64,000 nucleotides of DNA from the NCBI GenBank assembly GCA_946480465.1, contig CAMLJY010000009.1, positions 83,995-147,994 on the forward strand, in the 5' to 3' direction. The notes below the pieces were generated by a model, which was given only the letters and a program-made list of their open reading frames with translations, had not been told where the DNA came from and made no database searches. Each line of letters begins with the position of its first letter. Positions within the stretch are counted from its first letter, which is position 1. The DNA is from an uncultured Burkholderiales bacterium (lineage in GTDB: Bacteria > Pseudomonadota > Gammaproteobacteria > Burkholderiales > Burkholderiaceae). The translations under genes and the position numbers were made by a program. Shown here piece after piece: positions 1 through 64,000 of the stretch.

Positions 1-231
1 CGCGCCATTTGCATGCCATTGACCGGCGCCGCGGGGGCGTTGCCCCGCGTTGCCGGCGGATGGGGATGGGGGTGCGCGCATGTGTGGAACAGGACACTAA
101 CGTGAAGCCCGCGTGGGCGGGCCGTCGTTGGTTCCCGTGTTCCCGCAGTTCGTCGCATCGGGCAGGACCCGGGTGGTCGGGCTGCCTACAGTCGACCGCC
201 ATTGCAGCAGCCGTCGCAGGCAGGGTCACGC

Positions 232-1797
232 GTGCGCAAGCAGGTCAGCGGTGTCTTCATCCAGTCCTTGCGGGACGCGGGCCCCGGGTGCGCCGCGCAG
301 CGCATCCGCGTCTACCGCACGGTGCTGGAAGCACTGCAGGCAGGCACGCTTCGGCCGGGCATGCGGCTGCCGTCGGCGCGCCGGCTGGCGGCGGATTGCG
401 GGGTGTCACGCGGGGCGGTGGACGAGGCCTTCGAGCAGCTGAAGGACGAAGGCTTCATCGCGCGCCGCGTGGGCGACGGCAGCTACGTGGCCGACCGGCT
501 CCCCCTGCCGGCTGCCATCGCGCCGCCCGTGCGTCCGGCCAGCGCCTGCGCGCAACGCGTGATCGACCGCTTTGCCCCGCACCTCGGGCAGTGGTCGCGC
601 CTGGAGGTGCCGACTGAACTCTTCGCGCTGCCCACCCTGCACCCGCGCAACGTGCCGACGCAGGACTTTCCGCTGGACGTGTGGCGGCGGCTGATGGCGC
701 GCGTGCTGGCGGATGGCAACCGGCAGCACCTGAACTACGGCCCCTCGGCGGGCGTGCCCGTGCTGCGCGAGGCGATCGTGCGGCACCTGGCGCTGACGCG
801 CGGCGTGCAGTGCAGCCCCCGCCAGGTGCTGATCCTCAACAGCCCGATGCAGGCGGTGGAGCTGATCGCGCGGGTGCTGCTGGAGCCAGGTGATCGGGTG
901 TGGCTGGAAGACCCCGGCCACGCCAGCCTGCCGGTGCTGTTCGAGGTGCTGCGGGCGCAGGCCGTCGGCGTGCCCTTCGACGCGCAGGGCCTGGACGTGG
1001 CCACCGGCCGTCGGCGTGCACCGGATGCGCGCGCGGTCTACTTCCACCCGCTGGGCCAGCATCCCCTGGGCGTGCGCACGACCGCGGAGCGCGGCCGCGA
1101 ACTCTTGGCCTGGGCCGCCGAGCAGGGCTCGTGGATCATCGAGGGCAACTACAACACCGAGCTGGTGCACGATGGCGCGCCGCCGCCGGCGTTGCACACG
1201 CTGGACGGTGGCGAGCGGGTGTTGCTGGTCGGCACCTTCGAGGGCGTGCTGTTCCCGTCCCTGCGCATCGCGTACCTGGTGGTGCCGGAGCAACTGGCCG
1301 ACACCTTCGTCGCGATGCGCGGCCTGCTGGGCGAGCATGCGCACGTGGCGACGCAGCTGGCCCTGGCCGCGTTCATCGACGACGGCCACATGAGCGCCCA
1401 TCTGCGCCGGCTGCGCCAGCGTTGCCGCGCGCGGCGTGCGGCGCTGCTCGAGTCCGCCGCGCGGCGCCTGCCGTCCTGGGCTTCTTTCGGGCCGACCGCC
1501 GAGGGCGTGCATGCCGCGCTGCACTTTCCGGCCGAGGTTCCCGACCTGGACGTGTTCCGGCTGATCCGCGAGCAGGGCGTGGGCGCGGTGCCGATCTCAT
1601 CGATCTGCTGGCATGCACGCGGGCACAACGGTCTGGCGCTCGGCTATGGCGGGGCTGAGCCGCCGCAGATCGATGCCGCGCTGGCAGTGATCGGCGAGGC
1701 GTTGAGGCGGGTGCGGACGGGTGACCCGGCAGACGCGCCGAGCCCCCTCCAGGTGGCCGTCCCGCCGATGCGCGCCGCCGCTGCGGCGCACAACTAA
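232..1797 (+). CDS. MocR/PdxR-like GntR-type regulator with degenerate aminotransferase domain
   Basis: A fusion of an N-terminal GntR winged helix (about residues 15-85, with LPSARRLAADCGVSRGAV as recognition region) and a C-terminal fold-type I aminotransferase-like domain, the MocR architecture. Such proteins normally bind PLP through a lysine in a GTFSK-like motif. Here that segment reads GTFEGVLFPSLRIAY, so the Schiff-base lysine is missing, and the usual EDDYDSEF motif is EGNYNTEL, replacing the Asp expected to contact the PLP ring nitrogen. The fold may therefore sense another ligand or none. The frame is open from a TTG at 202; I chose the GTG at 232 because the conserved region starts just after it, but the start is uncertain. 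The target is unknown. Family assignment is secure; loss of PLP binding is inferred. Confidence 0.87.
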   Translation: MRKQVSGVFIQSLRDAGPGCAAQRIRVYRTVLEALQAGTLRPGMRLPSARRLAADCGVSRGAVDEAFEQLKDEGFIARRVGDGSYVADRLPLPAAIAPPVRPASACAQRVIDRFAPHLGQWSRLEVPTELFALPTLHPRNVPTQDFPLDVWRRLMARVLADGNRQHLNYGPSAGVPVLREAIVRHLALTRGVQCSPRQVLILNSPMQAVELIARVLLEPGDRVWLEDPGHASLPVLFEVLRAQAVGVPFDAQGLDVATGRRRAPDARAVYFHPLGQHPLGVRTTAERGRELLAWAAEQGSWIIEGNYNTELVHDGAPPPALHTLDGGERVLLVGTFEGVLFPSLRIAYLVVPEQLADTFVAMRGLLGEHAHVATQLALAAFIDDGHMSAHLRRLRQRCRARRAALLESAARRLPSWASFGPTAEGVHAALHFPAEVPDLDVFRLIREQGVGAVPISSICWHARGHNGLALGYGGAEPPQIDAALAVIGEALRRVRTGDPADAPSPLQVAVPPMRAAAAAHN

Positions 1798-1856
1798 TCG
1801 TCGAAACTGGCGGCCTGCCGCGCCGCGCCTGTCGCGGCGGCGAAGCACCCGCTCGC

Positions 1857-1862
1857 TATAAT
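1857..1862 (+). promoter_or_regulatory. Candidate -10 element (TATAAT) upstream of the MORN gene
   Basis: A perfect TATAAT lies 38 bp before the GTG start at 1900, followed by a short AT-rich run that stands out in this GC-rich sequence. No good TTGACA-like -35 box is visible 16-18 bp upstream. It is proposed as a promoter on position and match alone. Confidence 0.5.
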
Positions 1863-1899
1863 TTTTAGCGCTTGTCACCGTTTGAGAGGGCGACCACGC

Positions 1900-3327
1900 G
1901 TGAGCGCGACCCGGCTGACCTGTGCGCTGTGTCTCACGCTGCTGCCCGCCTGGGCCGCTGCCCAGGCACCGGATTGCGCCACCACCACCGACCTGGCCCT
2001 GGCCGCCGACGTCAAGGCCGCCACCGCGCTGGCGCAGCGCGCCGCGCCCGAGGTGCAGGCGCAGCTTTTCGACGTCGCCATCGGTCTCTGGCGCCAGGCG
2101 GTCGAGGCCTGTACGGGCCGGGCGCGCGAGCGCGCCGAGCGCAACCTGGCCGATTCGCAGCAGGCACGTCAGGCGATTGCCGGCCAGCTGGCCCGCAACG
2201 AGCACTGCAACTCGGCGCAGGAGGATGCCGGCGCCATGCAGGGGCTGGCCGAGCGTGCAGAGGCGGACCAGCGCTGGCAGGAAGCGGCGCTGCTGTACCG
2301 CAAGGTCGAGATCACCTGGGAACTGGCGGCTGAACGCTGCGGCGGCAGCGCGCAGCGCCAGGCCCTGGCGCGGCGCGAAGCGGCCGTCGCCAGCGCGCAG
2401 GCCGCACGGCGCCGGGCCGAGGGCCGCGTGCCGCCGGCTCCTGAGGCCGCACCGCCGGGCGCCACGCCCACGGCTCCTGCGGCCGCGCCGCCGGCCGTCC
2501 CCACCGCGGCACCTGCTGCCCGCAACTCGGCCGCGGCGCCCGCGCGCAGCGGCAACGCCCCCGCGCCCATTGCGGCGGTGCTGCCGCCCGAGCCGCAGCA
2601 GGTCGACATCACGCTCGCCGGCGGCACCCGCATCGTCGGCGTCTTCGGCGCCGACCCCGGCGGCCAGACCTACAGCGGCCGCGGCCGCATCGTCTGGAGC
2701 AACGGCGACCAGTACGAAGGCACGGTGGTGCGCGGCGCGCGCCAGGGCCATGGCGAATTCATCTGGCGCAACGGCCAGCGCTACAAGGGCGTGTGGGTCG
2801 CCGACCGGCCCGAGGGCGACGGCGTGCTGCGCTTCGCCAATGGCAACGTCTACGAGGGGGCGGTCGTCGATGGCCAGCCGCACGGCACCGGCAAGATGGT
2901 GTTCGCCTCGGGCGATCAGTACACCGGCCAGTTCACCCGCGGCGAGCCGGAAGGGCAGGGCGTGTACCTGTGGGCCAATGGCCAGCGCTACGACGGCCCC
3001 TGGGTCGACGGCAAGGCCACCGGCTACGCCAGCGTGCGTTTCGCCAACGGCAACCTGTACGAGGGCGAGGTGGTCGACGGCCTGCCGCAGGGCGACGGTC
3101 GCATCGTGTTCGCGTCCGGCGACGTGTACCGCGGCCAGTTCTCGCGTGGGGTGCCCGACGGCGAAGGCGTGTACCGCTGGAAGAACGGTGACCAGTACAT
3201 CGGCCAATGGCGCGCCGGGCTCAAGGAAGGCCAGGGCCAGCTGGTGTGGAGCAACGGCGATCGCTGGGAAGGCGAATTCCGCGCCGATGCGCAGACCGAC
3301 AAGGGCACGCTGACCCGCAAGAAGTGA
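1900..3327 (+). CDS. Secreted MORN-repeat protein
   Basis: About 475 residues. The N-terminus after the GTG start looks like a Sec signal peptide (hydrophobic CALCLTLLPAWAAAQA ending in an AQA-type cleavage site). A helical region to about residue 180 is followed by a Pro/Ala-rich linker. The C-terminal half holds about ten MORN repeats of 23 residues (GxGxxxWxNGDxYEGxxxxG pattern, e.g. GRIVWSNGDQYEG). MORN repeats form elongated beta-hairpin arrays used for membrane or protein contacts; no catalytic domain is visible. The open frame extends to a TTG at 1882, but GTG at 1900 gives the cleaner signal peptide. The specific role is unknown. Confidence 0.87.
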   Translation: MSATRLTCALCLTLLPAWAAAQAPDCATTTDLALAADVKAATALAQRAAPEVQAQLFDVAIGLWRQAVEACTGRARERAERNLADSQQARQAIAGQLARNEHCNSAQEDAGAMQGLAERAEADQRWQEAALLYRKVEITWELAAERCGGSAQRQALARREAAVASAQAARRRAEGRVPPAPEAAPPGATPTAPAAAPPAVPTAAPAARNSAAAPARSGNAPAPIAAVLPPEPQQVDITLAGGTRIVGVFGADPGGQTYSGRGRIVWSNGDQYEGTVVRGARQGHGEFIWRNGQRYKGVWVADRPEGDGVLRFANGNVYEGAVVDGQPHGTGKMVFASGDQYTGQFTRGEPEGQGVYLWANGQRYDGPWVDGKATGYASVRFANGNLYEGEVVDGLPQGDGRIVFASGDVYRGQFSRGVPDGEGVYRWKNGDQYIGQWRAGLKEGQGQLVWSNGDRWEGEFRADAQTDKGTLTRKK

Positions 3328-3379
3328 AGGCCGCGGCGGCGGCCCGGTGGCGCGGACGACCCGGGCCAGGGCCCGCGCC

Positions 3380-4207
3380 TCAGACGATGCGTTCGCCGGG
3401 GTGGCTGATCTTGCGCATCGGCTCGTAGCGGGCCGAGGGCGTGAGGATGGGATGCTCGGTGTCGCCGCCGTCCCAGCGCGGTTCGTCGATGCCCTCGAAC
3501 ACCTCGCGCAAGCGCTGGCCCCAGGTGCTGTGGATCATCTTGAAATACGGGTTGCGGTCGTCGATGCAGATGAAGTCGTTGCTCTGCAGCGCGCCGGCGC
3601 GGTAGACGAGCAGGTCCAGCGGCAGGCCCACCGACAGGTTGGACTTCAGCGTCGAATCCATCGACACCAGCGCGCACTTGGCGGCCTCGTCCAGCGATGT
3701 GGTCGGCGTCAGCACCCGGTCCAGGATCGGCTTGCCGTACTTGCTTTCGCCGATCTGGAAGAAGCAGGTCTCACGCGTGGCCTCGATGAAGTTGCCGGCC
3801 GAATAGACCAGGAACATGCGCATCGATTCGCCGCCGATCTGGCCGCCGAAGATCATCGAGGCGTTGAAGTCGACGCCGGTGGCTCGGAGCGAAGGGCCGT
3901 CCTGCTCGTACACGCGGCGCACCGCGGCGCCCAGCACGCGGGTGGCGTCGAACATGCTCTCGGCGTTCCAGATCGTCAGCGGCGATTCGTGCGGGCCACG
4001 GTCCACCTTCTCGACCTGCAGGATCTCGCGCACCGACTGGCTGATGCTGAGGTTGCCGGCCGACAGCAGCACCATGAAGCGGTCGCCCGGCTTCTCGTAG
4101 ATCATCATCTTTCGGAAGGTGCTGATCTGGTCCATGCCCGCGTTGGTGCGGGAATCGGACAGGAACACGAGGCCGGCGTTCAGGCGGATACCGATGCAGT
4201 ACGTCAT
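3380..4207 (-). CDS. Anbu (ancestral beta-subunit) proteasome-type peptidase
   Basis: 275 residues beginning MTYCIGIRLNAGLVF, followed by SDSRTNAGMDQ and FRKMM. These are hallmarks of the Anbu/COG3484 family: an N-terminal Thr exposed after Met removal, the Asp of SDSRTNAG, and the Lys that completes the Ntn-hydrolase site. Anbu proteins form proteasome-like rings in the cytoplasm; substrates are not settled. The start is set by the family N-terminus; the frame continues upstream to 4324. In many proteobacteria anbu sits beside genes for a transglutaminase-like protein and circularly permuted ATP-grasp/alpha-E proteins. None are adjacent here; it instead lies 101 bp downstream of the peptide ABC operon on the same strand. 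Confidence 0.88.
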   Translation of the reverse strand: MTYCIGIRLNAGLVFLSDSRTNAGMDQISTFRKMMIYEKPGDRFMVLLSAGNLSISQSVREILQVEKVDRGPHESPLTIWNAESMFDATRVLGAAVRRVYEQDGPSLRATGVDFNASMIFGGQIGGESMRMFLVYSAGNFIEATRETCFFQIGESKYGKPILDRVLTPTTSLDEAAKCALVSMDSTLKSNLSVGLPLDLLVYRAGALQSNDFICIDDRNPYFKMIHSTWGQRLREVFEGIDEPRWDGGDTEHPILTPSARYEPMRKISHPGERIV

Positions 4208-4308
4208 GGGCCGTGAGCGTATCAAATCGCTTCGACCCGCCCGGCTGACCGCAAGGAGCCTGCGCGGCAGAGATCGGGGCCCGCGTTGGCCCGGCAAGGG
4301 GGCGAAGG

Positions 4309-5322
<1,014 letters not shown>

Positions 5323-5374
5323 GCGGACACCTCCGTGCCGCGCGCCGCGGTGTGGACCGCCCCGGGGTGGAATT

Positions 5375-6358
<984 letters not shown>

Positions 6359-6363
6359 CGTGT

Positions 6364-7296
6364 CTAGAGCACCCGGCGCGGGTCCAGCGCATCGCGCAGC
6401 CCGTCGCCGATGTAATTGATGGTCAGCACCGCGAGGAAGATCGCGCAGCCGGGGAACAGCGCCCAGTGCGGCGCGATGTCCAGGTATTCCTTGGCGTCGA
6501 ACAGGATGCGGCCCCAGGTCGGCACGTCGGGTGGGAAGCCCAGGCCCAGGAAGGACAGGGTGGACTCCGCGATGATCGCCGCGGCCACGTCGATGGTGCC
6601 GGCGACGATCACCGGGCCCAGCGCATTCGGCAGGATGTGGCGCACGACCTGGCGCGGTGTGGTGGCGCCCAGCGCCCGCGCGGCCTCGACGAATTCCTTC
6701 TCGCGCAGCGAGAAGAACTGCGCCCGCACCAGCCGCGCCACCGGCATCCAACGGAAGCCGCCGATCACCAGCACGATCAGGATGAACATGCCGACCTCGG
6801 GGCCGAAGAGGCCCTTGAGCCCGTCGCGGAACAGGTAGATGACGAGCAAGAGCAGCGGCAGCTGCGGCAGCGAGAGGAACAGGTCGGTCACCCACATCAG
6901 CGCCGTGTCCACCGCCCCGCGCGAGATGCCGGCGATGGCGCCGATGACCACGCCGACGAAGATGGCCATCATCATTGCCGCCAGGCCCACGGCCAGCGAG
7001 ATGCGGCCGCCGTAGAGCACGCGGGCGAAGATGTCCTGCCCCAGGTCGTCGGTGCCGAAGGGGTGCGTGAGCGATGGCGGCGCCAGGCGGGCGCTGAAGT
7101 CGATGTCGTTGATCGGCACCTTCCAGACCATCGGGCCGAACAGGACCAGGCCGATCATCACGGACAAGAGCACCAGGCTGAGCACCGCCATCTTGTGGCG
7201 CCGAAAGCGCCGCCAGGCCTCCTGCGCCGGCGATACGCTGCGCCGGCGCGGTGCGGCGCCGCCTGCCGGGGCCGAGGCGCCGGGCGAGGCGTCCAT
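6364..7296 (-). CDS. dppC: Peptide ABC transporter permease (DppC/OppC type)
   Basis: An inner-membrane permease of about 310 residues with an N-terminal cytoplasmic stretch, the OppC_N segment (FRRHKMAVLSLVLLSVMIGL) and a BPD_transp_1 domain. The coupling motif EAARALGATTPRQVVRHILPNA is near residue 210. HPFGTDDLGQD is a typical DppC signature. I chose ATG 7296, which leaves a 13-bp gap after the dppB-type stop and has a weak GAAAG upstream. An earlier in-frame ATG at 7344 would overlap dppB and lacks a ribosome-binding site. Confidence 0.92.
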   Translation of the reverse strand: MDASPGASAPAGGAAPRRRSVSPAQEAWRRFRRHKMAVLSLVLLSVMIGLVLFGPMVWKVPINDIDFSARLAPPSLTHPFGTDDLGQDIFARVLYGGRISLAVGLAAMMMAIFVGVVIGAIAGISRGAVDTALMWVTDLFLSLPQLPLLLLVIYLFRDGLKGLFGPEVGMFILIVLVIGGFRWMPVARLVRAQFFSLREKEFVEAARALGATTPRQVVRHILPNALGPVIVAGTIDVAAAIIAESTLSFLGLGFPPDVPTWGRILFDAKEYLDIAPHWALFPGCAIFLAVLTINYIGDGLRDALDPRRVL

Positions 7297-7309
7297 CGGA
7301 CGCTCGCTT

Positions 7310-8269
7310 TCAGCGGTAGGAGATGCGAGGGTCGAGCCAGCCATACAGCAGGTCGGCGATCAGGTTGAAGAGGATGACGAGGCAGGCGAACACGAAGGTC
7401 ACCGCCATGATCACCGGCGTGTCGTTGCGCAGGATGGCGTCGATCAGCAGCGAGCCGATGCCGGGGATGCGGAAGATCTGCTCGGTGACGATGGCGCCGC
7501 CGAACACCGCCGGCATCTGCAGCGCCACCAGGGTGACGACCGGGATCAGTGCATTGCGCACCACGTGTTTCATGATCACCGTGCGTTCGGCCAGGCCCTT
7601 GCTGCGCGCGGTGGTGACGTGGTCGAGCCGGATCACGTCCAGCACGGCCGAGCGCACGTAGCGCGTCCAGCTGGCGCCCTGGAACAGGCCCAGCACCAGC
7701 ACCGGCATGATCGATTGGCGGATGTGCTCCCACCACCACTGCCAGCCGCTGGCGTTGATGTCCGCCCGGTAGACGAAGGGCAGCCAGTCGAGCTTGATCG
7801 AGAACAGCAGGATCAGGAGCAGGCCGGTGAAGAAGGTGGGCAGCGAGAAGCCGATGAAGGCCAGCGTGTTGGCGACCTGGTCGAAGATGGAATAGGGCCG
7901 CGTGGCGGAGATGATGCCCACGGGCAGCGCGATGGCCAGCGCCAGCAGCTGCGACAGGCCGATGACGGCCAAGGTGACCGGCACGCGCTGCAGGATCAGC
8001 GTGTCGACGTCGACGCGGCTGATGAAGGAAAAGCCCCAGTCGCCCTGCAGCATCGCGGCCAGCCAGCGGAAGTAGCGCTGCCACACCGGATCGTCCAGGC
8101 CGAACTTGGCGCGCAGCATCGCGCGCACCTCGGCCGGCACGTTGGGGTTGGTGGCCAGTTCCTCGAAGGGGTCGCCGGGCGCCAGCGCCAGCACGGTGAA
8201 CAGCACCACGCTGATGCCCAGCAGGCTGGGCACCGCGATCAGGAGGCGGCGGAGGATGTACGGGCCCAA
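7310..8269 (-). CDS. dppB: Peptide ABC transporter permease (DppB/OppB type)
   Basis: 319 residues starting (M)GPYILRRLLIAVPSLLGIS, the usual DppB N-terminus, with about six transmembrane segments and a BPD_transp_1 domain. The C-terminal EQIFRIPGIGSLLIDAI is a family signature. The start codon is TTG at 8269, the most upstream in-frame start and the one that matches the family. With the DppC-type subunit it forms the membrane channel for peptide import. Confidence 0.92.
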   Translation of the reverse strand: MGPYILRRLLIAVPSLLGISVVLFTVLALAPGDPFEELATNPNVPAEVRAMLRAKFGLDDPVWQRYFRWLAAMLQGDWGFSFISRVDVDTLILQRVPVTLAVIGLSQLLALAIALPVGIISATRPYSIFDQVANTLAFIGFSLPTFFTGLLLILLFSIKLDWLPFVYRADINASGWQWWWEHIRQSIMPVLVLGLFQGASWTRYVRSAVLDVIRLDHVTTARSKGLAERTVIMKHVVRNALIPVVTLVALQMPAVFGGAIVTEQIFRIPGIGSLLIDAILRNDTPVIMAVTFVFACLVILFNLIADLLYGWLDPRISYR

Positions 8270-8321
8270 GCGCGCTCGCTGGTCAGCTCAGCTCAGCAAA
8301 ATGCAAGGCTGGCATGGCCGC

Positions 8322-10115
8322 TCATGCTTCGCGATACCAGTCGTGCAGCTGCGCGAAGTCGAGGTCGAAGCCCGACAGCACCGTCTGCAGCTTCAGGTTC
8401 GCGCCGCGCACCCGCGGGCGGCTGATGAGCGGGATGATGACGTGGTCCTTGCAGGGCAGGTCGTTCATCTGGATGAACAGCGCCGTGCGCTTCACCGGGT
8501 CCAGCTCGGCCTCGGCGGCGCGGAAGGCCTTGTCGTAGGCCTCGCTGGTCCAGCGGGTGATGTTGCGGCCCAGCCATTTGTTGGCCTTGGACGAGACTTC
8601 CCACGAGGTGTACTGGTCCATGAAGCGCTCGGGGTCGGGCTGCGTCATGGTGGTGGTGTACATCTGCATGTCGGCGTAGAACTTGCCGTAGGTGTCGGTG
8701 TTGGCGACGTCGGAAGAGAAGAAGACGCTGGCCGTCACCGACTTCAGCTCCAGGTCCACGCCCGCCTTCTGCGCCGCCTGCTTGACCACCGCCTGCTCCT
8801 TCTGGCGCAGCGTGTTGACCGAGGTCTGGAAGACGAAGCGCATCTTCTTGCCGCCCTTTTCGCGGATGCCATCCGCACCCTTCTTCCAGCCCGCGGCATC
8901 GAGCAGGGCACTGGCCTTGTCGATGTTGAACTCCATCTTCGTGTTCGGCGAGCGGTAGCGCGACGGGTTGTTCAGGAAGTTGGCCGTGGCGACGCCGGTG
9001 CGGCCGTAGATGAAGTCCTGGATGCTCTTGCGGTCGGCCAGCAGGCTCATGGCCTCGCGCACCGCGGGATCGCTGAAGGCGAAGTGCTTGGTCTTCAGGC
9101 TGGAACGCTCGCCGTCCACCTCGGCCACGGGGTCGGTGGGGTTGAGCTGGATGAACTCGATGTCGCCCGAGGGCACGATGTGCGCGCGGCCCTTGCCGCC
9201 GGCTTCCAGGCGCTTCAGCACCTCGTCCTCCACCTGCAGGTTCCAGGCGTAGTCGTACTCGCCGGTCTGCAGCACCGCGCGCGCGGCGGACGTGGGGTCA
9301 CCGCCGCCCTTCATCTCGATGCTGTCGAAGTAGGGCCGGTTCGGCAGGTGGTAGTTCGGGTTCAGCTCGCCACGCACCATGTCGCCGGGCTTGAAGTCGA
9401 CGAACTTGTAGGGGCCGGTGCCCACCGGCTTCAGGTTGGCCGGCGCCTCGCGCGACTTGGCGCCGGCGTAGGGGCCGAAGACGTGCCTGGGCAGGATCAT
9501 CCCTTCGGCCGCGCAGAAGGTGGTGGCGAAGAACGGCGTGGGCTTGGAGAAGATGACGCGCACGGTGTGCGAATCCACCTTCTCGACCTTCACGTCCTTG
9601 TAGACGCCGCTCGTGATGGCCGCGGTGGCGGGGTCCTTCGCGTATTCCCAGGTGAAGACGCAGTCGTCGGCGGTGAAGGGCTGGCCGTCATGCCATGTGA
9701 CGTTGCGTTTCAGCTTCCAGGTGACGGTGCGGCCGTCGGCCGACAGGCCGCCGTTGGCGCGGGTGGGCACCTCGGCCGCCAGCACGGGCACCATGTTGCC
9801 CTCGGCATCCCAGTGCGCCAGCGACTCGTAGAAGATGCGCGAGCCTTCCTGGTCCTTCGTGCCGTTGGCGAAATGCGGCTGCAGGTTGGTGGTGCCTTGC
9901 CACCACAGCACCTTCAGCGCGCCGCCGCCGCCCCGCTTGGTGGGCTTGTAGTTGAAGGCGGGGGCCTGCGCGAGGGCGACACCCGAGTGCATCAGCAGTT
10001 GGGTGGCCATCGGCGCCGTCAGTCCGACGGCGGCGAGGCGCCTGACGAATTCGCGACGGGGCAGGCTGCCCTCGCGGACGTGCTCGATCAGCGTGCGCAG
10101 TTGCTTGTGGTTCAT
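8322..10115 (-). CDS. Periplasmic peptide ABC transporter substrate-binding protein (SBP_bac_5), Tat-type signal
   Basis: 597 residues. The N-terminus has a twin-arginine-like signal (LPRREFVRRLAAVGLTA, then a hydrophobic stretch and ALAQA), so export may be through Tat in a folded state. The body is an SBP_bac_5 domain (KRNVTWHDGQPFTADDCVFTW and similar). It heads the operon that continues with permeases and ATPases and would deliver oligopeptides or a related solute. ATG 10115 is preceded by GGAG. Ligand specificity cannot be read from sequence. The gene lies 195 bp downstream of mutS on the same strand. Confidence 0.9.
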   Translation of the reverse strand: MNHKQLRTLIEHVREGSLPRREFVRRLAAVGLTAPMATQLLMHSGVALAQAPAFNYKPTKRGGGGALKVLWWQGTTNLQPHFANGTKDQEGSRIFYESLAHWDAEGNMVPVLAAEVPTRANGGLSADGRTVTWKLKRNVTWHDGQPFTADDCVFTWEYAKDPATAAITSGVYKDVKVEKVDSHTVRVIFSKPTPFFATTFCAAEGMILPRHVFGPYAGAKSREAPANLKPVGTGPYKFVDFKPGDMVRGELNPNYHLPNRPYFDSIEMKGGGDPTSAARAVLQTGEYDYAWNLQVEDEVLKRLEAGGKGRAHIVPSGDIEFIQLNPTDPVAEVDGERSSLKTKHFAFSDPAVREAMSLLADRKSIQDFIYGRTGVATANFLNNPSRYRSPNTKMEFNIDKASALLDAAGWKKGADGIREKGGKKMRFVFQTSVNTLRQKEQAVVKQAAQKAGVDLELKSVTASVFFSSDVANTDTYGKFYADMQMYTTTMTQPDPERFMDQYTSWEVSSKANKWLGRNITRWTSEAYDKAFRAAEAELDPVKRTALFIQMNDLPCKDHVIIPLISRPRVRGANLKLQTVLSGFDLDFAQLHDWYREA

Positions 10116-10292
10116 GGCCTCGGCTCCAGCAGGGGGCTGTCGGCATGCTAGCCAGCGACCGCAGCCCGGCAATACGGGTTCATCCGGGAGGCCGGCGTTG
10201 CAGGAGCCGTGCCAGGGCACGCCACGTTGCCGGGCCAGCATCGGGCGCGCCGGCTGCTCGCGCGCGCATGAGCCGCCGGGCCCGCGCACGCG

Positions 10293-10309
10293 CCGGACCG
10301 GCGGTCCGG
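10293..10309 (-). terminator. Candidate hairpin terminator after mutS
   Basis: A perfect 7-bp inverted repeat with a 3-nt loop (CCGGACC-GGC-GGTCCGG) begins one base after the mutS stop codon. There is no clear U-tract, so efficiency is uncertain; it may separate mutS from the peptide-transport operon. Confidence 0.45.
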
Positions 10310-10310
10310 T

Positions 10311-12911
10311 TCAGCGCGGGGCGTCGACCAGGCCGCGCAATTTGTAGAGCGCGTCCAGCGCTTCGCGGGGGGACAGCTGGTCGGGGTTGATCGCGCGCAG
10401 GGCGGCCTCGGCGGCCGAGATGTCCGGCGCGGCCGGCGGCGGCGGCGCGGTGAACAGCTCGGCCTGCAGGTCGCCGGCGCGCGACTGGCCTTCCAGCGCC
10501 TCCAACGCCGCCTGCGCATGCCGCACCACGGGCGCGGGCATGCCGGCCAGCCGCGCCACCTGCACGCCGTAGCTGCGGCTGGCGGGGCCGGGCTCGATGG
10601 CGTGCAGGAAGACGATGTCGTGCCCGGCCTCGGCGGCCGAGACGTGCACGTTCAAGGCGCGCGGGTGCTTGCGCGGGAACTCGGTCAGCTCGAAATAGTG
10701 CGTCGCGAACAGCGTGAAGGCCTTGCTGCGGTCGTGGAGATGGGTCGCTATCGCACTGGCCAGTGCCAGTCCGTCGAAGGTGCTGGTGCCGCGTCCGATC
10801 TCGTCCATCAGCACCAGCGAATGCTCGGTCGCGCCGTGCAGGATGGCGGCGGCCTCGGTCATCTCCAGCATGAAGGTGGACTGCGCGTTGGCCAGGTCGT
10901 CGGCGGCGCCGATGCGGGTGTGGATGGCGTCGATCGGGCCCAGGCGGCAGGCATCGGCCGGCACGAAGGAGCCCATCGAGGCCAGCAGCACGATCAGCGC
11001 CACCTGGCGCATGTAGGTGCTCTTGCCGCCCATGTTGGGGCCGGTGATCACCAGCATGCGCGTGCGGGCGTCGAAGCGGCAGTCGTTGGCGATGAAAGCG
11101 GTGCCCGAGGTTTCCGCCAGGCGCGCCTGCACCACCGGGTGGCGGCCTTGCGCGATCTCGATGCAGGGCTGCGCGACGAATTGCGGCCGGCACCATTGCA
11201 GCGTGGCGGCACGCTCGGCCAGCGTGGCCAGCACGTCCAGCCCGGCCAGCGCCCGCGCGAGCGCGCTGAGCGCGGGCAGGTGGCCCTGCAGCTGGTCCAG
11301 CACCTGTTCGTACAACCACTTCTCGCGCGCCAGCGAACGTTCCTGCGCCGACAGCGCCTTGTCCTCGAAGGCCTTCAGCTCCGGCGTGATGAAGCGCTCC
11401 GCGTTCTTCAGCGTCTGCCGGCGCTGGTAGTCGGTGGGCACCTTGTCGAGCTGGCCCTGCGTCACCTCGATGTAGAAGCCGTGCACCCGGTTGAACTGCA
11501 CCCGCAGGTTGGCGATGCCGGTGCGCTGGCGTTCGCGCACCTCCAGGTCGAGCAGGAAGGCATCGCAGTTCTGCGCGATGCCGCGCAACTCGTCCAGTTC
11601 GGCATCGAAGCCGGGGGCGATGACGCCGCCGTCGCGCAGCAGCACCGCGGGTTCGTCGGCGATGGCGCGCTGCAGCAGCTCGGCCAGCTCGGGCGGCGGC
11701 GACAGGTGCATGCGCATTTGCTCCAGCAGGGCCGAAGCGGGCGGCGCGGCGCGGCGCAGATCGGGCAGGCCCAGCAGCGTCGCGCGCAGGCCGGCCAGCT
11801 CGCGCGGGCGCGACTGGCGCAGCGCCAGGCGGGCGGTGATGCGCTCGACGTCGCTGACGCCGCGCAGTGCGTCGCGCAGCGGCTCGAAGCCGGCGTCCAG
11901 CAGCGCGGCGATGGCATCGTGCCGGGCCAGCGCGGTGGCGCGGTCGCGCTGGGGATGGGTCAGCCAGTGGCGCAGCGCGCGGCTGCCCATGCCGGTGCGG
12001 CAGGTGTCCAGCAGCGACAGCAGCGTCGGCGATTCCTCGCCGCGCAGGGTCTGCGTCAATTCGAGGTTACGGTGCGTGGCCGGCGGCAGGTCGATCAGCT
12101 CGTTGGCGCGGGCCACCTGCAAGGTGGCGACGTGGGCCAGCGCCTGGCCCTGGGTGTGTTCGGCAAAGCTCAGCAGCGCGGCAGCGGCGGCCTGGGCGGT
12201 GGTGAGTTCCTGGGCGTTGAAACCCTGAAGCGAGGCGACCTTCAGCAGCGCGCACAGCTTGCGCTGGCCCAGGGCGCTGTCGAACTGCCAATCCGGCCGC
12301 GCGGTGCGGGCAGCGCGATGCTGCAGCACCGCGCTGGGCAGGGCGGCTTCGCTGTCCTTCTGCGCGATCAGCAGTTCGGCGGGGTCCAGCCGCGCCAGCC
12401 AGCCGGCGAGTTCGGCCTCGCCGCATTCGCTGAGTCCCAGCTGGCCGCTGGTCAGGCCCAGCCAGGCCAGGCCCCAGGTGGCGCGGTGGCGGTGCAGGGC
12501 CACCAGCAGCGTGTCGGCGCGTTCGTTCAGCAGCTCGGTGTCGGTGACGGTGCCGGGGGTGACGACGCGCACCACCTTGCGCTCCACCGGCCCCTTCGCG
12601 GTGGCGACGTCGCCGACCTGCTCGGCGATGGCCACGGCCTCACCCAGCTTGATCAGGCGCGCCAGGTAGTTCTCGACCGAGTGCACCGGCACGCCGGCCA
12701 TCACCACCGGTTCGCCGGCGCTCTGGCCGCGGCTGGTCAGCGTGATGTCGAGCAGCCGGTTGGCCTTGCGGGCGTCGTCGTAGAACAGCTCGTAGAAGTC
12801 GCCCATCCGGTAGAAGACGAGCGTGTCGGGGAAGTCCGCCTTGATGCGAAGGTACTGGGCCATCATCGGCGTGTGGGCGCTGGACCGGTCGTTGGCAAGT
12901 GCTTGATTCAT
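10311..12911 (-). CDS. mutS: DNA mismatch repair protein MutS
   Basis: 866 residues. The mismatch-recognition domain has the Phe-X-Glu motif in MGDFYELF near residue 40, followed by connector, lever/clamp and ATPase domains. Walker A is [13 protein letters not shown], Walker [17 protein letters not shown], and ATHYFELTE follows. The C-terminal short helix-turn-helix dimer segment is present ([28 protein letters not shown]). MutS recognises mispairs and recruits MutL in the cytoplasm. I chose ATG 12911 ([11 protein letters not shown]); the frame opens to 12944 and an internal Met pair near HTPMMAQYL could also serve. Length and motifs are normal. Confidence 0.97.
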
Positions 12912-13412
12912 GGGCCGGTTTGTCGTCAAGTCATTGACCTGCAAGAGAATTTTTGTTCGGGGGATCCCTGGCGCCTGCCTGGCCGGACGTCAAAGCACAT
13001 CACCGTACTTGCGCTGCCGGCGTAACACTCACGTTCCCGGTTGAGGGATGCTACGCCGCGGCGTGACGTTGCCTGGCCCTCGATCGTGTTTGAAGGATGT
13101 CTTTCGACGCCTGTGGCGCCCGAGCCTTGAGAAAGGCCGGGCATCTTACGTTTGCCGCGACGATGCGATGAGCCCCGACGCGCCGGCCGAGCGACATCGA
13201 TCCTCCGGAGATGAGCGCTCCGTGACGCTCAGCGGATGGGGGGGGATGGGAGCGGTCGGGCTGGGGAATGGGAGCACGGGGAACGTCGGGTGCGCGATCC
13301 TATCGCCACAAGTGATCGTGCACCATCGAGTCGACCCGCTGCATGCGGTTGCGCAGGCCGCGAGGTGGCGCCCGTGGACGGAAGCTTGCCAGGGACCTGC
13401 CATGACCGTCGG
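12912..13412. other. Intergenic region upstream of mutS without a recognisable gene
   Basis: About 500 bp that should contain the mutS promoter. Several overlapping open frames exist on both strands, but none shows family-like motifs, a good ribosome-binding site or coherent codon use. It abuts a decayed P-type ATPase fragment, so part of it may be degraded accessory DNA. Confidence 0.5.
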
Positions 13413-13553
13413 CAGCCGCGGCACATTGCCGATTGCGCTGACCGACGTCGCACCATCGCCCGCCGCGGCCACCACGGGCGACAGCAGCAGGCCGAGGAAG
13501 GGGTACAGAACACCGGCGGCCAACGGAATGCCCCCTGCGGCATGCGCGGCGAA
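13413..13553 (-). pseudogene. Remnant of the C-terminus of a copper-type P1B-ATPase
   Basis: About 47 codons on the minus strand read GIPLAAGVLYPFLGLLLSP, then VVAAA and SVSAIGNVPRL. This matches the last transmembrane helices and terminal SSVSVxxNALRL segment of CopA-like P1B-ATPases. The flanking sequence in the same frame is unrelated, and no phosphorylation motif (DKTGT), ATP-binding domain or CPC motif is present. Some conserved positions have drifted (GDGATSVSAIGNV instead of AAMSLSSVSVIGNA). It is best read as a relic of a transferred or deleted copper-export gene. Confidence 0.65.
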
Positions 13554-13614
13554 CCCGCCATGTTGCAAATGAACGATGATCGTGCTGCAATTGCGGCACT
13601 TCTTGGAGATCGCC

Positions 13615-14154
13615 GTGTCCACAACCGCTCGCGCAGAAGCGCTCGATGCCATCTGGGACATCCTGGGCGTTCCTCGTGGCCAGGACGCCTCGGCTTCGAA
13701 AGGCACGCGCCAGCAAGGCGTCAGGTCCGCCAGCAAGTCTGGGCCTGGACCGGCCACCGTGCGCGGTGCACCCGTGCCGATGTCCGCCGGAATGGCCTAT
13801 AAGCTGGTGAGGCGCGGCGTGCCCAGCCGTTCGTTGGCGCCGCTGGGTGAGTATCTGGGCCTGGGCAAGGGGGCCGTGGCCGAGTACCTTGACCTGGACC
13901 GGGCCACGGTCCAGCGGAAGGTGGCCAAGGATGAGCCGCTGCCTACCCACGCCGCCGAAAGCATGCTGCGCCTGCTCGAGCTGAATCGCCTGGCCGAGGA
14001 GACGCTGGCCTCGCCGGAAGAGGCTTCTGGCTGGCTCAGGCGCGCGCATCCAATGCTGGATGGGGAGACACCGCTGGAGTGCGCAAAGTCGGCGTTCGGC
14101 GCCCAACGCGTGAAGGACATCCTGGTCGCGCTGAAGTACGGCGGGGTGGTTTGA
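13615..14154 (+). CDS. Xre/MbcA/ParS-type antitoxin of a RES toxin-antitoxin pair
   Basis: 179 residues. A helical Xre-like N-terminal region (about 60-115, with GEYLGLGKGAVAEYLDLDRATVQRK) is followed by a MbcA_ParS_C (DUF2384-like) toxin-binding domain. That domain carries ASGWLRRAHPMLDGETPLECA and ends VKDILVALKYGGVV, the normal C-terminal pattern. The GTG at 13615 has a GGAG 6 bp upstream and is preferred over the ATG at 13576. The toxin gene overlaps its stop by 4 bp, so the two are translationally coupled. The antitoxin should neutralise the toxin and may autorepress the operon; no clear operator was established. Confidence 0.87.
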   Translation: MSTTARAEALDAIWDILGVPRGQDASASKGTRQQGVRSASKSGPGPATVRGAPVPMSAGMAYKLVRRGVPSRSLAPLGEYLGLGKGAVAEYLDLDRATVQRKVAKDEPLPTHAAESMLRLLELNRLAEETLASPEEASGWLRRAHPMLDGETPLECAKSAFGAQRVKDILVALKYGGVV

Positions 14155-14627
14155 CCGTCGTCTACCGCATCGGTTACTGCCCCACGCCGGTGCCGCCGAT
14201 GCCGGCGCTGCTTGCCTCGCTGGGCTTCGGGTCCACGCTTGGCAACGGACGCTGGCACACGCAGGGTCCTGCGCAGGTGGTCTATTGCGGATCCAGCCGG
14301 GCGCTGTGCCAGCTGGAAAAGCGCGTGCATGCGAACGGGGCCAACCTGAAGGACCAGGCGCTGATGCAGCTGATCCTGCCGGATGGCGCACCGGTGCAGC
14401 ACGTCCGCACCCTTGGGCTTCCAGCGGACTGGCGGGCCAACGACGCCGCCACGCAGCAGATTGGCGACGCCTGGATCGCTTCCGCGGCGTCTCTGGGGTT
14501 GTGGGTGCCGTCGTATGTCGAGCCCAGCGAGGACAACCTGCTCCTGAACCCCGCCCATCCGTCGTACCCGGCCATGGCGCTCACGATCGAACGCAACCCG
14601 TTCGTGTTCGATCCAAGGATGTTCTGA
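14151..14627 (+). CDS. RES-domain toxin (NAD-depleting or ADP-ribosylating type)
   Basis: 158 residues from a TTG at 14151 that overlaps the antitoxin stop (TTGA). RES features visible are YRIG near the N-terminus (catalytic Arg), GNGRWHTQG, then VVYCGSSRALCQLEKRVH with the conserved aromatic, Ser and Glu, and a C-terminal NPAHPSYP. Characterised RES toxins either degrade NAD+ or ADP-ribosylate targets; which applies here is unknown. The domain is full length and looks active. Its position right behind a DUF2384-type antitoxin makes the assignment strong. Confidence 0.87.
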   Translation: MTVVYRIGYCPTPVPPMPALLASLGFGSTLGNGRWHTQGPAQVVYCGSSRALCQLEKRVHANGANLKDQALMQLILPDGAPVQHVRTLGLPADWRANDAATQQIGDAWIASAASLGLWVPSYVEPSEDNLLLNPAHPSYPAMALTIERNPFVFDPRMF

Positions 14628-14682
14628 CCGCGCGGCGCATGAGCCCGGGGCTTGCCGCGGGACGATGCGCGGCACCGGAAGC

Positions 14683-15555
14683 TCAGCGCACCGCGTCCAG
14701 TGCGTGCAGCAGCGCCGCCGTCTCGGCATCGGGCGTGCCGTCGTGGCGGGCCGGCCGGTACTTCATCTGGAAGGCGGCGACCACGCGGCGCGTGGGTTCG
14801 TCCAGAACGCCATGCTCCGGCACCGCGAAGCCGTGGCGCGCCAGGGCCTGCTGGAACCAGGCCACGTCGGGCAGCTGCCGTTGATAACCAGGTAATGAAG
14901 CGGCCACGCGGGTGGGGTCCGGCCAGGCCACCAGGCCCTCCGCCGCCAGGCGGTGCCACGGGAACTGCGGACCCGGGTCCAGGCGGCGCTGGGGCGCGAC
15001 GTCGCTGTGGCCGAGGACGTGCCCGGGCCGGATGCCGTGCCGCGCGACGACGTCCTTCACCAGCGCCACCACCAGATCGATCTGCGCCGGTGGGTAGGGT
15101 GCAAAGGCCTCGCTGCCGTCCGGCAGCGTGACGCGGCCGGGGTTGACGATCTCGATGCCGATCGAGCCCGCGTTGAGCATGGCATGCCCGTCCCAGCTGC
15201 TGGCCCCGGCATGCCACGCGCGGCGGCTTTCGTCGACGAGCCGGAAGATGCGTGGCGCCGGTTCGTCGCTGACCAGGTAGTGGGCCGACACGCTCCCCTG
15301 CGTCAGCAGCCGCACCGATTCGGCCATGGTCTCGTTGGTGAAGTGGAGGACGAGGAAGAGCACGCGGCTGTCCTGCGCGCGGGCGGCATGGGTGCGGCTG
15401 TCGATGGGCGGCCCGGATGGTCCCCCGGATGGCCCGGTCGCGCATCCTGACAACGCTGCCGCGAGAAGCAGGCAAAGCAGGGCCGGAAACAGCCGGCCCG
15501 GCACGCCGCGCGGCACCGCGCCGGAGTGACGTGGAAAGTGAGCGGGTGTGGTCAT
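14683..15555 (-). CDS. amiD: AmiD-like lipoprotein N-acetylmuramoyl-L-alanine amidase
   Basis: 290 residues. The signal sequence ends in a lipobox (ALSGC at about 34-38), predicting a lipid-anchored protein. An Amidase_2 domain follows, with zinc ligands His (VLHFT), His (VLGHSDVAP) and Asp (RLDPGPQFPW) plus catalytic Glu in SIGIEIVN. The C-terminal 70 residues form a PG_binding_1 domain (LPDVAWFQQALARHGF, TRRVVAAFQMKYRP). This matches E. coli AmiD, an outer-membrane amidase that cleaves the lactyl-Ala bond of anhydro and normal muropeptides. The gene is complete and convergent with the RES toxin gene. Confidence 0.9.
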   Translation of the reverse strand: MTTPAHFPRHSGAVPRGVPGRLFPALLCLLLAAALSGCATGPSGGPSGPPIDSRTHAARAQDSRVLFLVLHFTNETMAESVRLLTQGSVSAHYLVSDEPAPRIFRLVDESRRAWHAGASSWDGHAMLNAGSIGIEIVNPGRVTLPDGSEAFAPYPPAQIDLVVALVKDVVARHGIRPGHVLGHSDVAPQRRLDPGPQFPWHRLAAEGLVAWPDPTRVAASLPGYQRQLPDVAWFQQALARHGFAVPEHGVLDEPTRRVVAAFQMKYRPARHDGTPDAETAALLHALDAVR

Positions 15556-15671
15556 GCCTGGGCGTGGAGCGTCGCCGCATGGAGGCGGCCTGGCGGATGC
15601 AGTATGCCCCCGGCCGGGCGCGCAGGGCCCCCGAGGGGGATCGCGTTGCCGAGGCGGCCCGCCCGCGGCAG

Positions 15672-16002
15672 CCGATGCTGATCGCCTCCCAGATCACCGA
15701 GCCAGGCCACGGCACGCTGCTCGACAGCATGCTGATCCGCAGCGGCTGCGAGGGCGAGGCGGCGTGCTGCCCGGTGCCGCGTTTCGAGGTGGAGTTCGCG
15801 TTCGTGCTGGCGCGGCCGCTGAAGGGGCCGGGCGTCACGCTGTTCGACGTGTTCAACGCCACCGGCTACGTGGTGCCGGCGCTGGAACTGATCGATGCGC
15901 GCATCGAGCAGCTCGATCGCGAGACGCGGGCGCCGCGCAAGGTGGTCGACACCATTGCCGACAACGCGGCCAGCGCCGGCATCTTGCTGGGCGGCCGGCG
16001 GG
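15672..16002 (+). pseudogene. Fragment of 2-oxo-hept-4-ene-1,7-dioate hydratase (HpaH/HpcG family)
   Basis: About 110 codons match the middle of HpaH-type hydratases: IASQITEPGHGTLLDSM, FEVEFAFVLARPLKGPG, TLFDVFNATGYVVPALEL, KVVDTIADNAASAGILLGG. The normal protein is about 265 residues; roughly the first 65 and last 95 are missing, and both flanks in frame are unrelated. None of the other homoprotocatechuate meta-pathway genes are nearby. It is a truncated relic, and its right edge marks the start of the lower-GC toxin segment. Confidence 0.75.
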
Positions 16003-16210
16003 TGGGACGGCATTTCCTGAGGAGGGTAGATCGTCTGAACAATGAGTGACTCCTCGGATTGTGGATCAGGACGAGCAGATAACGCGCAAGAGGCACGCAT
16101 ATCGCTAGCATTCGCGCCAGCTATCGAAGGAGGCGGTCGACCTTCATCACGGGGGCGACCCGCCGGTTGAATCCAGCGAGAGCAACATCTTGTCAAACAG
16201 GAAGGGATCC

Positions 16211-16775
16211 ATGCAAGAGAGTCTGTTTGCGTCAATGGCTGCATTGATGTTTGTTGGCGTTCAAGCGGGGCTTCACCATCGTTGCCCGCGAAGGAGTTTC
16301 TCCCCGGCAAAGGAGTGATGCACCGATGGGTGGTCGACCCAAGCATCGTGCCGCCGGCCGTTTCACCCACGTCCGGCCCGGGCGGTCGGTTCGGTACTGG
16401 GGGGCGGTCGGGGGTACGATCACGACCCTCTCGGCCAACGACAGCTCGCCGTGCGCTGACCACGAGTTCGTTGCTGTTTCAAGCTCAGGCGCTTCCAATG
16501 CGCCACTCGTCAACCGACACAAGTCCTGCCAGGAGTATCAGAATCTGCCGGAAATGCTGAAGGTCGATCTCATGAGACGGACGATGGACAGCCAGTGGGA
16601 GTACTACCGGCCTGGCATTGCTGTCCATGAGCGTGGCACTTTCAACGTGGGGAAGATTGCGTTGAAAACGCGCGTCCACGCTTTCCTGGCGGGCGGCGGC
16701 CTCTCCAAGGCACACCAGATCGACGTCAATGCCGTCTCGTTTGAGTTCGCGCCGGAGTTTCCTGCTCACGCTTGA
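16211..16775 (+). pseudogene. Frameshifted N-terminal part of a secreted NucA/NucB-type nuclease
   Basis: An ATG at 16211 follows a strong Shine-Dalgarno (AGGAAGGG) and encodes MQESLFASMAALMFVGVQAG, which looks like a signal peptide, but the frame stops at 16316-16318. A second frame (16251-16775) then carries MDSQWEYYRPGIAVHERG and KAHQIDVNAVSFEF, resembling the beta-rich region that precedes NucA/NucB domains in secreted proteins. It stops at 16775 while the next frame (16729-17544) continues into the nuclease domain. Two frame changes are therefore needed for one continuous protein. I read this as a disrupted gene or sequencing indels; programmed frameshifting is not supported by any slippery site I can see. 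Confidence 0.5.
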
Positions 16776-17544
16776 CAGGAACAAGGCCTCCGGTTCGACC
16801 GGTGCATTTGACGTCACGTTCGACTGGACCTACACCGGTTCAGACCCGATGCAGAACTTCGCCCGCGTGGCGGTGGGTGTGCCGCGTTACCTGTATCAAA
16901 TCAATAACACGCCGAACGCCGGTTTCGACGGTCTCCATTCCTTCGCTGCTGACAGCAGCGCTTCCTGGGCCTGGTTCCAGCAACTGCGTTGTGACAAGGG
17001 TGTGGCTAGTGGCGACGGAGCCCCAGCTGAGGGATGCATCTTCGTCGAGGCATCTCCGATCTTTGAAATCAGCGCCACGGGCGGGGCCGAGGAAGAAGCC
17101 ATTCATATCTATCATGCCCAGCGCAACAGGGATGCCTACAAGACTCAGTTGTCGCCTGGCGTCTTCAAACCCAGCGCCGCTGCGCGGGCGGTGGCTGATG
17201 AGAGTGGTGGGGAACAGTACCTTGGACTTGAGCGAGGAACGGAAGATGACAGAAGGGTAAATGGCGCCGCTGCTTGCAAGGACCCCAATTGCGCGCTTAT
17301 TAAAGTGCGCCCCTATTCTGGTTCTGAAAGCTGTCCGACGCCGTCCAGTCTCAATTGTGAATGCGATGAGTATCCGTTCGCTTCGACGAAACAAGGCGGG
17401 TACTACATGCCATCCGCTACGTCCGTTCGGCGGATCAATCTCACTCACAATCGATCTGGTGGCGGGCAGTTAATTGCTTTCTACAACTCCCAGCGCGTCA
17501 TTCCAGGTGACAAGTTCTGGGTGAAGGTCACCGGGGTCCAGTAG
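16729..17544 (+). CDS. NucA/NucB-type deoxyribonuclease domain (C-terminal part of a secreted toxin-like protein)
   Basis: About 270 residues. The C-terminal 60 carry the DNase_NucA_NucB signature: CECDEYPFASTKQGG with the catalytic acidic pair, then RINLTHNRSGGGQLIAFYNSQRV and GDKFWVKV. The preceding beta-rich region has paired cysteines (LRCDKG, AEGCIFVEA), as in secreted members of the family. There is no ribosome-binding site before the ATG at 16729, and the upstream frame carries the missing N-terminus, so this is probably the downstream part of a frameshifted gene. AT content is higher than in neighbours. A SUKH immunity-like gene follows at once, suggesting an antibacterial DNase with cognate immunity. 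Confidence 0.75.
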   Translation: MPSRLSSRRSFLLTLDRNKASGSTGAFDVTFDWTYTGSDPMQNFARVAVGVPRYLYQINNTPNAGFDGLHSFAADSSASWAWFQQLRCDKGVASGDGAPAEGCIFVEASPIFEISATGGAEEEAIHIYHAQRNRDAYKTQLSPGVFKPSAAARAVADESGGEQYLGLERGTEDDRRVNGAAACKDPNCALIKVRPYSGSESCPTPSSLNCECDEYPFASTKQGGYYMPSATSVRRINLTHNRSGGGQLIAFYNSQRVIPGDKFWVKVTGVQ

Positions 17545-17611
17545 TCTTCAATGTTTCCACGTGCACAGGGCCCGCCGGGGCCTTGTGCTTTCATCATTCT
17601 TGGAGCAGAAC

Positions 17612-18250
17612 GTGCACGTACTCGAACGACTGCGGCAGTTCATGGCGTCTCAGCGTGGAACCACCGTCATGCTGAATGCGCCCGCAGATAACCATCAACT
17701 CACGGCGGCCGAGTCGGTGATGGGAATCAAGTTTCCTCGCGAAATCAGGGAGGCCTATGCCTGTTTCAACGGGGTGGTTCGCGACGAACCTCTCGACAAG
17801 CCGTGCGGTCGGCCGAGGGGACCGGAACTGTTCCTGGAAGGCTGCGACTGGGCGGACCTGGATCGTGTGGTGGCCGAATGGCAGGGCATGCGGAAAGTGG
17901 AGGCCGAACTGAAGGCCTCAGGGGTCTGGCGTGACGTGCCGGATCGCGAGATAAGTCACGGCCTCCGGATGCGGCCGGTCACCTGGCACCCAAAGTGGAT
18001 TCCCATCGGCATTGGTGGAGGTGGCATCAACCTGGTGTGTGTTGACTTGGCGCCCACACGATCTGGAACTCCAGGCCAGCTCGTACACACCGGAGATGCC
18101 GGTCCCGTGATTGCTGCCAACAGTTTCTTCAGCTACTTGGAACGACTGTTCGACGCTGTCGACGAGGGGAAGCTGGTGGTCGATGAAAACGGAGCGTGGA
18201 GATCGCGTGCGGGTGCGGCGGTCTATCGCTTGTCGTCTGTCAGCGCTTAG
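17612..18250 (+). CDS. SMI1/KNR4 (SUKH) family protein, probable immunity protein
   Basis: 212 residues with the SUKH pattern: an LTAAESVMGIKFPREIREAYACFNG core near residues 30-50, then WHPKWIPIGIGGGGINLVCVDL and a C-terminal NSFFSYLERLFDAVDEGKLVV helix. SUKH proteins are a major immunity superfamily of polymorphic and secreted nuclease toxins. The GTG at 17612 has GGAG 6 bp upstream and is chosen over the GTG/ATG-like starts further 5'. It lies 67 bp after the nuclease gene on the same strand. It appears intact even though the toxin gene looks disrupted. The pairing is inferred from context. Confidence 0.82.
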   Translation: MHVLERLRQFMASQRGTTVMLNAPADNHQLTAAESVMGIKFPREIREAYACFNGVVRDEPLDKPCGRPRGPELFLEGCDWADLDRVVAEWQGMRKVEAELKASGVWRDVPDREISHGLRMRPVTWHPKWIPIGIGGGGINLVCVDLAPTRSGTPGQLVHTGDAGPVIAANSFFSYLERLFDAVDEGKLVVDENGAWRSRAGAAVYRLSSVSA

Positions 18251-18265
18251 GCGTCCGCCGGACGC
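18251..18265 (+). terminator. Candidate hairpin terminator after the SUKH gene
   Basis: A perfect 6-bp stem with a 3-nt loop (GCGTCC-GCC-GGACGC) directly follows the TAG stop, in the gap between convergent genes. No U-tract is present, so it is only a candidate. Confidence 0.45.
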
Positions 18266-18295
18266 GAGGAAGGCCCGCCGGTCCGTCGCTGCGGG

Positions 18296-20506
18296 TCACG
18301 TGCTCAGGTGCCTGCGCAGCAGGTCGCTCACCTCGCCCGGCGGCACGGGCTTGCTGAAGTAGTAGCCCTGGATTTCGTCGCAGCCGTGGTCGCGCAGCAC
18401 GTTCTGCTGCTCGCGGGTTTCGACGCCTTCGGCGACGACGGTCAGGTGCAGTGTGCGGCCGATGGCGATGATGGCTTCGGTGATCGCGCGGTCCTTGCCG
18501 TCGCTGCCGACGTCGCGGATGAAGGAGCGGTCGACCTTCAGCGCGTCGATCGGGAATCGCTTCACCTGCGCCAGCGACGAGTAGCCGGTGCCGAAGTCGT
18601 CGATCGCGATGCGCACGCCCATCTGCTTGATGGCGTGCAGCTGCAGCAGGGCGCGGTCCATGTCGTGCATGACCATGCCTTCGGTGATTTCCAGCTCCAG
18701 CAGCGCGGGCGGCAGCCCGGTGTCCTGGAGCACGCGGGCCAGGTCGGCCAGCAGGTGCTCGTCCTGGAACTGGCGCGCGGACAGGTTCACCGACACCGCC
18801 ATCGGCGGCAGGCCTTCGCGCTGCCAGGCCATGTTCTGCGCGCAGGCGGTCTGCAGCACCCAGCGGCCGATCGGCACGATCAGCCCGGTCTGCTCGGCCA
18901 CCGGGATGAAGCGGGCCGGCGACACCGGTCCCAGCTCCGCGCTGTTCCAGCGCAGCAGCGCCTCGACGCCGGTGATGGTGTCGGTCTTCAGGTTCAGGCG
19001 CGCCTGGTAGTGCAGGCTCAGTTCGTCGCGCGCCAGCGCGCTGCGCAGCGCGGTTTCCAGCGCCAGGCGCTCGAGCGTCTGCGTCTTGAAGGCCGGCGAA
19101 TAGAACTGGTAGTTGTTCTTGCCTTCCTCCTTCGCCTGGTACATCGCGATGTCGGCGTTCTTCATCAGCGTGGCTTCGTCGGCCGCGTCCTGCGGGTGCA
19201 GTGCGATGCCAACGCTGGCGGTGACGCGGCAGGTCTGCTGCTGCACGACGATCGGTTCCAGCACCGCCGCCAGGATCTTGCGCGCGACGATGGATGCGTG
19301 GTCCGGTGCCGGCAGCTCGGGCAGCAGCACGACGAACTCGTCGCCGCCCAGTCGGGCGACCACGTCGCTGGAGCGCAGGCAGCCCTTCAGTCGCCGCGCC
19401 ACCTCCTTCAGCAGCTCGTCGCCGGCCTCGTGGCCGAGGGTGTCGTTGACCAGCTTGAAGCGGTCGAGGTCGATGAACAGCACCGCCAGCGTGCGGCCGT
19501 AGCGGCGGGCGGCGTGCAGCGCCAGCGCCACGAGCTCGCCGAACCAGGTGCGGTTGGGCAGGCCGGTCAGGCCGTCATGCGTGGCCAGGTACTTGATGCG
19601 TTCTTCGTCGCGCTGCTGGCGTGAGGTGTCGCGCGCCACGCCGCGCCAGCCGCACAGCCGCCCTTCCGGGTCGAGGATGGGCGCGCCGCTGACGCGCACG
19701 TGCATCAGCTCGCCGTCCGGCCGCGGCCGGCGCAGCATGCGTTCGCGATAAGGCTTGGGATCGGCCAGCATCTGCCGGAAGGCGTCCCAGCCGCCTTCGA
19801 TGTCGAAGCCCAGTTCCCAGAAGGTGCGGCCCAGTTCGTTCTGGAACGCCGCCGGGTCGGTCTGGTGGTGGCCTTCGATGCGGGTGAAGCGGCCGGCCGC
19901 GTCCTGCTCCCAGAACCAGTCGGACGACAGCTCGGTGAGCTGGCGCAGGCGGGCCTCGCTCTCGCGCAGCGCGCGTTCCGCGCGCGAGCGCTGGGTGACG
20001 TCGGCGTAGACGGTGACCATGCCGCCGCCCGGCAGGCGGCGCCGGCGCACCTCCAGCACGCGGCCGTCAGCGCGTTCACGCAGCTGCTGCGCCGGGTCGC
20101 AGCGGCGCGCTTCGTCCATGCGCCGGCGCACGTGCAGGTCGACCTCGCCCGGGCCGTAGTCGCCGCGCTCGGCGCAGTGGCGCACCAGCAGCTCGAAGGG
20201 CGTGCCGCACTGGTACAGCGCGGCCGGCATGTCGAACAGCGCGCGGTAGCGCTGGTTCACCGCCACCAGCCGCAGGTCGGCGTCGAACACGCTGACCGCT
20301 TCTTCCATGGTCTCGAACATCGTGTCGAGCACGCCGCGGCTCTCGCGCAGCGCCTGCTCCATGCGGCGCACGCCGGCGGGGTCGCCGCCGTCGCGTCCGG
20401 TCCGCGCCTCGCCCAGCCGCGGCCGGCGGCCGTCGGGGCGGGGTTGCAGCCGGGCACGCCGGCTGTGCTGCCCGGGGTGGGAGGAGGGATGTCGCGGATT
20501 CGCCAT
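18296..20506 (-). CDS. PAS-PAS-GGDEF-EAL protein (diguanylate cyclase/phosphodiesterase)
   Basis: 736 residues from ATG 20506. Two PAS regions (about 50-165 and 185-300; WGWRG-like turn in LCGWRGVARDTS) precede a GGDEF domain with intact RLGGDEF and an upstream RxxD inhibitory site (RSSD). The EAL domain follows with GVEALLRW, LEITEG, IAIDDFGTGYSS and VAEGVET all intact. Both c-di-GMP synthesis and hydrolysis are chemically possible. No transmembrane segment or signal peptide is visible, so it is probably cytosolic with PAS-based sensing. The frame opens to a GTG at 20572; neither start has a strong ribosome-binding site. Confidence 0.92.
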   Translation of the reverse strand: MANPRHPSSHPGQHSRRARLQPRPDGRRPRLGEARTGRDGGDPAGVRRMEQALRESRGVLDTMFETMEEAVSVFDADLRLVAVNQRYRALFDMPAALYQCGTPFELLVRHCAERGDYGPGEVDLHVRRRMDEARRCDPAQQLRERADGRVLEVRRRRLPGGGMVTVYADVTQRSRAERALRESEARLRQLTELSSDWFWEQDAAGRFTRIEGHHQTDPAAFQNELGRTFWELGFDIEGGWDAFRQMLADPKPYRERMLRRPRPDGELMHVRVSGAPILDPEGRLCGWRGVARDTSRQQRDEERIKYLATHDGLTGLPNRTWFGELVALALHAARRYGRTLAVLFIDLDRFKLVNDTLGHEAGDELLKEVARRLKGCLRSSDVVARLGGDEFVVLLPELPAPDHASIVARKILAAVLEPIVVQQQTCRVTASVGIALHPQDAADEATLMKNADIAMYQAKEEGKNNYQFYSPAFKTQTLERLALETALRSALARDELSLHYQARLNLKTDTITGVEALLRWNSAELGPVSPARFIPVAEQTGLIVPIGRWVLQTACAQNMAWQREGLPPMAVSVNLSARQFQDEHLLADLARVLQDTGLPPALLELEITEGMVMHDMDRALLQLHAIKQMGVRIAIDDFGTGYSSLAQVKRFPIDALKVDRSFIRDVGSDGKDRAITEAIIAIGRTLHLTVVAEGVETREQQNVLRDHGCDEIQGYYFSKPVPPGEVSDLLRRHLST

Positions 20507-20616
20507 GGTCGGTCTTCGGCGCCCGGGCGCGCTGGTTGAGGGCCGGGCGTGCGATGTCGGGCCGAATTCCACTTAATTCACAGGGCACCGGGTGCGATGG
20601 CCGGCTCCCGTGCTGC

Positions 20617-22194
20617 TCAACCCTCGCGGCGCAGCCACCCGGCGATGCGCTCGGCCAGCATCAGGCAGGCGAGCTGCGTGGGCGTGCTGGGCAGCGCCGG
20701 CATCACCGAGGCATCGGCCACCACCAGGCCAGGCACGCCGCGCACGCGGCCGTGGGCATCGACGACCGCGCCGGGGTCGTCTGCCCGGCCCATGCGGGCG
20801 GTGCCCGCGGCATGCCAGGTGCCGGTGGCCCAGCGGCGCACGGCGGCTTGCAGCAGGTCGTCGCGGGTGAGGTCGGCCTCGCTCCACAGGGCGATGCCGC
20901 GTACTTCGGAGGCCAGCGCCGCGCTGCGCGCCAGCGCCCAGGCGTGGCGCACGCCGGCGGCCAGGCCGGCGACGTCCTTCGGTTCGGCACCGATGTTGAG
21001 CGCGACGCGCGCTTCGCCGGAGTCGTCCAGGTCCACGCGACCGCGCGACAGCGGCCGCGCCAGCAGCACCGACAAGGCATGCGCACGCCGCGCGCCGAGC
21101 AGCGCGGCCAGCGTGGGCCGGCTGGTGATGTCGACGCTGGTGACCGGCAGCAGGCCCAGGGCCGCGGCCTCGCCGCCGGCGTCCAGGCGGGCCAGCACCT
21201 GGTGCTGCGCGAGCGCCGGATCGTCGGGCTCGGCGTCGGGCCCACGGCCTTCGCGCGGCAGCAGCCACAGCGTGACCGCGGCATGGTCCATCAGCCCGGC
21301 GCCGACCCCCGGCAGATCGGCCACGCAGCGGCCGGTGCGCGCGCGGCAGGCGTCGGCCGGGCCGATGCCCGATCGCAGCAGCAGGGCCGGCGTGTGGATG
21401 GCGCCGGCGCACAGCACGACCAGGCCGGCGTGCAGCGTCCGCAGGCTCCCGCCGGGTGGCAGCGCTTGTACGCCGATGGCGTGCTGCCGCTGGTCGAACA
21501 GCACCCGCTGCACGGTGTGGTGGCCGCGCACCACCAGGTTGGCCCGGCCGCGCGCCGGCATCCGGTAGGCCACGGCGCTGGAGATGCGCAGGCCGCCGCG
21601 GCTGTTGGCGGGCAGCAGCCCGATGCCGCTGTGCGCGCTGCCGTCGTTCAGGTCCGGCAGCGGCGGCAGCCCGGCCTGGCGGCAGGCGTCATGGAAGGCC
21701 TGCTGCAGCGGCGCCAGGCGGCGCGGGCGCTGCACGGGGATGGGCCCGGCGTCGCCGTGCGCGGGGCCGCCGCAGTCCAGGTCGTTCTCCAGGCAGCGGA
21801 AGACGGGCAGCACCTGGTCCCAGGCCCACTCGTCGCCGGCCGCGGCGGCCCAGTCGGCGAAGTCCTGCGGCAAGGGCCGCAGCGCAATCGCGGCATTGGT
21901 GGCCGACGAGCCGCCCATCACCTTGCCGACCGGGTAGGGGAAGCTGGGCCGCGCTGCCGCGCCGGGCGGGCCCAGCGCCGCCATGCGCGGCCAGTTGAAG
22001 CCGGCCATGACGGGCCCGCGCGCCGAGTGCAGCGGCGGCGGCAGGTCCTCGATGCACGCGTGGTCCGGCCCGGCTTCCAGCAGCAGCACGCGCCGCCGCG
22101 GATCCTCGGACAGGCGCGCGGCGACCACCGCGCCGGCGGTGCCGCCGCCGACCACGATGGCATCGAAGACCTCGTCCGCCGCGGGCGCGCTCAT
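20617..22194 (-). CDS. GMC-family FAD-dependent oxidoreductase (left arm of the NRPS locus)
   Basis: 525 residues. The N-terminal Rossmann motif is IVVGGGTAGAVVAARLSE, followed by LLEAG and the GMC signature VGKVMGGSSATNAAIALRP. The C-terminal active-site segment is GTWHAAGTARMG with the catalytic His. The second catalytic position, usually His or Asn just before the last helix, aligns with Gln in STPTQLACLMLAERIAG. GMC enzymes oxidise alcohols or related groups with FAD. It is 81 bp downstream of the LuxR-type gene on the same strand and resembles the second GMC enzyme at the other end of the locus, suggesting both act on the product. Substrate unknown. Confidence 0.9.
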   Translation of the reverse strand: MSAPAADEVFDAIVVGGGTAGAVVAARLSEDPRRRVLLLEAGPDHACIEDLPPPLHSARGPVMAGFNWPRMAALGPPGAAARPSFPYPVGKVMGGSSATNAAIALRPLPQDFADWAAAAGDEWAWDQVLPVFRCLENDLDCGGPAHGDAGPIPVQRPRRLAPLQQAFHDACRQAGLPPLPDLNDGSAHSGIGLLPANSRGGLRISSAVAYRMPARGRANLVVRGHHTVQRVLFDQRQHAIGVQALPPGGSLRTLHAGLVVLCAGAIHTPALLLRSGIGPADACRARTGRCVADLPGVGAGLMDHAAVTLWLLPREGRGPDAEPDDPALAQHQVLARLDAGGEAAALGLLPVTSVDITSRPTLAALLGARRAHALSVLLARPLSRGRVDLDDSGEARVALNIGAEPKDVAGLAAGVRHAWALARSAALASEVRGIALWSEADLTRDDLLQAAVRRWATGTWHAAGTARMGRADDPGAVVDAHGRVRGVPGLVVADASVMPALPSTPTQLACLMLAERIAGWLRREG

Positions 22195-22275
22195 CCGCCG
22201 GCTCCGTGGCCGCGGAGGACCCGGGCTGCCGCGCACCGGCCGCACGGCTGGAGACGGGACGGGCTCATCGCGCTG

Positions 22276-23070
22276 TCAGCCCATGTACGCGCCGCGTTGC
22301 GCCGGCACGGGCGCCGCGGGCGGGCGCTTGCGCCCGGCGATCTGCCCGCTCGCGCTCAGCACGCCGAGCTGGATGGCCATCGCGATCGCCTGCTGCCGGT
22401 TCACCGCACCGAGCTTGCCGCCCGCGTTGCGCAGGTGATAGATCACCGTGTGCTCGCTGATGTCCAGCACGCGGCTGATCTCCCAGGTCGTCTTGCCCAT
22501 TGCGGCCCAGGAGAGACACTCGGTCTCGCGGCCGCTCAGGCGCGGCGCGCGCCGCTCCTGCTCGGCCTCGATGAGGGGCAGGCAGGCCAGGTGCAGGTAG
22601 CGCGAAAACAGCAGGGCCAGCGCCTGCAGCGCGTTCAGGGCCAGGTCGCCGCTGGGGCGGCAGGTGGCCAGCGTGAGGCTGCCGGCCGCGCCGCCCGTGC
22701 CGGGCACCGGCACGCACAGGCCGCCCTGCACGCCGTGCTGCAGCGCGATGGTGCGGAAGCGTTCGACGCACTCCATGCCGCGCAGCGTTCCCTGCGGCGG
22801 CGCCGCGGTGTGCCAGGCGTAGGGGACGCCGTTGCGCATCCAGTCGAGCCCGCTGGCGTCGGACAGGCCGACGAAGCATTCGATGCGGGCATGGTGCAGC
22901 TGGCTCGGCAGGTTGCTCAGGGTCCACACGGCCTGCGCGCTTCGGGCCGGACCGGGCAGGCGCATCGCCAATGCCCAGTGGTCGAAACCCAGCTGCGCCG
23001 CGAACGCGCTGGCGGAGTCCGTCAACTCGCGTTCGTCCGCGCAATTCGCCAACTGCTCGAAGCACGTCAT
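22276..23070 (-). CDS. LuxR-type regulator with divergent autoinducer-binding domain
   Basis: 264 residues. An N-terminal Autoind_bind-like domain (about 10-160) is joined to a LuxR/GerE helix-turn-helix (LSGRETECLSWAAMGKTTWEISRVLDISEHTV). A strong Shine-Dalgarno (GGAGG) precedes ATG 23070; the frame opens to 23103. Aligning by eye, the Trp and Tyr that normally line the acyl-homoserine-lactone pocket are Leu and Arg (NLPSQLHHARIE), while the Asp is kept (LSDAS). No luxI is visible in the window. It probably regulates the adjacent NRPS genes as a LuxR solo, perhaps with a ligand other than a standard AHL. Confidence 0.85.
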   Translation of the reverse strand: MTCFEQLANCADERELTDSASAFAAQLGFDHWALAMRLPGPARSAQAVWTLSNLPSQLHHARIECFVGLSDASGLDWMRNGVPYAWHTAAPPQGTLRGMECVERFRTIALQHGVQGGLCVPVPGTGGAAGSLTLATCRPSGDLALNALQALALLFSRYLHLACLPLIEAEQERRAPRLSGRETECLSWAAMGKTTWEISRVLDISEHTVIYHLRNAGGKLGAVNRQQAIAMAIQLGVLSASGQIAGRKRPPAAPVPAQRGAYMG

Positions 23071-23371
23071 CCCGCCTCCTGCCGATCCGTCAACACGCGT
23101 CACAAGCTGCCCGTCGTTCGCCCCGGGGGACGCAACGCTAGTCCCGCACCGGGCATGCCGGTACTCGCAAGACTACGTACGTACAGCATGGAGCCTGTTC
23201 GGGTGCTGCTGCCGGTTGCCGCGTTCTTGGGGCGCTATCGGCCATGTCCCGAACGGGTTCGATTGTTGGTGCGGCGGTGCCGAATGGATTCGGGTCTTTC
23301 CCGCTCCCAAAGACGTGGGATGGCGCGCGGAATGGCGAGTGGAGCGACAGCCACGCGAAAGCCGCGCCGTG
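23071..23371. other. Intergenic region between the TE-type NRPS and luxR
   Basis: About 300 bp with no credible gene. It should hold the luxR promoter. A 10-bp perfect palindrome (TACGTACGTA, 23174-23183) lies about 104 bp upstream of the luxR start and could be a regulator site, but palindromes of this length occur by chance. No clear terminator was seen for the NRPS gene. Confidence 0.4.
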
Positions 23372-26300
23372 CTAGCGCAGCACCGCGTCCGGCGGTTCCG
23401 TGGCGGGCTGTCCGGAGGCCGGCAGGTCGTGCAAGCACGCAATCGGAGCGTCCACGGCGATGCTGCGGTGCGTGCCCGGCACGCGGATGCTGCGGACGCG
23501 GCCGCGGGTGAAGTGGCGCCAGCCCCAGTCCGGCGCGGCGGTCTCGGGGTGGCCGTCGAATTCGGCCACCTGCCCCTCGGAGGCCCGCAGCAACAGGATG
23601 CCGGCCTGCAGGGGTGGGGGGCCCGGACGGTAGCGCCGGGTCGCCTCGACCACGCCGCGGAACACGGCCTGCACCGCCTGCCAGGCCCCGGCCTGCAGCG
23701 CCGCGCCGCCGTGGGCTGCGCCCATCTCGGCGGCGAACCACTGCTGCAGCACGTCCGGCGGCACCGTGCCGTGCTGCATCGGTGCCGGGGTGTCGAGCAT
23801 CAGCACCGGCTGCACCGTTTCGCCCTGCTGCTCGAGCTGGCGCGCCATCTCGAAGGCGATGACGCCACCGGAGGACCAGCCGCCGAGCCGGTACGGACCG
23901 TGCGGCTGCCGCCGGCGCAGCGCGCCGAGGTACAGCGTGGCGAAGGCTTCGATGCTGTCGAGCGCGGGCTGCTCGCCCGCCAGGCCGGGCGCCTGCAAGC
24001 CGTAGACCGGGCCGCCCCCTGCGCGTGCCAGCGTCGCCGCCAGGTCCTGGTAGCACAGCACGCCGCCGCCCGCGGGATGGACGAGGACCCAGGGCGCGCC
24101 CGGGCCCCCGCGTTGCAGGTCCACCAGCGGCGACCATGGCGCGGCGCGTGCGATGCGGCCCGCCAGGCCGGCCACCGTGCGGCCTTCCAGCAGCGCGCTC
24201 AAGGGCACGGGCTGGCCGAGTTGTTGGCTGAGCTGCGTGACCACCCGCAACGCGGCGAAGGACTGCCCGCCCAGCGCGAAGAAGTCTTCGTCCACGCCCA
24301 CGCGCGGCAGGCCCAGCACGGCCTGCCAGGTGGCGGCGATCTGCGCCTCCAGCGCGGTGCGCGGCGGCACCGTGGCGGCGTGCTGCGCGCTGGCGGCCTC
24401 GCCGTGGCGCTGCAGCGCCTGCCGGTCCAGCTTGCCGGTGGCGGTGAGCGGCAGGCGATCGAGCGGAATCAGCGCCGACGGCTGCATGTAGGCCGGCAGG
24501 CACTGCCGCAGATGGTCCTGCAGCGCGCTGCCGGGCGGCGCGGCACCGGGCGCCATCACGACGAAGGCGACCAGCCGGCGGCCCGCACCACGGGCCGGTG
24601 CCGAGTCAACGGCCAGCACCACGGCCTCCTGCACGTCCGCATGCGCCCGCAGGGCCTGCTCGATCTCGCCGGGCTCCACGCGCAGCCCCTGCACCTTCAG
24701 CTGGAAGTCGCTGCGGCCGAGCAGCTCGATCGAGCCGTCGGGAAGATAACGCCCGATGTCGCCGGTGCGGTAAAGGCGTTCGCCGCTGCGTGGATGCGGC
24801 ACGAAGGCCGCGGCGGTGCGGGCTTCGTCGCGCCAGTAGCCGCGCGCCAGGCCGTCGCCCGCGATGTGCAGGTGGCCGGGCACCCCGTCGGGTGCGTCGT
24901 GGCCGTCGTCGTGCAGCACGTGCCAGCGCTGGTTGGCCAGCGGCAGCCCGTAGGGAATGCTGGCCCAGTCCGGTGCCACGCGCTCCACGGGCCAATGGAT
25001 GGACCAGATCGAGGCCTCGGTCGCGCCGCCCAGGCTGATGACGCGCGCGGCCGGCGCGCACTGCGCGATGCGTTCCGGCAGGCCGAGCGCGATCCAGTCG
25101 CCGCTGAGCATCACGGTGCGCAGCGCGGGCAGGCTGCCGCCGCCGGCCTCGGCCGCATCGAGCAGCAGCTGCATCAGCGCCGGCACCGAGTTCCACACCG
25201 TGGCCCCGTGCGTGCGCACGGCGGCGAGCCAGGCGCCGGGATCCGGCACTTCGCCGGCGGGCGGCAGCAGCAGCGTGGCCCCGGCGGCCAAGGTGCCGAA
25301 GAGGTCGTACACCGACAGGTCGAAGCACAGCGAGGAGAGGCCGAAGACCACGTCGTGCTCGCCGATGCCGAAGCGGCGGTTGATGTCGGCCACCGTGTTC
25401 AGCGCGGCGCGGTGCTCGACCATCACGCCCTTGGGTTCGCCGGTGGAGCCGGAGGTGAAGAGCAGGTAGGCCAGGTCTTCGGGTCGCTGCCGCTCGGGCG
25501 GCGTGGTGCCGGGCTGGCCGCCCAGCGCGCTGTCGTCGACGCACCAGGCGCGCACGCCCGCGGGCGCTTCGAAGCGGGCGGCGATGGCCTGCCGCGTGAC
25601 GAGGTGGCGCGCCTCGGTGCTGGCCAGCAACCGCGTGATGCGCTGGCGCGGCCACGTGGGGTCGATCGGCACGTAGGCGGCGCCGGCGCGCAGTGCGCCG
25701 TACACCGCCACCGCCTGCTCCCAGCCCTTGTCCAGCAGCACCGCGATGCGCTCGCCCGGCTGCACGCCCGCGTCCAGCAGGGCATGGGCGAGCCGGTTGG
25801 CATGGCAGTGCAGCTGCGCATAGCTCATCGTGCGGCGGGCGTCGATCAACGCCGGCTTGTCGGGCCAGCGCCGCGCGCTGAGCGCCAGGCCTTCGTGCAG
25901 CAGGCCGGGCGGCCGCGGCGCGTCGCTGCGATTGGCCTGCTCGCGGCGTTGGCGCTGCTCGGCCGGCAGCAGCTCGTGCCGGGCCTGCTGCCATGCCGCG
26001 GCGTCGTCGGCCAGCGTGGCCAGCAACGCCTGGTAGGCCTGCCACATCGCATCGACCAGCCCGGGCGGGAAGCAGGCCTCGATCACGTCCCACACCGCCC
26101 ACAGCCGGCCGTCCTGCAGTTCCCAGAACTGGTGGTCCAGCATCACCTGCGGGGTCTCCAGGCAGGTGAAGCCCGGGCGCGCCGCCGTGGGCATGAACAG
26201 GCCGCTGCCGACGACGAAGGGGCAGGGCGCGCGGCCCGGCGTGCGCTGCGCCTGGTTCAGCGCCTGCAGCACGCGCACGCCGCTGCAGTGCGTGTGCTGC

Positions 26301-27508
26301 AGGTCCCGCACGATCTGCTGCTGCAGGCGGCACGCCCGCGCCGCGAACGGCGCGGGGTCGCGCCAGTCCACCTCCAGCGGGTACAGCGAGGCGAAGTTGC
26401 CGAACACCTCGCTGACTTGCGAATGCAGCGGCAGCCGATGCGTGACCATGTTGTTCAGCAGGAAGTGGCGGCTGCCGCTCCAGCGGGCCAGCACCTCGGC
26501 ATGCACGGCGAAGAGCGCGTTGCTCGGCGTCAGCCCGTGCTGCTGCGCCAGGGCCTTGAAGCGGGACCAGCGCGCCGCGGGCAGCAGCGTGTCGCGCCGC
26601 TCCAGCCGCGAGCGCTGGCGCGGGTCGAAGCCGCTGCGCACGGGGATGGGCGGTGGGCCGGGCAGGGCCGGCAGCCGCTGCGTCCAGTAATGCCACGAGC
26701 GCACCCCGGAGGCCGAGGCCTCGAGCCGCTGCAGCGCGAGCACGCAGTCGCGGTAGCTGATGCGCAGCTCGGGCAGCGCCGCAGCGGGCTCGTGGTAGAG
26801 CCGCTCGGCGTCCGCCAGCAGCCGTGCCGTGCCGTAGCCGTCGCCGAAGAAGTTGTTGTGGTTCCAGTGCAGGCGCACCTGGCCGTCGCCGTGCAGGCTC
26901 AGTGCGCACTCGAACCAGGGCCAGCGGTCCAGCGGCAGCGTGCGGCGCGACATCTCGGCCCGGGTGGCCAGGAGCATGCGCTGCTGCTCGTCCGGCGGCA
27001 GGCCGCGCAGGTCGTGTACCGGCAGGCTGACGGGGCGGAACACCGGTGGGCAGCGCAGCTGCATGTCGTCGCCCAGCACCGGCAGGTTGGCGCGCTGGCG
27101 CCGCAGCGCGGCGTTCAGCGCGCGCTCGTAGCGCTGCGGGTCCAGTCCGGGCCGGTCGGTCTCGACGTAGCAGTGCGGGCGGACGTGGAACTCCATCTGC
27201 TCGCTGTCGCCCATCGCGAACGCCGTCTGCAGGTCGCTGAGCGGAAACGGCTCGTGCCAGGCCGCGGGATCGGGCTCGATGGTGGGCAGCGGCGCTGTTT
27301 CCGGCGTGGCCGCGCCGCGGCGCAGCCCTTCGGCCAGCGCGGCCTTGTGCGCGCGCACCCGCTGCAGCAGCGCGGCGGTCAGGCCACCGCGCGGCCCGTT
27401 CAGCGCGATCTGCCCGTCCTCGTTCAGCGCCAGCCGCACGCCCTGGCGCGACAGCTCGGCCAGCAGCGCGGCCAGGTCGTCCTGCCCGGTGTCGCTCAGA
27501 CCAGCCAT
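23372..27508 (-). CDS. Single-module NRPS: docking-Cy-like C-A(Cys)-T-TE
   Basis: 1378 residues. Residues 8-62 form a TubC-type N-terminal docking domain. A condensation/cyclization domain spans about 85-500; its DxxxxD motif reads NNFFGD (218-223) and the GDFTS motif reads GNFAS, so it is a divergent Cy. The A domain (about 535-1035) has LLFTSGSTGEPKG, CFDLSVYDLFG and SLGGATEASIW. The specificity code by eye is D-L-Y-N-(M/L)-S-L-I-W, that of cysteine. The carrier domain has LGGQSF (Ser1083). A type I thioesterase follows with GWSSGG (Ser1212). The start overlaps the FAAL stop by 13 bp. It should add Cys to the FAAL-ACP acyl chain and release it by TE. Cyclization is uncertain given the motif changes. 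Confidence 0.93.
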   Translation of the reverse strand: MAGLSDTGQDDLAALLAELSRQGVRLALNEDGQIALNGPRGGLTAALLQRVRAHKAALAEGLRRGAATPETAPLPTIEPDPAAWHEPFPLSDLQTAFAMGDSEQMEFHVRPHCYVETDRPGLDPQRYERALNAALRRQRANLPVLGDDMQLRCPPVFRPVSLPVHDLRGLPPDEQQRMLLATRAEMSRRTLPLDRWPWFECALSLHGDGQVRLHWNHNNFFGDGYGTARLLADAERLYHEPAAALPELRISYRDCVLALQRLEASASGVRSWHYWTQRLPALPGPPPIPVRSGFDPRQRSRLERRDTLLPAARWSRFKALAQQHGLTPSNALFAVHAEVLARWSGSRHFLLNNMVTHRLPLHSQVSEVFGNFASLYPLEVDWRDPAPFAARACRLQQQIVRDLQHTHCSGVRVLQALNQAQRTPGRAPCPFVVGSGLFMPTAARPGFTCLETPQVMLDHQFWELQDGRLWAVWDVIEACFPPGLVDAMWQAYQALLATLADDAAAWQQARHELLPAEQRQRREQANRSDAPRPPGLLHEGLALSARRWPDKPALIDARRTMSYAQLHCHANRLAHALLDAGVQPGERIAVLLDKGWEQAVAVYGALRAGAAYVPIDPTWPRQRITRLLASTEARHLVTRQAIAARFEAPAGVRAWCVDDSALGGQPGTTPPERQRPEDLAYLLFTSGSTGEPKGVMVEHRAALNTVADINRRFGIGEHDVVFGLSSLCFDLSVYDLFGTLAAGATLLLPPAGEVPDPGAWLAAVRTHGATVWNSVPALMQLLLDAAEAGGGSLPALRTVMLSGDWIALGLPERIAQCAPAARVISLGGATEASIWSIHWPVERVAPDWASIPYGLPLANQRWHVLHDDGHDAPDGVPGHLHIAGDGLARGYWRDEARTAAAFVPHPRSGERLYRTGDIGRYLPDGSIELLGRSDFQLKVQGLRVEPGEIEQALRAHADVQEAVVLAVDSAPARGAGRRLVAFVVMAPGAAPPGSALQDHLRQCLPAYMQPSALIPLDRLPLTATGKLDRQALQRHGEAASAQHAATVPPRTALEAQIAATWQAVLGLPRVGVDEDFFALGGQSFAALRVVTQLSQQLGQPVPLSALLEGRTVAGLAGRIARAAPWSPLVDLQRGGPGAPWVLVHPAGGGVLCYQDLAATLARAGGGPVYGLQAPGLAGEQPALDSIEAFATLYLGALRRRQPHGPYRLGGWSSGGVIAFEMARQLEQQGETVQPVLMLDTPAPMQHGTVPPDVLQQWFAAEMGAAHGGAALQAGAWQAVQAVFRGVVEATRRYRPGPPPLQAGILLLRASEGQVAEFDGHPETAAPDWGWRHFTRGRVRSIRVPGTHRSIAVDAPIACLHDLPASGQPATEPPDAVLR

Positions 27509-29754
27509 GCTTCGCTCTCCTCGCAGCCATCGATGGGAGCCTCCGCCGCCGCCAGCCGCTGCACGGCCAGCTGCAGGTGCAGCCGCTGCGCCACCTGTTG
27601 CGCGGTGGTGCCGGCCAGCAGGTCTTCCAGCGGCACCTCCAGCCGCAGGCGGTGCCGGAGCAGGTTGCTGAGTTCCACGGCCGACAGCGAATCCAGGCCG
27701 GCCATGTTCAGCTGCAGCGGCCCGAAGTGCGGGCGCAGCTCGGCGCGGCGCGCGCCGTCCCACTTCAGGGCCTGGGCGGTGCAGTCGAACAGCAGGGCCA
27801 GCAGGCGCTGCAGGGCCTGTGCCGGCTCGGCCTGCAGCAGCGCCGCCAGGTCCTCGGGTTCGGCGGCGGCGTCGGCCGCGCCGGCGGCCCCGGCTTCGGC
27901 TTCGGCCTTGGCCGGCGGGGCGCTGGCGGGCTGGCTTTGCCAGGCGAAGAGCGGCTCGATGCCGCGTTCGGTGAACAGGCGCCGGCATTCGCCGCGCCGC
28001 AGCTTGCCGCTCGAAGTGAGCGGCAGCCCGCCCGGCCGCAGCAGCCACAACGCGTGCAGCGCCAGGCCGTGCCCGTCGAACAGCGCGCCGCGCACCGCGT
28101 CCAGCACGGCCTGCGCATCGAAGCCGCGCCGCTCGCCGCGGCACACGTCGGCCATCACGACGACGCGCTCTTCGCCATCCACGTCCACCGCGAAGGCCGC
28201 GGCGCGGCCCAGGGCGGCGTGGGCTTCCTGCACGCTGCGCTCGAGGTCGGACGGGTGGTGGTTCTGGCCGCGCACGATGATCAGGTCCTTCAACCGGCCG
28301 ACCACGTACAGCTGGCCCAGGTGCCATGCGCCCAGGTCGCCGGTGCGCAGCCAGCTTGCCGTGCCATCGGCCGGCGTGCCGCCGTCCGGGTCCAGCCGCG
28401 CGCCGAAGCTGCGCGCGGTGTCGGCGGGCCGCTTCCAATAGCCGCTGGCGACCGAGGGCCCGCGCGCCCAGATCTCACCCACCACGCCTTCCGCGCAGCG
28501 TTCCATCGAGAGGGGATCGACGATGGCCAGCTCGTCGCCGGGCAAGGGAGCGCCGGCGGGCACCAGCGCCTTGAAGGCCTCACCCGGGCCCGCGGCGCGC
28601 ACCTGGCCCGCCGCCAGTGCAGCGGCACTGGCTGGCAGCGGCGCCACCACCGCCTGCCCGGCCGCGGGGCTGATGCTCAGTTGCAGCGTGGCCTCGGCCA
28701 GGCCATAGCCCGCGGCCAGGGTCTCGGGGCGCAGGCCGGCGCCGCCGAAGCACCGGGCGAAGCGCTGCAGCGTGGCGGCGTGCACCGGCTCGGCGGCGTT
28801 GACGGCCACGCGCCAGGCCGACAGGTCCAGCGCCGCGGGCGGCGCGGCCTCGGCCGCCGCGCAGCACAGGTCGAACGCGAAGTTGGGCGCGTGGGCGATG
28901 GTGCCGCGGTGGCGGCTCAACGCTTCCAGCCAGCGCAGCGGGCGCTGCAGGAAGGCGGCCGGGGGCATCAGCACCAGCGTGGCGCCCAGCATCAGCGGCT
29001 GCAGCAGCTGCGCGATGAGGCCCATGTCGTGGAACAGCGGCAGCCAGCTGACGAACACGTCGCCACTGTGCTGCGCCAGCCCGCGGCGCATCTGCCGGAA
29101 CTGGTGCAGCAGGTGGCGGTGGCGCAGCACCACGCCGCGCGGGTCGCCGGTGGAACCCGAGGTGTACTGCAGGAAGGCGAGGTCCTCGGGGCCGAGGTCC
29201 GGTGCGTGCCAGTGCTGCGCATCGCCTTCGTGCTCGTCCACCGCGATCCAGCCCGCCGCGGTAGCGCCATAGCGCCCGAAACGAGCGGCCAGCCGCGGCA
29301 GTGTGTGTGCCTCCGCCAGTGCCCAGCGTGCGCCGCAATCGGCCGCGATGCGCTCGATGCGCATGGCGTGGGCGCTGTGGCCGGGCGGGAAGATCGGCAC
29401 CGGCACGGCGCCCGCGTACACGCAGCCGAGCAAGCCCACCGCGTAGTGGATGCCCGAAGGCAGCGGCAGCAGCACCGGCGCACCCGCGGCACCACGCGCC
29501 TGCAGGCACGCGGCCAGCGCGCGGCCCCGCTCGTCGAGCGCGCCGAAGCTGACCCGTGCGCTTTCGTTCTCGCCGTCGGCGAGGAAGATGATCGCGGTCT
29601 TGTGCGGGTCGCGCGCGGCCTGCCGGCGCACCGCCTGCATCAGCGACCGGGCCGGTGCTTCGACGGCGTGGTGGGGCTCGGGATCGCGCACGTGGTCCTG
29701 CACGTGGTCGCGCATGTCATCGCGCCTGGGTTCAGCGATGTCTCGTGGCGTCAT
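27496..29754 (-). CDS. Fatty acyl-AMP ligase fused to acyl carrier protein (FAAL-ACP)
   Basis: 752 residues. The N-terminal 600 are an FAAL-type adenylate-forming domain (LLPLPSGIHYAVGLLGCVYAG, QYTSGSTGDPRGVVL, LPLFHDMGLI, AGYGLAEATL). FAALs activate a free fatty acid as acyl-AMP and load it on a carrier instead of CoA. The C-terminal 100 residues are that carrier (AGLDSLSAVELSNLLRH, phosphopantetheine Ser). The last residues are short and acidic (GCEESEAWLV), as expected of a linear motif that binds TubC-type docking domains. ATG 29754 overlaps the hupE stop (ATGA); a second Met 13 codons later is possible. It is the only visible starter module of the locus. Confidence 0.92.
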   Translation of the reverse strand: MTPRDIAEPRRDDMRDHVQDHVRDPEPHHAVEAPARSLMQAVRRQAARDPHKTAIIFLADGENESARVSFGALDERGRALAACLQARGAAGAPVLLPLPSGIHYAVGLLGCVYAGAVPVPIFPPGHSAHAMRIERIAADCGARWALAEAHTLPRLAARFGRYGATAAGWIAVDEHEGDAQHWHAPDLGPEDLAFLQYTSGSTGDPRGVVLRHRHLLHQFRQMRRGLAQHSGDVFVSWLPLFHDMGLIAQLLQPLMLGATLVLMPPAAFLQRPLRWLEALSRHRGTIAHAPNFAFDLCCAAAEAAPPAALDLSAWRVAVNAAEPVHAATLQRFARCFGGAGLRPETLAAGYGLAEATLQLSISPAAGQAVVAPLPASAAALAAGQVRAAGPGEAFKALVPAGAPLPGDELAIVDPLSMERCAEGVVGEIWARGPSVASGYWKRPADTARSFGARLDPDGGTPADGTASWLRTGDLGAWHLGQLYVVGRLKDLIIVRGQNHHPSDLERSVQEAHAALGRAAAFAVDVDGEERVVVMADVCRGERRGFDAQAVLDAVRGALFDGHGLALHALWLLRPGGLPLTSSGKLRRGECRRLFTERGIEPLFAWQSQPASAPPAKAEAEAGAAGAADAAAEPEDLAALLQAEPAQALQRLLALLFDCTAQALKWDGARRAELRPHFGPLQLNMAGLDSLSAVELSNLLRHRLRLEVPLEDLLAGTTAQQVAQRLHLQLAVQRLAAAEAPIDGCEESEAWLV

Positions 29755-30371
29755 GCCTGCACCCCGCGGATCAGCAATCCCAGTCCCACCAGCGCCATCG
29801 CCGCGCCGCTGCAGCGCAGCAGCTTGCAGGCGCGTTCGCGCCGCAGCGCGAGTTCGCCGATCAGCAGGCCGGCGACGTGCAGCAGCGCGGTGCTGGTGAG
29901 GAAGCCCAGGGTGTAGAAGGCCGGGCTCACCGAGCGCGGCATCTCGGCGCCGTGGGCATGGCCATGGCAGAGCCCGAAGAACAGCACGAACGGGAAGATC
30001 CAGTGCGGCCGCGCGTGGCGCCGGGCGGCGACCACCGCAATCCCGAGCACCACCACCGACACCGCGATGCCGGCCTCGCGCAGCGGCAGCGGCACCTGCA
30101 GCGCGCCGAGCAGGCCGCCCAGCGCCATCGCGATGACGAAGGCCAGCGGCACGCGCCACAGGCTGGCCGCGCCCAGTTGCGCGCTGACGATGCCCACGCT
30201 CACCATCGCCAACAGGTGGTCGAAGCCGAACACCGGGTGCAGCAGGCCGCTGGCGAATCCTTCGCCGTCGTCCGCGCCGTGCGCGGCGCACAGCGCCGGC
30301 AGCGCGCCGAGCACCAGCGCGAAGGCGAGCGCGCGCCCGCGACGTGAACCGCTCTTCACGATCGGATCCAT
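29751..30371 (-). CDS. HupE/UreJ-family metal transporter
   Basis: 206 residues with a signal-like first helix (ALVLGALPALCAAHG) and about six further membrane helices. Family motifs are HPVFGFDHLLAMVSVGI and GLCHGHAHGAEM, whose His/Asp are thought to carry the metal. HupE/UreJ proteins move Ni2+ (in some cases Co2+) and are normally found with hydrogenase or urease genes. None exist in this window. Here the gene is translationally coupled (ATGA) to the FAAL-ACP gene, 14 bp after the small membrane-protein gene. This places a metal transporter inside an NRPS operon. Confidence 0.88.
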   Translation of the reverse strand: MDPIVKSGSRRGRALAFALVLGALPALCAAHGADDGEGFASGLLHPVFGFDHLLAMVSVGIVSAQLGAASLWRVPLAFVIAMALGGLLGALQVPLPLREAGIAVSVVVLGIAVVAARRHARPHWIFPFVLFFGLCHGHAHGAEMPRSVSPAFYTLGFLTSTALLHVAGLLIGELALRRERACKLLRCSGAAMALVGLGLLIRGVQA

Positions 30372-30385
30372 GGCGAGGGCGGGGC

Positions 30386-30835
30386 TCAGCGCGCCGCGGC
30401 CAGGGCCGCGGCGGCGGGCGCGTCGTCGGGCTCCTCCTGCTGGGCCCAGCGCGTCGTCAGCACGATCACCCACAGCGCCAGCGCGTGGTGCAGGAAGTCG
30501 AAGGCGTGGATCACGTCGAAGGGCCGGCTCGCGGTCAGGGCGTGGGCCACCTGGTGCGCCAGGATGAAGAGTCCGCAGAAGCCGGCCAGCCCCGCGGCCA
30601 GCCAGCGGAACCAGCGCGCGTCGACGTGGCGCACCAGCATCGGCATCGCGACGTAGAGGGCCAGTAACACCGAAACGACGCGCAAGCCGATCGGCCCCGG
30701 GTCGCCGGCCCAGCGGCTGAAGTCGTTGCCGACCGCATCGCGCACCAGCGCCATCAGGAACATGGCGGCGAGGCTGGCCGTCATGGCCAGCCAGCCCTGG
30801 GCGATGCGGGCGGGGAGTGTGTCGTCGTGGTGCAT
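30386..30835 (-). CDS. Small integral membrane protein of unknown function
   Basis: 149 residues with four predicted membrane helices (about 14-32, 48-68, 78-98, 104-124). His residues cluster near the third and fourth helices (LAHQVAHAL, IHAFDFLHHAL), which could bind metal or heme. I do not recognise a family. ATG 30835 has a GGAGA ribosome-binding site. It is the first gene of the leftward operon and lies 14 bp before hupE, so it may act with that transporter. Confidence 0.75.
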   Translation of the reverse strand: MHHDDTLPARIAQGWLAMTASLAAMFLMALVRDAVGNDFSRWAGDPGPIGLRVVSVLLALYVAMPMLVRHVDARWFRWLAAGLAGFCGLFILAHQVAHALTASRPFDVIHAFDFLHHALALWVIVLTTRWAQQEEPDDAPAAAALAAAR

Positions 30836-30961
30836 GGGGCTGATCTCCTCGCCCCAATGGTGTGCATAAACGGCGGCGCGCGCACCTCCAAGATCTGTGA
30901 GTTGGCGGCGCGCGGCCGAACTCCTACCCTGCGGCCCGTTCCTGCATACCGGCCGCTGTCC
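30836..30961. promoter_or_regulatory. Divergent promoter region at the centre of the NRPS locus
   Basis: The 126-bp gap separates the leftward (membrane protein-hupE-FAAL-NRPS) and rightward (LolA-ABC-NRPS) arms, so promoters for both must lie here. On the plus strand TGTGCATAAA (about 30861-30870) resembles an extended -10. An imperfect 18-bp dyad with ends CCAA/TTGG lies at 30888-30905. Both are weak matches; only the layout is solid. Confidence 0.45.
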
Positions 30962-31744
30962 ATGCCCCTGCTTCGTTCGATGGCCCTGCCATCCACCGTG
31001 CTGTTCACCGCGCTGCTCGCGGTGCCGTGCGCCCCCGGCGCGGCCCGCGCCGCCGGCGGCACCGACGCCACCGAGGTGCTGCGGCGCGCCGAGGTGCGGC
31101 TGTGGGGCAAGACCTTGCTGACGGAACTGGACATGCGCATCGTCACGCCGGCCTGGTCACGCACCTTGTCGCTGCGGGTGTGGATGAAGCGGCCCGAGCG
31201 CTCGATGCTGCGCGTCACCGGGCCGGCCAAGGACGCGGGCATTGCTTCGCTGCGGATCGGCACCGAGATGTGGAACTACGTCCCGGCGATCGAGCGCACG
31301 GTCAAGATTCCGCCTTCGCTGATGCTGCAGCCCTGGCTGGGCAGCGATTTCACCAACGACGACCTGGTGAAGGAAAGCAGCGTCGTCGACGACTACACCC
31401 ACACGCTGCTGGAAGCGCCGAAGGCGGACGGCAGCGGCCAGTACGTGGTGCGCGCCGACCCGAAACCGCAGGCGGCCGTGGTGTGGGGGCGCATCCACTA
31501 CACCACGCGCGCGGACTTCCTGCCGCTGAGGCAGGAGTTCTTCGACGAGCGCGGCCAGCTCGTGCGCACGCTGAGCTATTCGGACGTGAAGCGCCTGGAC
31601 GGCCGCGAAGTGCCCACGCGCTGGGAGATGAAGCCGGCCGACAAGCCGGGCAAGTCCACCACCATCGTCATCCACTCCGCGCGTTATGACCTGGCGCTGG
31701 ACGAGCAGCTGTTCTCGCTGCGCGAACTCGTGAAAAGGAACTGA
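30962..31744 (+). CDS. LolA-like outer-membrane lipoprotein-sorting protein
   Basis: 260 residues with a Sec signal peptide (LPSTVLFTALLAVPCAPGAARA). The rest fits the LolA_like family (PF17131 type): LRVWMKRPERSMLRVTGPAKDAG, GTEMWNYVPAIERTVKIPPSLM, WLGSDFTNDDLV, LSYSDVKRLDGREVPTRWEM. Members are periplasmic lipid or lipoprotein carriers with a hydrophobic cavity. It is followed 4 bp later by an ABC ATPase and a FtsX-type permease. It would pass an amphiphilic substrate, possibly the lipid product of this locus, across the periplasm. Confidence 0.87.
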   Translation: MPLLRSMALPSTVLFTALLAVPCAPGAARAAGGTDATEVLRRAEVRLWGKTLLTELDMRIVTPAWSRTLSLRVWMKRPERSMLRVTGPAKDAGIASLRIGTEMWNYVPAIERTVKIPPSLMLQPWLGSDFTNDDLVKESSVVDDYTHTLLEAPKADGSGQYVVRADPKPQAAVVWGRIHYTTRADFLPLRQEFFDERGQLVRTLSYSDVKRLDGREVPTRWEMKPADKPGKSTTIVIHSARYDLALDEQLFSLRELVKRN

Positions 31745-31748
31745 ACGC

Positions 31749-32453
31749 ATGCCGGCCCCCGCCCCGATCGTCGAACTGCGTGACGTGAGCAAGACCTACG
31801 TCGAAGGCACGCAGCGCGTGCAGGCGCTGCGGCACGTCGACCTGGTGGTGCAGCCGGGCGAGTTCATCGCGCTGGCCGGCCCGTCCGGCTCGGGCAAGAC
31901 GACGCTGATGAACCTGGTGGGCGCGCTCGATCGTCCCAGCAGCGGCTGGGTGTCGGTGGGCGATCTGCGCTTCGACGCCGCCTCGCCGGTGCGCCTGGCG
32001 GAGCTGCGGCTGCGCCGCATCGGCTTCGTGTTCCAGGACTACAACCTGATGCCGGTGCTGTCGGCGATCGAGAACGTCGAGTACGTGCTGCTGCTGCAGG
32101 GCGTGCCCGCGGCCCAGCGCCGCCGCCGTGCCGACGAGGCGCTGTGCCTGCTGGGCCTGGACGGCTGCCAGCACCGCCGGCCGGCGCAGTTGTCCGGCGG
32201 CCAGCAGCAGCGGGTGGCGATCGCACGGGCGCTGGTGGGCGACCCGCTGCTGGTGCTGGCCGACGAGCCGACGGCCAACCTCGATTCCGAGACCGGCCAG
32301 GCCCTGATCGATGCGATGCGCCGGCTCAACCGCGAGCAGGGCCGGACCTTCATCCTGTCCACGCACGACGAGATGGTGATGCGCCAGGCCTCGCGCCTGG
32401 TGCGGCTGAAGGACGGCTGCATCCAGGCCGCCGATGTCCATGCCCTGGCTTGA
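31749..32453 (+). CDS. ABC transporter ATP-binding protein (LolD/MacB type)
   Basis: 234 residues with Walker A GPSGSGKTT, Q-loop FVFQDYNLMPVLSAIENVEY, signature LSGGQQQRVAIARAL, Walker B LVLADEPTANLDS and switch His in LSTHDEMV. The FQDYNLxPxLxxxENV sequence is characteristic of the LolD/MacB/FtsE class, which drives extrusion from the inner membrane by mechanotransmission instead of forming a classical channel. The gene overlaps the permease gene by 20 bp. Confidence 0.92.
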   Translation: MPAPAPIVELRDVSKTYVEGTQRVQALRHVDLVVQPGEFIALAGPSGSGKTTLMNLVGALDRPSSGWVSVGDLRFDAASPVRLAELRLRRIGFVFQDYNLMPVLSAIENVEYVLLLQGVPAAQRRRRADEALCLLGLDGCQHRRPAQLSGGQQQRVAIARALVGDPLLVLADEPTANLDSETGQALIDAMRRLNREQGRTFILSTHDEMVMRQASRLVRLKDGCIQAADVHALA

Positions 32454-34941
32454 GCTGGCCTGGCGCAACCTGCTGCGCCACCGCTGGCGCAGCGTGCTGA
32501 CCGTGGCGGTGGTGGCCATCGGGGTGGCGGCGCTGGTGTTCGCCTGGGGATTGTTCGACGGCGCCAACGACCAATCGGTGCGTGCGATGACCGACGGCTT
32601 CACCGGCCAGGTGCAGATCCGCCGGCAAGGCTATGGCGCCGATCCCAGCCTGGACCTGCACTTCGAGGCCGCGCGCCTGCCGCTGGATGCGGTCGAAGCG
32701 CGGCCGGGCGTGCGCGCCGCCGCGCCGCGGCTGCAGGCGCCGGTGATGGCCAGCACCGACGCAGCCACGCGCGGCGTGCTGCTGGTGGGCATCGACCCGG
32801 CGCGCGAGGCGGCCGTCACCTCGCTGCACCAGCGCCTGGTCCAGGGCCGCTGGCTGGATGGCGCGGAATCCGGCGGCATCGTGCTCGGCCGCGCGCTGGC
32901 CCAGGCGCTCGGCACGCCGGTGGGCGGGCAGGTCGCCGTGTTGACGCAGGGCCTGCAGGGCTCGATCGGCGCGGCCCGCTACACCGTGGCCGGCATCTAC
33001 GACAGCGGCAACGAGATGGTCGACGGCCTGCAGGTCTTCGTCTCGCTGGCGGATGCGCAGGCGCTGCTGGCGGCCCCGGGGCGCCTGACCGCGGTGGCGC
33101 TGCGGCTGGGCCACTACCGCGACAGCGCGCAGGTGGCGTCGGGCCTGCAGGCCGGGCTGGGCGCCGGTTTCGAGGTCGAAGGCTGGACCGGCCTGCTGCC
33201 CGACCTGGCGCAGAAGGTGGCCTTTCACGAATGGATCGGCCGCATCGTGATGGTGATGCTGTTCGGCATCGTGATGGTCGGCGTCGCCAACACGCTGATG
33301 ATGTCGACGCTGGAACGCCGCCGCGAGCACGGCGTGATGTTGGCGCTGGGCACGCGGCCGGCGCAGCTGTTCGGCGTGATCGTGCTGGAGGCGGCCTTGA
33401 TCGGCCTGCTCGGCTTCACGATCGGCCTGGCGCTGGGCGGCGCGGCGGTGGCCTGGTTCGGCAGCGTCGGCCTGGGCTTCGCCGAGCAGGCGCAGGCGCT
33501 GCAGCAGATGCCGGGCGTCTCGACCCGGCTGCATCCGCAGCTGTCGGTTGAACGCATGCTGTTCATCGGCGCGGCGGTGCTGCTGCTGGCGCTGCTGGCC
33601 GGGCTGCTGCCGGCCTGGAGGACGGCCCGGCTCGACCCGATGCAGGCGCTGCGCAGCGGGGCGCAGCAGCGCCGCCGCGCACCGGGCGGCGCACCCGCGG
33701 CCGCGCGCTTCCTGGTCGTCGCGCTGGCGCTGCGCAACCTGGGCCGCCACCCGCTGCGCACGATGGGTGGCGGCTTCGGCCTGATGTTCGCCACCGCCAG
33801 CTTCGTGTTCCTGGCCTGCTTCATCAACGGCTATGCAGCGCAGGTGGTGGAGAACGCCATCGGCTTCATCGCCGGCGATGGCCAGGTCCAGCACCGCGAG
33901 TACCGCGCCCGGCTCGATCCGGCGCTGGCGCTGGCGGATGGGGAAGGGCTGCTGCGCACACTGGCCGACATGCCGGACGTGCAGGCCGCCGCGCTGCGCG
34001 TGCAGGCGCCGGGCCTGGTGGCCTCGCCCCAGGGCGCCGAGCCGGTGCAACTGGTGGGGGTGCAGCCCGATCGCGAGCGCGGCGTCAGCTTCCTGCACAA
34101 GGCCGTGCGCATCGGGCGTTATCTCGACCCGGCGCGCGACCATGAGGTGGTGCTGGGCCGCACGCTGGCGCGGCGGCTCAAGGTGCAGACCGGCGACAAG
34201 GTGGTGGTGACCGCGCAGGACGTGCACGGCGCGCTGGCGGCCGAGGCCTTCGTCGTCGTCGGCCTCTTCGACACCGGCAGCCACGGCTTCGACGAGACCC
34301 TGGCCCAGCTGTCGATGCCGGCGCTGCAGCGCCTGCTGGGCCTGGGCGGGCGCAGCACCAGCGTTGTCTTCCGCGCGCGCCCGGGCAGCCCGGTGCCGGC
34401 GCTGCTGGCCGGGCTGCGCCAGCACCTGCAGGCGCAGGGCGACGATCCGGCGGCACGCGTCTACGCCTGGCAGGAGCTGCTGCCCGAGGTGGCGCAGATG
34501 ACCGCCTTGCTGCGCGGCAGCCTGTGGCTGGTGATGGCGCTGGTCTTCGGCACGATGGCGCTCGTGCTGCTGAACATGGTGCTGATGTCGGTGCTGGAGC
34601 GCACGCGCGAGTTCGGCATCCTGCTGGCCATCGGCACGCCGCCATCGCTGATCGTGCGGGTGGTGCTGATCGAGGCCGCGGTGCTCGGCAGCGCCGGGGC
34701 GCTGGCCGGCCTGGGCCTGGGCACGCTGGCGGCCTGGGTGCATTCGCAGACGGGCATGAGCATGCGCTCGCACGGCCTGTCTTCGCTGCCGGGCACGACG
34801 GACGTCGTCTACCCGCAGCTCAGCTTCGGCGCCACGCTGCTGCCGGCGCTGGCGATGGTGGCGCTGGTGGTGCTGGTGTCGGCCTGGCCGGCCTGGCGCG
34901 CGGCACGGCTGCAGCCGGTGGCGGCGCTGCGCGCGGGCTGA
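32434..34941 (+). CDS. Tandem-FtsX ABC permease (LolCE/MacB-like)
   Basis: 835 residues, about twice a normal FtsX permease. Each half has the same plan: an N-terminal helix (LAWRNLLRHRWRSVLTV and LALRNLGRHPLRTMGGG), a periplasmic MacB_PCD-like domain, then three helices of an FtsX domain (e.g. VMMLFGIVMVGVANTLMMSTLERRREHG in pieces, and LVLLNMVLMSVLERTREFG). It therefore looks like a fused LolC-LolE-type dimer working with the LolD-like ATPase. It should extract a lipid or lipopeptide from the inner membrane and hand it to the LolA-like carrier. The next gene starts 4 bp later. Confidence 0.88.
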   Translation: MSMPWLELAWRNLLRHRWRSVLTVAVVAIGVAALVFAWGLFDGANDQSVRAMTDGFTGQVQIRRQGYGADPSLDLHFEAARLPLDAVEARPGVRAAAPRLQAPVMASTDAATRGVLLVGIDPAREAAVTSLHQRLVQGRWLDGAESGGIVLGRALAQALGTPVGGQVAVLTQGLQGSIGAARYTVAGIYDSGNEMVDGLQVFVSLADAQALLAAPGRLTAVALRLGHYRDSAQVASGLQAGLGAGFEVEGWTGLLPDLAQKVAFHEWIGRIVMVMLFGIVMVGVANTLMMSTLERRREHGVMLALGTRPAQLFGVIVLEAALIGLLGFTIGLALGGAAVAWFGSVGLGFAEQAQALQQMPGVSTRLHPQLSVERMLFIGAAVLLLALLAGLLPAWRTARLDPMQALRSGAQQRRRAPGGAPAAARFLVVALALRNLGRHPLRTMGGGFGLMFATASFVFLACFINGYAAQVVENAIGFIAGDGQVQHREYRARLDPALALADGEGLLRTLADMPDVQAAALRVQAPGLVASPQGAEPVQLVGVQPDRERGVSFLHKAVRIGRYLDPARDHEVVLGRTLARRLKVQTGDKVVVTAQDVHGALAAEAFVVVGLFDTGSHGFDETLAQLSMPALQRLLGLGGRSTSVVFRARPGSPVPALLAGLRQHLQAQGDDPAARVYAWQELLPEVAQMTALLRGSLWLVMALVFGTMALVLLNMVLMSVLERTREFGILLAIGTPPSLIVRVVLIEAAVLGSAGALAGLGLGTLAAWVHSQTGMSMRSHGLSSLPGTTDVVYPQLSFGATLLPALAMVALVVLVSAWPAWRAARLQPVAALRAG

Positions 34942-34945
34942 AGCC

Positions 34946-36100
34946 ATGCCATCACCCTGGCCCCTCGCGCTCGCCGCCGCCGCCTGCATCGGCACCGCCC
35001 AGGCCGGCGGGCTGCAGGTGGCGGGCTACGTGAAGTCGCTCGCCATCGCCTCGCACAACGCGGACGAGGCAGGCCGGCCCACGCGCCTGCTGCTGAACCG
35101 GCTGCGCCTGAAGCTGGACCTGGCGCCCGCGCCGCACTGGGACCTGCACCTGGAGAACGACACCGAGTTCCGCTGGGGCAATGCCGCCGGCGCGGCACAG
35201 TGGCGGGCCGAGGATGCGCAGCCTTCGCGCCGGACCTGGCACTGGCGGTCCACGGTGTCCGACGGCACGCGCACGCAGCTGCGCAACGACGTGTTCCGCG
35301 CCATCGCCCGGCTGTCGCTGCACGACACCGACCTGCGCCTGGGCCGCCAGCGCATCGCGCTGGGCACCGGCCGGCTGTGGAGCACGCTGGACCTGCTGAA
35401 CCCGCTGAATCCGCTGCAGGTGGAGCGCGACGAGTACGTCGGCGTCGATGCCTTGCGCGTCGACCAGCGCCTGGGCGAGCTCAGCGCGCTGACCGCCGTG
35501 TACGCGCCGATGCCCGGTGGCGGCAGCCCGCGCTGGGTGCTGCGCGGGCGTGGCCATGCGGCGGGTGCGGACCTCGGCATCACGCTGGCCCGCTACTGGG
35601 ACGATCGGCTCGCCGGCCTGGACGTGGCGACGCAGTGGCAGGGCATCGGCCTGCGCGGCGAGCTGACGGCGGTGCGCGCGGGCAGCGGGATGGTGGCCGG
35701 GGCGGCCGAGGGGCGGCACCACGTCGCGGCGCTGCTGGGGGCCGACTACGCCTTCGCCAACACGCTGACGCTGTCGGTCGAGGCCTACCTGAGCACGCAG
35801 GACGAGGCGCAGCGGCGCCGCCAGTTCGCGGCCGACCGGCTGCGCGGCCAGGTGCAGCCGCCGGGCACGCGCTACGTGGGCGTGGTCGCCAGCTGGGAGT
35901 TCACGCCGCTGCTGAAGGCCACGCTCGTCGGCCTGGTGCAGCCGCGCGACCGCAGCCGCTTCGGCGCCGCATCGCTGGCCTTGTCGCTCGACGAGGACCT
36001 GGTGCTGCAAGGCGGCGTGCAGGGCTTCGGCGGTCCGCGTGATGGTGAGTTCGGCCGCGCCCGGTCGCTGGGCTGGCTGCAGCTGCAGTGGTTCTTCTAG
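34946..36100 (+). CDS. Putative outer-membrane beta-barrel protein
   Basis: 384 residues with a signal peptide (PLALAAAACIGTAQA). The body has alternating amphipathic strands rich in Arg, Trp and Asp (LLLNRLRLKLDL, DLRLGRQRIALGTGRLW) and ends LGWLQLQWFF, a C-terminal aromatic of the kind recognised by the BAM complex. No named family is recognised with certainty; it has the look of porin or alginate-export-type barrels. Between the Lol-like exporter and the second NRPS gene, it could be the outer-membrane exit or receptor for the product. Confidence 0.72.
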   Translation: MPSPWPLALAAAACIGTAQAGGLQVAGYVKSLAIASHNADEAGRPTRLLLNRLRLKLDLAPAPHWDLHLENDTEFRWGNAAGAAQWRAEDAQPSRRTWHWRSTVSDGTRTQLRNDVFRAIARLSLHDTDLRLGRQRIALGTGRLWSTLDLLNPLNPLQVERDEYVGVDALRVDQRLGELSALTAVYAPMPGGGSPRWVLRGRGHAAGADLGITLARYWDDRLAGLDVATQWQGIGLRGELTAVRAGSGMVAGAAEGRHHVAALLGADYAFANTLTLSVEAYLSTQDEAQRRRQFAADRLRGQVQPPGTRYVGVVASWEFTPLLKATLVGLVQPRDRSRFGAASLALSLDEDLVLQGGVQGFGGPRDGEFGRARSLGWLQLQWFF

Positions 36101-36107
36101 GAGATGC

Positions 36108-36179
36108 GATGGAGCCGATGGACCCGGTCGACCCGATGGACGCGATGGACGCGATGGACGCGATGGACGCGATGGAGCC
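36108..36179 (+). repeat. 9-bp in-frame tandem repeat in the NRPS leader
   Basis: Eight 9-bp units related to GATGGACGC; the middle four (36135-36170) are identical. They encode a Met-Asp-Ala leader before the docking domain. Unit length is a multiple of three, so slippage would change leader length without a frameshift. Confidence 0.85.
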
Positions 36180-39100
36180 CATGCAGCACTTGCTGGCCGA
36201 GCTGCAGGGCCGCGGCATCCGCCTGTGGGTCGATGGCGACACGCTGCGCGTGCAGGGCGCGGCGCCGGACGACGGCCTGCGTGCCGCGTTGCGCGAGCAC
36301 AAGGCTGGGCTGATCGCGCTGCTGTCGCGGCCCCAGGCCGCGCCCGCGCTGGTGCACGATGCCGCGGGGCGCCACCAGCCGTTTCCGCTCACCGGCCTGC
36401 AGCGCGCGTACTGGCTGGGGCGCGACCGGGCGATCGAGCTGGGCGGGGTCGCCACGCACCTGTACCTCGAGTTCGACTGCCGCGGCCTCGACCTCGACCG
36501 CCTGAACGCCGCGCTCGTGCGCCTGATCGAGCGCCACGACATGCTGCGCGCCGTGCTCGACGGCGAAGGCGGCCAGCGCGTGCTGCCGCAGGTGCCGGCG
36601 TACCGCATCGCGGCCGCCGACCACCGCACGTCGGACGACGAGGCAGCACAGGCCGCCGCGCTGGCCACGCGCGAGGCCTTGTCGCACCAGGTGCTGGAGC
36701 CGTGCGCGTGGCCGCTCTTCGACATCCGCGCGACGCTGATGCCGCAGCAGGCGCTGCGGCTGCACGTGAGCCTGGACCTGCTGGCCATGGACGGCTCCAG
36801 CATCCAGCTGTTCTTCGCCGAATGGCATGCGCTGTACCACGGCCGGCCGCTGTCCGCGCCGCCGGCGATCGGGTTCCGCGACTGCGTGCTCGATCGCCTG
36901 GCCGAGCGCGAGCGGCCCGCCGGCCGGGCCGCGCGCCGCTACTGGGCGCAGCGCCTGGACACGCTGCCGCCCGCGCCCGAGCTGCCCTTGCGCCAGGACC
37001 TGGCCGCGCGCCGTGCGGTGCCGCGGTTCAGGCGCCGCTCGATGCAGCTCGCGGCGCCGCGCTGGGCGGCCTTGAAGCAGCGCGCGGCGCAGGCCGGCGT
37101 CTCGCCTTCGTGCCTGGTGCTGTGCGCCTTTGCGGAGCTGCTCGCGCGCTGGAGCCGCGCGCCGCGCTTCACCATCGCGCTGACGACCGGGCTGCGCGAA
37201 GGCCGGCATCCGGACCTTGCGCGGGTGCTGGGCGACTTCACGTCCGTCGTGCTGCACGAGATCGACCGCGCCGACGCGGCGGAGGGCCTGCTCGGCTTCG
37301 CGCAGCGCCAGCAGCAGCGCCTGGCGCAGGACCTGCAGCACCGCGCGCACGACGGCATCGAGGTGCGCCGCGAATGGGCGCGCCGGCGCGGCATGGGGGC
37401 GCAGGCGGCGATGCCGGTGGTCTTCAGCAGCGGGCTGGGCTGGGGCGGCGCGGAGGGCTGGAACCTGGCGCAGTTCGGCCCGTGCGTGTTCAGCGTCAGC
37501 CAGACATCGCAGGTCTGGCTGGACCACCATGCCACCGAGCTGCACGGTGCCCTGGTGCTGGTGTGGGACGCGGTGGACGCGGTGTTCGAGCCCGGCGTGC
37601 TCGATGCGATGTTCGAGGCTTACGGCCTGCTGATCGAGGCCCTGGCCGAGGGCCACCCGTGGCCCGTGGCCACGCTGCCGCCCGCGATGCAGGCCCGGCG
37701 CGACGCGGCCCGGCCCGCGGCCAGCCCGCTGCCGCAGCAGCCGCTGCATGCCGCCGTGGTGCAGCAGGCGCTGCGCCGGCCGCAGGCGCGCGCGATCGTC
37801 GCCGCCGGGCGGACGCTCACTTTCGGTGATTGGCTGCACGAAGCCGCGGCGGTGGCCGACCAGCTGCTGGCGCAGGGCCTTGCGCCCGGAGATCTGGTGG
37901 CGATCGTGATGCGCAAGGGCTGGGCGCAGGCGGTGGCCGCGCTGGGCGTGCTGCTGGCGCGCGGCGCCTACGTGCCGATCGATGCCGACCTGCCGCCGCG
38001 GCGCCGCGAAGCGCTGCTGCAGGCTTGCGGTGCCACGCAGGTGCTGGTGGAGCCGGACGCGTCCGGCGCGGTGCCGGGCCGCACCCGGGCGGCGCCTGGC
38101 GACACCCGTGCGGTGCCTGGGGACGCCCGGACGACGCCCGGCGACATCGTGGTGCATGAGCTGCGCGCCGGCGCGGCCGCGGGCTTCAGCGACGTGCATG
38201 CGCTCTCGCTGCAGTCCGACCCGGCCCGCGCCGCGTACCTCATCTTCACCTCGGGCAGCACCGGCGAGCCCAAGGGCGTGCTCATCGAGCATGCGGGCGC
38301 GGCCAACACGGTGCTCGCCGTCAACCGCCTGCTCGCGGTGGGCGAGGGCGATGCGGTGCTGGGCGTCTCGTCGTTGGGCTTCGACCTGTCGGTGTACGAC
38401 CTGTTCGGCGTTCCCGGCGCCGGCGGCGCGCTGGTGCTGCCGGACGCGCGGCACGCCCACGATCCCGGGCACTGGGCGGCGCTGATGCGCGAGCACCGCG
38501 TCACGCTGTGGAATTCGGCGCCGCAATCGCTGCGCATGCTCCTGGACACGCAGCCCGCCGGCGCGCCGCTGCCCGGGGCCCTGCGCCACGTGCTGTCCAG
38601 CGGCGACTTCCTGCCGCTGGACACGCTGCAGCGCCTGCGCGGCCACGGTTGCGGTGCGCGGCTGTTCAGCCTGGGCGGCGCCACCGAGGCCTCGATCTGG
38701 TCGGTCGTGCACGAGGTGCAGGCCGTCGACCCCCGCTGGACCAGCATCCCCTACGGCCGCGCCTTGCCGAACCAGACCGCGCAGGTGCTCGATGCCGCGC
38801 TGCGGGAGACGCCGGACCACGTGCGCGGCCGCATCTACATCGGCGGCATCGGGCTGGCGCGCGGCTACCTGGGCGACCCGCAGCGCACCGCCCTGCGCTT
38901 CATCGTCCATCCCGCCACCGGCGAGCGGCTCTACGACACCGGGGACATCGGTTGTTACGACGACGAGGGCCGCATCCTGATCCTGGGCCGCGACGACGGG
39001 CAGGTGAAGATCCGCGGCCACCGGGTCGAGCTGGGCGAGGTCGAAGCCGCGCTGCTGCGCCACCCGGCGGTGGACCAGGCCTGCGTGCTGGCGCCCGCCC

Positions 39101-41001
39101 CGGGCGGCGGCGCGCGCAGCCTGGCCGCGTTCGTGCAGCTGCGCGCCGGCGCGGCCACGACGCCGCAGGCGCTGCGCGCCCACGCCGCCGAGCTGCTGCC
39201 CGACTACATGCTGCCGCCGCGCATCACGCTGCTGCCGCGCCTGCCCGTGTCGGCCAACGGCAAGATCGACCGCCGCGCCCTGGCGGAGTGGCCGCAACAG
39301 AACGCGCAGGACGTGCAGGTCCCGCGGGACGTGCAGAGCGCGCCCAGCCCCCCGGTCCGCAGCGACACCGAGCGCCTGGTCGCCGCCGCCTGGGCGCGCG
39401 TGATCCCCGGCGTCGCGCTCGGCATCGACGACAACTTCTTCGACGTGGGCGGCGACTCCGTGCTCGCCACCGAACTGCTGCGCGAACTCAATGCCGCGCT
39501 GCCATTGCCGCTGCAGATGCACGAGCTGTTCGAGAACCTGAGCATCGGCGCGCTGGCGCGCTGGGTCGACGCGCGCGGCGAGGCCGCGGCGGCGGACGGC
39601 GGCGGCCGGGCGCTGGCCTCGGCGCAGGTGCTGGCGGCGGACGTCGAACGTGGCCTGGAGGCGCTGGACGCCGGCTTCGGCGGCGCGCCGGGCCGTGCGG
39701 CCGAGCGGGGCGCTGCGCTCGATGCCGGGCCTCGCGCCGGCGCGGCCGACGTAGCGTCGCCGCGCTGCGTGCTGCTCACGGGTGCCACCGGCTGGGTCGG
39801 CGCGCACCTGCTGGCCGAGCTGCTGCGCGGCACGCGGGCCGAGGTCGTCTGCCTGGCCCGGGGCGGGCCGGCGCAGTCCGCGCGTGACCGTGTGCTGGCG
39901 CGGCTGCGGCAGGTGGCGCCGGACGCCGATGCGCGGTGGCTGCCGCGCGTGCGCGTGCTGGCCGGCCGGCTGGACGCGCCGGCCTTCGACCTGTCGCCCG
40001 AGGACTGGGCCGACCTGGGCCAGCGCATCGACCGCATCTACCACCTGGCGGCCTCGCTGAACCTGGGGCTCGACTACGCCGCGCACCGGCGCCACAACGT
40101 GCTGCCGCTGCTGGAGCTGCTGCATTTGGCCGGCAGCACGCGCATCAAGCCGGTGTTCGTGCTGTCGCCGGCGGCGGTGTGCCGGCGCGTGCTTGGCGGC
40201 CGGGTGCAGGTGCTGGGGCAGGCGCGGGTGCACGAGGGCGCCGAGGGCCTGGCCTCGGCCTACGCGCAGTCGAAGTGGGTGGCCGAGCAGCTGTGCTGGG
40301 CCGCGGCGCAGCGCGGCCTGCCGGTGCGGCTGTACCGCTGCTCGCACGCGCTGCCGGCGGCCGGCACCGGGCTCGCGCCCGGGCACGACAGCCACCTGAT
40401 CGCGCTGCGCGCCGCCGCGCTGGCCGGCGTGCGGCCGCCGGGGTCCGCGCGCCTGCACGGCCTGCCGGTCGATGCGCTGTGCCGGGCGCTGCTGGGTGAC
40501 TCGCTGCAGCGGCCCGGGCAGTCGGCCGTCGTGCACCTCGAGCATCCTGCGCCGCCAGCCGTCGCCAGCGTGCTGCGCGGGCTGCGCGAGGCCGGCTTCG
40601 GCGCGGCCGGCGAGGGGGTGGGCGGCGAGGTGGTGGGCGGCGAGGTGGTGGGCGGCGAGGTGGTGGGCGGCGAGGTGGCGGGCGGTGAGGTGGCGGGCGC
40701 CGATGTGGTGGCCGGCTGGCCGCAGTGGCTGCGCCGCTGCCGGGATGCAGCGCGTCATCTGCCGGCGGATCAGGCCGCGCTGGCGGCCGTGCTGTTCGAG
40801 CCGCGCGACGGCGTGGCTCCGGTGGAGCTGATGTTCGGCGCGCCGGCGCTCGATCCCGGGGACGACGCGGCGGCGCTCGCCGGGCAGGGGGTGCCGGACC
40901 TGGCGGTGGCCTGGCGCTGCCTCGCGCTGGACTGGCTGGGCGGCGCGCACGAGCGCGGCCCATGCCCGTCCGCGGCAGCGGCACCGCTGGTGCAGGCCTG
41001 A
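36109..41001 (+). CDS. Single-module NRPS: docking-Cy-A(Cys)-T-thioester reductase
   Basis: 1630 residues. After a repetitive Met-Asp-rich leader (1-25), residues 26-75 form a TubC-type docking domain. A canonical heterocyclization domain follows (FPLTGLQRAYWLGR, DLLAMD, LGDFTS, SQVWLDHH). The A domain (about 520-1060) has LIFTSGSTGEPKG, FDLSVYDLFG and SLGGATEASIW; the code by eye is D-L-Y-N-L-S-L-I-W, an exact cysteine code. The carrier has VGGDS (Ser1117). The C-terminal reductase has GATGWVG near 1225 and YAQSK (Tyr1385, Lys1389). It should make an acyl-thiazoline and release it reductively as aldehyde or alcohol. The ATG has AGGAG 5 bp upstream. Three in-frame tandem repeats are listed separately. 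Confidence 0.93.
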   Translation: MEPMDPVDPMDAMDAMDAMDAMEPMQHLLAELQGRGIRLWVDGDTLRVQGAAPDDGLRAALREHKAGLIALLSRPQAAPALVHDAAGRHQPFPLTGLQRAYWLGRDRAIELGGVATHLYLEFDCRGLDLDRLNAALVRLIERHDMLRAVLDGEGGQRVLPQVPAYRIAAADHRTSDDEAAQAAALATREALSHQVLEPCAWPLFDIRATLMPQQALRLHVSLDLLAMDGSSIQLFFAEWHALYHGRPLSAPPAIGFRDCVLDRLAERERPAGRAARRYWAQRLDTLPPAPELPLRQDLAARRAVPRFRRRSMQLAAPRWAALKQRAAQAGVSPSCLVLCAFAELLARWSRAPRFTIALTTGLREGRHPDLARVLGDFTSVVLHEIDRADAAEGLLGFAQRQQQRLAQDLQHRAHDGIEVRREWARRRGMGAQAAMPVVFSSGLGWGGAEGWNLAQFGPCVFSVSQTSQVWLDHHATELHGALVLVWDAVDAVFEPGVLDAMFEAYGLLIEALAEGHPWPVATLPPAMQARRDAARPAASPLPQQPLHAAVVQQALRRPQARAIVAAGRTLTFGDWLHEAAAVADQLLAQGLAPGDLVAIVMRKGWAQAVAALGVLLARGAYVPIDADLPPRRREALLQACGATQVLVEPDASGAVPGRTRAAPGDTRAVPGDARTTPGDIVVHELRAGAAAGFSDVHALSLQSDPARAAYLIFTSGSTGEPKGVLIEHAGAANTVLAVNRLLAVGEGDAVLGVSSLGFDLSVYDLFGVPGAGGALVLPDARHAHDPGHWAALMREHRVTLWNSAPQSLRMLLDTQPAGAPLPGALRHVLSSGDFLPLDTLQRLRGHGCGARLFSLGGATEASIWSVVHEVQAVDPRWTSIPYGRALPNQTAQVLDAALRETPDHVRGRIYIGGIGLARGYLGDPQRTALRFIVHPATGERLYDTGDIGCYDDEGRILILGRDDGQVKIRGHRVELGEVEAALLRHPAVDQACVLAPAPGGGARSLAAFVQLRAGAATTPQALRAHAAELLPDYMLPPRITLLPRLPVSANGKIDRRALAEWPQQNAQDVQVPRDVQSAPSPPVRSDTERLVAAAWARVIPGVALGIDDNFFDVGGDSVLATELLRELNAALPLPLQMHELFENLSIGALARWVDARGEAAAADGGGRALASAQVLAADVERGLEALDAGFGGAPGRAAERGAALDAGPRAGAADVASPRCVLLTGATGWVGAHLLAELLRGTRAEVVCLARGGPAQSARDRVLARLRQVAPDADARWLPRVRVLAGRLDAPAFDLSPEDWADLGQRIDRIYHLAASLNLGLDYAAHRRHNVLPLLELLHLAGSTRIKPVFVLSPAAVCRRVLGGRVQVLGQARVHEGAEGLASAYAQSKWVAEQLCWAAAQRGLPVRLYRCSHALPAAGTGLAPGHDSHLIALRAAALAGVRPPGSARLHGLPVDALCRALLGDSLQRPGQSAVVHLEHPAPPAVASVLRGLREAGFGAAGEGVGGEVVGGEVVGGEVVGGEVAGGEVAGADVVAGWPQWLRRCRDAARHLPADQAALAAVLFEPRDGVAPVELMFGAPALDPGDDAAALAGQGVPDLAVAWRCLALDWLGGAHERGPCPSAAAAPLVQA
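38068..38145 (+). repeat. 21-bp in-frame tandem repeat in the A domain
   Basis: Three full 21-bp units and a partial fourth encode AVPGRTR, AAPGDTR, AVPGDAR, TTPGD. They fall in a surface loop before core motif A3 and look like a recent local expansion. Confidence 0.8.
40621..40695 (+). repeat. 15-bp in-frame tandem repeat in the reductase region
   Basis: Five 15-bp units related to GGCGGCGAGGTGGTG encode GGEVV, GGEVV, GGEVV, GGEVA, GGEVA near residues 1505-1529 of the reductase-type NRPS, probably a flexible loop. Confidence 0.88.
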
Positions 41002-41005
41002 TTCC

Positions 41006-42595
41006 ATGGATGAGCGTCCACCGGCGCGCCAGCACCATGACGTGCTGATCGTCGGCGCCGGCTCCGCCGGCTGCGTGCTGGCGCGCCGGCTCAGCGAAGG
41101 CGGGAAGCGGCGCGTGCTGCTGGTCGAATGCGGCCCGCAGCGGCCCGCCGCGCCGGCGCTGGCCGCGGTGCAGGATGGGCGGCAGCCCGCGGTGATGCCG
41201 GGGCTGAACTGGACGTACCGCTGTGCCATCAAGGGTGAAGCGCCGGCGCAGGCCACGGGCGGCGCCGGAGTCTTCGATTTCGAGGCCGGCCGGCTGGTCG
41301 GCGGCTCGTCGGCCGTGAACGCGGCGCAGGCGCTGCGCCCATCGCCGGCCGACCATGCGCGCTGGGCGGCCGCCTGCGGGCCGGCCTGGTCCTGGGACGC
41401 CGTGCTGCCCGCCTACCGCGCGCTCGAGGATGACCCGCTGGGCCCCAGCCCGCTGCACGGCCGCGGCGGGCCGCTGCCGATCCGGCGCGACGAGCCCGGC
41501 GCGCTGACCGCCGTGCATGCCGGCTTCGCCGAGGCCTGCCTCGCGCATGGCTTCGGCATCACGCCGGACCTGAACGACCCGGCCACCTCCGGCGTCGGCC
41601 TGATCCCGAAGAACGTGGTCGACGGGGCACGCGTGTCCGCCGCGGACGCCTGGCTGGCGCCCGCGCTGGCGCGCGACAACCTGCAGCTGCTGGCCGGCGC
41701 GCAGGTTTTGCAGTTGCTGTGGCGCGGTGCAGGGTGCTGCGCGGGCGTGCGCGCGCTGGTGGACGGCCGGCTGCAGGACCTGCAGGCCGACGCGGTGGTG
41801 CTGTGCGCCGGCGTGATCGGCACGCCGGCGCTGCTGATGCGCTCCGGCGTGGGCGAGCCCGATCACCTGCGGGCGCTGGGCCTGCCGGTGCAGCTGCCGC
41901 TGCGCGGCGTGGGCGAGCACCTGCTGGAGCACCCGGTGATCGGGCTGTGGGCCTGGCCCCGGCCCGGCGTGGTGCGCCAAGGCGAACCGATGCGCCAGAC
42001 CCTGCTGCGCTGCGGCGCCGATGGCGGCGCCGGCGAGGAGCTGCACCTGTGCGTGATGAGCGGCATCGACGTGCGGCGCCAGTTCCCCCGCCTGGCGGCG
42101 GCCGCGCCGCAGGACGCCGCGGCCGGCCTCACCATCACCTTCAACCGCCCGGTCTCCCAGGGGCGCGTGCGCCTGGCCGGTGCCGACCCGGCGCTGCCGC
42201 CGCGCATCACGATGAATTGCCTGGGCGACCGGCAGGACCTGGCGCCGCTGTGCAGCGGCGTGCGCCTGGCCTGGTCGCTGCTGCAGCGCCCGCCGCTGCG
42301 CACGCTGTTCCAGGACCTGCTGGCGTGGAACGACGGCATGCTGCGCTCGGCCGCCGCGCTGGAGCAGGCGGTGCGCGCCTTCGTGCGCCCGGCGGCCCAT
42401 GCCTGCGGCACCGCGCGCCTGGGGCCCGACCCGGACGGCGGTGACGTGGCCGCGCCCGATGGCCGCGTGCACGGGGCGGAGAACCTGTGGATCGCCGACG
42501 GCTCGGCCATTCCCAGCCTGCCCAGCGCGCCTCCGCACCTTGCGGTGCTGATGCTGGCCGAGCGCATCGCCGGCCGGGTCGGCGCCCGCGCTTGA
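41006..42595 (+). CDS. GMC-family FAD-dependent oxidoreductase (right arm of the NRPS locus)
   Basis: 529 residues with FAD motif LIVGAGSAGCVLARRLSEGG, LLVECG and GRLVGGSSAVNAAQALRP. The C-terminal active site has PAAHACGTARLGPD (catalytic His), and the second catalytic position is His (SAPPHLAVLMLAERIAG), as in many GMC alcohol oxidases and dehydrogenases. It begins 4 bp after the reductase-NRPS stop, so it is co-translated. A natural substrate would be an alcohol or aldehyde made by reductive release, but this is inferred. It parallels the GMC gene at the left end of the locus. Confidence 0.9.
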   Translation: MDERPPARQHHDVLIVGAGSAGCVLARRLSEGGKRRVLLVECGPQRPAAPALAAVQDGRQPAVMPGLNWTYRCAIKGEAPAQATGGAGVFDFEAGRLVGGSSAVNAAQALRPSPADHARWAAACGPAWSWDAVLPAYRALEDDPLGPSPLHGRGGPLPIRRDEPGALTAVHAGFAEACLAHGFGITPDLNDPATSGVGLIPKNVVDGARVSAADAWLAPALARDNLQLLAGAQVLQLLWRGAGCCAGVRALVDGRLQDLQADAVVLCAGVIGTPALLMRSGVGEPDHLRALGLPVQLPLRGVGEHLLEHPVIGLWAWPRPGVVRQGEPMRQTLLRCGADGGAGEELHLCVMSGIDVRRQFPRLAAAAPQDAAAGLTITFNRPVSQGRVRLAGADPALPPRITMNCLGDRQDLAPLCSGVRLAWSLLQRPPLRTLFQDLLAWNDGMLRSAAALEQAVRAFVRPAAHACGTARLGPDPDGGDVAAPDGRVHGAENLWIADGSAIPSLPSAPPHLAVLMLAERIAGRVGARA

Positions 42596-42661
42596 CGGCT
42601 GGGTGGGCGTGGGGTGCCGCTGATAACGTTGAATAGACGCGGCCTCACCGGATGCAGGGTG

Positions 42662-43570
42662 TCAGCGGTCTTCGCCGAACAGCTCGAAGAACAGGCCGCG
42701 CAGCCACTGGTTGGCAAGCGAGCGGTGCACCTTGGCGTGCCAGAAGACGTTGATCGGCACTTCGGGCAGGGCCACCGGGTGGGGCCGCCAGGCCAGGGCG
42801 AAGGGTTCGGCCAGCCGTTCGGCGAGCTTGCGCGGCACGGTGGCCACCAGGTCGGTGCCCTGCAGGATGTGGCCGACGCTGACGAAATGGGGCACGGTCA
42901 GCCGCACGCTGCGCTGGATGCCGGCGCGGCGGATCAGCTCGTCGACCTTGCCGTGGCCGGTGCCGGCCGACACGATGACCAGGTGCTGCGCGCGGCCCAG
43001 GTCGGCCGCCGTGAGGCGCTTGCGGTCCAGCGCGTGGCCGCGGCGGAAGAGGCAGACGTAGCGCTGCTGGAACAGGCGCCGCTGGAAGAAGCCGGCCTTC
43101 AGCTGCGGCAGCAGGCCGACCGCCAGGTCGACCTTGCCGGACTCCATGTCGTCGCGCAGGTTCACCGCGGTGTTGCGCACGGTGTTCAGCGTGATGCCCG
43201 GGGCCTCGCGGGCCAGCCGCTCGAGCAGCGCAGGCAGGAAGACGATCTCGCCGATGTCGGTCATGCCCACCGTCATGGCCCGCTTTTCCTGGGCGGGATC
43301 GAAGCCGGTGCGCTGGTTCAGGCCGCTGTGGATCATGCCCAGCGCGTAGCCGATGGGCTCGGCCAGCTGCTCGGCGAAGGGCGTGGGCACCATGCCGGAG
43401 GGCGTGCGCAGGAACAGCTCGTCGCCGAGCAGGCGGCGCAGCTTGGCCAGCGAGTTGCTCACGGCCGGTTGCGTCAGCCCCAGCTTGTCGGCCACCTTTG
43501 ACACGCGGCGCTCCACCATGAGCTGCTGGAACAGCACGAGCTGGTTCAGGTCGATGTCGGTCAGCTCCAT
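42662..43570 (-). CDS. LysR-type regulator, NagR/NahR-like
   Basis: 302 residues. N-terminal wHTH with LNQLVLFQQLMVERRVSKVADKLGLTQPAVSNSLAKLR, then a LysR substrate domain (MTVGMTDIGEIVFLPALL, NTVRNTAVNLRDDMESGKVDLAVGLLPQL). These segments are close to NagR/NahR/DntR, which respond to salicylate. It is divergent from a salicylate 5-hydroxylase operon, the classic nagR arrangement, and should activate that operon on binding salicylate. Confidence 0.9.
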   Translation of the reverse strand: MELTDIDLNQLVLFQQLMVERRVSKVADKLGLTQPAVSNSLAKLRRLLGDELFLRTPSGMVPTPFAEQLAEPIGYALGMIHSGLNQRTGFDPAQEKRAMTVGMTDIGEIVFLPALLERLAREAPGITLNTVRNTAVNLRDDMESGKVDLAVGLLPQLKAGFFQRRLFQQRYVCLFRRGHALDRKRLTAADLGRAQHLVIVSAGTGHGKVDELIRRAGIQRSVRLTVPHFVSVGHILQGTDLVATVPRKLAERLAEPFALAWRPHPVALPEVPINVFWHAKVHRSLANQWLRGLFFELFGEDR

Positions 43571-43581
43571 GGCACCCCTTC

Positions 43582-43596
43582 ATCACTGCCGATGAT
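43582..43596. promoter_or_regulatory. Candidate LysR (T-N11-A) binding site
   Basis: A 15-bp dyad ATCA-N7-TGAT contains a T-N11-A core and lies in the 98-bp gap between the divergent LysR gene and the reductase gene. The position fits a recognition site for the NagR-like regulator. It was identified by eye only. Confidence 0.5.
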
Positions 43597-43668
43597 GTCG
43601 AACATTCAGTGCATGTTATTGGCTGATCTGGCGGAAGCGGGAATGATCCACCCGAACCGCCAGCCGCC

Positions 43669-44655
43669 ATGGAAATCCTCGTCCAGCCCTTCAACCGCGC
43701 GATCCGGGTCGAGCCCGGCGCGAACCTGCTCGATGCGCTGCTGGCGGCGCAGGTGCCGGTGTCGCATTCGTGCCGGGCCGGGCGCTGCGGCACCTGCCGC
43801 TGCCGCGTGCTCGACGGCGAGGTGCTGGACGGCGGCCGCCCTCTGCCCCGTCCGCTCGACGAGCGCGAGGCCTGCGTGCTGGCCTGCCAGACCTTCCTGA
43901 CCGGGCCCTGCACGATCGAGCTGCCCGAGCCGGACGAAGTCGTGGTCCACCCGGCGCGGACCGTCAAGGCGACCGTGGCCGCGATCGAGGACCTCACCCA
44001 CGACATCAAGCGGCTGGTGCTGAAGCCGGCCAAGCCGATCGAGTTCTCACCCGGGCAGTACCTGCAGCTGCAGTTCACGCCGGAGCACGTGCGGCCGTAC
44101 TCGATGGCCGGGCTGTGCGGGGACGGCAGCTTCGAATTCCACGTGCGCCGGGTGCCGGAGGGGCGTGTCAGCGGCTACGTCGCGCAGCAGCTGAAGGTGG
44201 GTGACGCGGTGAAGCTCAGCGGCCCGCTGGGCTCGGCCTACCTGCGGCGCAAGCACCCGGGGCCGGTGTTGTGCGTGGCCGGCGGCACCGGCCTCGCGCC
44301 CATCCTGTCCATCCTGCGGGCCAGTGCCGAAGCCCGGCTGCCGAATCCGATCCACCTGTACTTCGGCGTGCGTTCGCCGCGCGACGTCTATGGCCTGGCC
44401 TGGCTCCGGCAACTGCGCCGCGAGTGCGCGGCACTGACCGTGCACGTGGTGGTCGCTTCCGGCGGCGATCCGGCCACGCAGCGCTGCGGGCTGGTGACCC
44501 AGGCCATCGAGGACGACCACGAGGACCTGAGCGGCTGGCGCGCCTACCTCTGCGGCTCGCCGCCGATGGTGGAAGCGGTGGCCGCGCTGGCGCGCCGCAA
44601 GGGCGTCGCCGCCGACCACATCCACGCCGACGCGTTCTACGCGCAGGGCGCCTGA
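43669..44655 (+). CDS. nagAa: Ferredoxin reductase component of salicylate 5-hydroxylase (NagAa-like)
   Basis: 328 residues. A plant-type [2Fe-2S] domain (CRAGRCGTC, then Cys in CVLACQT) is followed by an FAD domain (RPYSMAG) and an NAD domain (GGTGLAPILSIL, CGSPPMVEA). This layout is the class of reductase used by naphthalene dioxygenase and salicylate 5-hydroxylase: electrons go from NAD(P)H through FAD and Fe-S to the Rieske ferredoxin encoded three genes later. It is the first gene of the four-gene operon. Confidence 0.92.
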   Translation: MEILVQPFNRAIRVEPGANLLDALLAAQVPVSHSCRAGRCGTCRCRVLDGEVLDGGRPLPRPLDEREACVLACQTFLTGPCTIELPEPDEVVVHPARTVKATVAAIEDLTHDIKRLVLKPAKPIEFSPGQYLQLQFTPEHVRPYSMAGLCGDGSFEFHVRRVPEGRVSGYVAQQLKVGDAVKLSGPLGSAYLRRKHPGPVLCVAGGTGLAPILSILRASAEARLPNPIHLYFGVRSPRDVYGLAWLRQLRRECAALTVHVVVASGGDPATQRCGLVTQAIEDDHEDLSGWRAYLCGSPPMVEAVAALARRKGVAADHIHADAFYAQGA

Positions 44656-44689
44656 AGACACCGAATTGCCGAGCCGAGGAGACGCCCGC

Positions 44690-45955
44690 ATGCAGGCCGC
44701 CACGCCATCGTCCGTGTTCCCGACCGAGCCCGCCTGGGAAGGCGAGGGCACGCACCGCATCCCCTTCGTCGCCTACACCAGCGAGGCGCTGTACCGGCGC
44801 GAGCTGGAGCGCTTCTTCTACCGCGGCCATTGGTGCTACGTCGGCCTGGAGGCCGAGGTGCCGAACCCGGGCGATTTCAAGCGCACCGTGATCGGCGAGC
44901 GCTCGGTGATCCTGGTGCGTGACGCGGAGGGCGCGATCAACGTCGTCGAGAACGTCTGCGCGCACCGCGGCATGCGCTTCTGCCGCGAACGGCATGGCCG
45001 GCGCAAGGAGTTCGTCTGCCCCTACCACCAGTGGAGCTACACGCTGAAGGGGGACCTGCAGGGCGTGCCGTTCCGGCGCGGCGTCAAGCAGGACGGCCAG
45101 GTCCACGGCGGCATGCCGGCGGACTTCAAGACGGGCGAGCACGGCCTGGCGAAGCTGAAGGTGGCCACGCGCGGCGGCGTGGTGTTCGCGTCCTTCGATC
45201 CGCAGGTCGAGGCCTTCGAGGATTTCCTCGGGCCCACCATCCTCGGCTACTTCGACCGGCTCTTCGACGGCCGGCGGCTGAAGATCCTGGGCTACAACCG
45301 CCAGCGCATCCCGGGCAACTGGAAGCTGATGCAGGAGAACATCAAGGACCCCTACCACCCGGGCCTGCTGCACACCTGGTTCGTCACCTTCGGCCTCTGG
45401 CGAGCCGACAACAAGTCGCAGCTGCGCATGGACGGGCGGCACCGGCATGCGGCCATGATCTCCACCCGCGGCAGCGCGGGCCGGGCCGAGCAGGTGACGC
45501 AGGTGTCCAGCTTCAAGGAGACGATGCAGCTGCACGACCCCGGCTTCCTGGACATCGTGCCCGAGCCCTGGTGGGGCGGCCCCACGGCCGTGATGACCAC
45601 CATCTTCCCCAGCGTGATCCTGCAGCAGCAGGTCAACAGCGTCTCCACCCGGCACATCCAGCCGAACGGGCACGGCAGCTTCGACTTCGTGTGGACGCAT
45701 TTCGGCTTCGAGGACGACGACGAGGCGATGACGCGCCGCCGGCTGACGCAGGCGAATCTCTTCGGCCCGGCCGGCTTCGTGTCGGCCGACGACGGCGAGG
45801 TCATCGAGTTCTCGCAGCAGGCCTTCGAGAGCAAGCCCTTCCACCGCACGCTGGCCGAGCTGGGCGGGCATGCGGTCGAGGACACCGAGCACATGGTGAC
45901 CGAGACGCTGATCCGCGGCATGTACCGCTACTGGCGCGACGTGATGGAGGACTGA
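44690..45955 (+). CDS. nagG: Salicylate 5-hydroxylase large (oxygenase alpha) subunit
   Basis: 421 residues, typical for NagG. The Rieske motif is CAHRGMRFC ... CPYHQWSY. The mononuclear iron site lies in [15 protein letters not shown] (two His and an acidic ligand). Stretches such as [16 protein letters not shown] and [15 protein letters not shown] match my memory of NagG of Ralstonia U2. The enzyme hydroxylates salicylate at C5 to gentisate with its small subunit and electron carriers. ATG 44690 has a GAGGAG ribosome-binding site. Confidence 0.92.
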
Positions 45956-45958
45956 GCG

Positions 45959-46441
45959 ATGGCGCCGCACATGAGCTTCGAGGACTGGCTGGCGCTGACG
46001 CAGCTGTACGCCGACTACGCCGGCGCGGTCGATTCCGGCGACTGGGACCGCTGGCCCGGGTTCTTCACCGAGGACTGCGTCTACCGCCTGCAGCCGCGGG
46101 AGAACCACGAGCGCGGCTTTCCGCTCGCGACCTTGTCGTTCACCAGCCAGGGCATGCTGAAGGACCGGGTCTACGGCATCAAGGAGACGCTGTTCCACGA
46201 CCCGTACTACCAGCGCCACGTGGTGGGCACGCCGCTGGTGCACGAGGCCGGCGGCGGCCGGTTCCGCTGCGAGGCGAACTACGCGGTCTTCCGCACCAAG
46301 CTGTCGGAGCCGAGCACGGTGTTCAACGTCGGCCGCTACCTGGACACGGTGGTGCGGACACCGCAGGGGCTGAAGTTCGCGTCGCGCGAGTGCATCTACG
46401 ACTCCGAGCTGATTCCCAACTCCATCATCTATCCGATCTGA
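45959..46441 (+). CDS. nagH: Salicylate 5-hydroxylase small (oxygenase beta) subunit
   Basis: 160 residues of the ring-hydroxylating dioxygenase beta-subunit fold ([30 protein letters not shown], ending [10 protein letters not shown]). It starts 3 bp after the large-subunit stop, so the two are co-translated. It has a structural role in the alpha3beta3 oxygenase. Confidence 0.92.
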
Positions 46442-46449
46442 GACCGCCC

Positions 46450-46761
46450 ATGAGTGAATGGACCGATGCGATCGCCGCCGACGAACTGCCCACCGGCGAC
46501 GTGCTGGGCGTGCTGGTCGGCGGCAGGGACCTGGCGCTGTACTCCGTGGGCGGCCAGCTCTACGCCACCGACAACACCTGCACCCATGGCCAGGCCCGGC
46601 TGTGCGACGGTTTCCTGGACGGGCACGAGATCGAATGCCCGCTGCACCAGGGCCGCTTCGACGTGCGCGACGGCCGCCCGACCTGCGAGCCCGTCACCCA
46701 GGCCTTGCGCAGTTATCCGGTGAAGATCGAGGGCTCGCGGGTCTTCGTGCTGCTCGATTGA
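46450..46761 (+). CDS. nagAb: Rieske [2Fe-2S] ferredoxin (NagAb-like)
   Basis: 103 residues with the Rieske motif [11 protein letters not shown] ... [10 protein letters not shown]. It shuttles electrons from the NagAa-like reductase to the NagGH oxygenase. It closes the operon. The naphthalene dioxygenase subunits that follow nagAb in Ralstonia U2 are absent here, so the operon looks dedicated to salicylate. Confidence 0.92.
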
Positions 46762-46764
46762 GGA

Positions 46765-46787
46765 GCCGCCGCACCCCTGCAGGCGGC
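46765..46787 (+). terminator. Candidate terminator of the salicylate hydroxylase operon
   Basis: A hairpin with stem GCCGCC-GCA / TGC-(A)-GGCGGC and a CCCC loop starts 4 nt after the ferredoxin stop, between convergent genes. One base is bulged and no U-tract follows. Confidence 0.45.
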
Positions 46788-46822
46788 GGGCCGGGGCGGC
46801 GAAGCAGCCACCCGCGGCGGGA

Positions 46823-47293
46823 TCAACCGGCGCCGCCGACCTCGGCCAAGGTGCCCCGGCACGCCGCCGCGCCGCAGGCGCAGGGGTAGTCGCGCGGATC
46901 CTCGTCGCCGATCTGCAGCGCGTAGTCGATCGTCAGCTCTTCGCCGGGGGCGATGGCGCGCAGGGTTTCGATGACGAGGCCGAGCGAACCGTCCTCGGCG
47001 TCGAACTCGAAGGCCTGGCAGTTGGGCTCGCAGGCGTGGTTCAGGTGCCGGGTGGCGTTGCCGCCGGCGGCGCCGTCGATCAGGGTGCCGTCCGACAGCG
47101 TGAAGAGGTAGGTCAGCGCCCGGTTCCAGTCGCGCTGCGCGGCCTCTTCGGCGGAATAGCGCCGCCCTTCGTAGTGCCCGACCACCATGCCGGGTCGCAG
47201 CGCCACCGAGGCGAATACGCCCTGCCCATGAAGCGGGCTTTGCTTGACGTGGATCCGCTCGGACCGCGGGCCGCTCTTCTGTCGTGTTGTCAT
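46823..47293 (-). CDS. SET-domain protein (putative protein lysine methyltransferase)
   Basis: 156 residues comprising little more than a SET domain: HGQGVFASVALRPG (SAM loop), NHACEPNCQAF (NHSCxPNC motif), GEELTIDYAL (catalytic Tyr) and a short post-SET CACGAAACRG with zinc-type cysteines. The SAM and catalytic elements look intact. Bacterial SET proteins of this size occur sporadically; substrates are largely unknown. Convergent with the salicylate operon and functionally unrelated to it as far as can be seen. Confidence 0.88.
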   Translation of the reverse strand: MTTRQKSGPRSERIHVKQSPLHGQGVFASVALRPGMVVGHYEGRRYSAEEAAQRDWNRALTYLFTLSDGTLIDGAAGGNATRHLNHACEPNCQAFEFDAEDGSLGLVIETLRAIAPGEELTIDYALQIGDEDPRDYPCACGAAACRGTLAEVGGAG

Positions 47294-47434
47294 CCGGCCA
47301 TTCTGGCCCGGCTTCGGCGACCGCGCGGCCCGTCTGGCGGCAAGCCCCCCGGGAAGGTGCCAGGCGTCCCTGCTGTCAGCATGCCCTGGCCAGAAGAGCC
47401 CGCAGGGCTGCGGGGCGGGGGCTGCTGGCCTGGT

Positions 47435-48493
47435 CTAGGCCGCGGCCGCCACCACCCGGTTCCGGCCCGCGCCTTTCGCGCGATAGAGCGCGGCGTCCGC
47501 CTGCTGCACCGCCTGCTCGAAGGGGACATTGACCGGCAGCGGCATCACGCCGATGGAGATGGTCACGGGGATGGCGCGGGTGCCGATGTCGCAGGGCGTG
47601 CCGGCGATGTGCTGGCGCATGCGCTCGCACAGCTGCGCCGCGCCGTGGGCATCGCAGCCCGGCAGCAGCAGGATGAATTCCTCGCCGCCCCAGCGGCCGA
47701 TCAGGTCGCTGCCGCGCAGCTGGGCGCGCAGCTGCGCCGCCACGTGCTGGATCACCCGGTCGCCGGCGTCGTGGCCATGCTCGTCGTTGACCCGCTTGAA
47801 GTGGTCGATGTCGGCCATCACCACCGCCAGTGGGTGACCCAGGCGCCGGGCCTGCTCGACCTGGCCCTGCGCCAGCACCAGGAAGTGGCGGCGGTTCCAC
47901 AGGCCGGACATCGCATCGGTGGTGGCCATCTCGCGCAGCCGCGCCTCGGCCTCGGCGACGCGTTCGATGTAGTAGCGGCCGGTGTAGCCGAACATCACGA
48001 AGACCACGCTGATGCTGAGCCAGCGCAGCGCGGTCGTCACCCCGGGCGACAGCGGGTAGCGCACCGGGATCAGCTGCGTCGCCAGGTCCAGCCCCAGGTA
48101 GGCCAGCAGCAGGAAGGCCAGGGCCGCAATCGCATGGCGCGCCGACCGGCTGACCGCCACGGCGGACAGGAACACCAGCAGGAAGTAGTGCACGCCGCTG
48201 TCCCAGCCCAGCAGCACGGTGCACACGCCGGCGTGCACCATCACCTCGGTCCACATCAGCAGCACCGCCGGCAGGTTGCGGCGCTGTCCCAGCAGCACCC
48301 AGGCGGCCGCGTACATGCTCAGGCTGACCAGGTTGAGCAGGGCCATCACCGGCATGCCGAGTGCGAAGAAGACCCCCAGGTAGATCAGGTCGACGCCACC
48401 GGCGATGACGGCGATGCGGCGCAGCATCAGCCAGAAGGCGGCGCGCGACATGCCGGTGACGGCTGCGGCGGCGGAGGGTGTAACGGACTTCAT
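47435..48493 (-). CDS. Membrane-bound diguanylate cyclase
   Basis: 352 residues. The N-terminal half has five to six membrane helices (e.g. IAVIAGGVDLIYLGVFFAL, FLLVFLSAVAVS). A short linker (YIERVAEAEARLREMAT) leads to a GGDEF domain with GRWGGEEF and an upstream RxxD I-site (RGSD), so it should make c-di-GMP with product inhibition. I chose ATG 48493 just before the first helix; no strong ribosome-binding site is visible and the frame stays open upstream. Confidence 0.9.
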   Translation of the reverse strand: MKSVTPSAAAAVTGMSRAAFWLMLRRIAVIAGGVDLIYLGVFFALGMPVMALLNLVSLSMYAAAWVLLGQRRNLPAVLLMWTEVMVHAGVCTVLLGWDSGVHYFLLVFLSAVAVSRSARHAIAALAFLLLAYLGLDLATQLIPVRYPLSPGVTTALRWLSISVVFVMFGYTGRYYIERVAEAEARLREMATTDAMSGLWNRRHFLVLAQGQVEQARRLGHPLAVVMADIDHFKRVNDEHGHDAGDRVIQHVAAQLRAQLRGSDLIGRWGGEEFILLLPGCDAHGAAQLCERMRQHIAGTPCDIGTRAIPVTISIGVMPLPVNVPFEQAVQQADAALYRAKGAGRNRVVAAAA

Positions 48494-48771
48494 CGGACAG
48501 CGCGGGCAACGCGGGCGGGCTGATCTGGACTTCGGCATTCCAGGCCGCGGCAGGAGTGCCGGCGGTGCGCGCCGGTGCCCTCCGGCGTGAGGTTCTGCCG
48601 CAATGGCCGCCGGCGTGCCGGGCCGCCGGCGCCAAGTCCCTGTCGCCCAGGGGCCTGCCCGCTGCCGTGCGGCAGTCGCCGGGCGGGGCAGCACCGAGCT
48701 GTTTGCGACGCTGGCGGTGGCTGCGCGTGGGGCGGGAGGCGGTGCCTTGACGTGCGGGCCGGGCGGGCCCC

Positions 48772-49413
48772 TCAGCCCCTCCACCCCCGCACGTAGGCCG
48801 GCGGCTCCGCGCTGCCGGCGCCATCGCGCACCGGCTCGCCGTGCACCGTCAGCAAGGGCAGCACGCCGGCCCATACCGGCAGGCCGAGGTCGCCTTCGTC
48901 ATCCTGCGGGCCGCCGGACCGCACCTTGGCCGAGGCTTCGGCCAGCGGGATGCGCAGCACGGTGGTGGCGGCCAGTTCGGTGGCGTCGCCAGCGCGGGCC
49001 TCGTGCCGGCGGCCGGGCGCGAGGTGGTCCATCAGCCGGTGCAGCGCTTCGGCCTTCTGTCCGGCCGGCAGCGCCTCGAAGCGGCCGTGCACGACCACCG
49101 AGCGGTAGTTCATCGTGTGGTTGAAGGCCGAGCGCGCCAGCACCAGGCCGTCCAGGTGGGTGATGGCCACGCAGGCCTCGCCGTCCAGCAGCGCCTTCAG
49201 CATGCGGCTGCCGTTGGAGCCGTGGATCAGCAGGTGCTCGTCCTCGCGCCAGCAGGCGGTGGGAATGCAGTGCACGCCGTGGGCGTCGCGGAAGGCGACG
49301 TGGCAGAGGTAGGCGGCGTCGACGATGGCGTGCACGGTGGCGCGGTCATAACGCGCATGTTCAGCGGCGCGGCGGATGCGGCTGCGGTCGGACGGGGGCG
49401 GGGTGGTCGTCAT
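48772..49413 (-). CDS. Pyridoxamine 5'-phosphate oxidase-family (FMN-binding split barrel) protein
   Basis: 213 residues with a split-barrel pattern: AAYLCHVAFRDAHGVHCIPTACWREDEHLLIHGS, then GEACVAITHLDGLVLARSAF and NYRSVVVHGRFEAL. These features fit the flavin-nucleotide-binding or PNPOx-like family. It is transcribed divergently from a PdxR/MocR regulator 106 bp away, a common pairing in which the regulator controls the oxidase-like gene. Substrate unknown. Confidence 0.87.
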   Translation of the reverse strand: MTTTPPPSDRSRIRRAAEHARYDRATVHAIVDAAYLCHVAFRDAHGVHCIPTACWREDEHLLIHGSNGSRMLKALLDGEACVAITHLDGLVLARSAFNHTMNYRSVVVHGRFEALPAGQKAEALHRLMDHLAPGRRHEARAGDATELAATTVLRIPLAEASAKVRSGGPQDDEGDLGLPVWAGVLPLLTVHGEPVRDGAGSAEPPAYVRGWRG

Positions 49414-49519
49414 GGCGGCGATCGGATGGGCAGGACAGGGTGAAGGGGAAAGGCGCGCAGCGTAGAGCCGGCGTGGCTCCCGGGATAGATCCACAATCGA
49501 CACCCTGGAGGGAGCCACG

Positions 49520-51085
49520 ATGATCGACCTGGGGCCGGTTCTGAAGGGGCGGCTGGCCGCGCCGGACACGCGCCCGCTGCGCCGCCGCCTGGCCGCTGCG
49601 CTGAAGCAGGCGGTGCTCGACGGCACGCTGGGCGCCGCCAGCGTGCTGCCGGCCTCGCGGGTGCTGGCGCGCGAACTGGGCTGCGGCCGCAACACCGTGC
49701 TGCATGCCTACGAGGAGCTGGCGGCCGAGGGCTACGTGGCCGCCGACCGCCAGGGTACGGTGGTGAATCACCTGCCGGGCGCGTCGGCCGCAGCCGCAGC
49801 CGCAAGCGGAAGCGCGAGCACCGGCACCGGCGCAGGCGCAGGCGCAGGCGCAGGCGCAGGCGCAGGCGCAGGCGCAGGCGCGGGCGCGGGCGCGGGCGCG
49901 GCGCCGCGCTCGCCCGCGCGCGGCCTGCCGCGGCTGTCGGCACGCAGCGCGCTGCAGTTGCCGCCCACCGAGACCGAGCGGGAGAACCTGGCGCCCCTGA
50001 TGCCGGGCGTGCCGGCGCTGGCGGACTTTCCGCTGCGGCGCTGGCAGCGCCGCGTCGGGCAGGCGTGGCGCGCGCTGTCGGCGGCGCAGCTGGGTGGCGG
50101 CGGGGCGGCCGGCGCGCCGCTGCTGCGCGCGGCGGTCGCGTCCTACCTGCGCGCCGCGCGCGGCGTGCGCTGCGATGCGGCGCAGGTGGTGATCACCAGC
50201 GGCACTCAGGAAAGCCTGGCGCTGTGCGCGCAGCTGCTGGCCGACCCCGGCGACCGGGCCTGGATGGAGCATCCCGGCTACGTCGGCGCGCGGGCGGCCT
50301 TTGTCGCCGGTGGCCTGCGCGCGGTGCCGGTGCCGGTGGACGCGCAGGGCCTGGCCCCGCCGCCGGGGCTGTGGAAGCGCAGTCCGCCGCGGCTGATCTA
50401 TGCCACGCCCTCGCACCAGTACCCGCTGGGCGTGGTGCTGTCGCTGCCGCGCCGGCTGGCGCTGATCGAGCAGGCCCGCGCGGCCGGTGCCTGGATCCTC
50501 GAGGACGACTACGACAGCGAGTTCTGCCGCGGCGTGCCGCTGTCGGCCATGCAGGGCCTGGTGCCCGATGCACCGGTGGTCTACCTCGGCACCTTCAACA
50601 AGACGATGTTCCCGGCGCTGCGCCTGGGCTTCATCGTGTTTCCTCAGGCGGCGCTGGACCGGGTGGGGCCGGCGCTGGACTGGCGGCTGGTGGCCGGCCG
50701 GCCGGTGGAGCAGGAGGCGCTGGCGGCCTTCATCCAGGAGGGCGACTACACCGCGCACCTGAGGCGCATGCGGCGCCTGTACGCCGAGCGTGAACAGGCG
50801 CTGCGCCAGGCGCTGCAGCGCCGCTGGCCGCTGGCGTTCGCGCTGTCGCCGGGGCATGGCGGCATTCACCTCGCGATGACGCTGCCGGCCAGCGTGCCGG
50901 ACCAGGCGCTGGTGCGCGCCGCCTGGGGCCGCGGGCTGGCGCCGCGCGCGCTGTCCAGCTTCTCGGTCGGCGCCGCGGCGCCGGTGAACGGACTGGTGAT
51001 GGGCTATGCCAACGTGGCGGCCGAGGCCGCCGATGGTGTGGTCGAGGCGCTGGCGCGGTTGCTCGGGCGCGGCGCGGGCGGATAG
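49520..51085 (+). CDS. PdxR/MocR-family PLP-dependent transcriptional regulator
   Basis: 521 residues. A GntR wHTH ([31 protein letters not shown]) is joined by an unusually long Gly-Ala linker to an aminotransferase domain. In contrast to the MocR-like protein at the left end of the window, the PLP site is kept: GTFNKTMFPALRLGF carries the Schiff-base Lys and LEDDYDSEF the conserved Asp. It probably senses PLP or an amino-acid adduct and controls the divergent PPOX-family gene. Confidence 0.92.
   Translation: MIDLGPVLKGRLAAPDTRPLRRRLAAALKQAVLDGTLGAASVLPASRVLARELGCGRNTVLHAYEELAAEGYVAADRQGTVVNHLPGASAAAAAASGSASTGTGAGAGAGAGAGAGAGAGAGAGAGAAPRSPARGLPRLSARSALQLPPTETERENLAPLMPGVPALADFPLRRWQRRVGQAWRALSAAQLGGGGAAGAPLLRAAVASYLRAARGVRCDAAQVVITSGTQESLALCAQLLADPGDRAWMEHPGYVGARAAFVAGGLRAVPVPVDAQGLAPPPGLWKRSPPRLIYATPSHQYPLGVVLSLPRRLALIEQARAAGAWILEDDYDSEFCRGVPLSAMQGLVPDAPVVYLGTFNKTMFPALRLGFIVFPQAALDRVGPALDWRLVAGRPVEQEALAAFIQEGDYTAHLRRMRRLYAEREQALRQALQRRWPLAFALSPGHGGIHLAMTLPASVPDQALVRAAWGRGLAPRALSSFSVGAAAPVNGLVMGYANVAAEAADGVVEALARLLGRGAGG
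49829..49900 (+). repeat. 6-bp tandem repeat encoding a (Gly-Ala)12 linker
   Basis: Eight GGCGCA units followed by four GGCGCG units encode a Gly-Ala run between the DNA-binding and aminotransferase-like domains of the PdxR-type regulator. In-frame slippage here would alter linker length. Confidence 0.9.
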
Positions 51086-51157
51086 GTTTCTCGCGGCCAC
51101 GGCGCACCGGCATGCGCCTTGCCCGCCCCGGGCACCTGAGCAGCACGGACGCCCGCC

Positions 51158-53245
51158 GTGGTGACAGGCCTCAGCGAGCGCCCCATGGCCATGCCCGACA
51201 TCACGCTCCCGGCCTCGGTCTACGAGTCGGTCTTCCGCAGTTCCAGCGTGGGCAGCTACCTGCTCTCCGCGACGCCCGACTTCGTCATCCTGGACGTCAA
51301 CGACGCCTTCCTCGTCACCGTCGGCCGCGCCCGCGAGGACGTGCTGGGCCAGAAGCTCTTCGTCGCCTTCCCGGAAAGCCCGGAAGACCCGGAAGGCGTG
51401 GCGGCGCTTCGCCGTTCGCTGCAGGAGGTGCTGGCCAGCGGCCGGCCCGATTCGCTGCCGCTGCAGCGCTATCCCATCCCGGTGCGGGGCGAGGATGGCG
51501 CCGAGACCTTCGTGGTCCGCTTCTGGAGCGCGATGAACACGCCGATCCGCGATGCCGCGGGCCGGCTCGTCTGCATCGCCCACAGCACCATCGACGTGAC
51601 CGACCTGGTGCACCACGAACCCGCCGCCGCGGCTTCCGAGGCCGAACTGGACCAGCGGGCGCAGGTGGGCGCGCGCATGCTGACGCGGGCGCAGGTGATG
51701 CAGGAGGTGAACCGGGCCCTGGAAGCCGAACGCCTGCGCCTGATGCACCTGTTCGAGCATGCGCCCGGCGTCGTCTACTTCACCAGCGGGCCCGAGCACG
51801 TGATCGACCTGGCCAATGCCGCCTTTTACGACCTGGTCGGACAGCGCGACGTGCTGGGCAAGCCGCTGCGCGAATCCTTCCCCGAACCGGAGGTGCAGGG
51901 TTTCATCGACCTGCATGACGAGGTGTTCCGCTCCGGCCGCCGGAAGGTGCTGCCGGAGGCGCAGGTGCGCTTGAGGCGCCCGCCTGGCGGCCTGCTGGTG
52001 GAGCGTGTCGTCGACCTCGTCTACCAGCCCATACGCGATGCGGCGGGCCGGGTCGTCGGCATCTGCGGCCAGGCCAACGACATCACCGAACGCCGGCGCG
52101 CCGAGGCGGACGTGCAGCTGGCGAGCCGCCGCAAGGACGAGTTCCTGGCCACGCTGGCGCACGAGCTTCGCAACCCGCTGGCGCCGATCCGCAACGGCCT
52201 GGAGATCCTGAAGCTGGCCCAGGCGCCGCAGGCGCCCGCGCAGCGCACGCTCAGCCTGATGGACAGGCAGCTGTCGCACCTGGTGCGGCTGGTGGACGAC
52301 CTGCTCGACGTCGGCCGCATTAGCGCCGGCAAGGTCCGGGTCGACATGCGGCCGATCGCGCTGCGCGACGCCATCATGCGCAGCGTGGAGGCGACGCAGC
52401 CGCTCATCGATGCCAGGCAGCACCGGCTGGTGATCCACCTGTCCTCCGAAGACGTCCGTGTCGAAGGCGACCTCGACCGGCTGGCGCAGGTGTTCGCCAA
52501 CCTGCTGTCCAACGCCGCCAAGTACACCGAACGGGGCGGCCGCATCGAGATCTCGGCGGTGGCGCAGCCCGATCAGGTGGTCGTCAGCGTGATCGACAAC
52601 GGCATCGGCATCCCGGCGCACGACCTGTCCCGCGTCTTCGAGCTGTTCTCGCAGGTGCGTGCGCACCAGAACCACTGGGAAGGCGGCCTCGGCATCGGGC
52701 TGGCGCTGGTGCACCGGCTGGTCGCGCTGCACGGCGGCAGCGTGGAGGTGGACAGCGCCGGGGCCGGCCAGGGCAGCGCCTTCCGCGTGCGGCTGCCGCG
52801 CACCACCACGCCGGCGCGGCACCTCGGCCCGGCCGAAGCGGCGGGGCCGTCTCCGGCGGCCTCATCCGGGCGGCGCATCCTGGTCGTCGACGACAACGTG
52901 GACGCGGCCGAGTCGCTGGCGGCGCTGCTGAAGACGCTGGGCCACGAGGTGCAGGCCGCCTTCGACGGCGAGCAGGCGCTGGTGCGCTTCCAGGCCTGGG
53001 GACCGCAGGTGGTGATCCTGGACATCGGCATGCCGCGGCTGGATGGCCTGGCGGCCGCCCGGCTGATCCGGGCGCTGCCGGGCGGCCGGTCGGTCCGGCT
53101 CATCGCGCTGACCGGGTGGGGGCAGGCGGGTGACCGCGAACGCAGCCGCGAGGCCGGCTTCGACCACCACCTGGTGAAACCCGTGGAGCGGGCAGCGCTG
53201 GTGGAGGCGATCGGTCCGGACCCGGTCGGCGACGGGAAGGGCTGA
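51158..53245 (+). CDS. PAS-PAS hybrid sensor histidine kinase
   Basis: About 695 residues. Two PAS regions (about 15-150, with LLSATPDFVILDVNDAFL; and 195-320, ending IRDAAGRVVGICGQANDITE) precede HisKA (LAHELRNPLAPIRNG, His near 335). HATPase_c follows (NLLSNAAKYTERGG, VIDNGIGIPAHDL, GGLGIGLALV) and then a receiver domain (VVDDN, LDIGMPRLDG, Lys in HHLVKPVE). No transmembrane segment is visible, so it is probably cytosolic. No response-regulator gene is adjacent. The start is uncertain between GTG 51158/51161 and ATG 51185. Confidence 0.92.
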   Translation: MVTGLSERPMAMPDITLPASVYESVFRSSSVGSYLLSATPDFVILDVNDAFLVTVGRAREDVLGQKLFVAFPESPEDPEGVAALRRSLQEVLASGRPDSLPLQRYPIPVRGEDGAETFVVRFWSAMNTPIRDAAGRLVCIAHSTIDVTDLVHHEPAAAASEAELDQRAQVGARMLTRAQVMQEVNRALEAERLRLMHLFEHAPGVVYFTSGPEHVIDLANAAFYDLVGQRDVLGKPLRESFPEPEVQGFIDLHDEVFRSGRRKVLPEAQVRLRRPPGGLLVERVVDLVYQPIRDAAGRVVGICGQANDITERRRAEADVQLASRRKDEFLATLAHELRNPLAPIRNGLEILKLAQAPQAPAQRTLSLMDRQLSHLVRLVDDLLDVGRISAGKVRVDMRPIALRDAIMRSVEATQPLIDARQHRLVIHLSSEDVRVEGDLDRLAQVFANLLSNAAKYTERGGRIEISAVAQPDQVVVSVIDNGIGIPAHDLSRVFELFSQVRAHQNHWEGGLGIGLALVHRLVALHGGSVEVDSAGAGQGSAFRVRLPRTTTPARHLGPAEAAGPSPAASSGRRILVVDDNVDAAESLAALLKTLGHEVQAAFDGEQALVRFQAWGPQVVILDIGMPRLDGLAAARLIRALPGGRSVRLIALTGWGQAGDRERSREAGFDHHLVKPVERAALVEAIGPDPVGDGKG

Positions 53246-53416
53246 AGAGCCTGTGAGGCCGTTCGGTGCCGCCTGCCTCCGCGGGCGCCCTCCGGTCAGC
53301 GCGAACTCCACGTGCGGCCGCGCCCTCGATCCAGTCGGCGGCCGGGCGTTGGCGCGGGGCCGTGTCATCGGCGGCAGCGGCGACGGAGACGCCGAATCGG
53401 CTCGGGCGGTGGTCCT

Positions 53417-54127
53417 TCAGGCGGTGAGGCAGCGCAACCAGCCGACCGACATGCGGGCGAGCGCCGGCAGGCCTTGCACGGCCATGGCCAGGCCGTCCGC
53501 CAGCACGCGGGGCATCGGGGCGCCGGCGCGGACGTCGCAGCGGACGAGGCCGATGGCGCAGGTGGCCACGTCGAATGCGAGGTAGGCGCTGGCCAGGACC
53601 AGCGCCAGCAGGCGGCGCAGCCGGCCGGCGCCGCCGCATTCCGCGGCCAGCAGCGCGACGTGGCAGTGGCCCAGTTCTTCGCGTGCATGCCATCGCCACA
53701 GCCGCGCGGGCAGCGAGGCCGCGTCCGCGTGCAGCAGGAAGCGCCGCTGCAGCAGTTCACGCGAGACGACGGCCGTCAGCAGCTCGAAGGCCGCGCACAG
53801 GGCCAGCCGCATCGGAAGCGAGAACTGCGCCAGTTCGTCGGCCGCCCGTTCGGCGCGGCGCGCCGCGGCCCCGGCGGCCGGCACGGCCGCCAGCAGCGCG
53901 GCGTTGAAGCGCTCGTGCGCACGCTGGTGGGCCTGCTCCTCGCGGATGAAGCGGTCGATCTCGGCCTGCAGCCCCGGCGGCATGCGGTGGCCGGCGCCAG
54001 CTCGCCACTCGTCCAGCGTGGCGATCACGAAGCGCTCGCCGGCCGGCAGCAGCAGCGACAGGGCATCGAGCAGCCGCGTGCGCGGCACGGTGCCGTTCCA
54101 GGGGGCGGCGGTGGGTCGCGCGGTCAT
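53417..54127 (-). CDS. PF10118-type predicted metal-dependent hydrolase (ferritin-like)
   Basis: 236 residues, mostly helical. Metal-binding candidates come as EEQAHQRAHERFN and HAREELGHCHVAL, plus FELLTAVVSRELL, the E/H pattern of the PF10118 metal-dependent hydrolase family. The true activity of this family is poorly defined. The ATG at 54127 gives MTARPTAAPW; the frame stays open upstream. Confidence 0.8.
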   Translation of the reverse strand: MTARPTAAPWNGTVPRTRLLDALSLLLPAGERFVIATLDEWRAGAGHRMPPGLQAEIDRFIREEQAHQRAHERFNAALLAAVPAAGAAARRAERAADELAQFSLPMRLALCAAFELLTAVVSRELLQRRFLLHADAASLPARLWRWHAREELGHCHVALLAAECGGAGRLRRLLALVLASAYLAFDVATCAIGLVRCDVRAGAPMPRVLADGLAMAVQGLPALARMSVGWLRCLTA

Positions 54128-54221
54128 CGCGGGCGTCCTCCTTCGGCCATGGTGGCCCGCCGGCGCCGCGGGCTGGGCGGTGGCCAAGGCGCCCGGCAGC
54201 GGAGGGCGGGACCCGCTTCGC

Positions 54222-55010
54222 TCACAGCAGCGCCGCCAGTCGCGCGGTGACGCGCCGCGTCACGGCCATGGGCATGGCCTGCCACAGCGGCTGCAGCGCC
54301 GACAGCGGGACGGTGCCGCGCAGCAGCACGCCGTGGTCCAGCGAGGCGGGGTGAGGGAAGTAGCCCGGCTTGAGGGCCACGATGCGGTCGAAGCCGCGGC
54401 GGTGGTAGTAGCGCAGCTGGGCGTCCAGCGGCAGGCCCTGGCGGCGGGTCAGCACGTAGTCGATGGGCTGGCCGTTTGGATGGCGTGTTATCCAAGCGGC
54501 CAGTCCCGGCACCGGCGAGCCCAGGAAGATGTGGCGCCAGCCCGCCCGCAGCGCCCGCGGCCAGAAGAAGCGCAGCAGCGCGTCCACGCCGGCGGGATCG
54601 CGGCTGCTGAGGCTGATGCCGAAGAGCGAGCGGCTGCGTGCCGGCACGGCGAGCTGCACCGCCTGCTCCCAGGTGTCGACCCGCTGCGCGAAGTCGTCGG
54701 GCACCGGCTTCAGGAAGAGCGACGCGAGCAGGCGGCCGCTGCGCGGACAGAAGCTGCCCATGGACAGGCCGGGGTAGGCCGCGATGCGGGCCTGCAGTTC
54801 CGCGGCCGGCGCGGCCTGGTCCGCGGCCCACTTGGCCTGCTCCAGCTCGAGCAGGGCGGCGGTGTCGCTCAGGGTCAGGAAGCGGGTGCGTGGACGTGCA
54901 CCAGGGATCGGGCCGGAGTCGGATCGGGCCAGGACGTGCAGCGCGTGGTTCATCAGCCGCGGGAGCAGGCAGTCATCGTGGGTGGGGATTTCGCCAAACG
55001 TCGATGTCAC
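54222..55010 (-). CDS. GNAT-like protein of unknown function
   Basis: 262 residues. The central part (LLELEQAKWAADQAAPAAEL, ISLSSRDPAGVDALLRFFW, GWRHIFLGSPVPGLAAW, RYYHRRGFDRIVALKPGYF) resembles the GNAT acetyltransferase fold, including a terminal GF turn. The canonical acetyl-CoA loop is not obvious. The GTG start at 55010 overlaps the metallophosphoesterase gene by 38 bp; an ATG at 54953 would avoid this. The two genes are probably co-transcribed. Confidence 0.65.
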   Translation of the reverse strand: MTSTFGEIPTHDDCLLPRLMNHALHVLARSDSGPIPGARPRTRFLTLSDTAALLELEQAKWAADQAAPAAELQARIAAYPGLSMGSFCPRSGRLLASLFLKPVPDDFAQRVDTWEQAVQLAVPARSRSLFGISLSSRDPAGVDALLRFFWPRALRAGWRHIFLGSPVPGLAAWITRHPNGQPIDYVLTRRQGLPLDAQLRYYHRRGFDRIVALKPGYFPHPASLDHGVLLRGTVPLSALQPLWQAMPMAVTRRVTARLAALL

Positions 55011-55908
55011 CGGCGTGACGGCCAGGGGCCTGCGGAGCAGGCGGCAGCCCGGGCGTGTGGGCAGCCGCGGCGGTGGTCCCCGGCGCCAGGGCCGCCGCGG
55101 GCTCCGCCAGGTCGCGCAGCTGCAGCCGCGGGCGCAGGGCCACGGCCTCGATCGTGCGCAGCTCGGGCAGGCACAGCAGCTGGTCGCGCGCGATCGTGTC
55201 CAGCGTCAGCAGGCCGATGCCGACCAGCTTGGCGCCGACGCGCGCCTGCAGGCCGTCGCTGAAGACGAAGCTGCAGGAGGGCACCCACACATGCCGCACG
55301 CGGCCGGCCGACCAGCTGAGCGCCTGCTGCAGATGGCCGCTCACCACCATCTCCAGCGACACGGCCAGCGGCCCGTCCAGCAGCCGCCGCGCCGCCGCCA
55401 GCGGCACATAGCGCCCGAGACGCGCGCCGCCGTCGCCCCAGGCGCGGGCCAGTGGCCGGTGCGAGAACAGCACCGAGCGCGATCCCGGCGCCAGCCCGGC
55501 CGCGGCATCCTCGAGCCAGCGCCACTGTTCGGCCTCGGCGCCGGTGCGGCTGCCCAGCAGTTGCGCGTTGATGCCGAAGAGGTTCCAGCGCCCGGCCCGT
55601 ACGTGCCAGTGGTCGGTTCCTAACGCGTCGATGCAGCGGCCCAGCGCGGCATGGTCCAGCGGGCGTTCGCCGCTCGCGTCACCCATGTCGTGGTTGCCCG
55701 GCAGCACCTCGACCGAGCCCGGCCAGGCCTGCAGGCGCTCCGCCGCATGCGCCAGGTCTTCGCGGCGCCGTGCGCCGTCTCGCGTCACGTTGCCCAGGTG
55801 CACCGTGGCGTCCGGGGCCAGCGCCCGCACGGCCGCCGCGGCGGCCTGCCAGTTGCGCTCGTCGGCCCGCGGGGCGAGGTGGCTGTCACTGATGAGGGCG
55901 ATGCGCAT
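54973..55908 (-). CDS. Metallophosphoesterase-family protein with altered metal ligands
   Basis: 311 residues of the calcineurin-like phosphoesterase fold: ISDSHLAP (Asp, His), PGNHDMG, LFSHRPLA and SGHLQQ. Two conserved positions differ: the bridging Asp of the usual GDxxxDG motif is Asn (HLGNVTRDG), and the last His of GHxH is Gln. The dinuclear metal site may therefore be weakened or rebuilt. The C-terminal 70 residues are low in motifs. No signal peptide. Substrate unknown. Confidence 0.85.
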   Translation of the reverse strand: MRIALISDSHLAPRADERNWQAAAAAVRALAPDATVHLGNVTRDGARRREDLAHAAERLQAWPGSVEVLPGNHDMGDASGERPLDHAALGRCIDALGTDHWHVRAGRWNLFGINAQLLGSRTGAEAEQWRWLEDAAAGLAPGSRSVLFSHRPLARAWGDGGARLGRYVPLAAARRLLDGPLAVSLEMVVSGHLQQALSWSAGRVRHVWVPSCSFVFSDGLQARVGAKLVGIGLLTLDTIARDQLLCLPELRTIEAVALRPRLQLRDLAEPAAALAPGTTAAAAHTPGLPPAPQAPGRHAGDIDVWRNPHPR

Positions 55909-56053
55909 GCGCGGCGGTCCGGCTGGAGCCGCCGACGCTAGCCGCGGCCGATGTCCGCCGCGTGACGGCCCGCCGTCACCATTGCGTCATCGCCATTCAC
56001 CAGACTGGGCCGCTTTTGCGAGGACGAGGACGGTTCACATGAAGGAGACGCGC

Positions 56054-58147
56054 ATGGCAAGCCCGGCGATCGCGGCGGCGGTGCTGGTGGCGCTCGGGGC
56101 GCTCGGGGCGATGGCCGGCTGCGGCGGCTCGGACGACGCGCCACCGGTGCAGGGCCGGCTGCTGGACGCGGCGGTCGAGGGCCTGTCGTACCAGGCCACG
56201 CCCTCGGGTCGCCGCGGCAGCACCGATGCGCAGGGTGGCTTTTCCTGCAGCGAAGGGGACCGGGTGGAGTTCGCGCTGGGCGCGGTCGTGCTGGGCAGCG
56301 CGCGCTGCGCGGCGCTGCTGACGCCGCTGGACCTGGCTGGGACGCAGTCGCTGTCGGATGCCGGGCTCGTCAACCGCTTGCTCTTCCTGCAGGTGCTGGA
56401 CGAGGACGACCGGCCGGCCAACGGCATTCGCCTGGCACCCGCGCTGGCAGCGGCCTGGGCCCGGAGCCCGCTGGACTTCTCGGCGCCCGCCGCCAGTTTC
56501 GATGCGGCATTGGCCGCCGCCTTGCCAGCCGCGGTGATGGATGCCCACGGCCAGGGCTATGCGGCACGCACGCTGGCGGACCGGCGCGCCGTGGCCGTCG
56601 AGCACTTCGAGGGCACGCTCGCCAGTGCACTGGGCCAGACCGGTACCAGCGCCAGCACGCAGGCCACGGCCCAGGGAGCGGTGGTGATCACGAAGCACGA
56701 CCTGCAGGCGGCGGACGCGCTTTTCGTGCCTTATGAAGGCGCGAACGCCGCGGCGCGCCGGGATTTCCCGGCCGGCTTCTTTCCGGCCGTGGGTTCGGGC
56801 CTGGCCTTCAAGGGCCGCGCGGCCGACGGCAGCCTGGCGTTCTGGGGCATCACCGACCGCGGCCCGAACGGCGACAGCCCGAACGCGCCGCTGCCGTCGG
56901 ATCCGGCGACGGCCGGCGCGACCAAGATGTTTCCGGCGCCCGGCTTCACGCCCTCGATCGGCGTGATCAGCGTCGGCCGGGACGGGGCCGTGCTGAAGTC
57001 GCTGTTGCCGCTGAAGGGCGCGGGTGGCGCCCGCATTTCCGGCCGGCCGCTGCCGGCAGGCGCGGTCGGCAGCTCCGGCGAGGCGGCGGTCACCGATGCC
57101 CTGGTGCACGACCCGGCCCGGGTCGGCTTCGACCCCGAGGGACTGGACAGCGAGAGCCTGGTGTTCGACGCGGCCCGCAAGGCCTTCTGGACCTCCGACG
57201 AGTACGGCCCCTTCATCGTGCGCATCGACGCCGAGACCGGCGTGATCCAGCGCCGCTACCAGCCCGGCACCGGCGCTGGCGACCTGCCGGACGTGCTGAG
57301 GCACCGGCGCGCCAACCGCGGCATGGAAGGCCTGGCGATGGATCCGGCCACGGGCCGCCTGCACGGATTCCTGCAAAGCCCGATCGATCCACTGGATGCC
57401 GCGGGCAAGTCCATCGAGGCCGTCGACGCGCAAGACATGGACCGCGACGGCAAGGCCACCGACAAGGTGCGCCTGCGCGACCATGCGCCTTTTGCGCGTT
57501 GGGTGGAGTTCGATCCCGCCACTGAGCGGTCCCGCCTCTTCGCCTACCCGCTGAGCCATCCGCTGGCCGCGGCCGGCGGCAGCTGGGACCGCCACCGCAC
57601 CGGCAGCGCCAAGCTGGGTGACCTGGTGGCCCTGGGCGGCGGCAAGTTCATCGTCATCGAACAGGGGTCCGATGCCGCGGGCAAGGTGCGCAACTTCCTG
57701 ATGCTGGTGGAGCTGCCTTCGGCCGCCACCGACGTCGCCGCGCTCGGCATCGAGCTGGAGCGCAACGCGATCGACGGCAGCACCGCTTCGGCCATTTCCT
57801 GGGCCCAGGTGGTGCCGCTGCGCAAGACGGTTCTGCTGGACCTGAACGCGGCCGGCTGGCTGGCGGAGAAGGCCGAGGGGCTGGCGCTGGTCGACGGCCA
57901 GACGCTGGCGCTGATCAACGACAACGACTTCGGCCTGCGCAGCATCCTGGTGGATGCGGCCGGCCAGCCGGTGGATGGCGACCCGACCGATTGCACCGTC
58001 ACTACGGCCGGCCGCATCGTCGCCGATGGGAGCTGCGCCGCCGGCGCGGTCGGCGTGCGCGTCACCCGCGGCCACAACGCCGAGCGGCCGACGCGACTGT
58101 GGCTGCTGAAGTTCCCGAAGGCGCTGTCGAGCTACGGCGTGGGCTGA
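56054..58147 (+). CDS. Esterase-like/phytase-family lipoprotein (PF13449 type)
   Basis: 697 residues from ATG 56054 (GGAG 6 bp upstream; an ATG at 56039 is also in frame). The signal peptide ends in a lipobox (GAMAGCGGS). After about 180 variable residues comes the phytase-like propeller: FWGITDRGPNGDSPN, GFDPEGLDSESLVFD, FWTSDEYGPFIVRID, NRGMEGLAMDP and LINDNDFGLRS. Such proteins are annotated as having esterase-like activity of phytase and are usually envelope-associated. Catalysis is not demonstrated for most members. Confidence 0.87.
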   Translation: MASPAIAAAVLVALGALGAMAGCGGSDDAPPVQGRLLDAAVEGLSYQATPSGRRGSTDAQGGFSCSEGDRVEFALGAVVLGSARCAALLTPLDLAGTQSLSDAGLVNRLLFLQVLDEDDRPANGIRLAPALAAAWARSPLDFSAPAASFDAALAAALPAAVMDAHGQGYAARTLADRRAVAVEHFEGTLASALGQTGTSASTQATAQGAVVITKHDLQAADALFVPYEGANAAARRDFPAGFFPAVGSGLAFKGRAADGSLAFWGITDRGPNGDSPNAPLPSDPATAGATKMFPAPGFTPSIGVISVGRDGAVLKSLLPLKGAGGARISGRPLPAGAVGSSGEAAVTDALVHDPARVGFDPEGLDSESLVFDAARKAFWTSDEYGPFIVRIDAETGVIQRRYQPGTGAGDLPDVLRHRRANRGMEGLAMDPATGRLHGFLQSPIDPLDAAGKSIEAVDAQDMDRDGKATDKVRLRDHAPFARWVEFDPATERSRLFAYPLSHPLAAAGGSWDRHRTGSAKLGDLVALGGGKFIVIEQGSDAAGKVRNFLMLVELPSAATDVAALGIELERNAIDGSTASAISWAQVVPLRKTVLLDLNAAGWLAEKAEGLALVDGQTLALINDNDFGLRSILVDAAGQPVDGDPTDCTVTTAGRIVADGSCAAGAVGVRVTRGHNAERPTRLWLLKFPKALSSYGVG

Positions 58148-58241
58148 AACAGCGGTCGGCACCGCCGCCGGATGCGCCGGCCGGTGGGCTCGCCGGGGTG
58201 CGTCCGGCATTCGTCCTGGGCTGGCCCGGTGGTCCGGCGGC

Positions 58242-58811
58242 TCAGGCCGGCGAGCCCAGGCCGATCACCGCGCTGCTGTCGTGGGGCAGCAGTCGCTGCG
58301 GCACCTGCTGGAAGCGCCAGCCTTGCACACCGCGCTCGAGCACCCACAGCAAATCGAAGCGCGATTTGTCCCAGTCGGGCACCGGCACGTCCTCGTCCAG
58401 CAGCAGGCGGGCCAGGGTCGGCAGGTGCTCCTGGCGCCAGCTGACCAGTGCCACGGCGGCGCTGGCCTTCGCGTGTTCCACCAGCGCGGCTTCGTCGGCA
58501 CCGGAGTCGTGCTGCACGCTGATCGGCAGGTCGAGCGCATCGGCCAGTTCCAGCAGGGTCTGCAGCGGCCGCTGGCTCTTCGACAGCGGCGAGGCGGCGA
58601 ACAGGGCGTCCGGGGTTTCCAGCACCGGATGGGCGAAGACGCCGTTCAGCGGCGCGAACCATCGCACCAGGGCCGCCGCACGCTGCCAGCCGCGCACCGA
58701 CAGGCTGCGCCGGTCGGGCCGGCCGTTCAGGTCCACGCCGCCGATGCCCAGCTCCGGCACCGGCTTCTCGGCATGGCGGATCAGCAACAGCTTGCGCAGC
58801 GGCGGCGGCAT
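58242..58811 (-). CDS. Histidine phosphatase-like protein
   Basis: 189 residues from ATG 58811 with ribosome-binding site GGAGA. LLIRHAEKP matches the RHG motif of the histidine phosphatase superfamily (catalytic His in RHAE), followed by LSVRGWQRAAALVRWF. The second half keeps fewer conserved features (ALVSWRQEHLP may supply the second His). No signal peptide, so cytosolic. Substrate unknown. Confidence 0.78.
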   Translation of the reverse strand: MPPPLRKLLLIRHAEKPVPELGIGGVDLNGRPDRRSLSVRGWQRAAALVRWFAPLNGVFAHPVLETPDALFAASPLSKSQRPLQTLLELADALDLPISVQHDSGADEAALVEHAKASAAVALVSWRQEHLPTLARLLLDEDVPVPDWDKSRFDLLWVLERGVQGWRFQQVPQRLLPHDSSAVIGLGSPA

Positions 58812-58972
58812 CTCGTCTCCTTCGACCGGCGCGGCGCGAGGGGCCGCGTTGGCAAGCGCGGCCGAGGCCGTGCCTTTCGTCGGGGAGGCAAACAGCGCGC
58901 CCGGCACGGTGCCGCCGCGGGCTGCGCGTTGCGCCGTGTGACACTGTGGCCGCCAGCGGCGGCCAGTGGCTG

Positions 58973-59122
58973 TCAGTGGCCGACCAGCAGCACCGCGGCC
59001 AGCACCAGCAGGTAGGGCGTGAAGCCCAGCGCCAGCTCGGCCAGCAGCGTTCGGCCACGGGCCGGCGTGCGGGCCGCTGCGGCGGCGGTTCGACCTTGGA
59101 ATCCGGAGAAGAATGCATGCAT
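58973..59122 (-). CDS. 49-residue single-span membrane protein
   Basis: A short reading frame from ATG 59122 to TGA. The start follows an AGGAAGG ribosome-binding site about 8 nt upstream. The protein has an Arg-rich N-terminal half (about 11-24) and a strong hydrophobic helix (ALGFTPYLLVLAAVLLVGH, residues 31-49). Positive-inside topology would put the C-terminus in the periplasm. I recognise no family. It lies between the histidine phosphatase and CYTH-CHAD genes. Confidence 0.6.
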   Translation of the reverse strand: MHAFFSGFQGRTAAAAARTPARGRTLLAELALGFTPYLLVLAAVLLVGH

Positions 59123-59279
59123 CGGGGCACCCTTCCTTTCGCAATAACAGAAGCGATGCGCGGAGTGTGCGCCGTCCGGGTTTCAGCTGCGCTTCAGCCA
59201 GCGCGTTCCGGCGCTGGCGATCGTGGGCAAGTTCACGCCGCGCGCCTGCACGTTTTCTTACCGGGCGGGGGCCGTGGCC

Positions 59280-60773
59280 ATGCGTGAGCTGGAGCTGAAG
59301 TTCGGCGTTCCCGAAACGACGCGGCCGGCGCTGCTGCGCGAGCTGCGCCGGCTGGGCGCGCGGTCCACCCGCATGGTGGCGCGCTACTTCGACACGCCGG
59401 ACGGGCTGCTGGGCCGGCACCGCATCTCGCTGCGGCTGCGCCGCGAGGGCCGGCGCTGGGTGCAGACGCTGAAGGCCGCGGGCGCCAACGTGCTGGACCG
59501 CCTGGAGCACAACGCCGTGCTGGCGCCGGCGGCCGGCCCTGAGCCGGCGCTGGACCTGTCGCGCCACGACGGCACCGAGGCCGGCGCACGCCTGCGCGAG
59601 GTGCTGGCCGGCCGCGAGCACGAGCTGCTGGAGCGCCATGCGACGGACTTCGTGCGGCGCGCGGTGCGCCTGAGCTGGCCCGGCAGCGCGGTGGAACTGG
59701 CGCTGGACATCGGCAGCATCCGCGCCGGCGAACGCTCGCTGCCGCTGTGCGAGCTGGAGATCGAGCACCTGGAGGGCCGGCTCGACGAGCTGTTCGAACT
59801 GGCCATGCTGTGGCGCCGCCATGGCAGCCTGTGGCTGGACACCCGGTCCAAAGCCTTGCGTGGCGCCTTGCTTGCCGAGGGGCGGCCGTGGTCCGAGCCG
59901 GCCAGGGCGCGCGCGGTCCCGTTGCCGCCCGCGCCTTCGGGCGACGAGGTGGTGCGGCGCGTCGTCGATGTGGTGCTGGACCAGGTGCTGGCCAACGCCA
60001 GCGAGCTGGCCGCCGGCAGTGACGACGCCGAGCACCTGCACCAGCTGCGCATCGGCCTGCGGCGCCTGCGCACCGCGCTGCGCGAGCTGGGCGCGCTGGC
60101 TTCGGGCATCGATCCGGGCTGGGAACCCCGCCTGGCCGAGGTCTTCGCGCAGCTGGGCGCGATCCGCGACGACTCGACCGTGGCCGCCGCCGTGCAGCCC
60201 CTGCTCGAGCAGGCCGGCGCCCCCATCGCGGCCTGGCCCGCGGGCGTGCCGGCGGCGCCGGCGGGCGAGGTCGTGCGTGGCGATGCGTTCCAGGACACCG
60301 TGCTGGCGCTGCTGCGCTGGACGCTGGGTCCCGTGCCGGCGCCGGAGCCCACCCCCGTGACCTCGGTGGCCGATTGCCGCGCGGCCCTGGCCCGGCGGCT
60401 GCACCGCCTGCACCGGCAGCTGCGGCGTGATGCCGGCCGCTTCGCCGAGTTGCCGACCGCGGCCCAGCACCGCGTGCGCAAGCGGCTGAAGCGCCTGCGC
60501 TACCTGGCCGAGTTCGTGGCCGCGCTGTGGCCGGGCAAGGCCGTGCGGCGCAGCATCGCCGCGCTGGCGCCGGCCCAGGACGCGCTGGGCCACCACAACG
60601 ACGTGCTGGTCGCGGGCGAGCGCTTCCTGGCGCATGCCGCGGCCGACCCTACCGCCTATTTCGCGGCCGGCTTCCTGCGCGGCCATGCCGAGTTGACCGG
60701 GCGCCGCGCGCGGCGGGCGCTGCGCAAGGCGCTGGCGCCGAGGCCGTTCTGGGAGGACGGCAGCGCGGGCTGA
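59280..60773 (+). CDS. CYTH-CHAD domain protein (inorganic triphosphatase-like)
   Basis: 497 residues. The CYTH domain (1-200) starts MRELELKFGVP, containing the ExExK motif, and carries further tunnel residues (RISLRLRREGRRWVQTLK, LCELEIEHLEG). The CHAD domain (about 225-490) has the His-rich helices HQLRIGLRRLRTALRE and HRVRKRLKRLRYLAEF, which bind polyphosphate. E. coli YgiF of this architecture hydrolyses inorganic triphosphate. The start is set by the ExExK motif at residue 3. Confidence 0.92.
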   Translation: MRELELKFGVPETTRPALLRELRRLGARSTRMVARYFDTPDGLLGRHRISLRLRREGRRWVQTLKAAGANVLDRLEHNAVLAPAAGPEPALDLSRHDGTEAGARLREVLAGREHELLERHATDFVRRAVRLSWPGSAVELALDIGSIRAGERSLPLCELEIEHLEGRLDELFELAMLWRRHGSLWLDTRSKALRGALLAEGRPWSEPARARAVPLPPAPSGDEVVRRVVDVVLDQVLANASELAAGSDDAEHLHQLRIGLRRLRTALRELGALASGIDPGWEPRLAEVFAQLGAIRDDSTVAAAVQPLLEQAGAPIAAWPAGVPAAPAGEVVRGDAFQDTVLALLRWTLGPVPAPEPTPVTSVADCRAALARRLHRLHRQLRRDAGRFAELPTAAQHRVRKRLKRLRYLAEFVAALWPGKAVRRSIAALAPAQDALGHHNDVLVAGERFLAHAAADPTAYFAAGFLRGHAELTGRRARRALRKALAPRPFWEDGSAG

Positions 60774-60913
60774 GGGTGCACACCCCTGGCGGGCGGTGGC
60801 CGGTGCCCGGCAAGGTGGCGTGCGCGGTGCGCAATCCGGCACGCTGTCATCGATCGGCCCGCCAGCTGTCGCTGAACCGTCATCGAACGCGGCCAGCATG
60901 GCCCGGTGAAACC

Positions 60914-62824
60914 ATGCCGCCCCTTGCCATGCAGCCCCCCGGCGCCGGGATCGCGATGAGCGCCGGCACCGCGCCACCCGCCGCCGCCGACGCCGACGCG
61001 CCGCTGGAACAGGTGCTGGACCGCCTGATCGCCGGCGGCTGCGCCGAGCTGTCGCAGCATTTCCAGCCCATCGTCGATGCGCAGGCCGCCCGCATCGTCG
61101 GCTTCGAGGCGCTGACGCGCGGGCCGGCCGATTCGCCGCTGCACTCGCCGCTGGTGCTGTTCGAGGTGGCGGCGCGCAGCGGCCGCCTGGTGGAACTGGA
61201 ACGGCTGCTGGTGCGGCGCGTGATCGCGCGGCACCGCGAACTGGGGCTGGTCGGCAAGCTCTTCATCAACGTGTCCACCGACACGGTGCTGAGCGTGGCG
61301 GACCAGCATGCCGACCTGGCGCAGGAGTTCGCCGACTCGGGCCTGCCGGCCTCGGCCATCGTGATCGAGATCACCGAGACCCGCCCCGCCGGTGATCCGG
61401 CGCGGCTGTACGAGGCGGTGCGGGTGCTGCGCTCGGTGGGCCTGGTGATCGCCATCGACGACCTCGGCGCCGGCTTCTCCAGCCTGCGCCGCTGGGTCGA
61501 CCTGCGGCCGGACTACGTGAAGATCGACCGCCATTTCGTCGACGGCATCGCCTTCGATCCGGTGAAGCAGCAGTTCGTCCGCTCGATCCGCGAGATGGCG
61601 CGCACCAGCGGCTCGGTGGTGGTGGCCGAGGGCATCGAGATCGAGGAAGACCTGCGCGTGCTGCACGGCATCGGCGTCACCGTGTGCCAGGGCTACCTGC
61701 TGGCGCGGCCGCACCCGCAGCCGCGCAACTCGCTGCACCCGGACGTCGAGCGGCGCCTGGCCAGCCTGTCGCCCTCCGGCGCGGCGCAGCCGCGCGCGGA
61801 CTTCTCCGCCGCCCGCCTGGCCCTGCCCGGCCCCAGCGTGACGGCGGATGCCACCTGCCTGCAGGTGCTGGAGATGTTCCGCCGCGACGAGCGCCTGCGC
61901 TCGATGCCGGTGCTGGACGGCGAGCAGCGGCCGCTGGGCGTGCTGCGCTCGATGCAGGTGGCCAAGCGGGCCACGCAGCGCTACTTCATCGAGCTGTTCG
62001 GCAATGCCAGCTGCGTGCAGCTGATGGATCCGCATGCGCTGGTGTTCGACGAGGCCACCAGCCTGCACGGCATGAGCCAGGCCGTCACCGGCATCGACGA
62101 CCACCTGCTGATCGACGGCTTCATCGTCACGTCGAATGGACGTTATGTGGGCAGCGGCCGCGTGACCGACCTGCTGAAGGCGGTGTCGGACCAGGAGGTG
62201 GCGGCGGCCCGCCACGCCAATCCGCTGACCGACCTGCCGGGCAACGTGCCGATCGACCGCCACCTGGAGTCGCTGCTGCGGCAGCGCGCCGATTTCGTCG
62301 TCGCCTACTGGGACCTGAGCGACTTCAAGGCCTACAACGACGTCTACGGTTATCGCAAGGGCGACGACATGATCCGCCTGGCCGCGGCGCTGATCGTCGA
62401 TGCCGCGGCCGGCCCGGCCGACTTCGCCGGCCACATCGGCGGCGACGACTTCGTCACCGTGATGCAGGGCAGCGACTGGGAGGCGTCCATCGCCTCGGCC
62501 TGCATGCGCTTCGACGGCGAGGTGGCGCGCCTGGTGCGCGAGGAGCACCGGCAGGCCGGCGGCTACGAGACCGTGGGGCGGCAGGGCGAGCGGCTGTTCC
62601 ATGCGCTGCCCCGCCTGGCGGTCGGCGTGCTGCGGGTGGCGCCGGGCCAGTTCGACGACGTGCACCAGCTTTCCGCGGCACTGGCGGAACCGAAGCGCCA
62701 GGCCAAGCGCGGGCGCGCCGGCAGCGGCTACTTCGTCGAGCGGCGCGGCGCCGTGCTGCCGCGGACCGGCCTGGCGGCGGTGCCGCGCGCTGCCGTGCCA
62801 CTCGCCCAGGCCTGCCGCGGATGA
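60914..62824 (+). CDS. EAL-CBS-GGDEF protein, probable c-di-GMP phosphodiesterase
   Basis: 636 residues. The EAL domain (about 30-275) is intact (GFEALTRG, VIEITETR, IAIDDLGAGFSS, VVAEGIEI). A CBS pair follows (about 300-430) with LRSMPVLDGEQRPLGVLRS. The C-terminal GGDEF domain has signature GGDDF, a change expected to impair cyclase activity. The likely activity is c-di-GMP hydrolysis, tuned by the CBS pair and perhaps GTP binding to the degenerate GGDEF. ATG 60914 or 60956 may be the start. The next gene overlaps its stop (ATGA). Confidence 0.92.
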   Translation: MPPLAMQPPGAGIAMSAGTAPPAAADADAPLEQVLDRLIAGGCAELSQHFQPIVDAQAARIVGFEALTRGPADSPLHSPLVLFEVAARSGRLVELERLLVRRVIARHRELGLVGKLFINVSTDTVLSVADQHADLAQEFADSGLPASAIVIEITETRPAGDPARLYEAVRVLRSVGLVIAIDDLGAGFSSLRRWVDLRPDYVKIDRHFVDGIAFDPVKQQFVRSIREMARTSGSVVVAEGIEIEEDLRVLHGIGVTVCQGYLLARPHPQPRNSLHPDVERRLASLSPSGAAQPRADFSAARLALPGPSVTADATCLQVLEMFRRDERLRSMPVLDGEQRPLGVLRSMQVAKRATQRYFIELFGNASCVQLMDPHALVFDEATSLHGMSQAVTGIDDHLLIDGFIVTSNGRYVGSGRVTDLLKAVSDQEVAAARHANPLTDLPGNVPIDRHLESLLRQRADFVVAYWDLSDFKAYNDVYGYRKGDDMIRLAAALIVDAAAGPADFAGHIGGDDFVTVMQGSDWEASIASACMRFDGEVARLVREEHRQAGGYETVGRQGERLFHALPRLAVGVLRVAPGQFDDVHQLSAALAEPKRQAKRGRAGSGYFVERRGAVLPRTGLAAVPRAAVPLAQACRG

Positions 62825-63876
62825 CGGCGGCCCGCGGTGCGGCCGCCCCCGAGCGCCTGGCGCTGCAGTTCGGCGCGGCGCAGGACGCGTTGATCTGCGG
62901 CTACCTCTTCGAGCCGGGCCGCGCGGGCGAGCCGATCGGCTCGCTGGCCGCGGCGGCCGAGCTGCTGGCGCGCCGCGGGGCCGATGCCGGCTTCGCCTGG
63001 CTGCACATGAACCTGAGCCATGCCGGTGCGCGGCCCTGGCTGCGCGCGCATGCCGGCCTGGCCGACAGCTTCCACGAGGCGCTGGACGAAGGCTCGCGCT
63101 CGACCCGCATCGAGCGCGACGGCGATGCGCTGTACGCGGTCGTCAACGACGTCACCTTCGACTTCAAGTTCGACGCCGCGGACGTGGCCACGCTGTGGGT
63201 CGGCGTGCAGCGCCAGCTCGTCGTCACCGCACGCCGCCACCCCCTGCGCGCGGTCGACCGGCTGCGCATGGCGGTCAAGCGCGGCGAGGTGCTCGACTCC
63301 AGCGTCGCGCTGCTCGACCACCTGCTGCGCGACCAGGCCGACGAACTCCAGCGCATCGTGCGCTCGACGGTGGAGCGCATCGACGACATCGAGGACGAGC
63401 TGCTGGCCGCCAAGGACAGCGGCCCGGAGCGGCACGACCGCGAGCTGGCCCGGCTGCGCCGGCTGACGGTGCGGCTGCAGCGCCTGCTGGCGCCCGAGCC
63501 CGCGGCGCTGGCGCGCACGCTGTCGCGGCCGCCGGGCTGGGTGTCCGCGGAAGACCGGCAGCACCTGCACCGCGCCAGCGAGGAGTTCGGCGTGGTGCTG
63601 CGCGACATCGCCGCGCTGCAGGAGCGCATCAAGCTGATGCAGGACGAGGCGGCGGCGCGGGTGGCGACGCAGAACAACCGCAGCCTGTTCACCTTGACCA
63701 TGGTCACGGTGCTGGCGCTGCCGATCAACCTGGTGTCCGGGCTGTTCGGCATGAACGTCGGCGGCGTGCCGCTGGCCGGGCATGGCTTCGGCTTCTGGAT
63801 CATGGTGGCCATCATCGGCAGCCTGACCGGGGGCATCGCGGCGCTGGCCGCCTTCGCGCTGCGGCGGCCGCGCTGA
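62821..63876 (+). CDS. CorA/ZntB-family divalent cation transporter
   Basis: 351 residues. A large N-terminal cytoplasmic domain and long stalk helix (HDRELARLRRLTVRLQRLL) precede two C-terminal membrane helices with the pore motif FGMNVGG (GMN intact). The overall pattern (LHMNLSHAGARPWLRAHAGL) is closer to ZntB than to CorA, so zinc transport is plausible. It is translationally coupled to the EAL protein by an ATGA overlap, hinting at shared control. Confidence 0.9.
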   Translation: MTAARGAAAPERLALQFGAAQDALICGYLFEPGRAGEPIGSLAAAAELLARRGADAGFAWLHMNLSHAGARPWLRAHAGLADSFHEALDEGSRSTRIERDGDALYAVVNDVTFDFKFDAADVATLWVGVQRQLVVTARRHPLRAVDRLRMAVKRGEVLDSSVALLDHLLRDQADELQRIVRSTVERIDDIEDELLAAKDSGPERHDRELARLRRLTVRLQRLLAPEPAALARTLSRPPGWVSAEDRQHLHRASEEFGVVLRDIAALQERIKLMQDEAAARVATQNNRSLFTLTMVTVLALPINLVSGLFGMNVGGVPLAGHGFGFWIMVAIIGSLTGGIAALAAFALRRPR

Positions 63877-63937
63877 CGGGCGGGGCTGCCGGGGACTGCT
63901 TCTACGGCCTGACACCGGCCGCGGCAGCGCTGCCGGG

Positions 63938-64000
63938 CCTGTCGAGCCTGTCGAGCCTGTCGAGCCTGTCGAGCCTGTCGAGCCTGTCGAGCCTGTCGAG
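63938..64000. repeat. 9-bp tandem repeat running off the window end
   Basis: Seven perfect copies of CCTGTCGAG occupy the last 63 bases and continue past the edge. They lie 61 bp after the CorA/ZntB stop, outside any gene seen here. Confidence 0.95.

Follow-up and report, generated by a model that had tools for sequence, protein, structure and literature searches.

An orphan FAAL/NRPS locus with altered catalytic domains in two putative cysteine-adding NRPSs that recur in other bacteria

What is made by a locus that encodes a fatty-acid starter module, two cysteine-type NRPSs with altered catalytic domains and a Lol-like transporter set? In the window (the whole stretch of 64,000 nucleotides analysed, from an uncultured Burkholderiales bacterium), this locus occupies positions 20617-42595 and consists of two arms diverging from a 126-bp spacer (30836-30961), the putative divergent promoter region. 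The gene set and the coordinates given in the earlier note are borne out by Pfam, which finds GMC oxidoreductase domains in two proteins and recognises a LuxR-type regulator, a FAAL with a carrier domain behind it, two NRPSs of one module each, a HupE/UreJ protein, a LolA_like protein, an ABC ATPase and a permease with FtsX/MacB domains in duplicate. Genes overlap at FAAL/NRPS (13 nt), HupE/FAAL (4 nt) and ABC/FtsX, and the locus is compact enough for expression as a whole. From these parts we infer that the locus, which is an orphan, makes a small molecule derived from a fatty acyl chain and cysteine; the cluster probably couples a fatty acid to one cysteine or two and then exports the product. 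No paper on the combination of a FAAL, two cysteine NRPSs and export genes was found in the open-access literature with limited word sets.

The starter module FAAL-ACP (27496-29754, minus strand; 752 aa) is a FAAL fused to a carrier domain, as indicated by Pfam and by its best PDB matches, which are FAAL-type enzymes, and it ends in an acidic C-terminal tail. On the same strand lie a HupE/UreJ-family membrane protein (29751-30371; PF04955, 171.7 bits) and a 149-aa membrane protein belonging to no family (30386-30835), the latter with relatives in the NRPS loci of genomes G546, G428 and G491. HupE has a relative in G491, whose locus also has a TonB receptor. With regard to a thiazoline metallophore, our locus has HupE, but no TonB receptor was detected among the twelve genes scanned.

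The NRPS of the minus arm, NRPSm (23372-27508, minus strand; 1378 aa), shows the order TubC_N-Cy*-A-PCP-TE according to Pfam, relatives and motifs. In its Cy* domain (25964-27256, minus strand), the first Asp of DxxxxD is replaced by Asn and the dyad Thr by Gly, with the dyad Asp kept, so that neither the DxxxxDxxS motif nor the dyad Thr of canonical Cy domains is present. Among the matches listed for NRPSm, one of the 120 relatives has DxxxxDxxS and three have the dyad Thr; the Thr site of the family mostly holds Gly, and also Ala, Ser or Val. A 100/100 branch in a tree of 61 domains sets Cy* apart from other Cy domains, and it has relatives in Proteobacteria, Actinobacteria and Deinococcota. 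Since the Cy domains of the two NRPSs fall on opposite sides of this branch, we reject a recent duplication as their origin.

The NRPS of the plus arm, NRPSp (36112-41001, plus strand; about 1629 aa, its start being uncertain inside a 9-bp repeat), is read from the same types of evidence as TubC_N-Cy-A-PCP-R*. The A-domain codes of the two NRPSs, DLYNMSLIWK and DLYNLSLIWK, are by eye what we take to be cysteine-type codes. All 52 members of the NRPSp family retain DxxxxDxxS in Cy, and 48, the window protein among them, keep the dyad Asp; the dyad Thr site is occupied by Ser in 50, Asn in one and Thr in one, which makes the thiazoline step itself uncertain. The terminal thioester-reductase-like domain R* (39769-41001, plus strand) resembles the thioester reductase MxaA (4u7w) in its Rossmann motif, Tyr and Lys, but the Thr of the Thr-Tyr-Lys triad is replaced by Pro, as in 51 of 52 family members but in none of the 14 other R domains compared. 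It is thus doubtful that NRPSp releases its chain reductively; the conserved nucleotide-binding motif, Tyr and Lys suggest that R* may still reduce. Two partly overlapping samples (399 and 240 genomes), scored for the best candidates per genome only, yielded no close NRPSp relative that carries R*. Among the 399 genomes, the only near full-length match (G208) belongs to a different cluster, and G221, G331 and G271 also reach the R region with lower scores (the loci of G208 and G221 were inspected); none of the matches listed from the 240 genomes goes beyond profile position 1126 of 1537. Plasmid matches share less than 60% identity.

Judging from the protein families, the altered catalytic parts of both NRPSs recur in other bacteria. 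The earlier note had described two one-module cysteine NRPSs, in agreement with Pfam and with our reading of the codes by eye; DxxxxDxxS is present in NRPSp only, and the note passed over the TE and altered Cy of NRPSm, the R-like domain of NRPSp, the TubC_N of both and the 149-aa membrane protein. The small acyl-cysteine or acyl-thiazoline that it proposed as product is compatible with the parts, with the restriction that a Cy without dyad Thr cannot be assumed to make a thiazoline on NRPSm.

In which order would these modules work? In all nine fused TubC_N...TE relatives examined (2,446-2,504 aa; only P0082 among them is in the 61-domain tree), a DxxxxDxxS Cy comes first and a Thr-less Cy second. 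The same order, with the TE on the second module, is found in the loci of G546 and G428, where the second Cy groups with Cy* in the tree and, in G546, a FAAL-KS-AT-ACP gene adjoins the NRPS. In G877 and G872, a FAAL-PKS gene neighbours Cy*-A-PCP-TE. Matching contig sizes suggest that relatives of NRPSp and NRPSm share a contig in eight cases (0.09 after jitter), and relatives of the barrel described below and NRPSp in five (0.07 after jitter), counted over all 51, 106 and 120 entries of the relative lists; the two NRPS arms are therefore probably linked elsewhere. The contigs that seem to carry both NRPS types have lengths of 289,640, 119,377, 51,699, 28,113, 20,943, 19,687, 17,113 and 11,568. 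The nine fused proteins and the two genome loci lead us to favour, tentatively and with a little less than even confidence, a serial line running from FAAL-ACP over NRPSp and NRPSm to release by the TE. The FAAL would activate a fatty acid and load its fused ACP, which would pass it to NRPSp, as the gene overlap and the docking tail suggest; the Cy of NRPSp would join the acyl chain to cysteine and close a thiazoline. The chain would then move in trans to NRPSm, where Cy* would attach another cysteine, probably through an amide bond and without the usual cyclodehydration, before the TE releases the product.

Against this order, the Cy*-A-PCP-TE protein next to the FAAL-PKS is the sole NRPS in G877 and G872. 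This arrangement agrees with a branched line, a possible though doubtful alternative, in which a single FAAL-ACP docks to either NRPS, NRPSp yielding an acyl-thiazoline that its terminal domain sets free and NRPSm an N-acyl-cysteine acid released by its TE, each product being served by its own GMC oxidase (one GMC gene lies in each arm). Pfam detects a TubC_N docking domain at the N-terminus of both NRPSs, and FAAL-ACP has an acidic tail, as do the chain donors of G546, G428, G877, G872, G491 and G789, while the four other module proteins inspected lack one. With TubC_N on both NRPSs and an acidic tail on FAAL-ACP only, two parallel acceptors fit better than a serial line. However, the fused proteins hold the two module types in series, and the Thr is missing from R*.

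It is also conceivable, if rather unlikely, that both domains depart from their textbook reactions: R* would act on the tethered thiazoline without releasing it, e.g. by in-line reduction of its C=N to give a thiazolidine, and Cy*, from its separate cross-phylum clade, would join cysteine without heterocyclisation or capture the chain otherwise before the TE. Aldehyde capture, in which Cy* would condense an R-released acyl-thiazoline aldehyde with the cysteine on the PCP to give a thiazolidine, was dropped as a lead because no R domain matched in the 36-40 kb read at G877 and G872, Cy is fused to Cy* without R in G546 and G428, and R* lacks the Thr. Prediction tools would be expected to label both Cy domains as heterocyclases and the end of NRPSp as a reductase, and hence to propose wrong structures. 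Should Cy* and R* have new functions, a re-reading would be needed for many orphan clusters of Actinobacteria and Proteobacteria, and the GMC oxidase recurring beside such modules may be a missing redox partner.

The plus arm opens with the putative export genes, which under the serial reading would move the amphiphilic product out of the cell. They encode a LolA_like periplasmic protein (30962-31744; PF17131, 159.6 bits), a LolD/MacB-type ABC ATPase (31749-32453; PF00005), an 835-aa FtsX/LolCE-like permease with two FtsX halves (32434-34941; PF02687 and PF12704, two stretches each) and, as the last gene before NRPSp, a predicted outer-membrane beta-barrel of 384 aa (34946-36100) without Pfam match (AlphaFold mean pLDDT 86.6; Foldseek similarity to porin/Occ/AlgE), all on the plus strand. 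This set resembles the Lol lipoprotein pathway in its LolA-like family, LolD-like ATPase and LolC/E-like permease, but differs in that its LolA-like protein belongs to PF17131, its permease holds the duplication within one chain and scores 247.5 bits against curated lolCE (cut-off 362.45), and a barrel belongs to the run; LolB had no match among the twelve locus genes scanned. Among 14 loci around barrel matches (the weaker matches G154, G191 and G252 being left out), FtsH lies beside LolA in eight, of which seven also have a phosphoketolase gene next to the ATPase; the stretches fetched at these eight loci show no adenylation-domain motif. The set can thus hardly be called the locus's own, as the earlier note had it, since it occurs elsewhere, mostly without an adenylation motif nearby. 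These FtsH loci would suit a general lipid-handling unit that is a chance neighbour and does not export the cluster product. We regard this as improbable: in the window the export genes form a tight run with NRPSp, relatives of the barrel and NRPSp recur on size-matched contigs as described above, and LolA/ABC/FtsX genes are also carried by the NRPS loci of G546, G428 and G491. Export genes adjoin FAAL/NRPS genes in 2 of the 14 loci and, together with the eight NRPS pairs on size-matched contigs, this leaves without support the possibility that the arms are never linked, which the earlier note had named as counting against its proposal.

Among known systems, the pyochelin and yersiniabactin lines share with the locus modules of the type Cy-A(Cys)-PCP and a TE at the end of the line, and solved Cy relatives include EpoB, BmdB, Irp2/HMWP2 and PchE. 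Lines of the pyochelin/yersiniabactin type are characterised by a salicylate-type starter and a PchG-like gene, neither of which was detected among the twelve locus genes; the locus differs by its FAAL-fatty acid starter in place of an aryl acid, by modules on two divergent arms and by the Cy* and R* variants. According to excerpts of PMC10445470, AzsO of azaserine biosynthesis is likewise a stand-alone module with a docking domain and a Cy whose dyad Thr is replaced, but it retains DxxxxD and both of its dyad positions are Asn, whereas Cy* loses the first Asp, mostly has Gly at the Thr site and, in the window protein, keeps the dyad Asp. The mutanoclumpin line (PMC12403116, in excerpt) shares a FAAL starter and a terminal R domain; unlike our locus it is one multi-module line, and the excerpted text does not mention a Cy domain. 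A sulfur-donating or chain-cleaving NRPSm, whose PCP-bound cysteine would capture the acyl chain through sulfur to leave a thioacid-type end as proposed for photoxenobactins or, partly, thiotetronates, would suit the altered Cy* without dyad Thr and the excerpted proposals of a thioester-forming Cy with TE off-loading (PMC9396620) and of a Cys-charged PCP as sulfur source (PMC5518548), but it is very unlikely, as the Cy4 of PxbG and the Cy of TueB retain DxxxxDxxS in those same excerpts and no cysteine lyase or desulfurase was found among the twelve cluster genes scanned.

The two flavin oxidoreductases, GMC1 (20617-22194, minus strand; 525 aa; Pfam GMC_oxred_N/C) and GMC2 (41006-42595, plus strand; 529 aa; Pfam), may act as oxidases on the product or on an intermediate. 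The nearest solved structure to GMC1 is the HMF oxidase 6f97, and it scores below the NCBIfam BetA cut-off; both GMC proteins stay under that of mycofactocin MftG (TIGR03970; 325.5 and 332.6 versus 387.45). No paper combining the terms 'GMC oxidoreductase' and 'thiazoline' was found in the open-access literature searched. The locus may be switched by its LuxR-type regulator (22276-23070, minus strand; PF00196 and PF03472), which is RhlR/QscR-like and carries the autoinducer-binding domain of AHL-responsive members (PF03472, 44.2 bits; cut-off 23). Within the divergent spacer, a 16-bp imperfect palindrome CT-N12-AG (30886-30901; 12 of 16 positions symmetric) is a candidate lux-box-like site; such a palindrome appears in 1.4% of shuffled spacers, and 17 such sites occur across the whole window.

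The earlier note's gene set for the two divergent arms of the FAAL/NRPS locus (20617..42595) is borne out: all the genes that it described are encoded in the window, at a locus of twelve in total. Outward from 30.9 kb, the minus arm encodes a 149-aa membrane protein, HupE/UreJ, FAAL-ACP, an NRPS (NRPSm; 23372..27508, minus strand), a LuxR regulator and a GMC-family oxidoreductase (GMC1); the plus arm encodes a LolA-like protein, an ABC ATPase, a duplicated FtsX permease, a predicted outer-membrane beta-barrel (34946..36100, plus strand), a second NRPS (NRPSp; 36112..41001, plus strand) and a second oxidoreductase (GMC2). The starts of the two arms are 126 bp apart, and GC content across the locus is 71-78% in 2-kb windows. 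The same gene set was obtained with a codon-usage gene finder trained on most of these same genes. The locus is real and orphan. It is built mostly of known kinds of genes, and its unusual part lies in the clades of two altered domains, the cyclisation domain of NRPSm (Cy*) and the reductase-like domain of NRPSp (R*), and in their pairing.

Pfam gives NRPSm the domain order TubC_N-Cy*-A-PCP-TE. In a PDB alignment with EpoB, Asn replaces the first Asp of DxxxxD and Gly replaces the Thr of 'VLTS'; the Asp of 'LDHQ' is retained. One study names an Asp-Thr dyad, together with a Gln close to it, and states that cyclodehydration was severely affected when they were mutated (PMC9547227). Among the best 120 of 737 matches to NRPSm, DxxxxDxxS is present in one and Thr occupies the aligned dyad site in three; named sources among the matches listed are Streptomyces, Amycolatopsis, Micromonospora, Deinococcus and proteobacterial MAGs. 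Sixty-one Cy domains of hand-picked proteins, taken from 18 of the 120 listed relatives of NRPSm, from 12 of the 51 of NRPSp, from 8 other proteins and from genome loci, were placed in a tree, in which a branch with 100/100 support separates 25 domains of the Cy* pattern, together with the second-module Cy of one listed relative (P0082), from the 35 others. Support for these 25 alone as one strict group is 73/93, because the pattern used had missed P0082, whose second Cy also lacks the Thr.

NRPSp has the order TubC_N-Cy-A-PCP-R* (Pfam), and its A-domain residues, like those of NRPSm, are taken by us to be cysteine-type by the ten-residue code. Aligned with the MxaA reductase, R* has Pro at the position of the Thr in MxaA 'VST', which is presumably catalytic. 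Across the window protein and the 51 relatives with an R domain (among 120 listed), this site is Pro in 51 of 52 and Ser in one, with the Tyr retained in all 52 and the Lys in 51. At the same site, 14 distinct other R domains from fetched loci (16 rows, two being repeats) have Thr (11), Ser (1) or Gly or Leu (2), and never Pro. Judged by its motifs, the Cy of NRPSp is likewise not fully standard: in the same 52 proteins DxxxxDxxS is invariant, the Thr site is Ser in 50, Asn in one and Thr in one, and the dyad Asp, retained in the window protein, is absent from four. The NRPSp gene also contains tandem repeats at its start (36107-36176), in the A domain (38063-38146) and in R* (40608-40716), with units of 9, 21 and 15 bp, each divisible by three; variation in their length could change the protein.

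Equal size of source contigs served as a proxy for linkage between the lists of relatives, which have 51 entries for NRPSp, 120 for NRPSm and 106 for the barrel. Among the matches listed, shared contig sizes number eight for NRPSp/NRPSm, five for NRPSp/barrel and two for barrel/NRPSm, against 0.09, 0.07 and 0.17 coincidences expected after jittering the sizes, and the contig size 289,640 is common to all three lists. Such matches strongly suggest, without proving it, that the relatives lie on one contig.

In all nine proteins that combine TubC_N with TE among the matches listed (2,446-2,504 aa), the first Cy carries DxxxxDxxS and the second lacks the Thr; in two further listed proteins, which have no TE, the second Thr site is also Ala. 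The same order is found in two sampled genomes, G546 and G428, which together with the fused proteins suggests that the Cy module is normally upstream of the Cy* module. On module order, we tentatively favour a serial route in which the Cy module would act before the Cy* module, from FAAL-ACP through NRPSp to NRPSm and its TE. Branched assembly, with one FAAL starter feeding two parallel acceptor NRPSs, is a less probable alternative: it would fit genomes G877 and G872, where the sole neighbour of Cy*-A-PCP-TE is a FAAL-PKS (FAAL-ACP-KS-AT-DH-KR-ACP by Pfam in G877), and the acidic tail on FAAL or PKS donors, both window NRPSs beginning with TubC_N, which binds such tails, but it runs against the module order in the fused proteins, G546 and G428.

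A GMC1-like gene is present in 5 of the 79 NRPS loci among the matches listed. It directly follows a Cy-A-PCP gene in L007, L009, L025 and L043 (that of L009 includes a methyltransferase domain by Pfam), and in L006 it stands some 2.4 kb ahead of the NRPS genes. An NRPSm-like gene with a TE match and 51-55% identity to NRPSm across the Cy*-A-PCP part is present as well in L007, L009 and L043; the Cy* pattern is matched in L009 and L043 and not in L007. Of solved enzymes, HMF oxidase comes closest to GMC1, and the GMC reaction at the locus may be oxidation of a thiazoline or an alcohol. In L007 (14264-18187), L009 (21204-25259) and L025 (15266-19171) the GMC and thioesterase genes are followed by a third NRPS, about 1,300 aa long, whose start is Cy-like, the thioesterase being confirmed by Pfam in L007 and L009.

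In one family-level sample of 399 genomes, the barrel profile had matches at E 1e-25 or better in 13, and in 11 of these E was below 1e-100. In these 13 loci and that of G384, from an order-level sample, FAAL/NRPS genes accompany the LolA/ABC/FtsX/barrel set in two of 14 (G546 and, on two contigs, G428). A motif scan of stretches of 4-40 kb around the barrel found the adenylation-domain motif in none except that of G546. Another Cy-NRPS locus, in G491, encodes the 149-aa protein, HupE, a GMC oxidase, a thioesterase, a serine acetyltransferase and a TonB-type receptor; after these come two FtsX permeases, a LolA-like protein, a gene without Pfam match that by eye looks like a barrel, and an ATPase. 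LolA/ABC/FtsX-type transporters thus go with several cysteine-NRPS loci, yet are not specific to them. FtsH adjoins LolA in eight of the 14 loci, and in seven of these eight a phosphoketolase gene adjoins the ATPase (Pfam XFP for G734, BLAST for the others). Both recur around the set in G734, G575, G778, G657, G452, G696 and G451; in G451 about 20 kb separates the two ends. Beside the G546 barrel (L163:741-6993) are a fatty acid desaturase, an 837-aa class III aminotransferase-domain protein, whose N-terminal half we take to resemble an acyl-ACP reductase, and a 796-aa protein that matches no Pfam family; G428 has genes of similar length at the corresponding place (L161:5501-11686).

The LuxR protein of the locus matches RhlR/QscR. 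Judged by eye on that alignment, it retains the Asp and the second Trp of RhlR and has the first Trp changed, at what are presumably pocket positions. The 126-bp spacer holds one CT-N12-AG imperfect palindrome, a candidate regulatory site that is only a lead, since the 64-kb window has 17 such sites and one arises in 1.4% of shuffled spacers.

Adjoining the cluster end, a LysR gene diverges from a gene set for a Rieske ring-hydroxylating dioxygenase and the reductase that belongs to it (42662-46761), and further on a GntR/aminotransferase (MocR-type) regulator gene contains a 6-bp repeat in 19.5 copies (49789-49904). On the other side are an Xre-type antitoxin and RES-domain toxin pair (13792-14627) and a protein with a NucA/NucB-type DNase domain that has a SUKH-1 (SMI1/KNR4) protein after it (16729-18250); the latter pair lies in the lowest-GC 2-kb window (59%) and looks like an imported toxin-immunity pair. 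The window probably belongs to the same Burkholderiales family as a Ramlibacter MAG: its MutS shares 73-78% identity with the MutS of eight genomes from the family-level sample and, across the C-terminal half, 73% with that of the MAG's genome, against 57% for G384, 56% for Pollutimonas and 53% for Pantoea.
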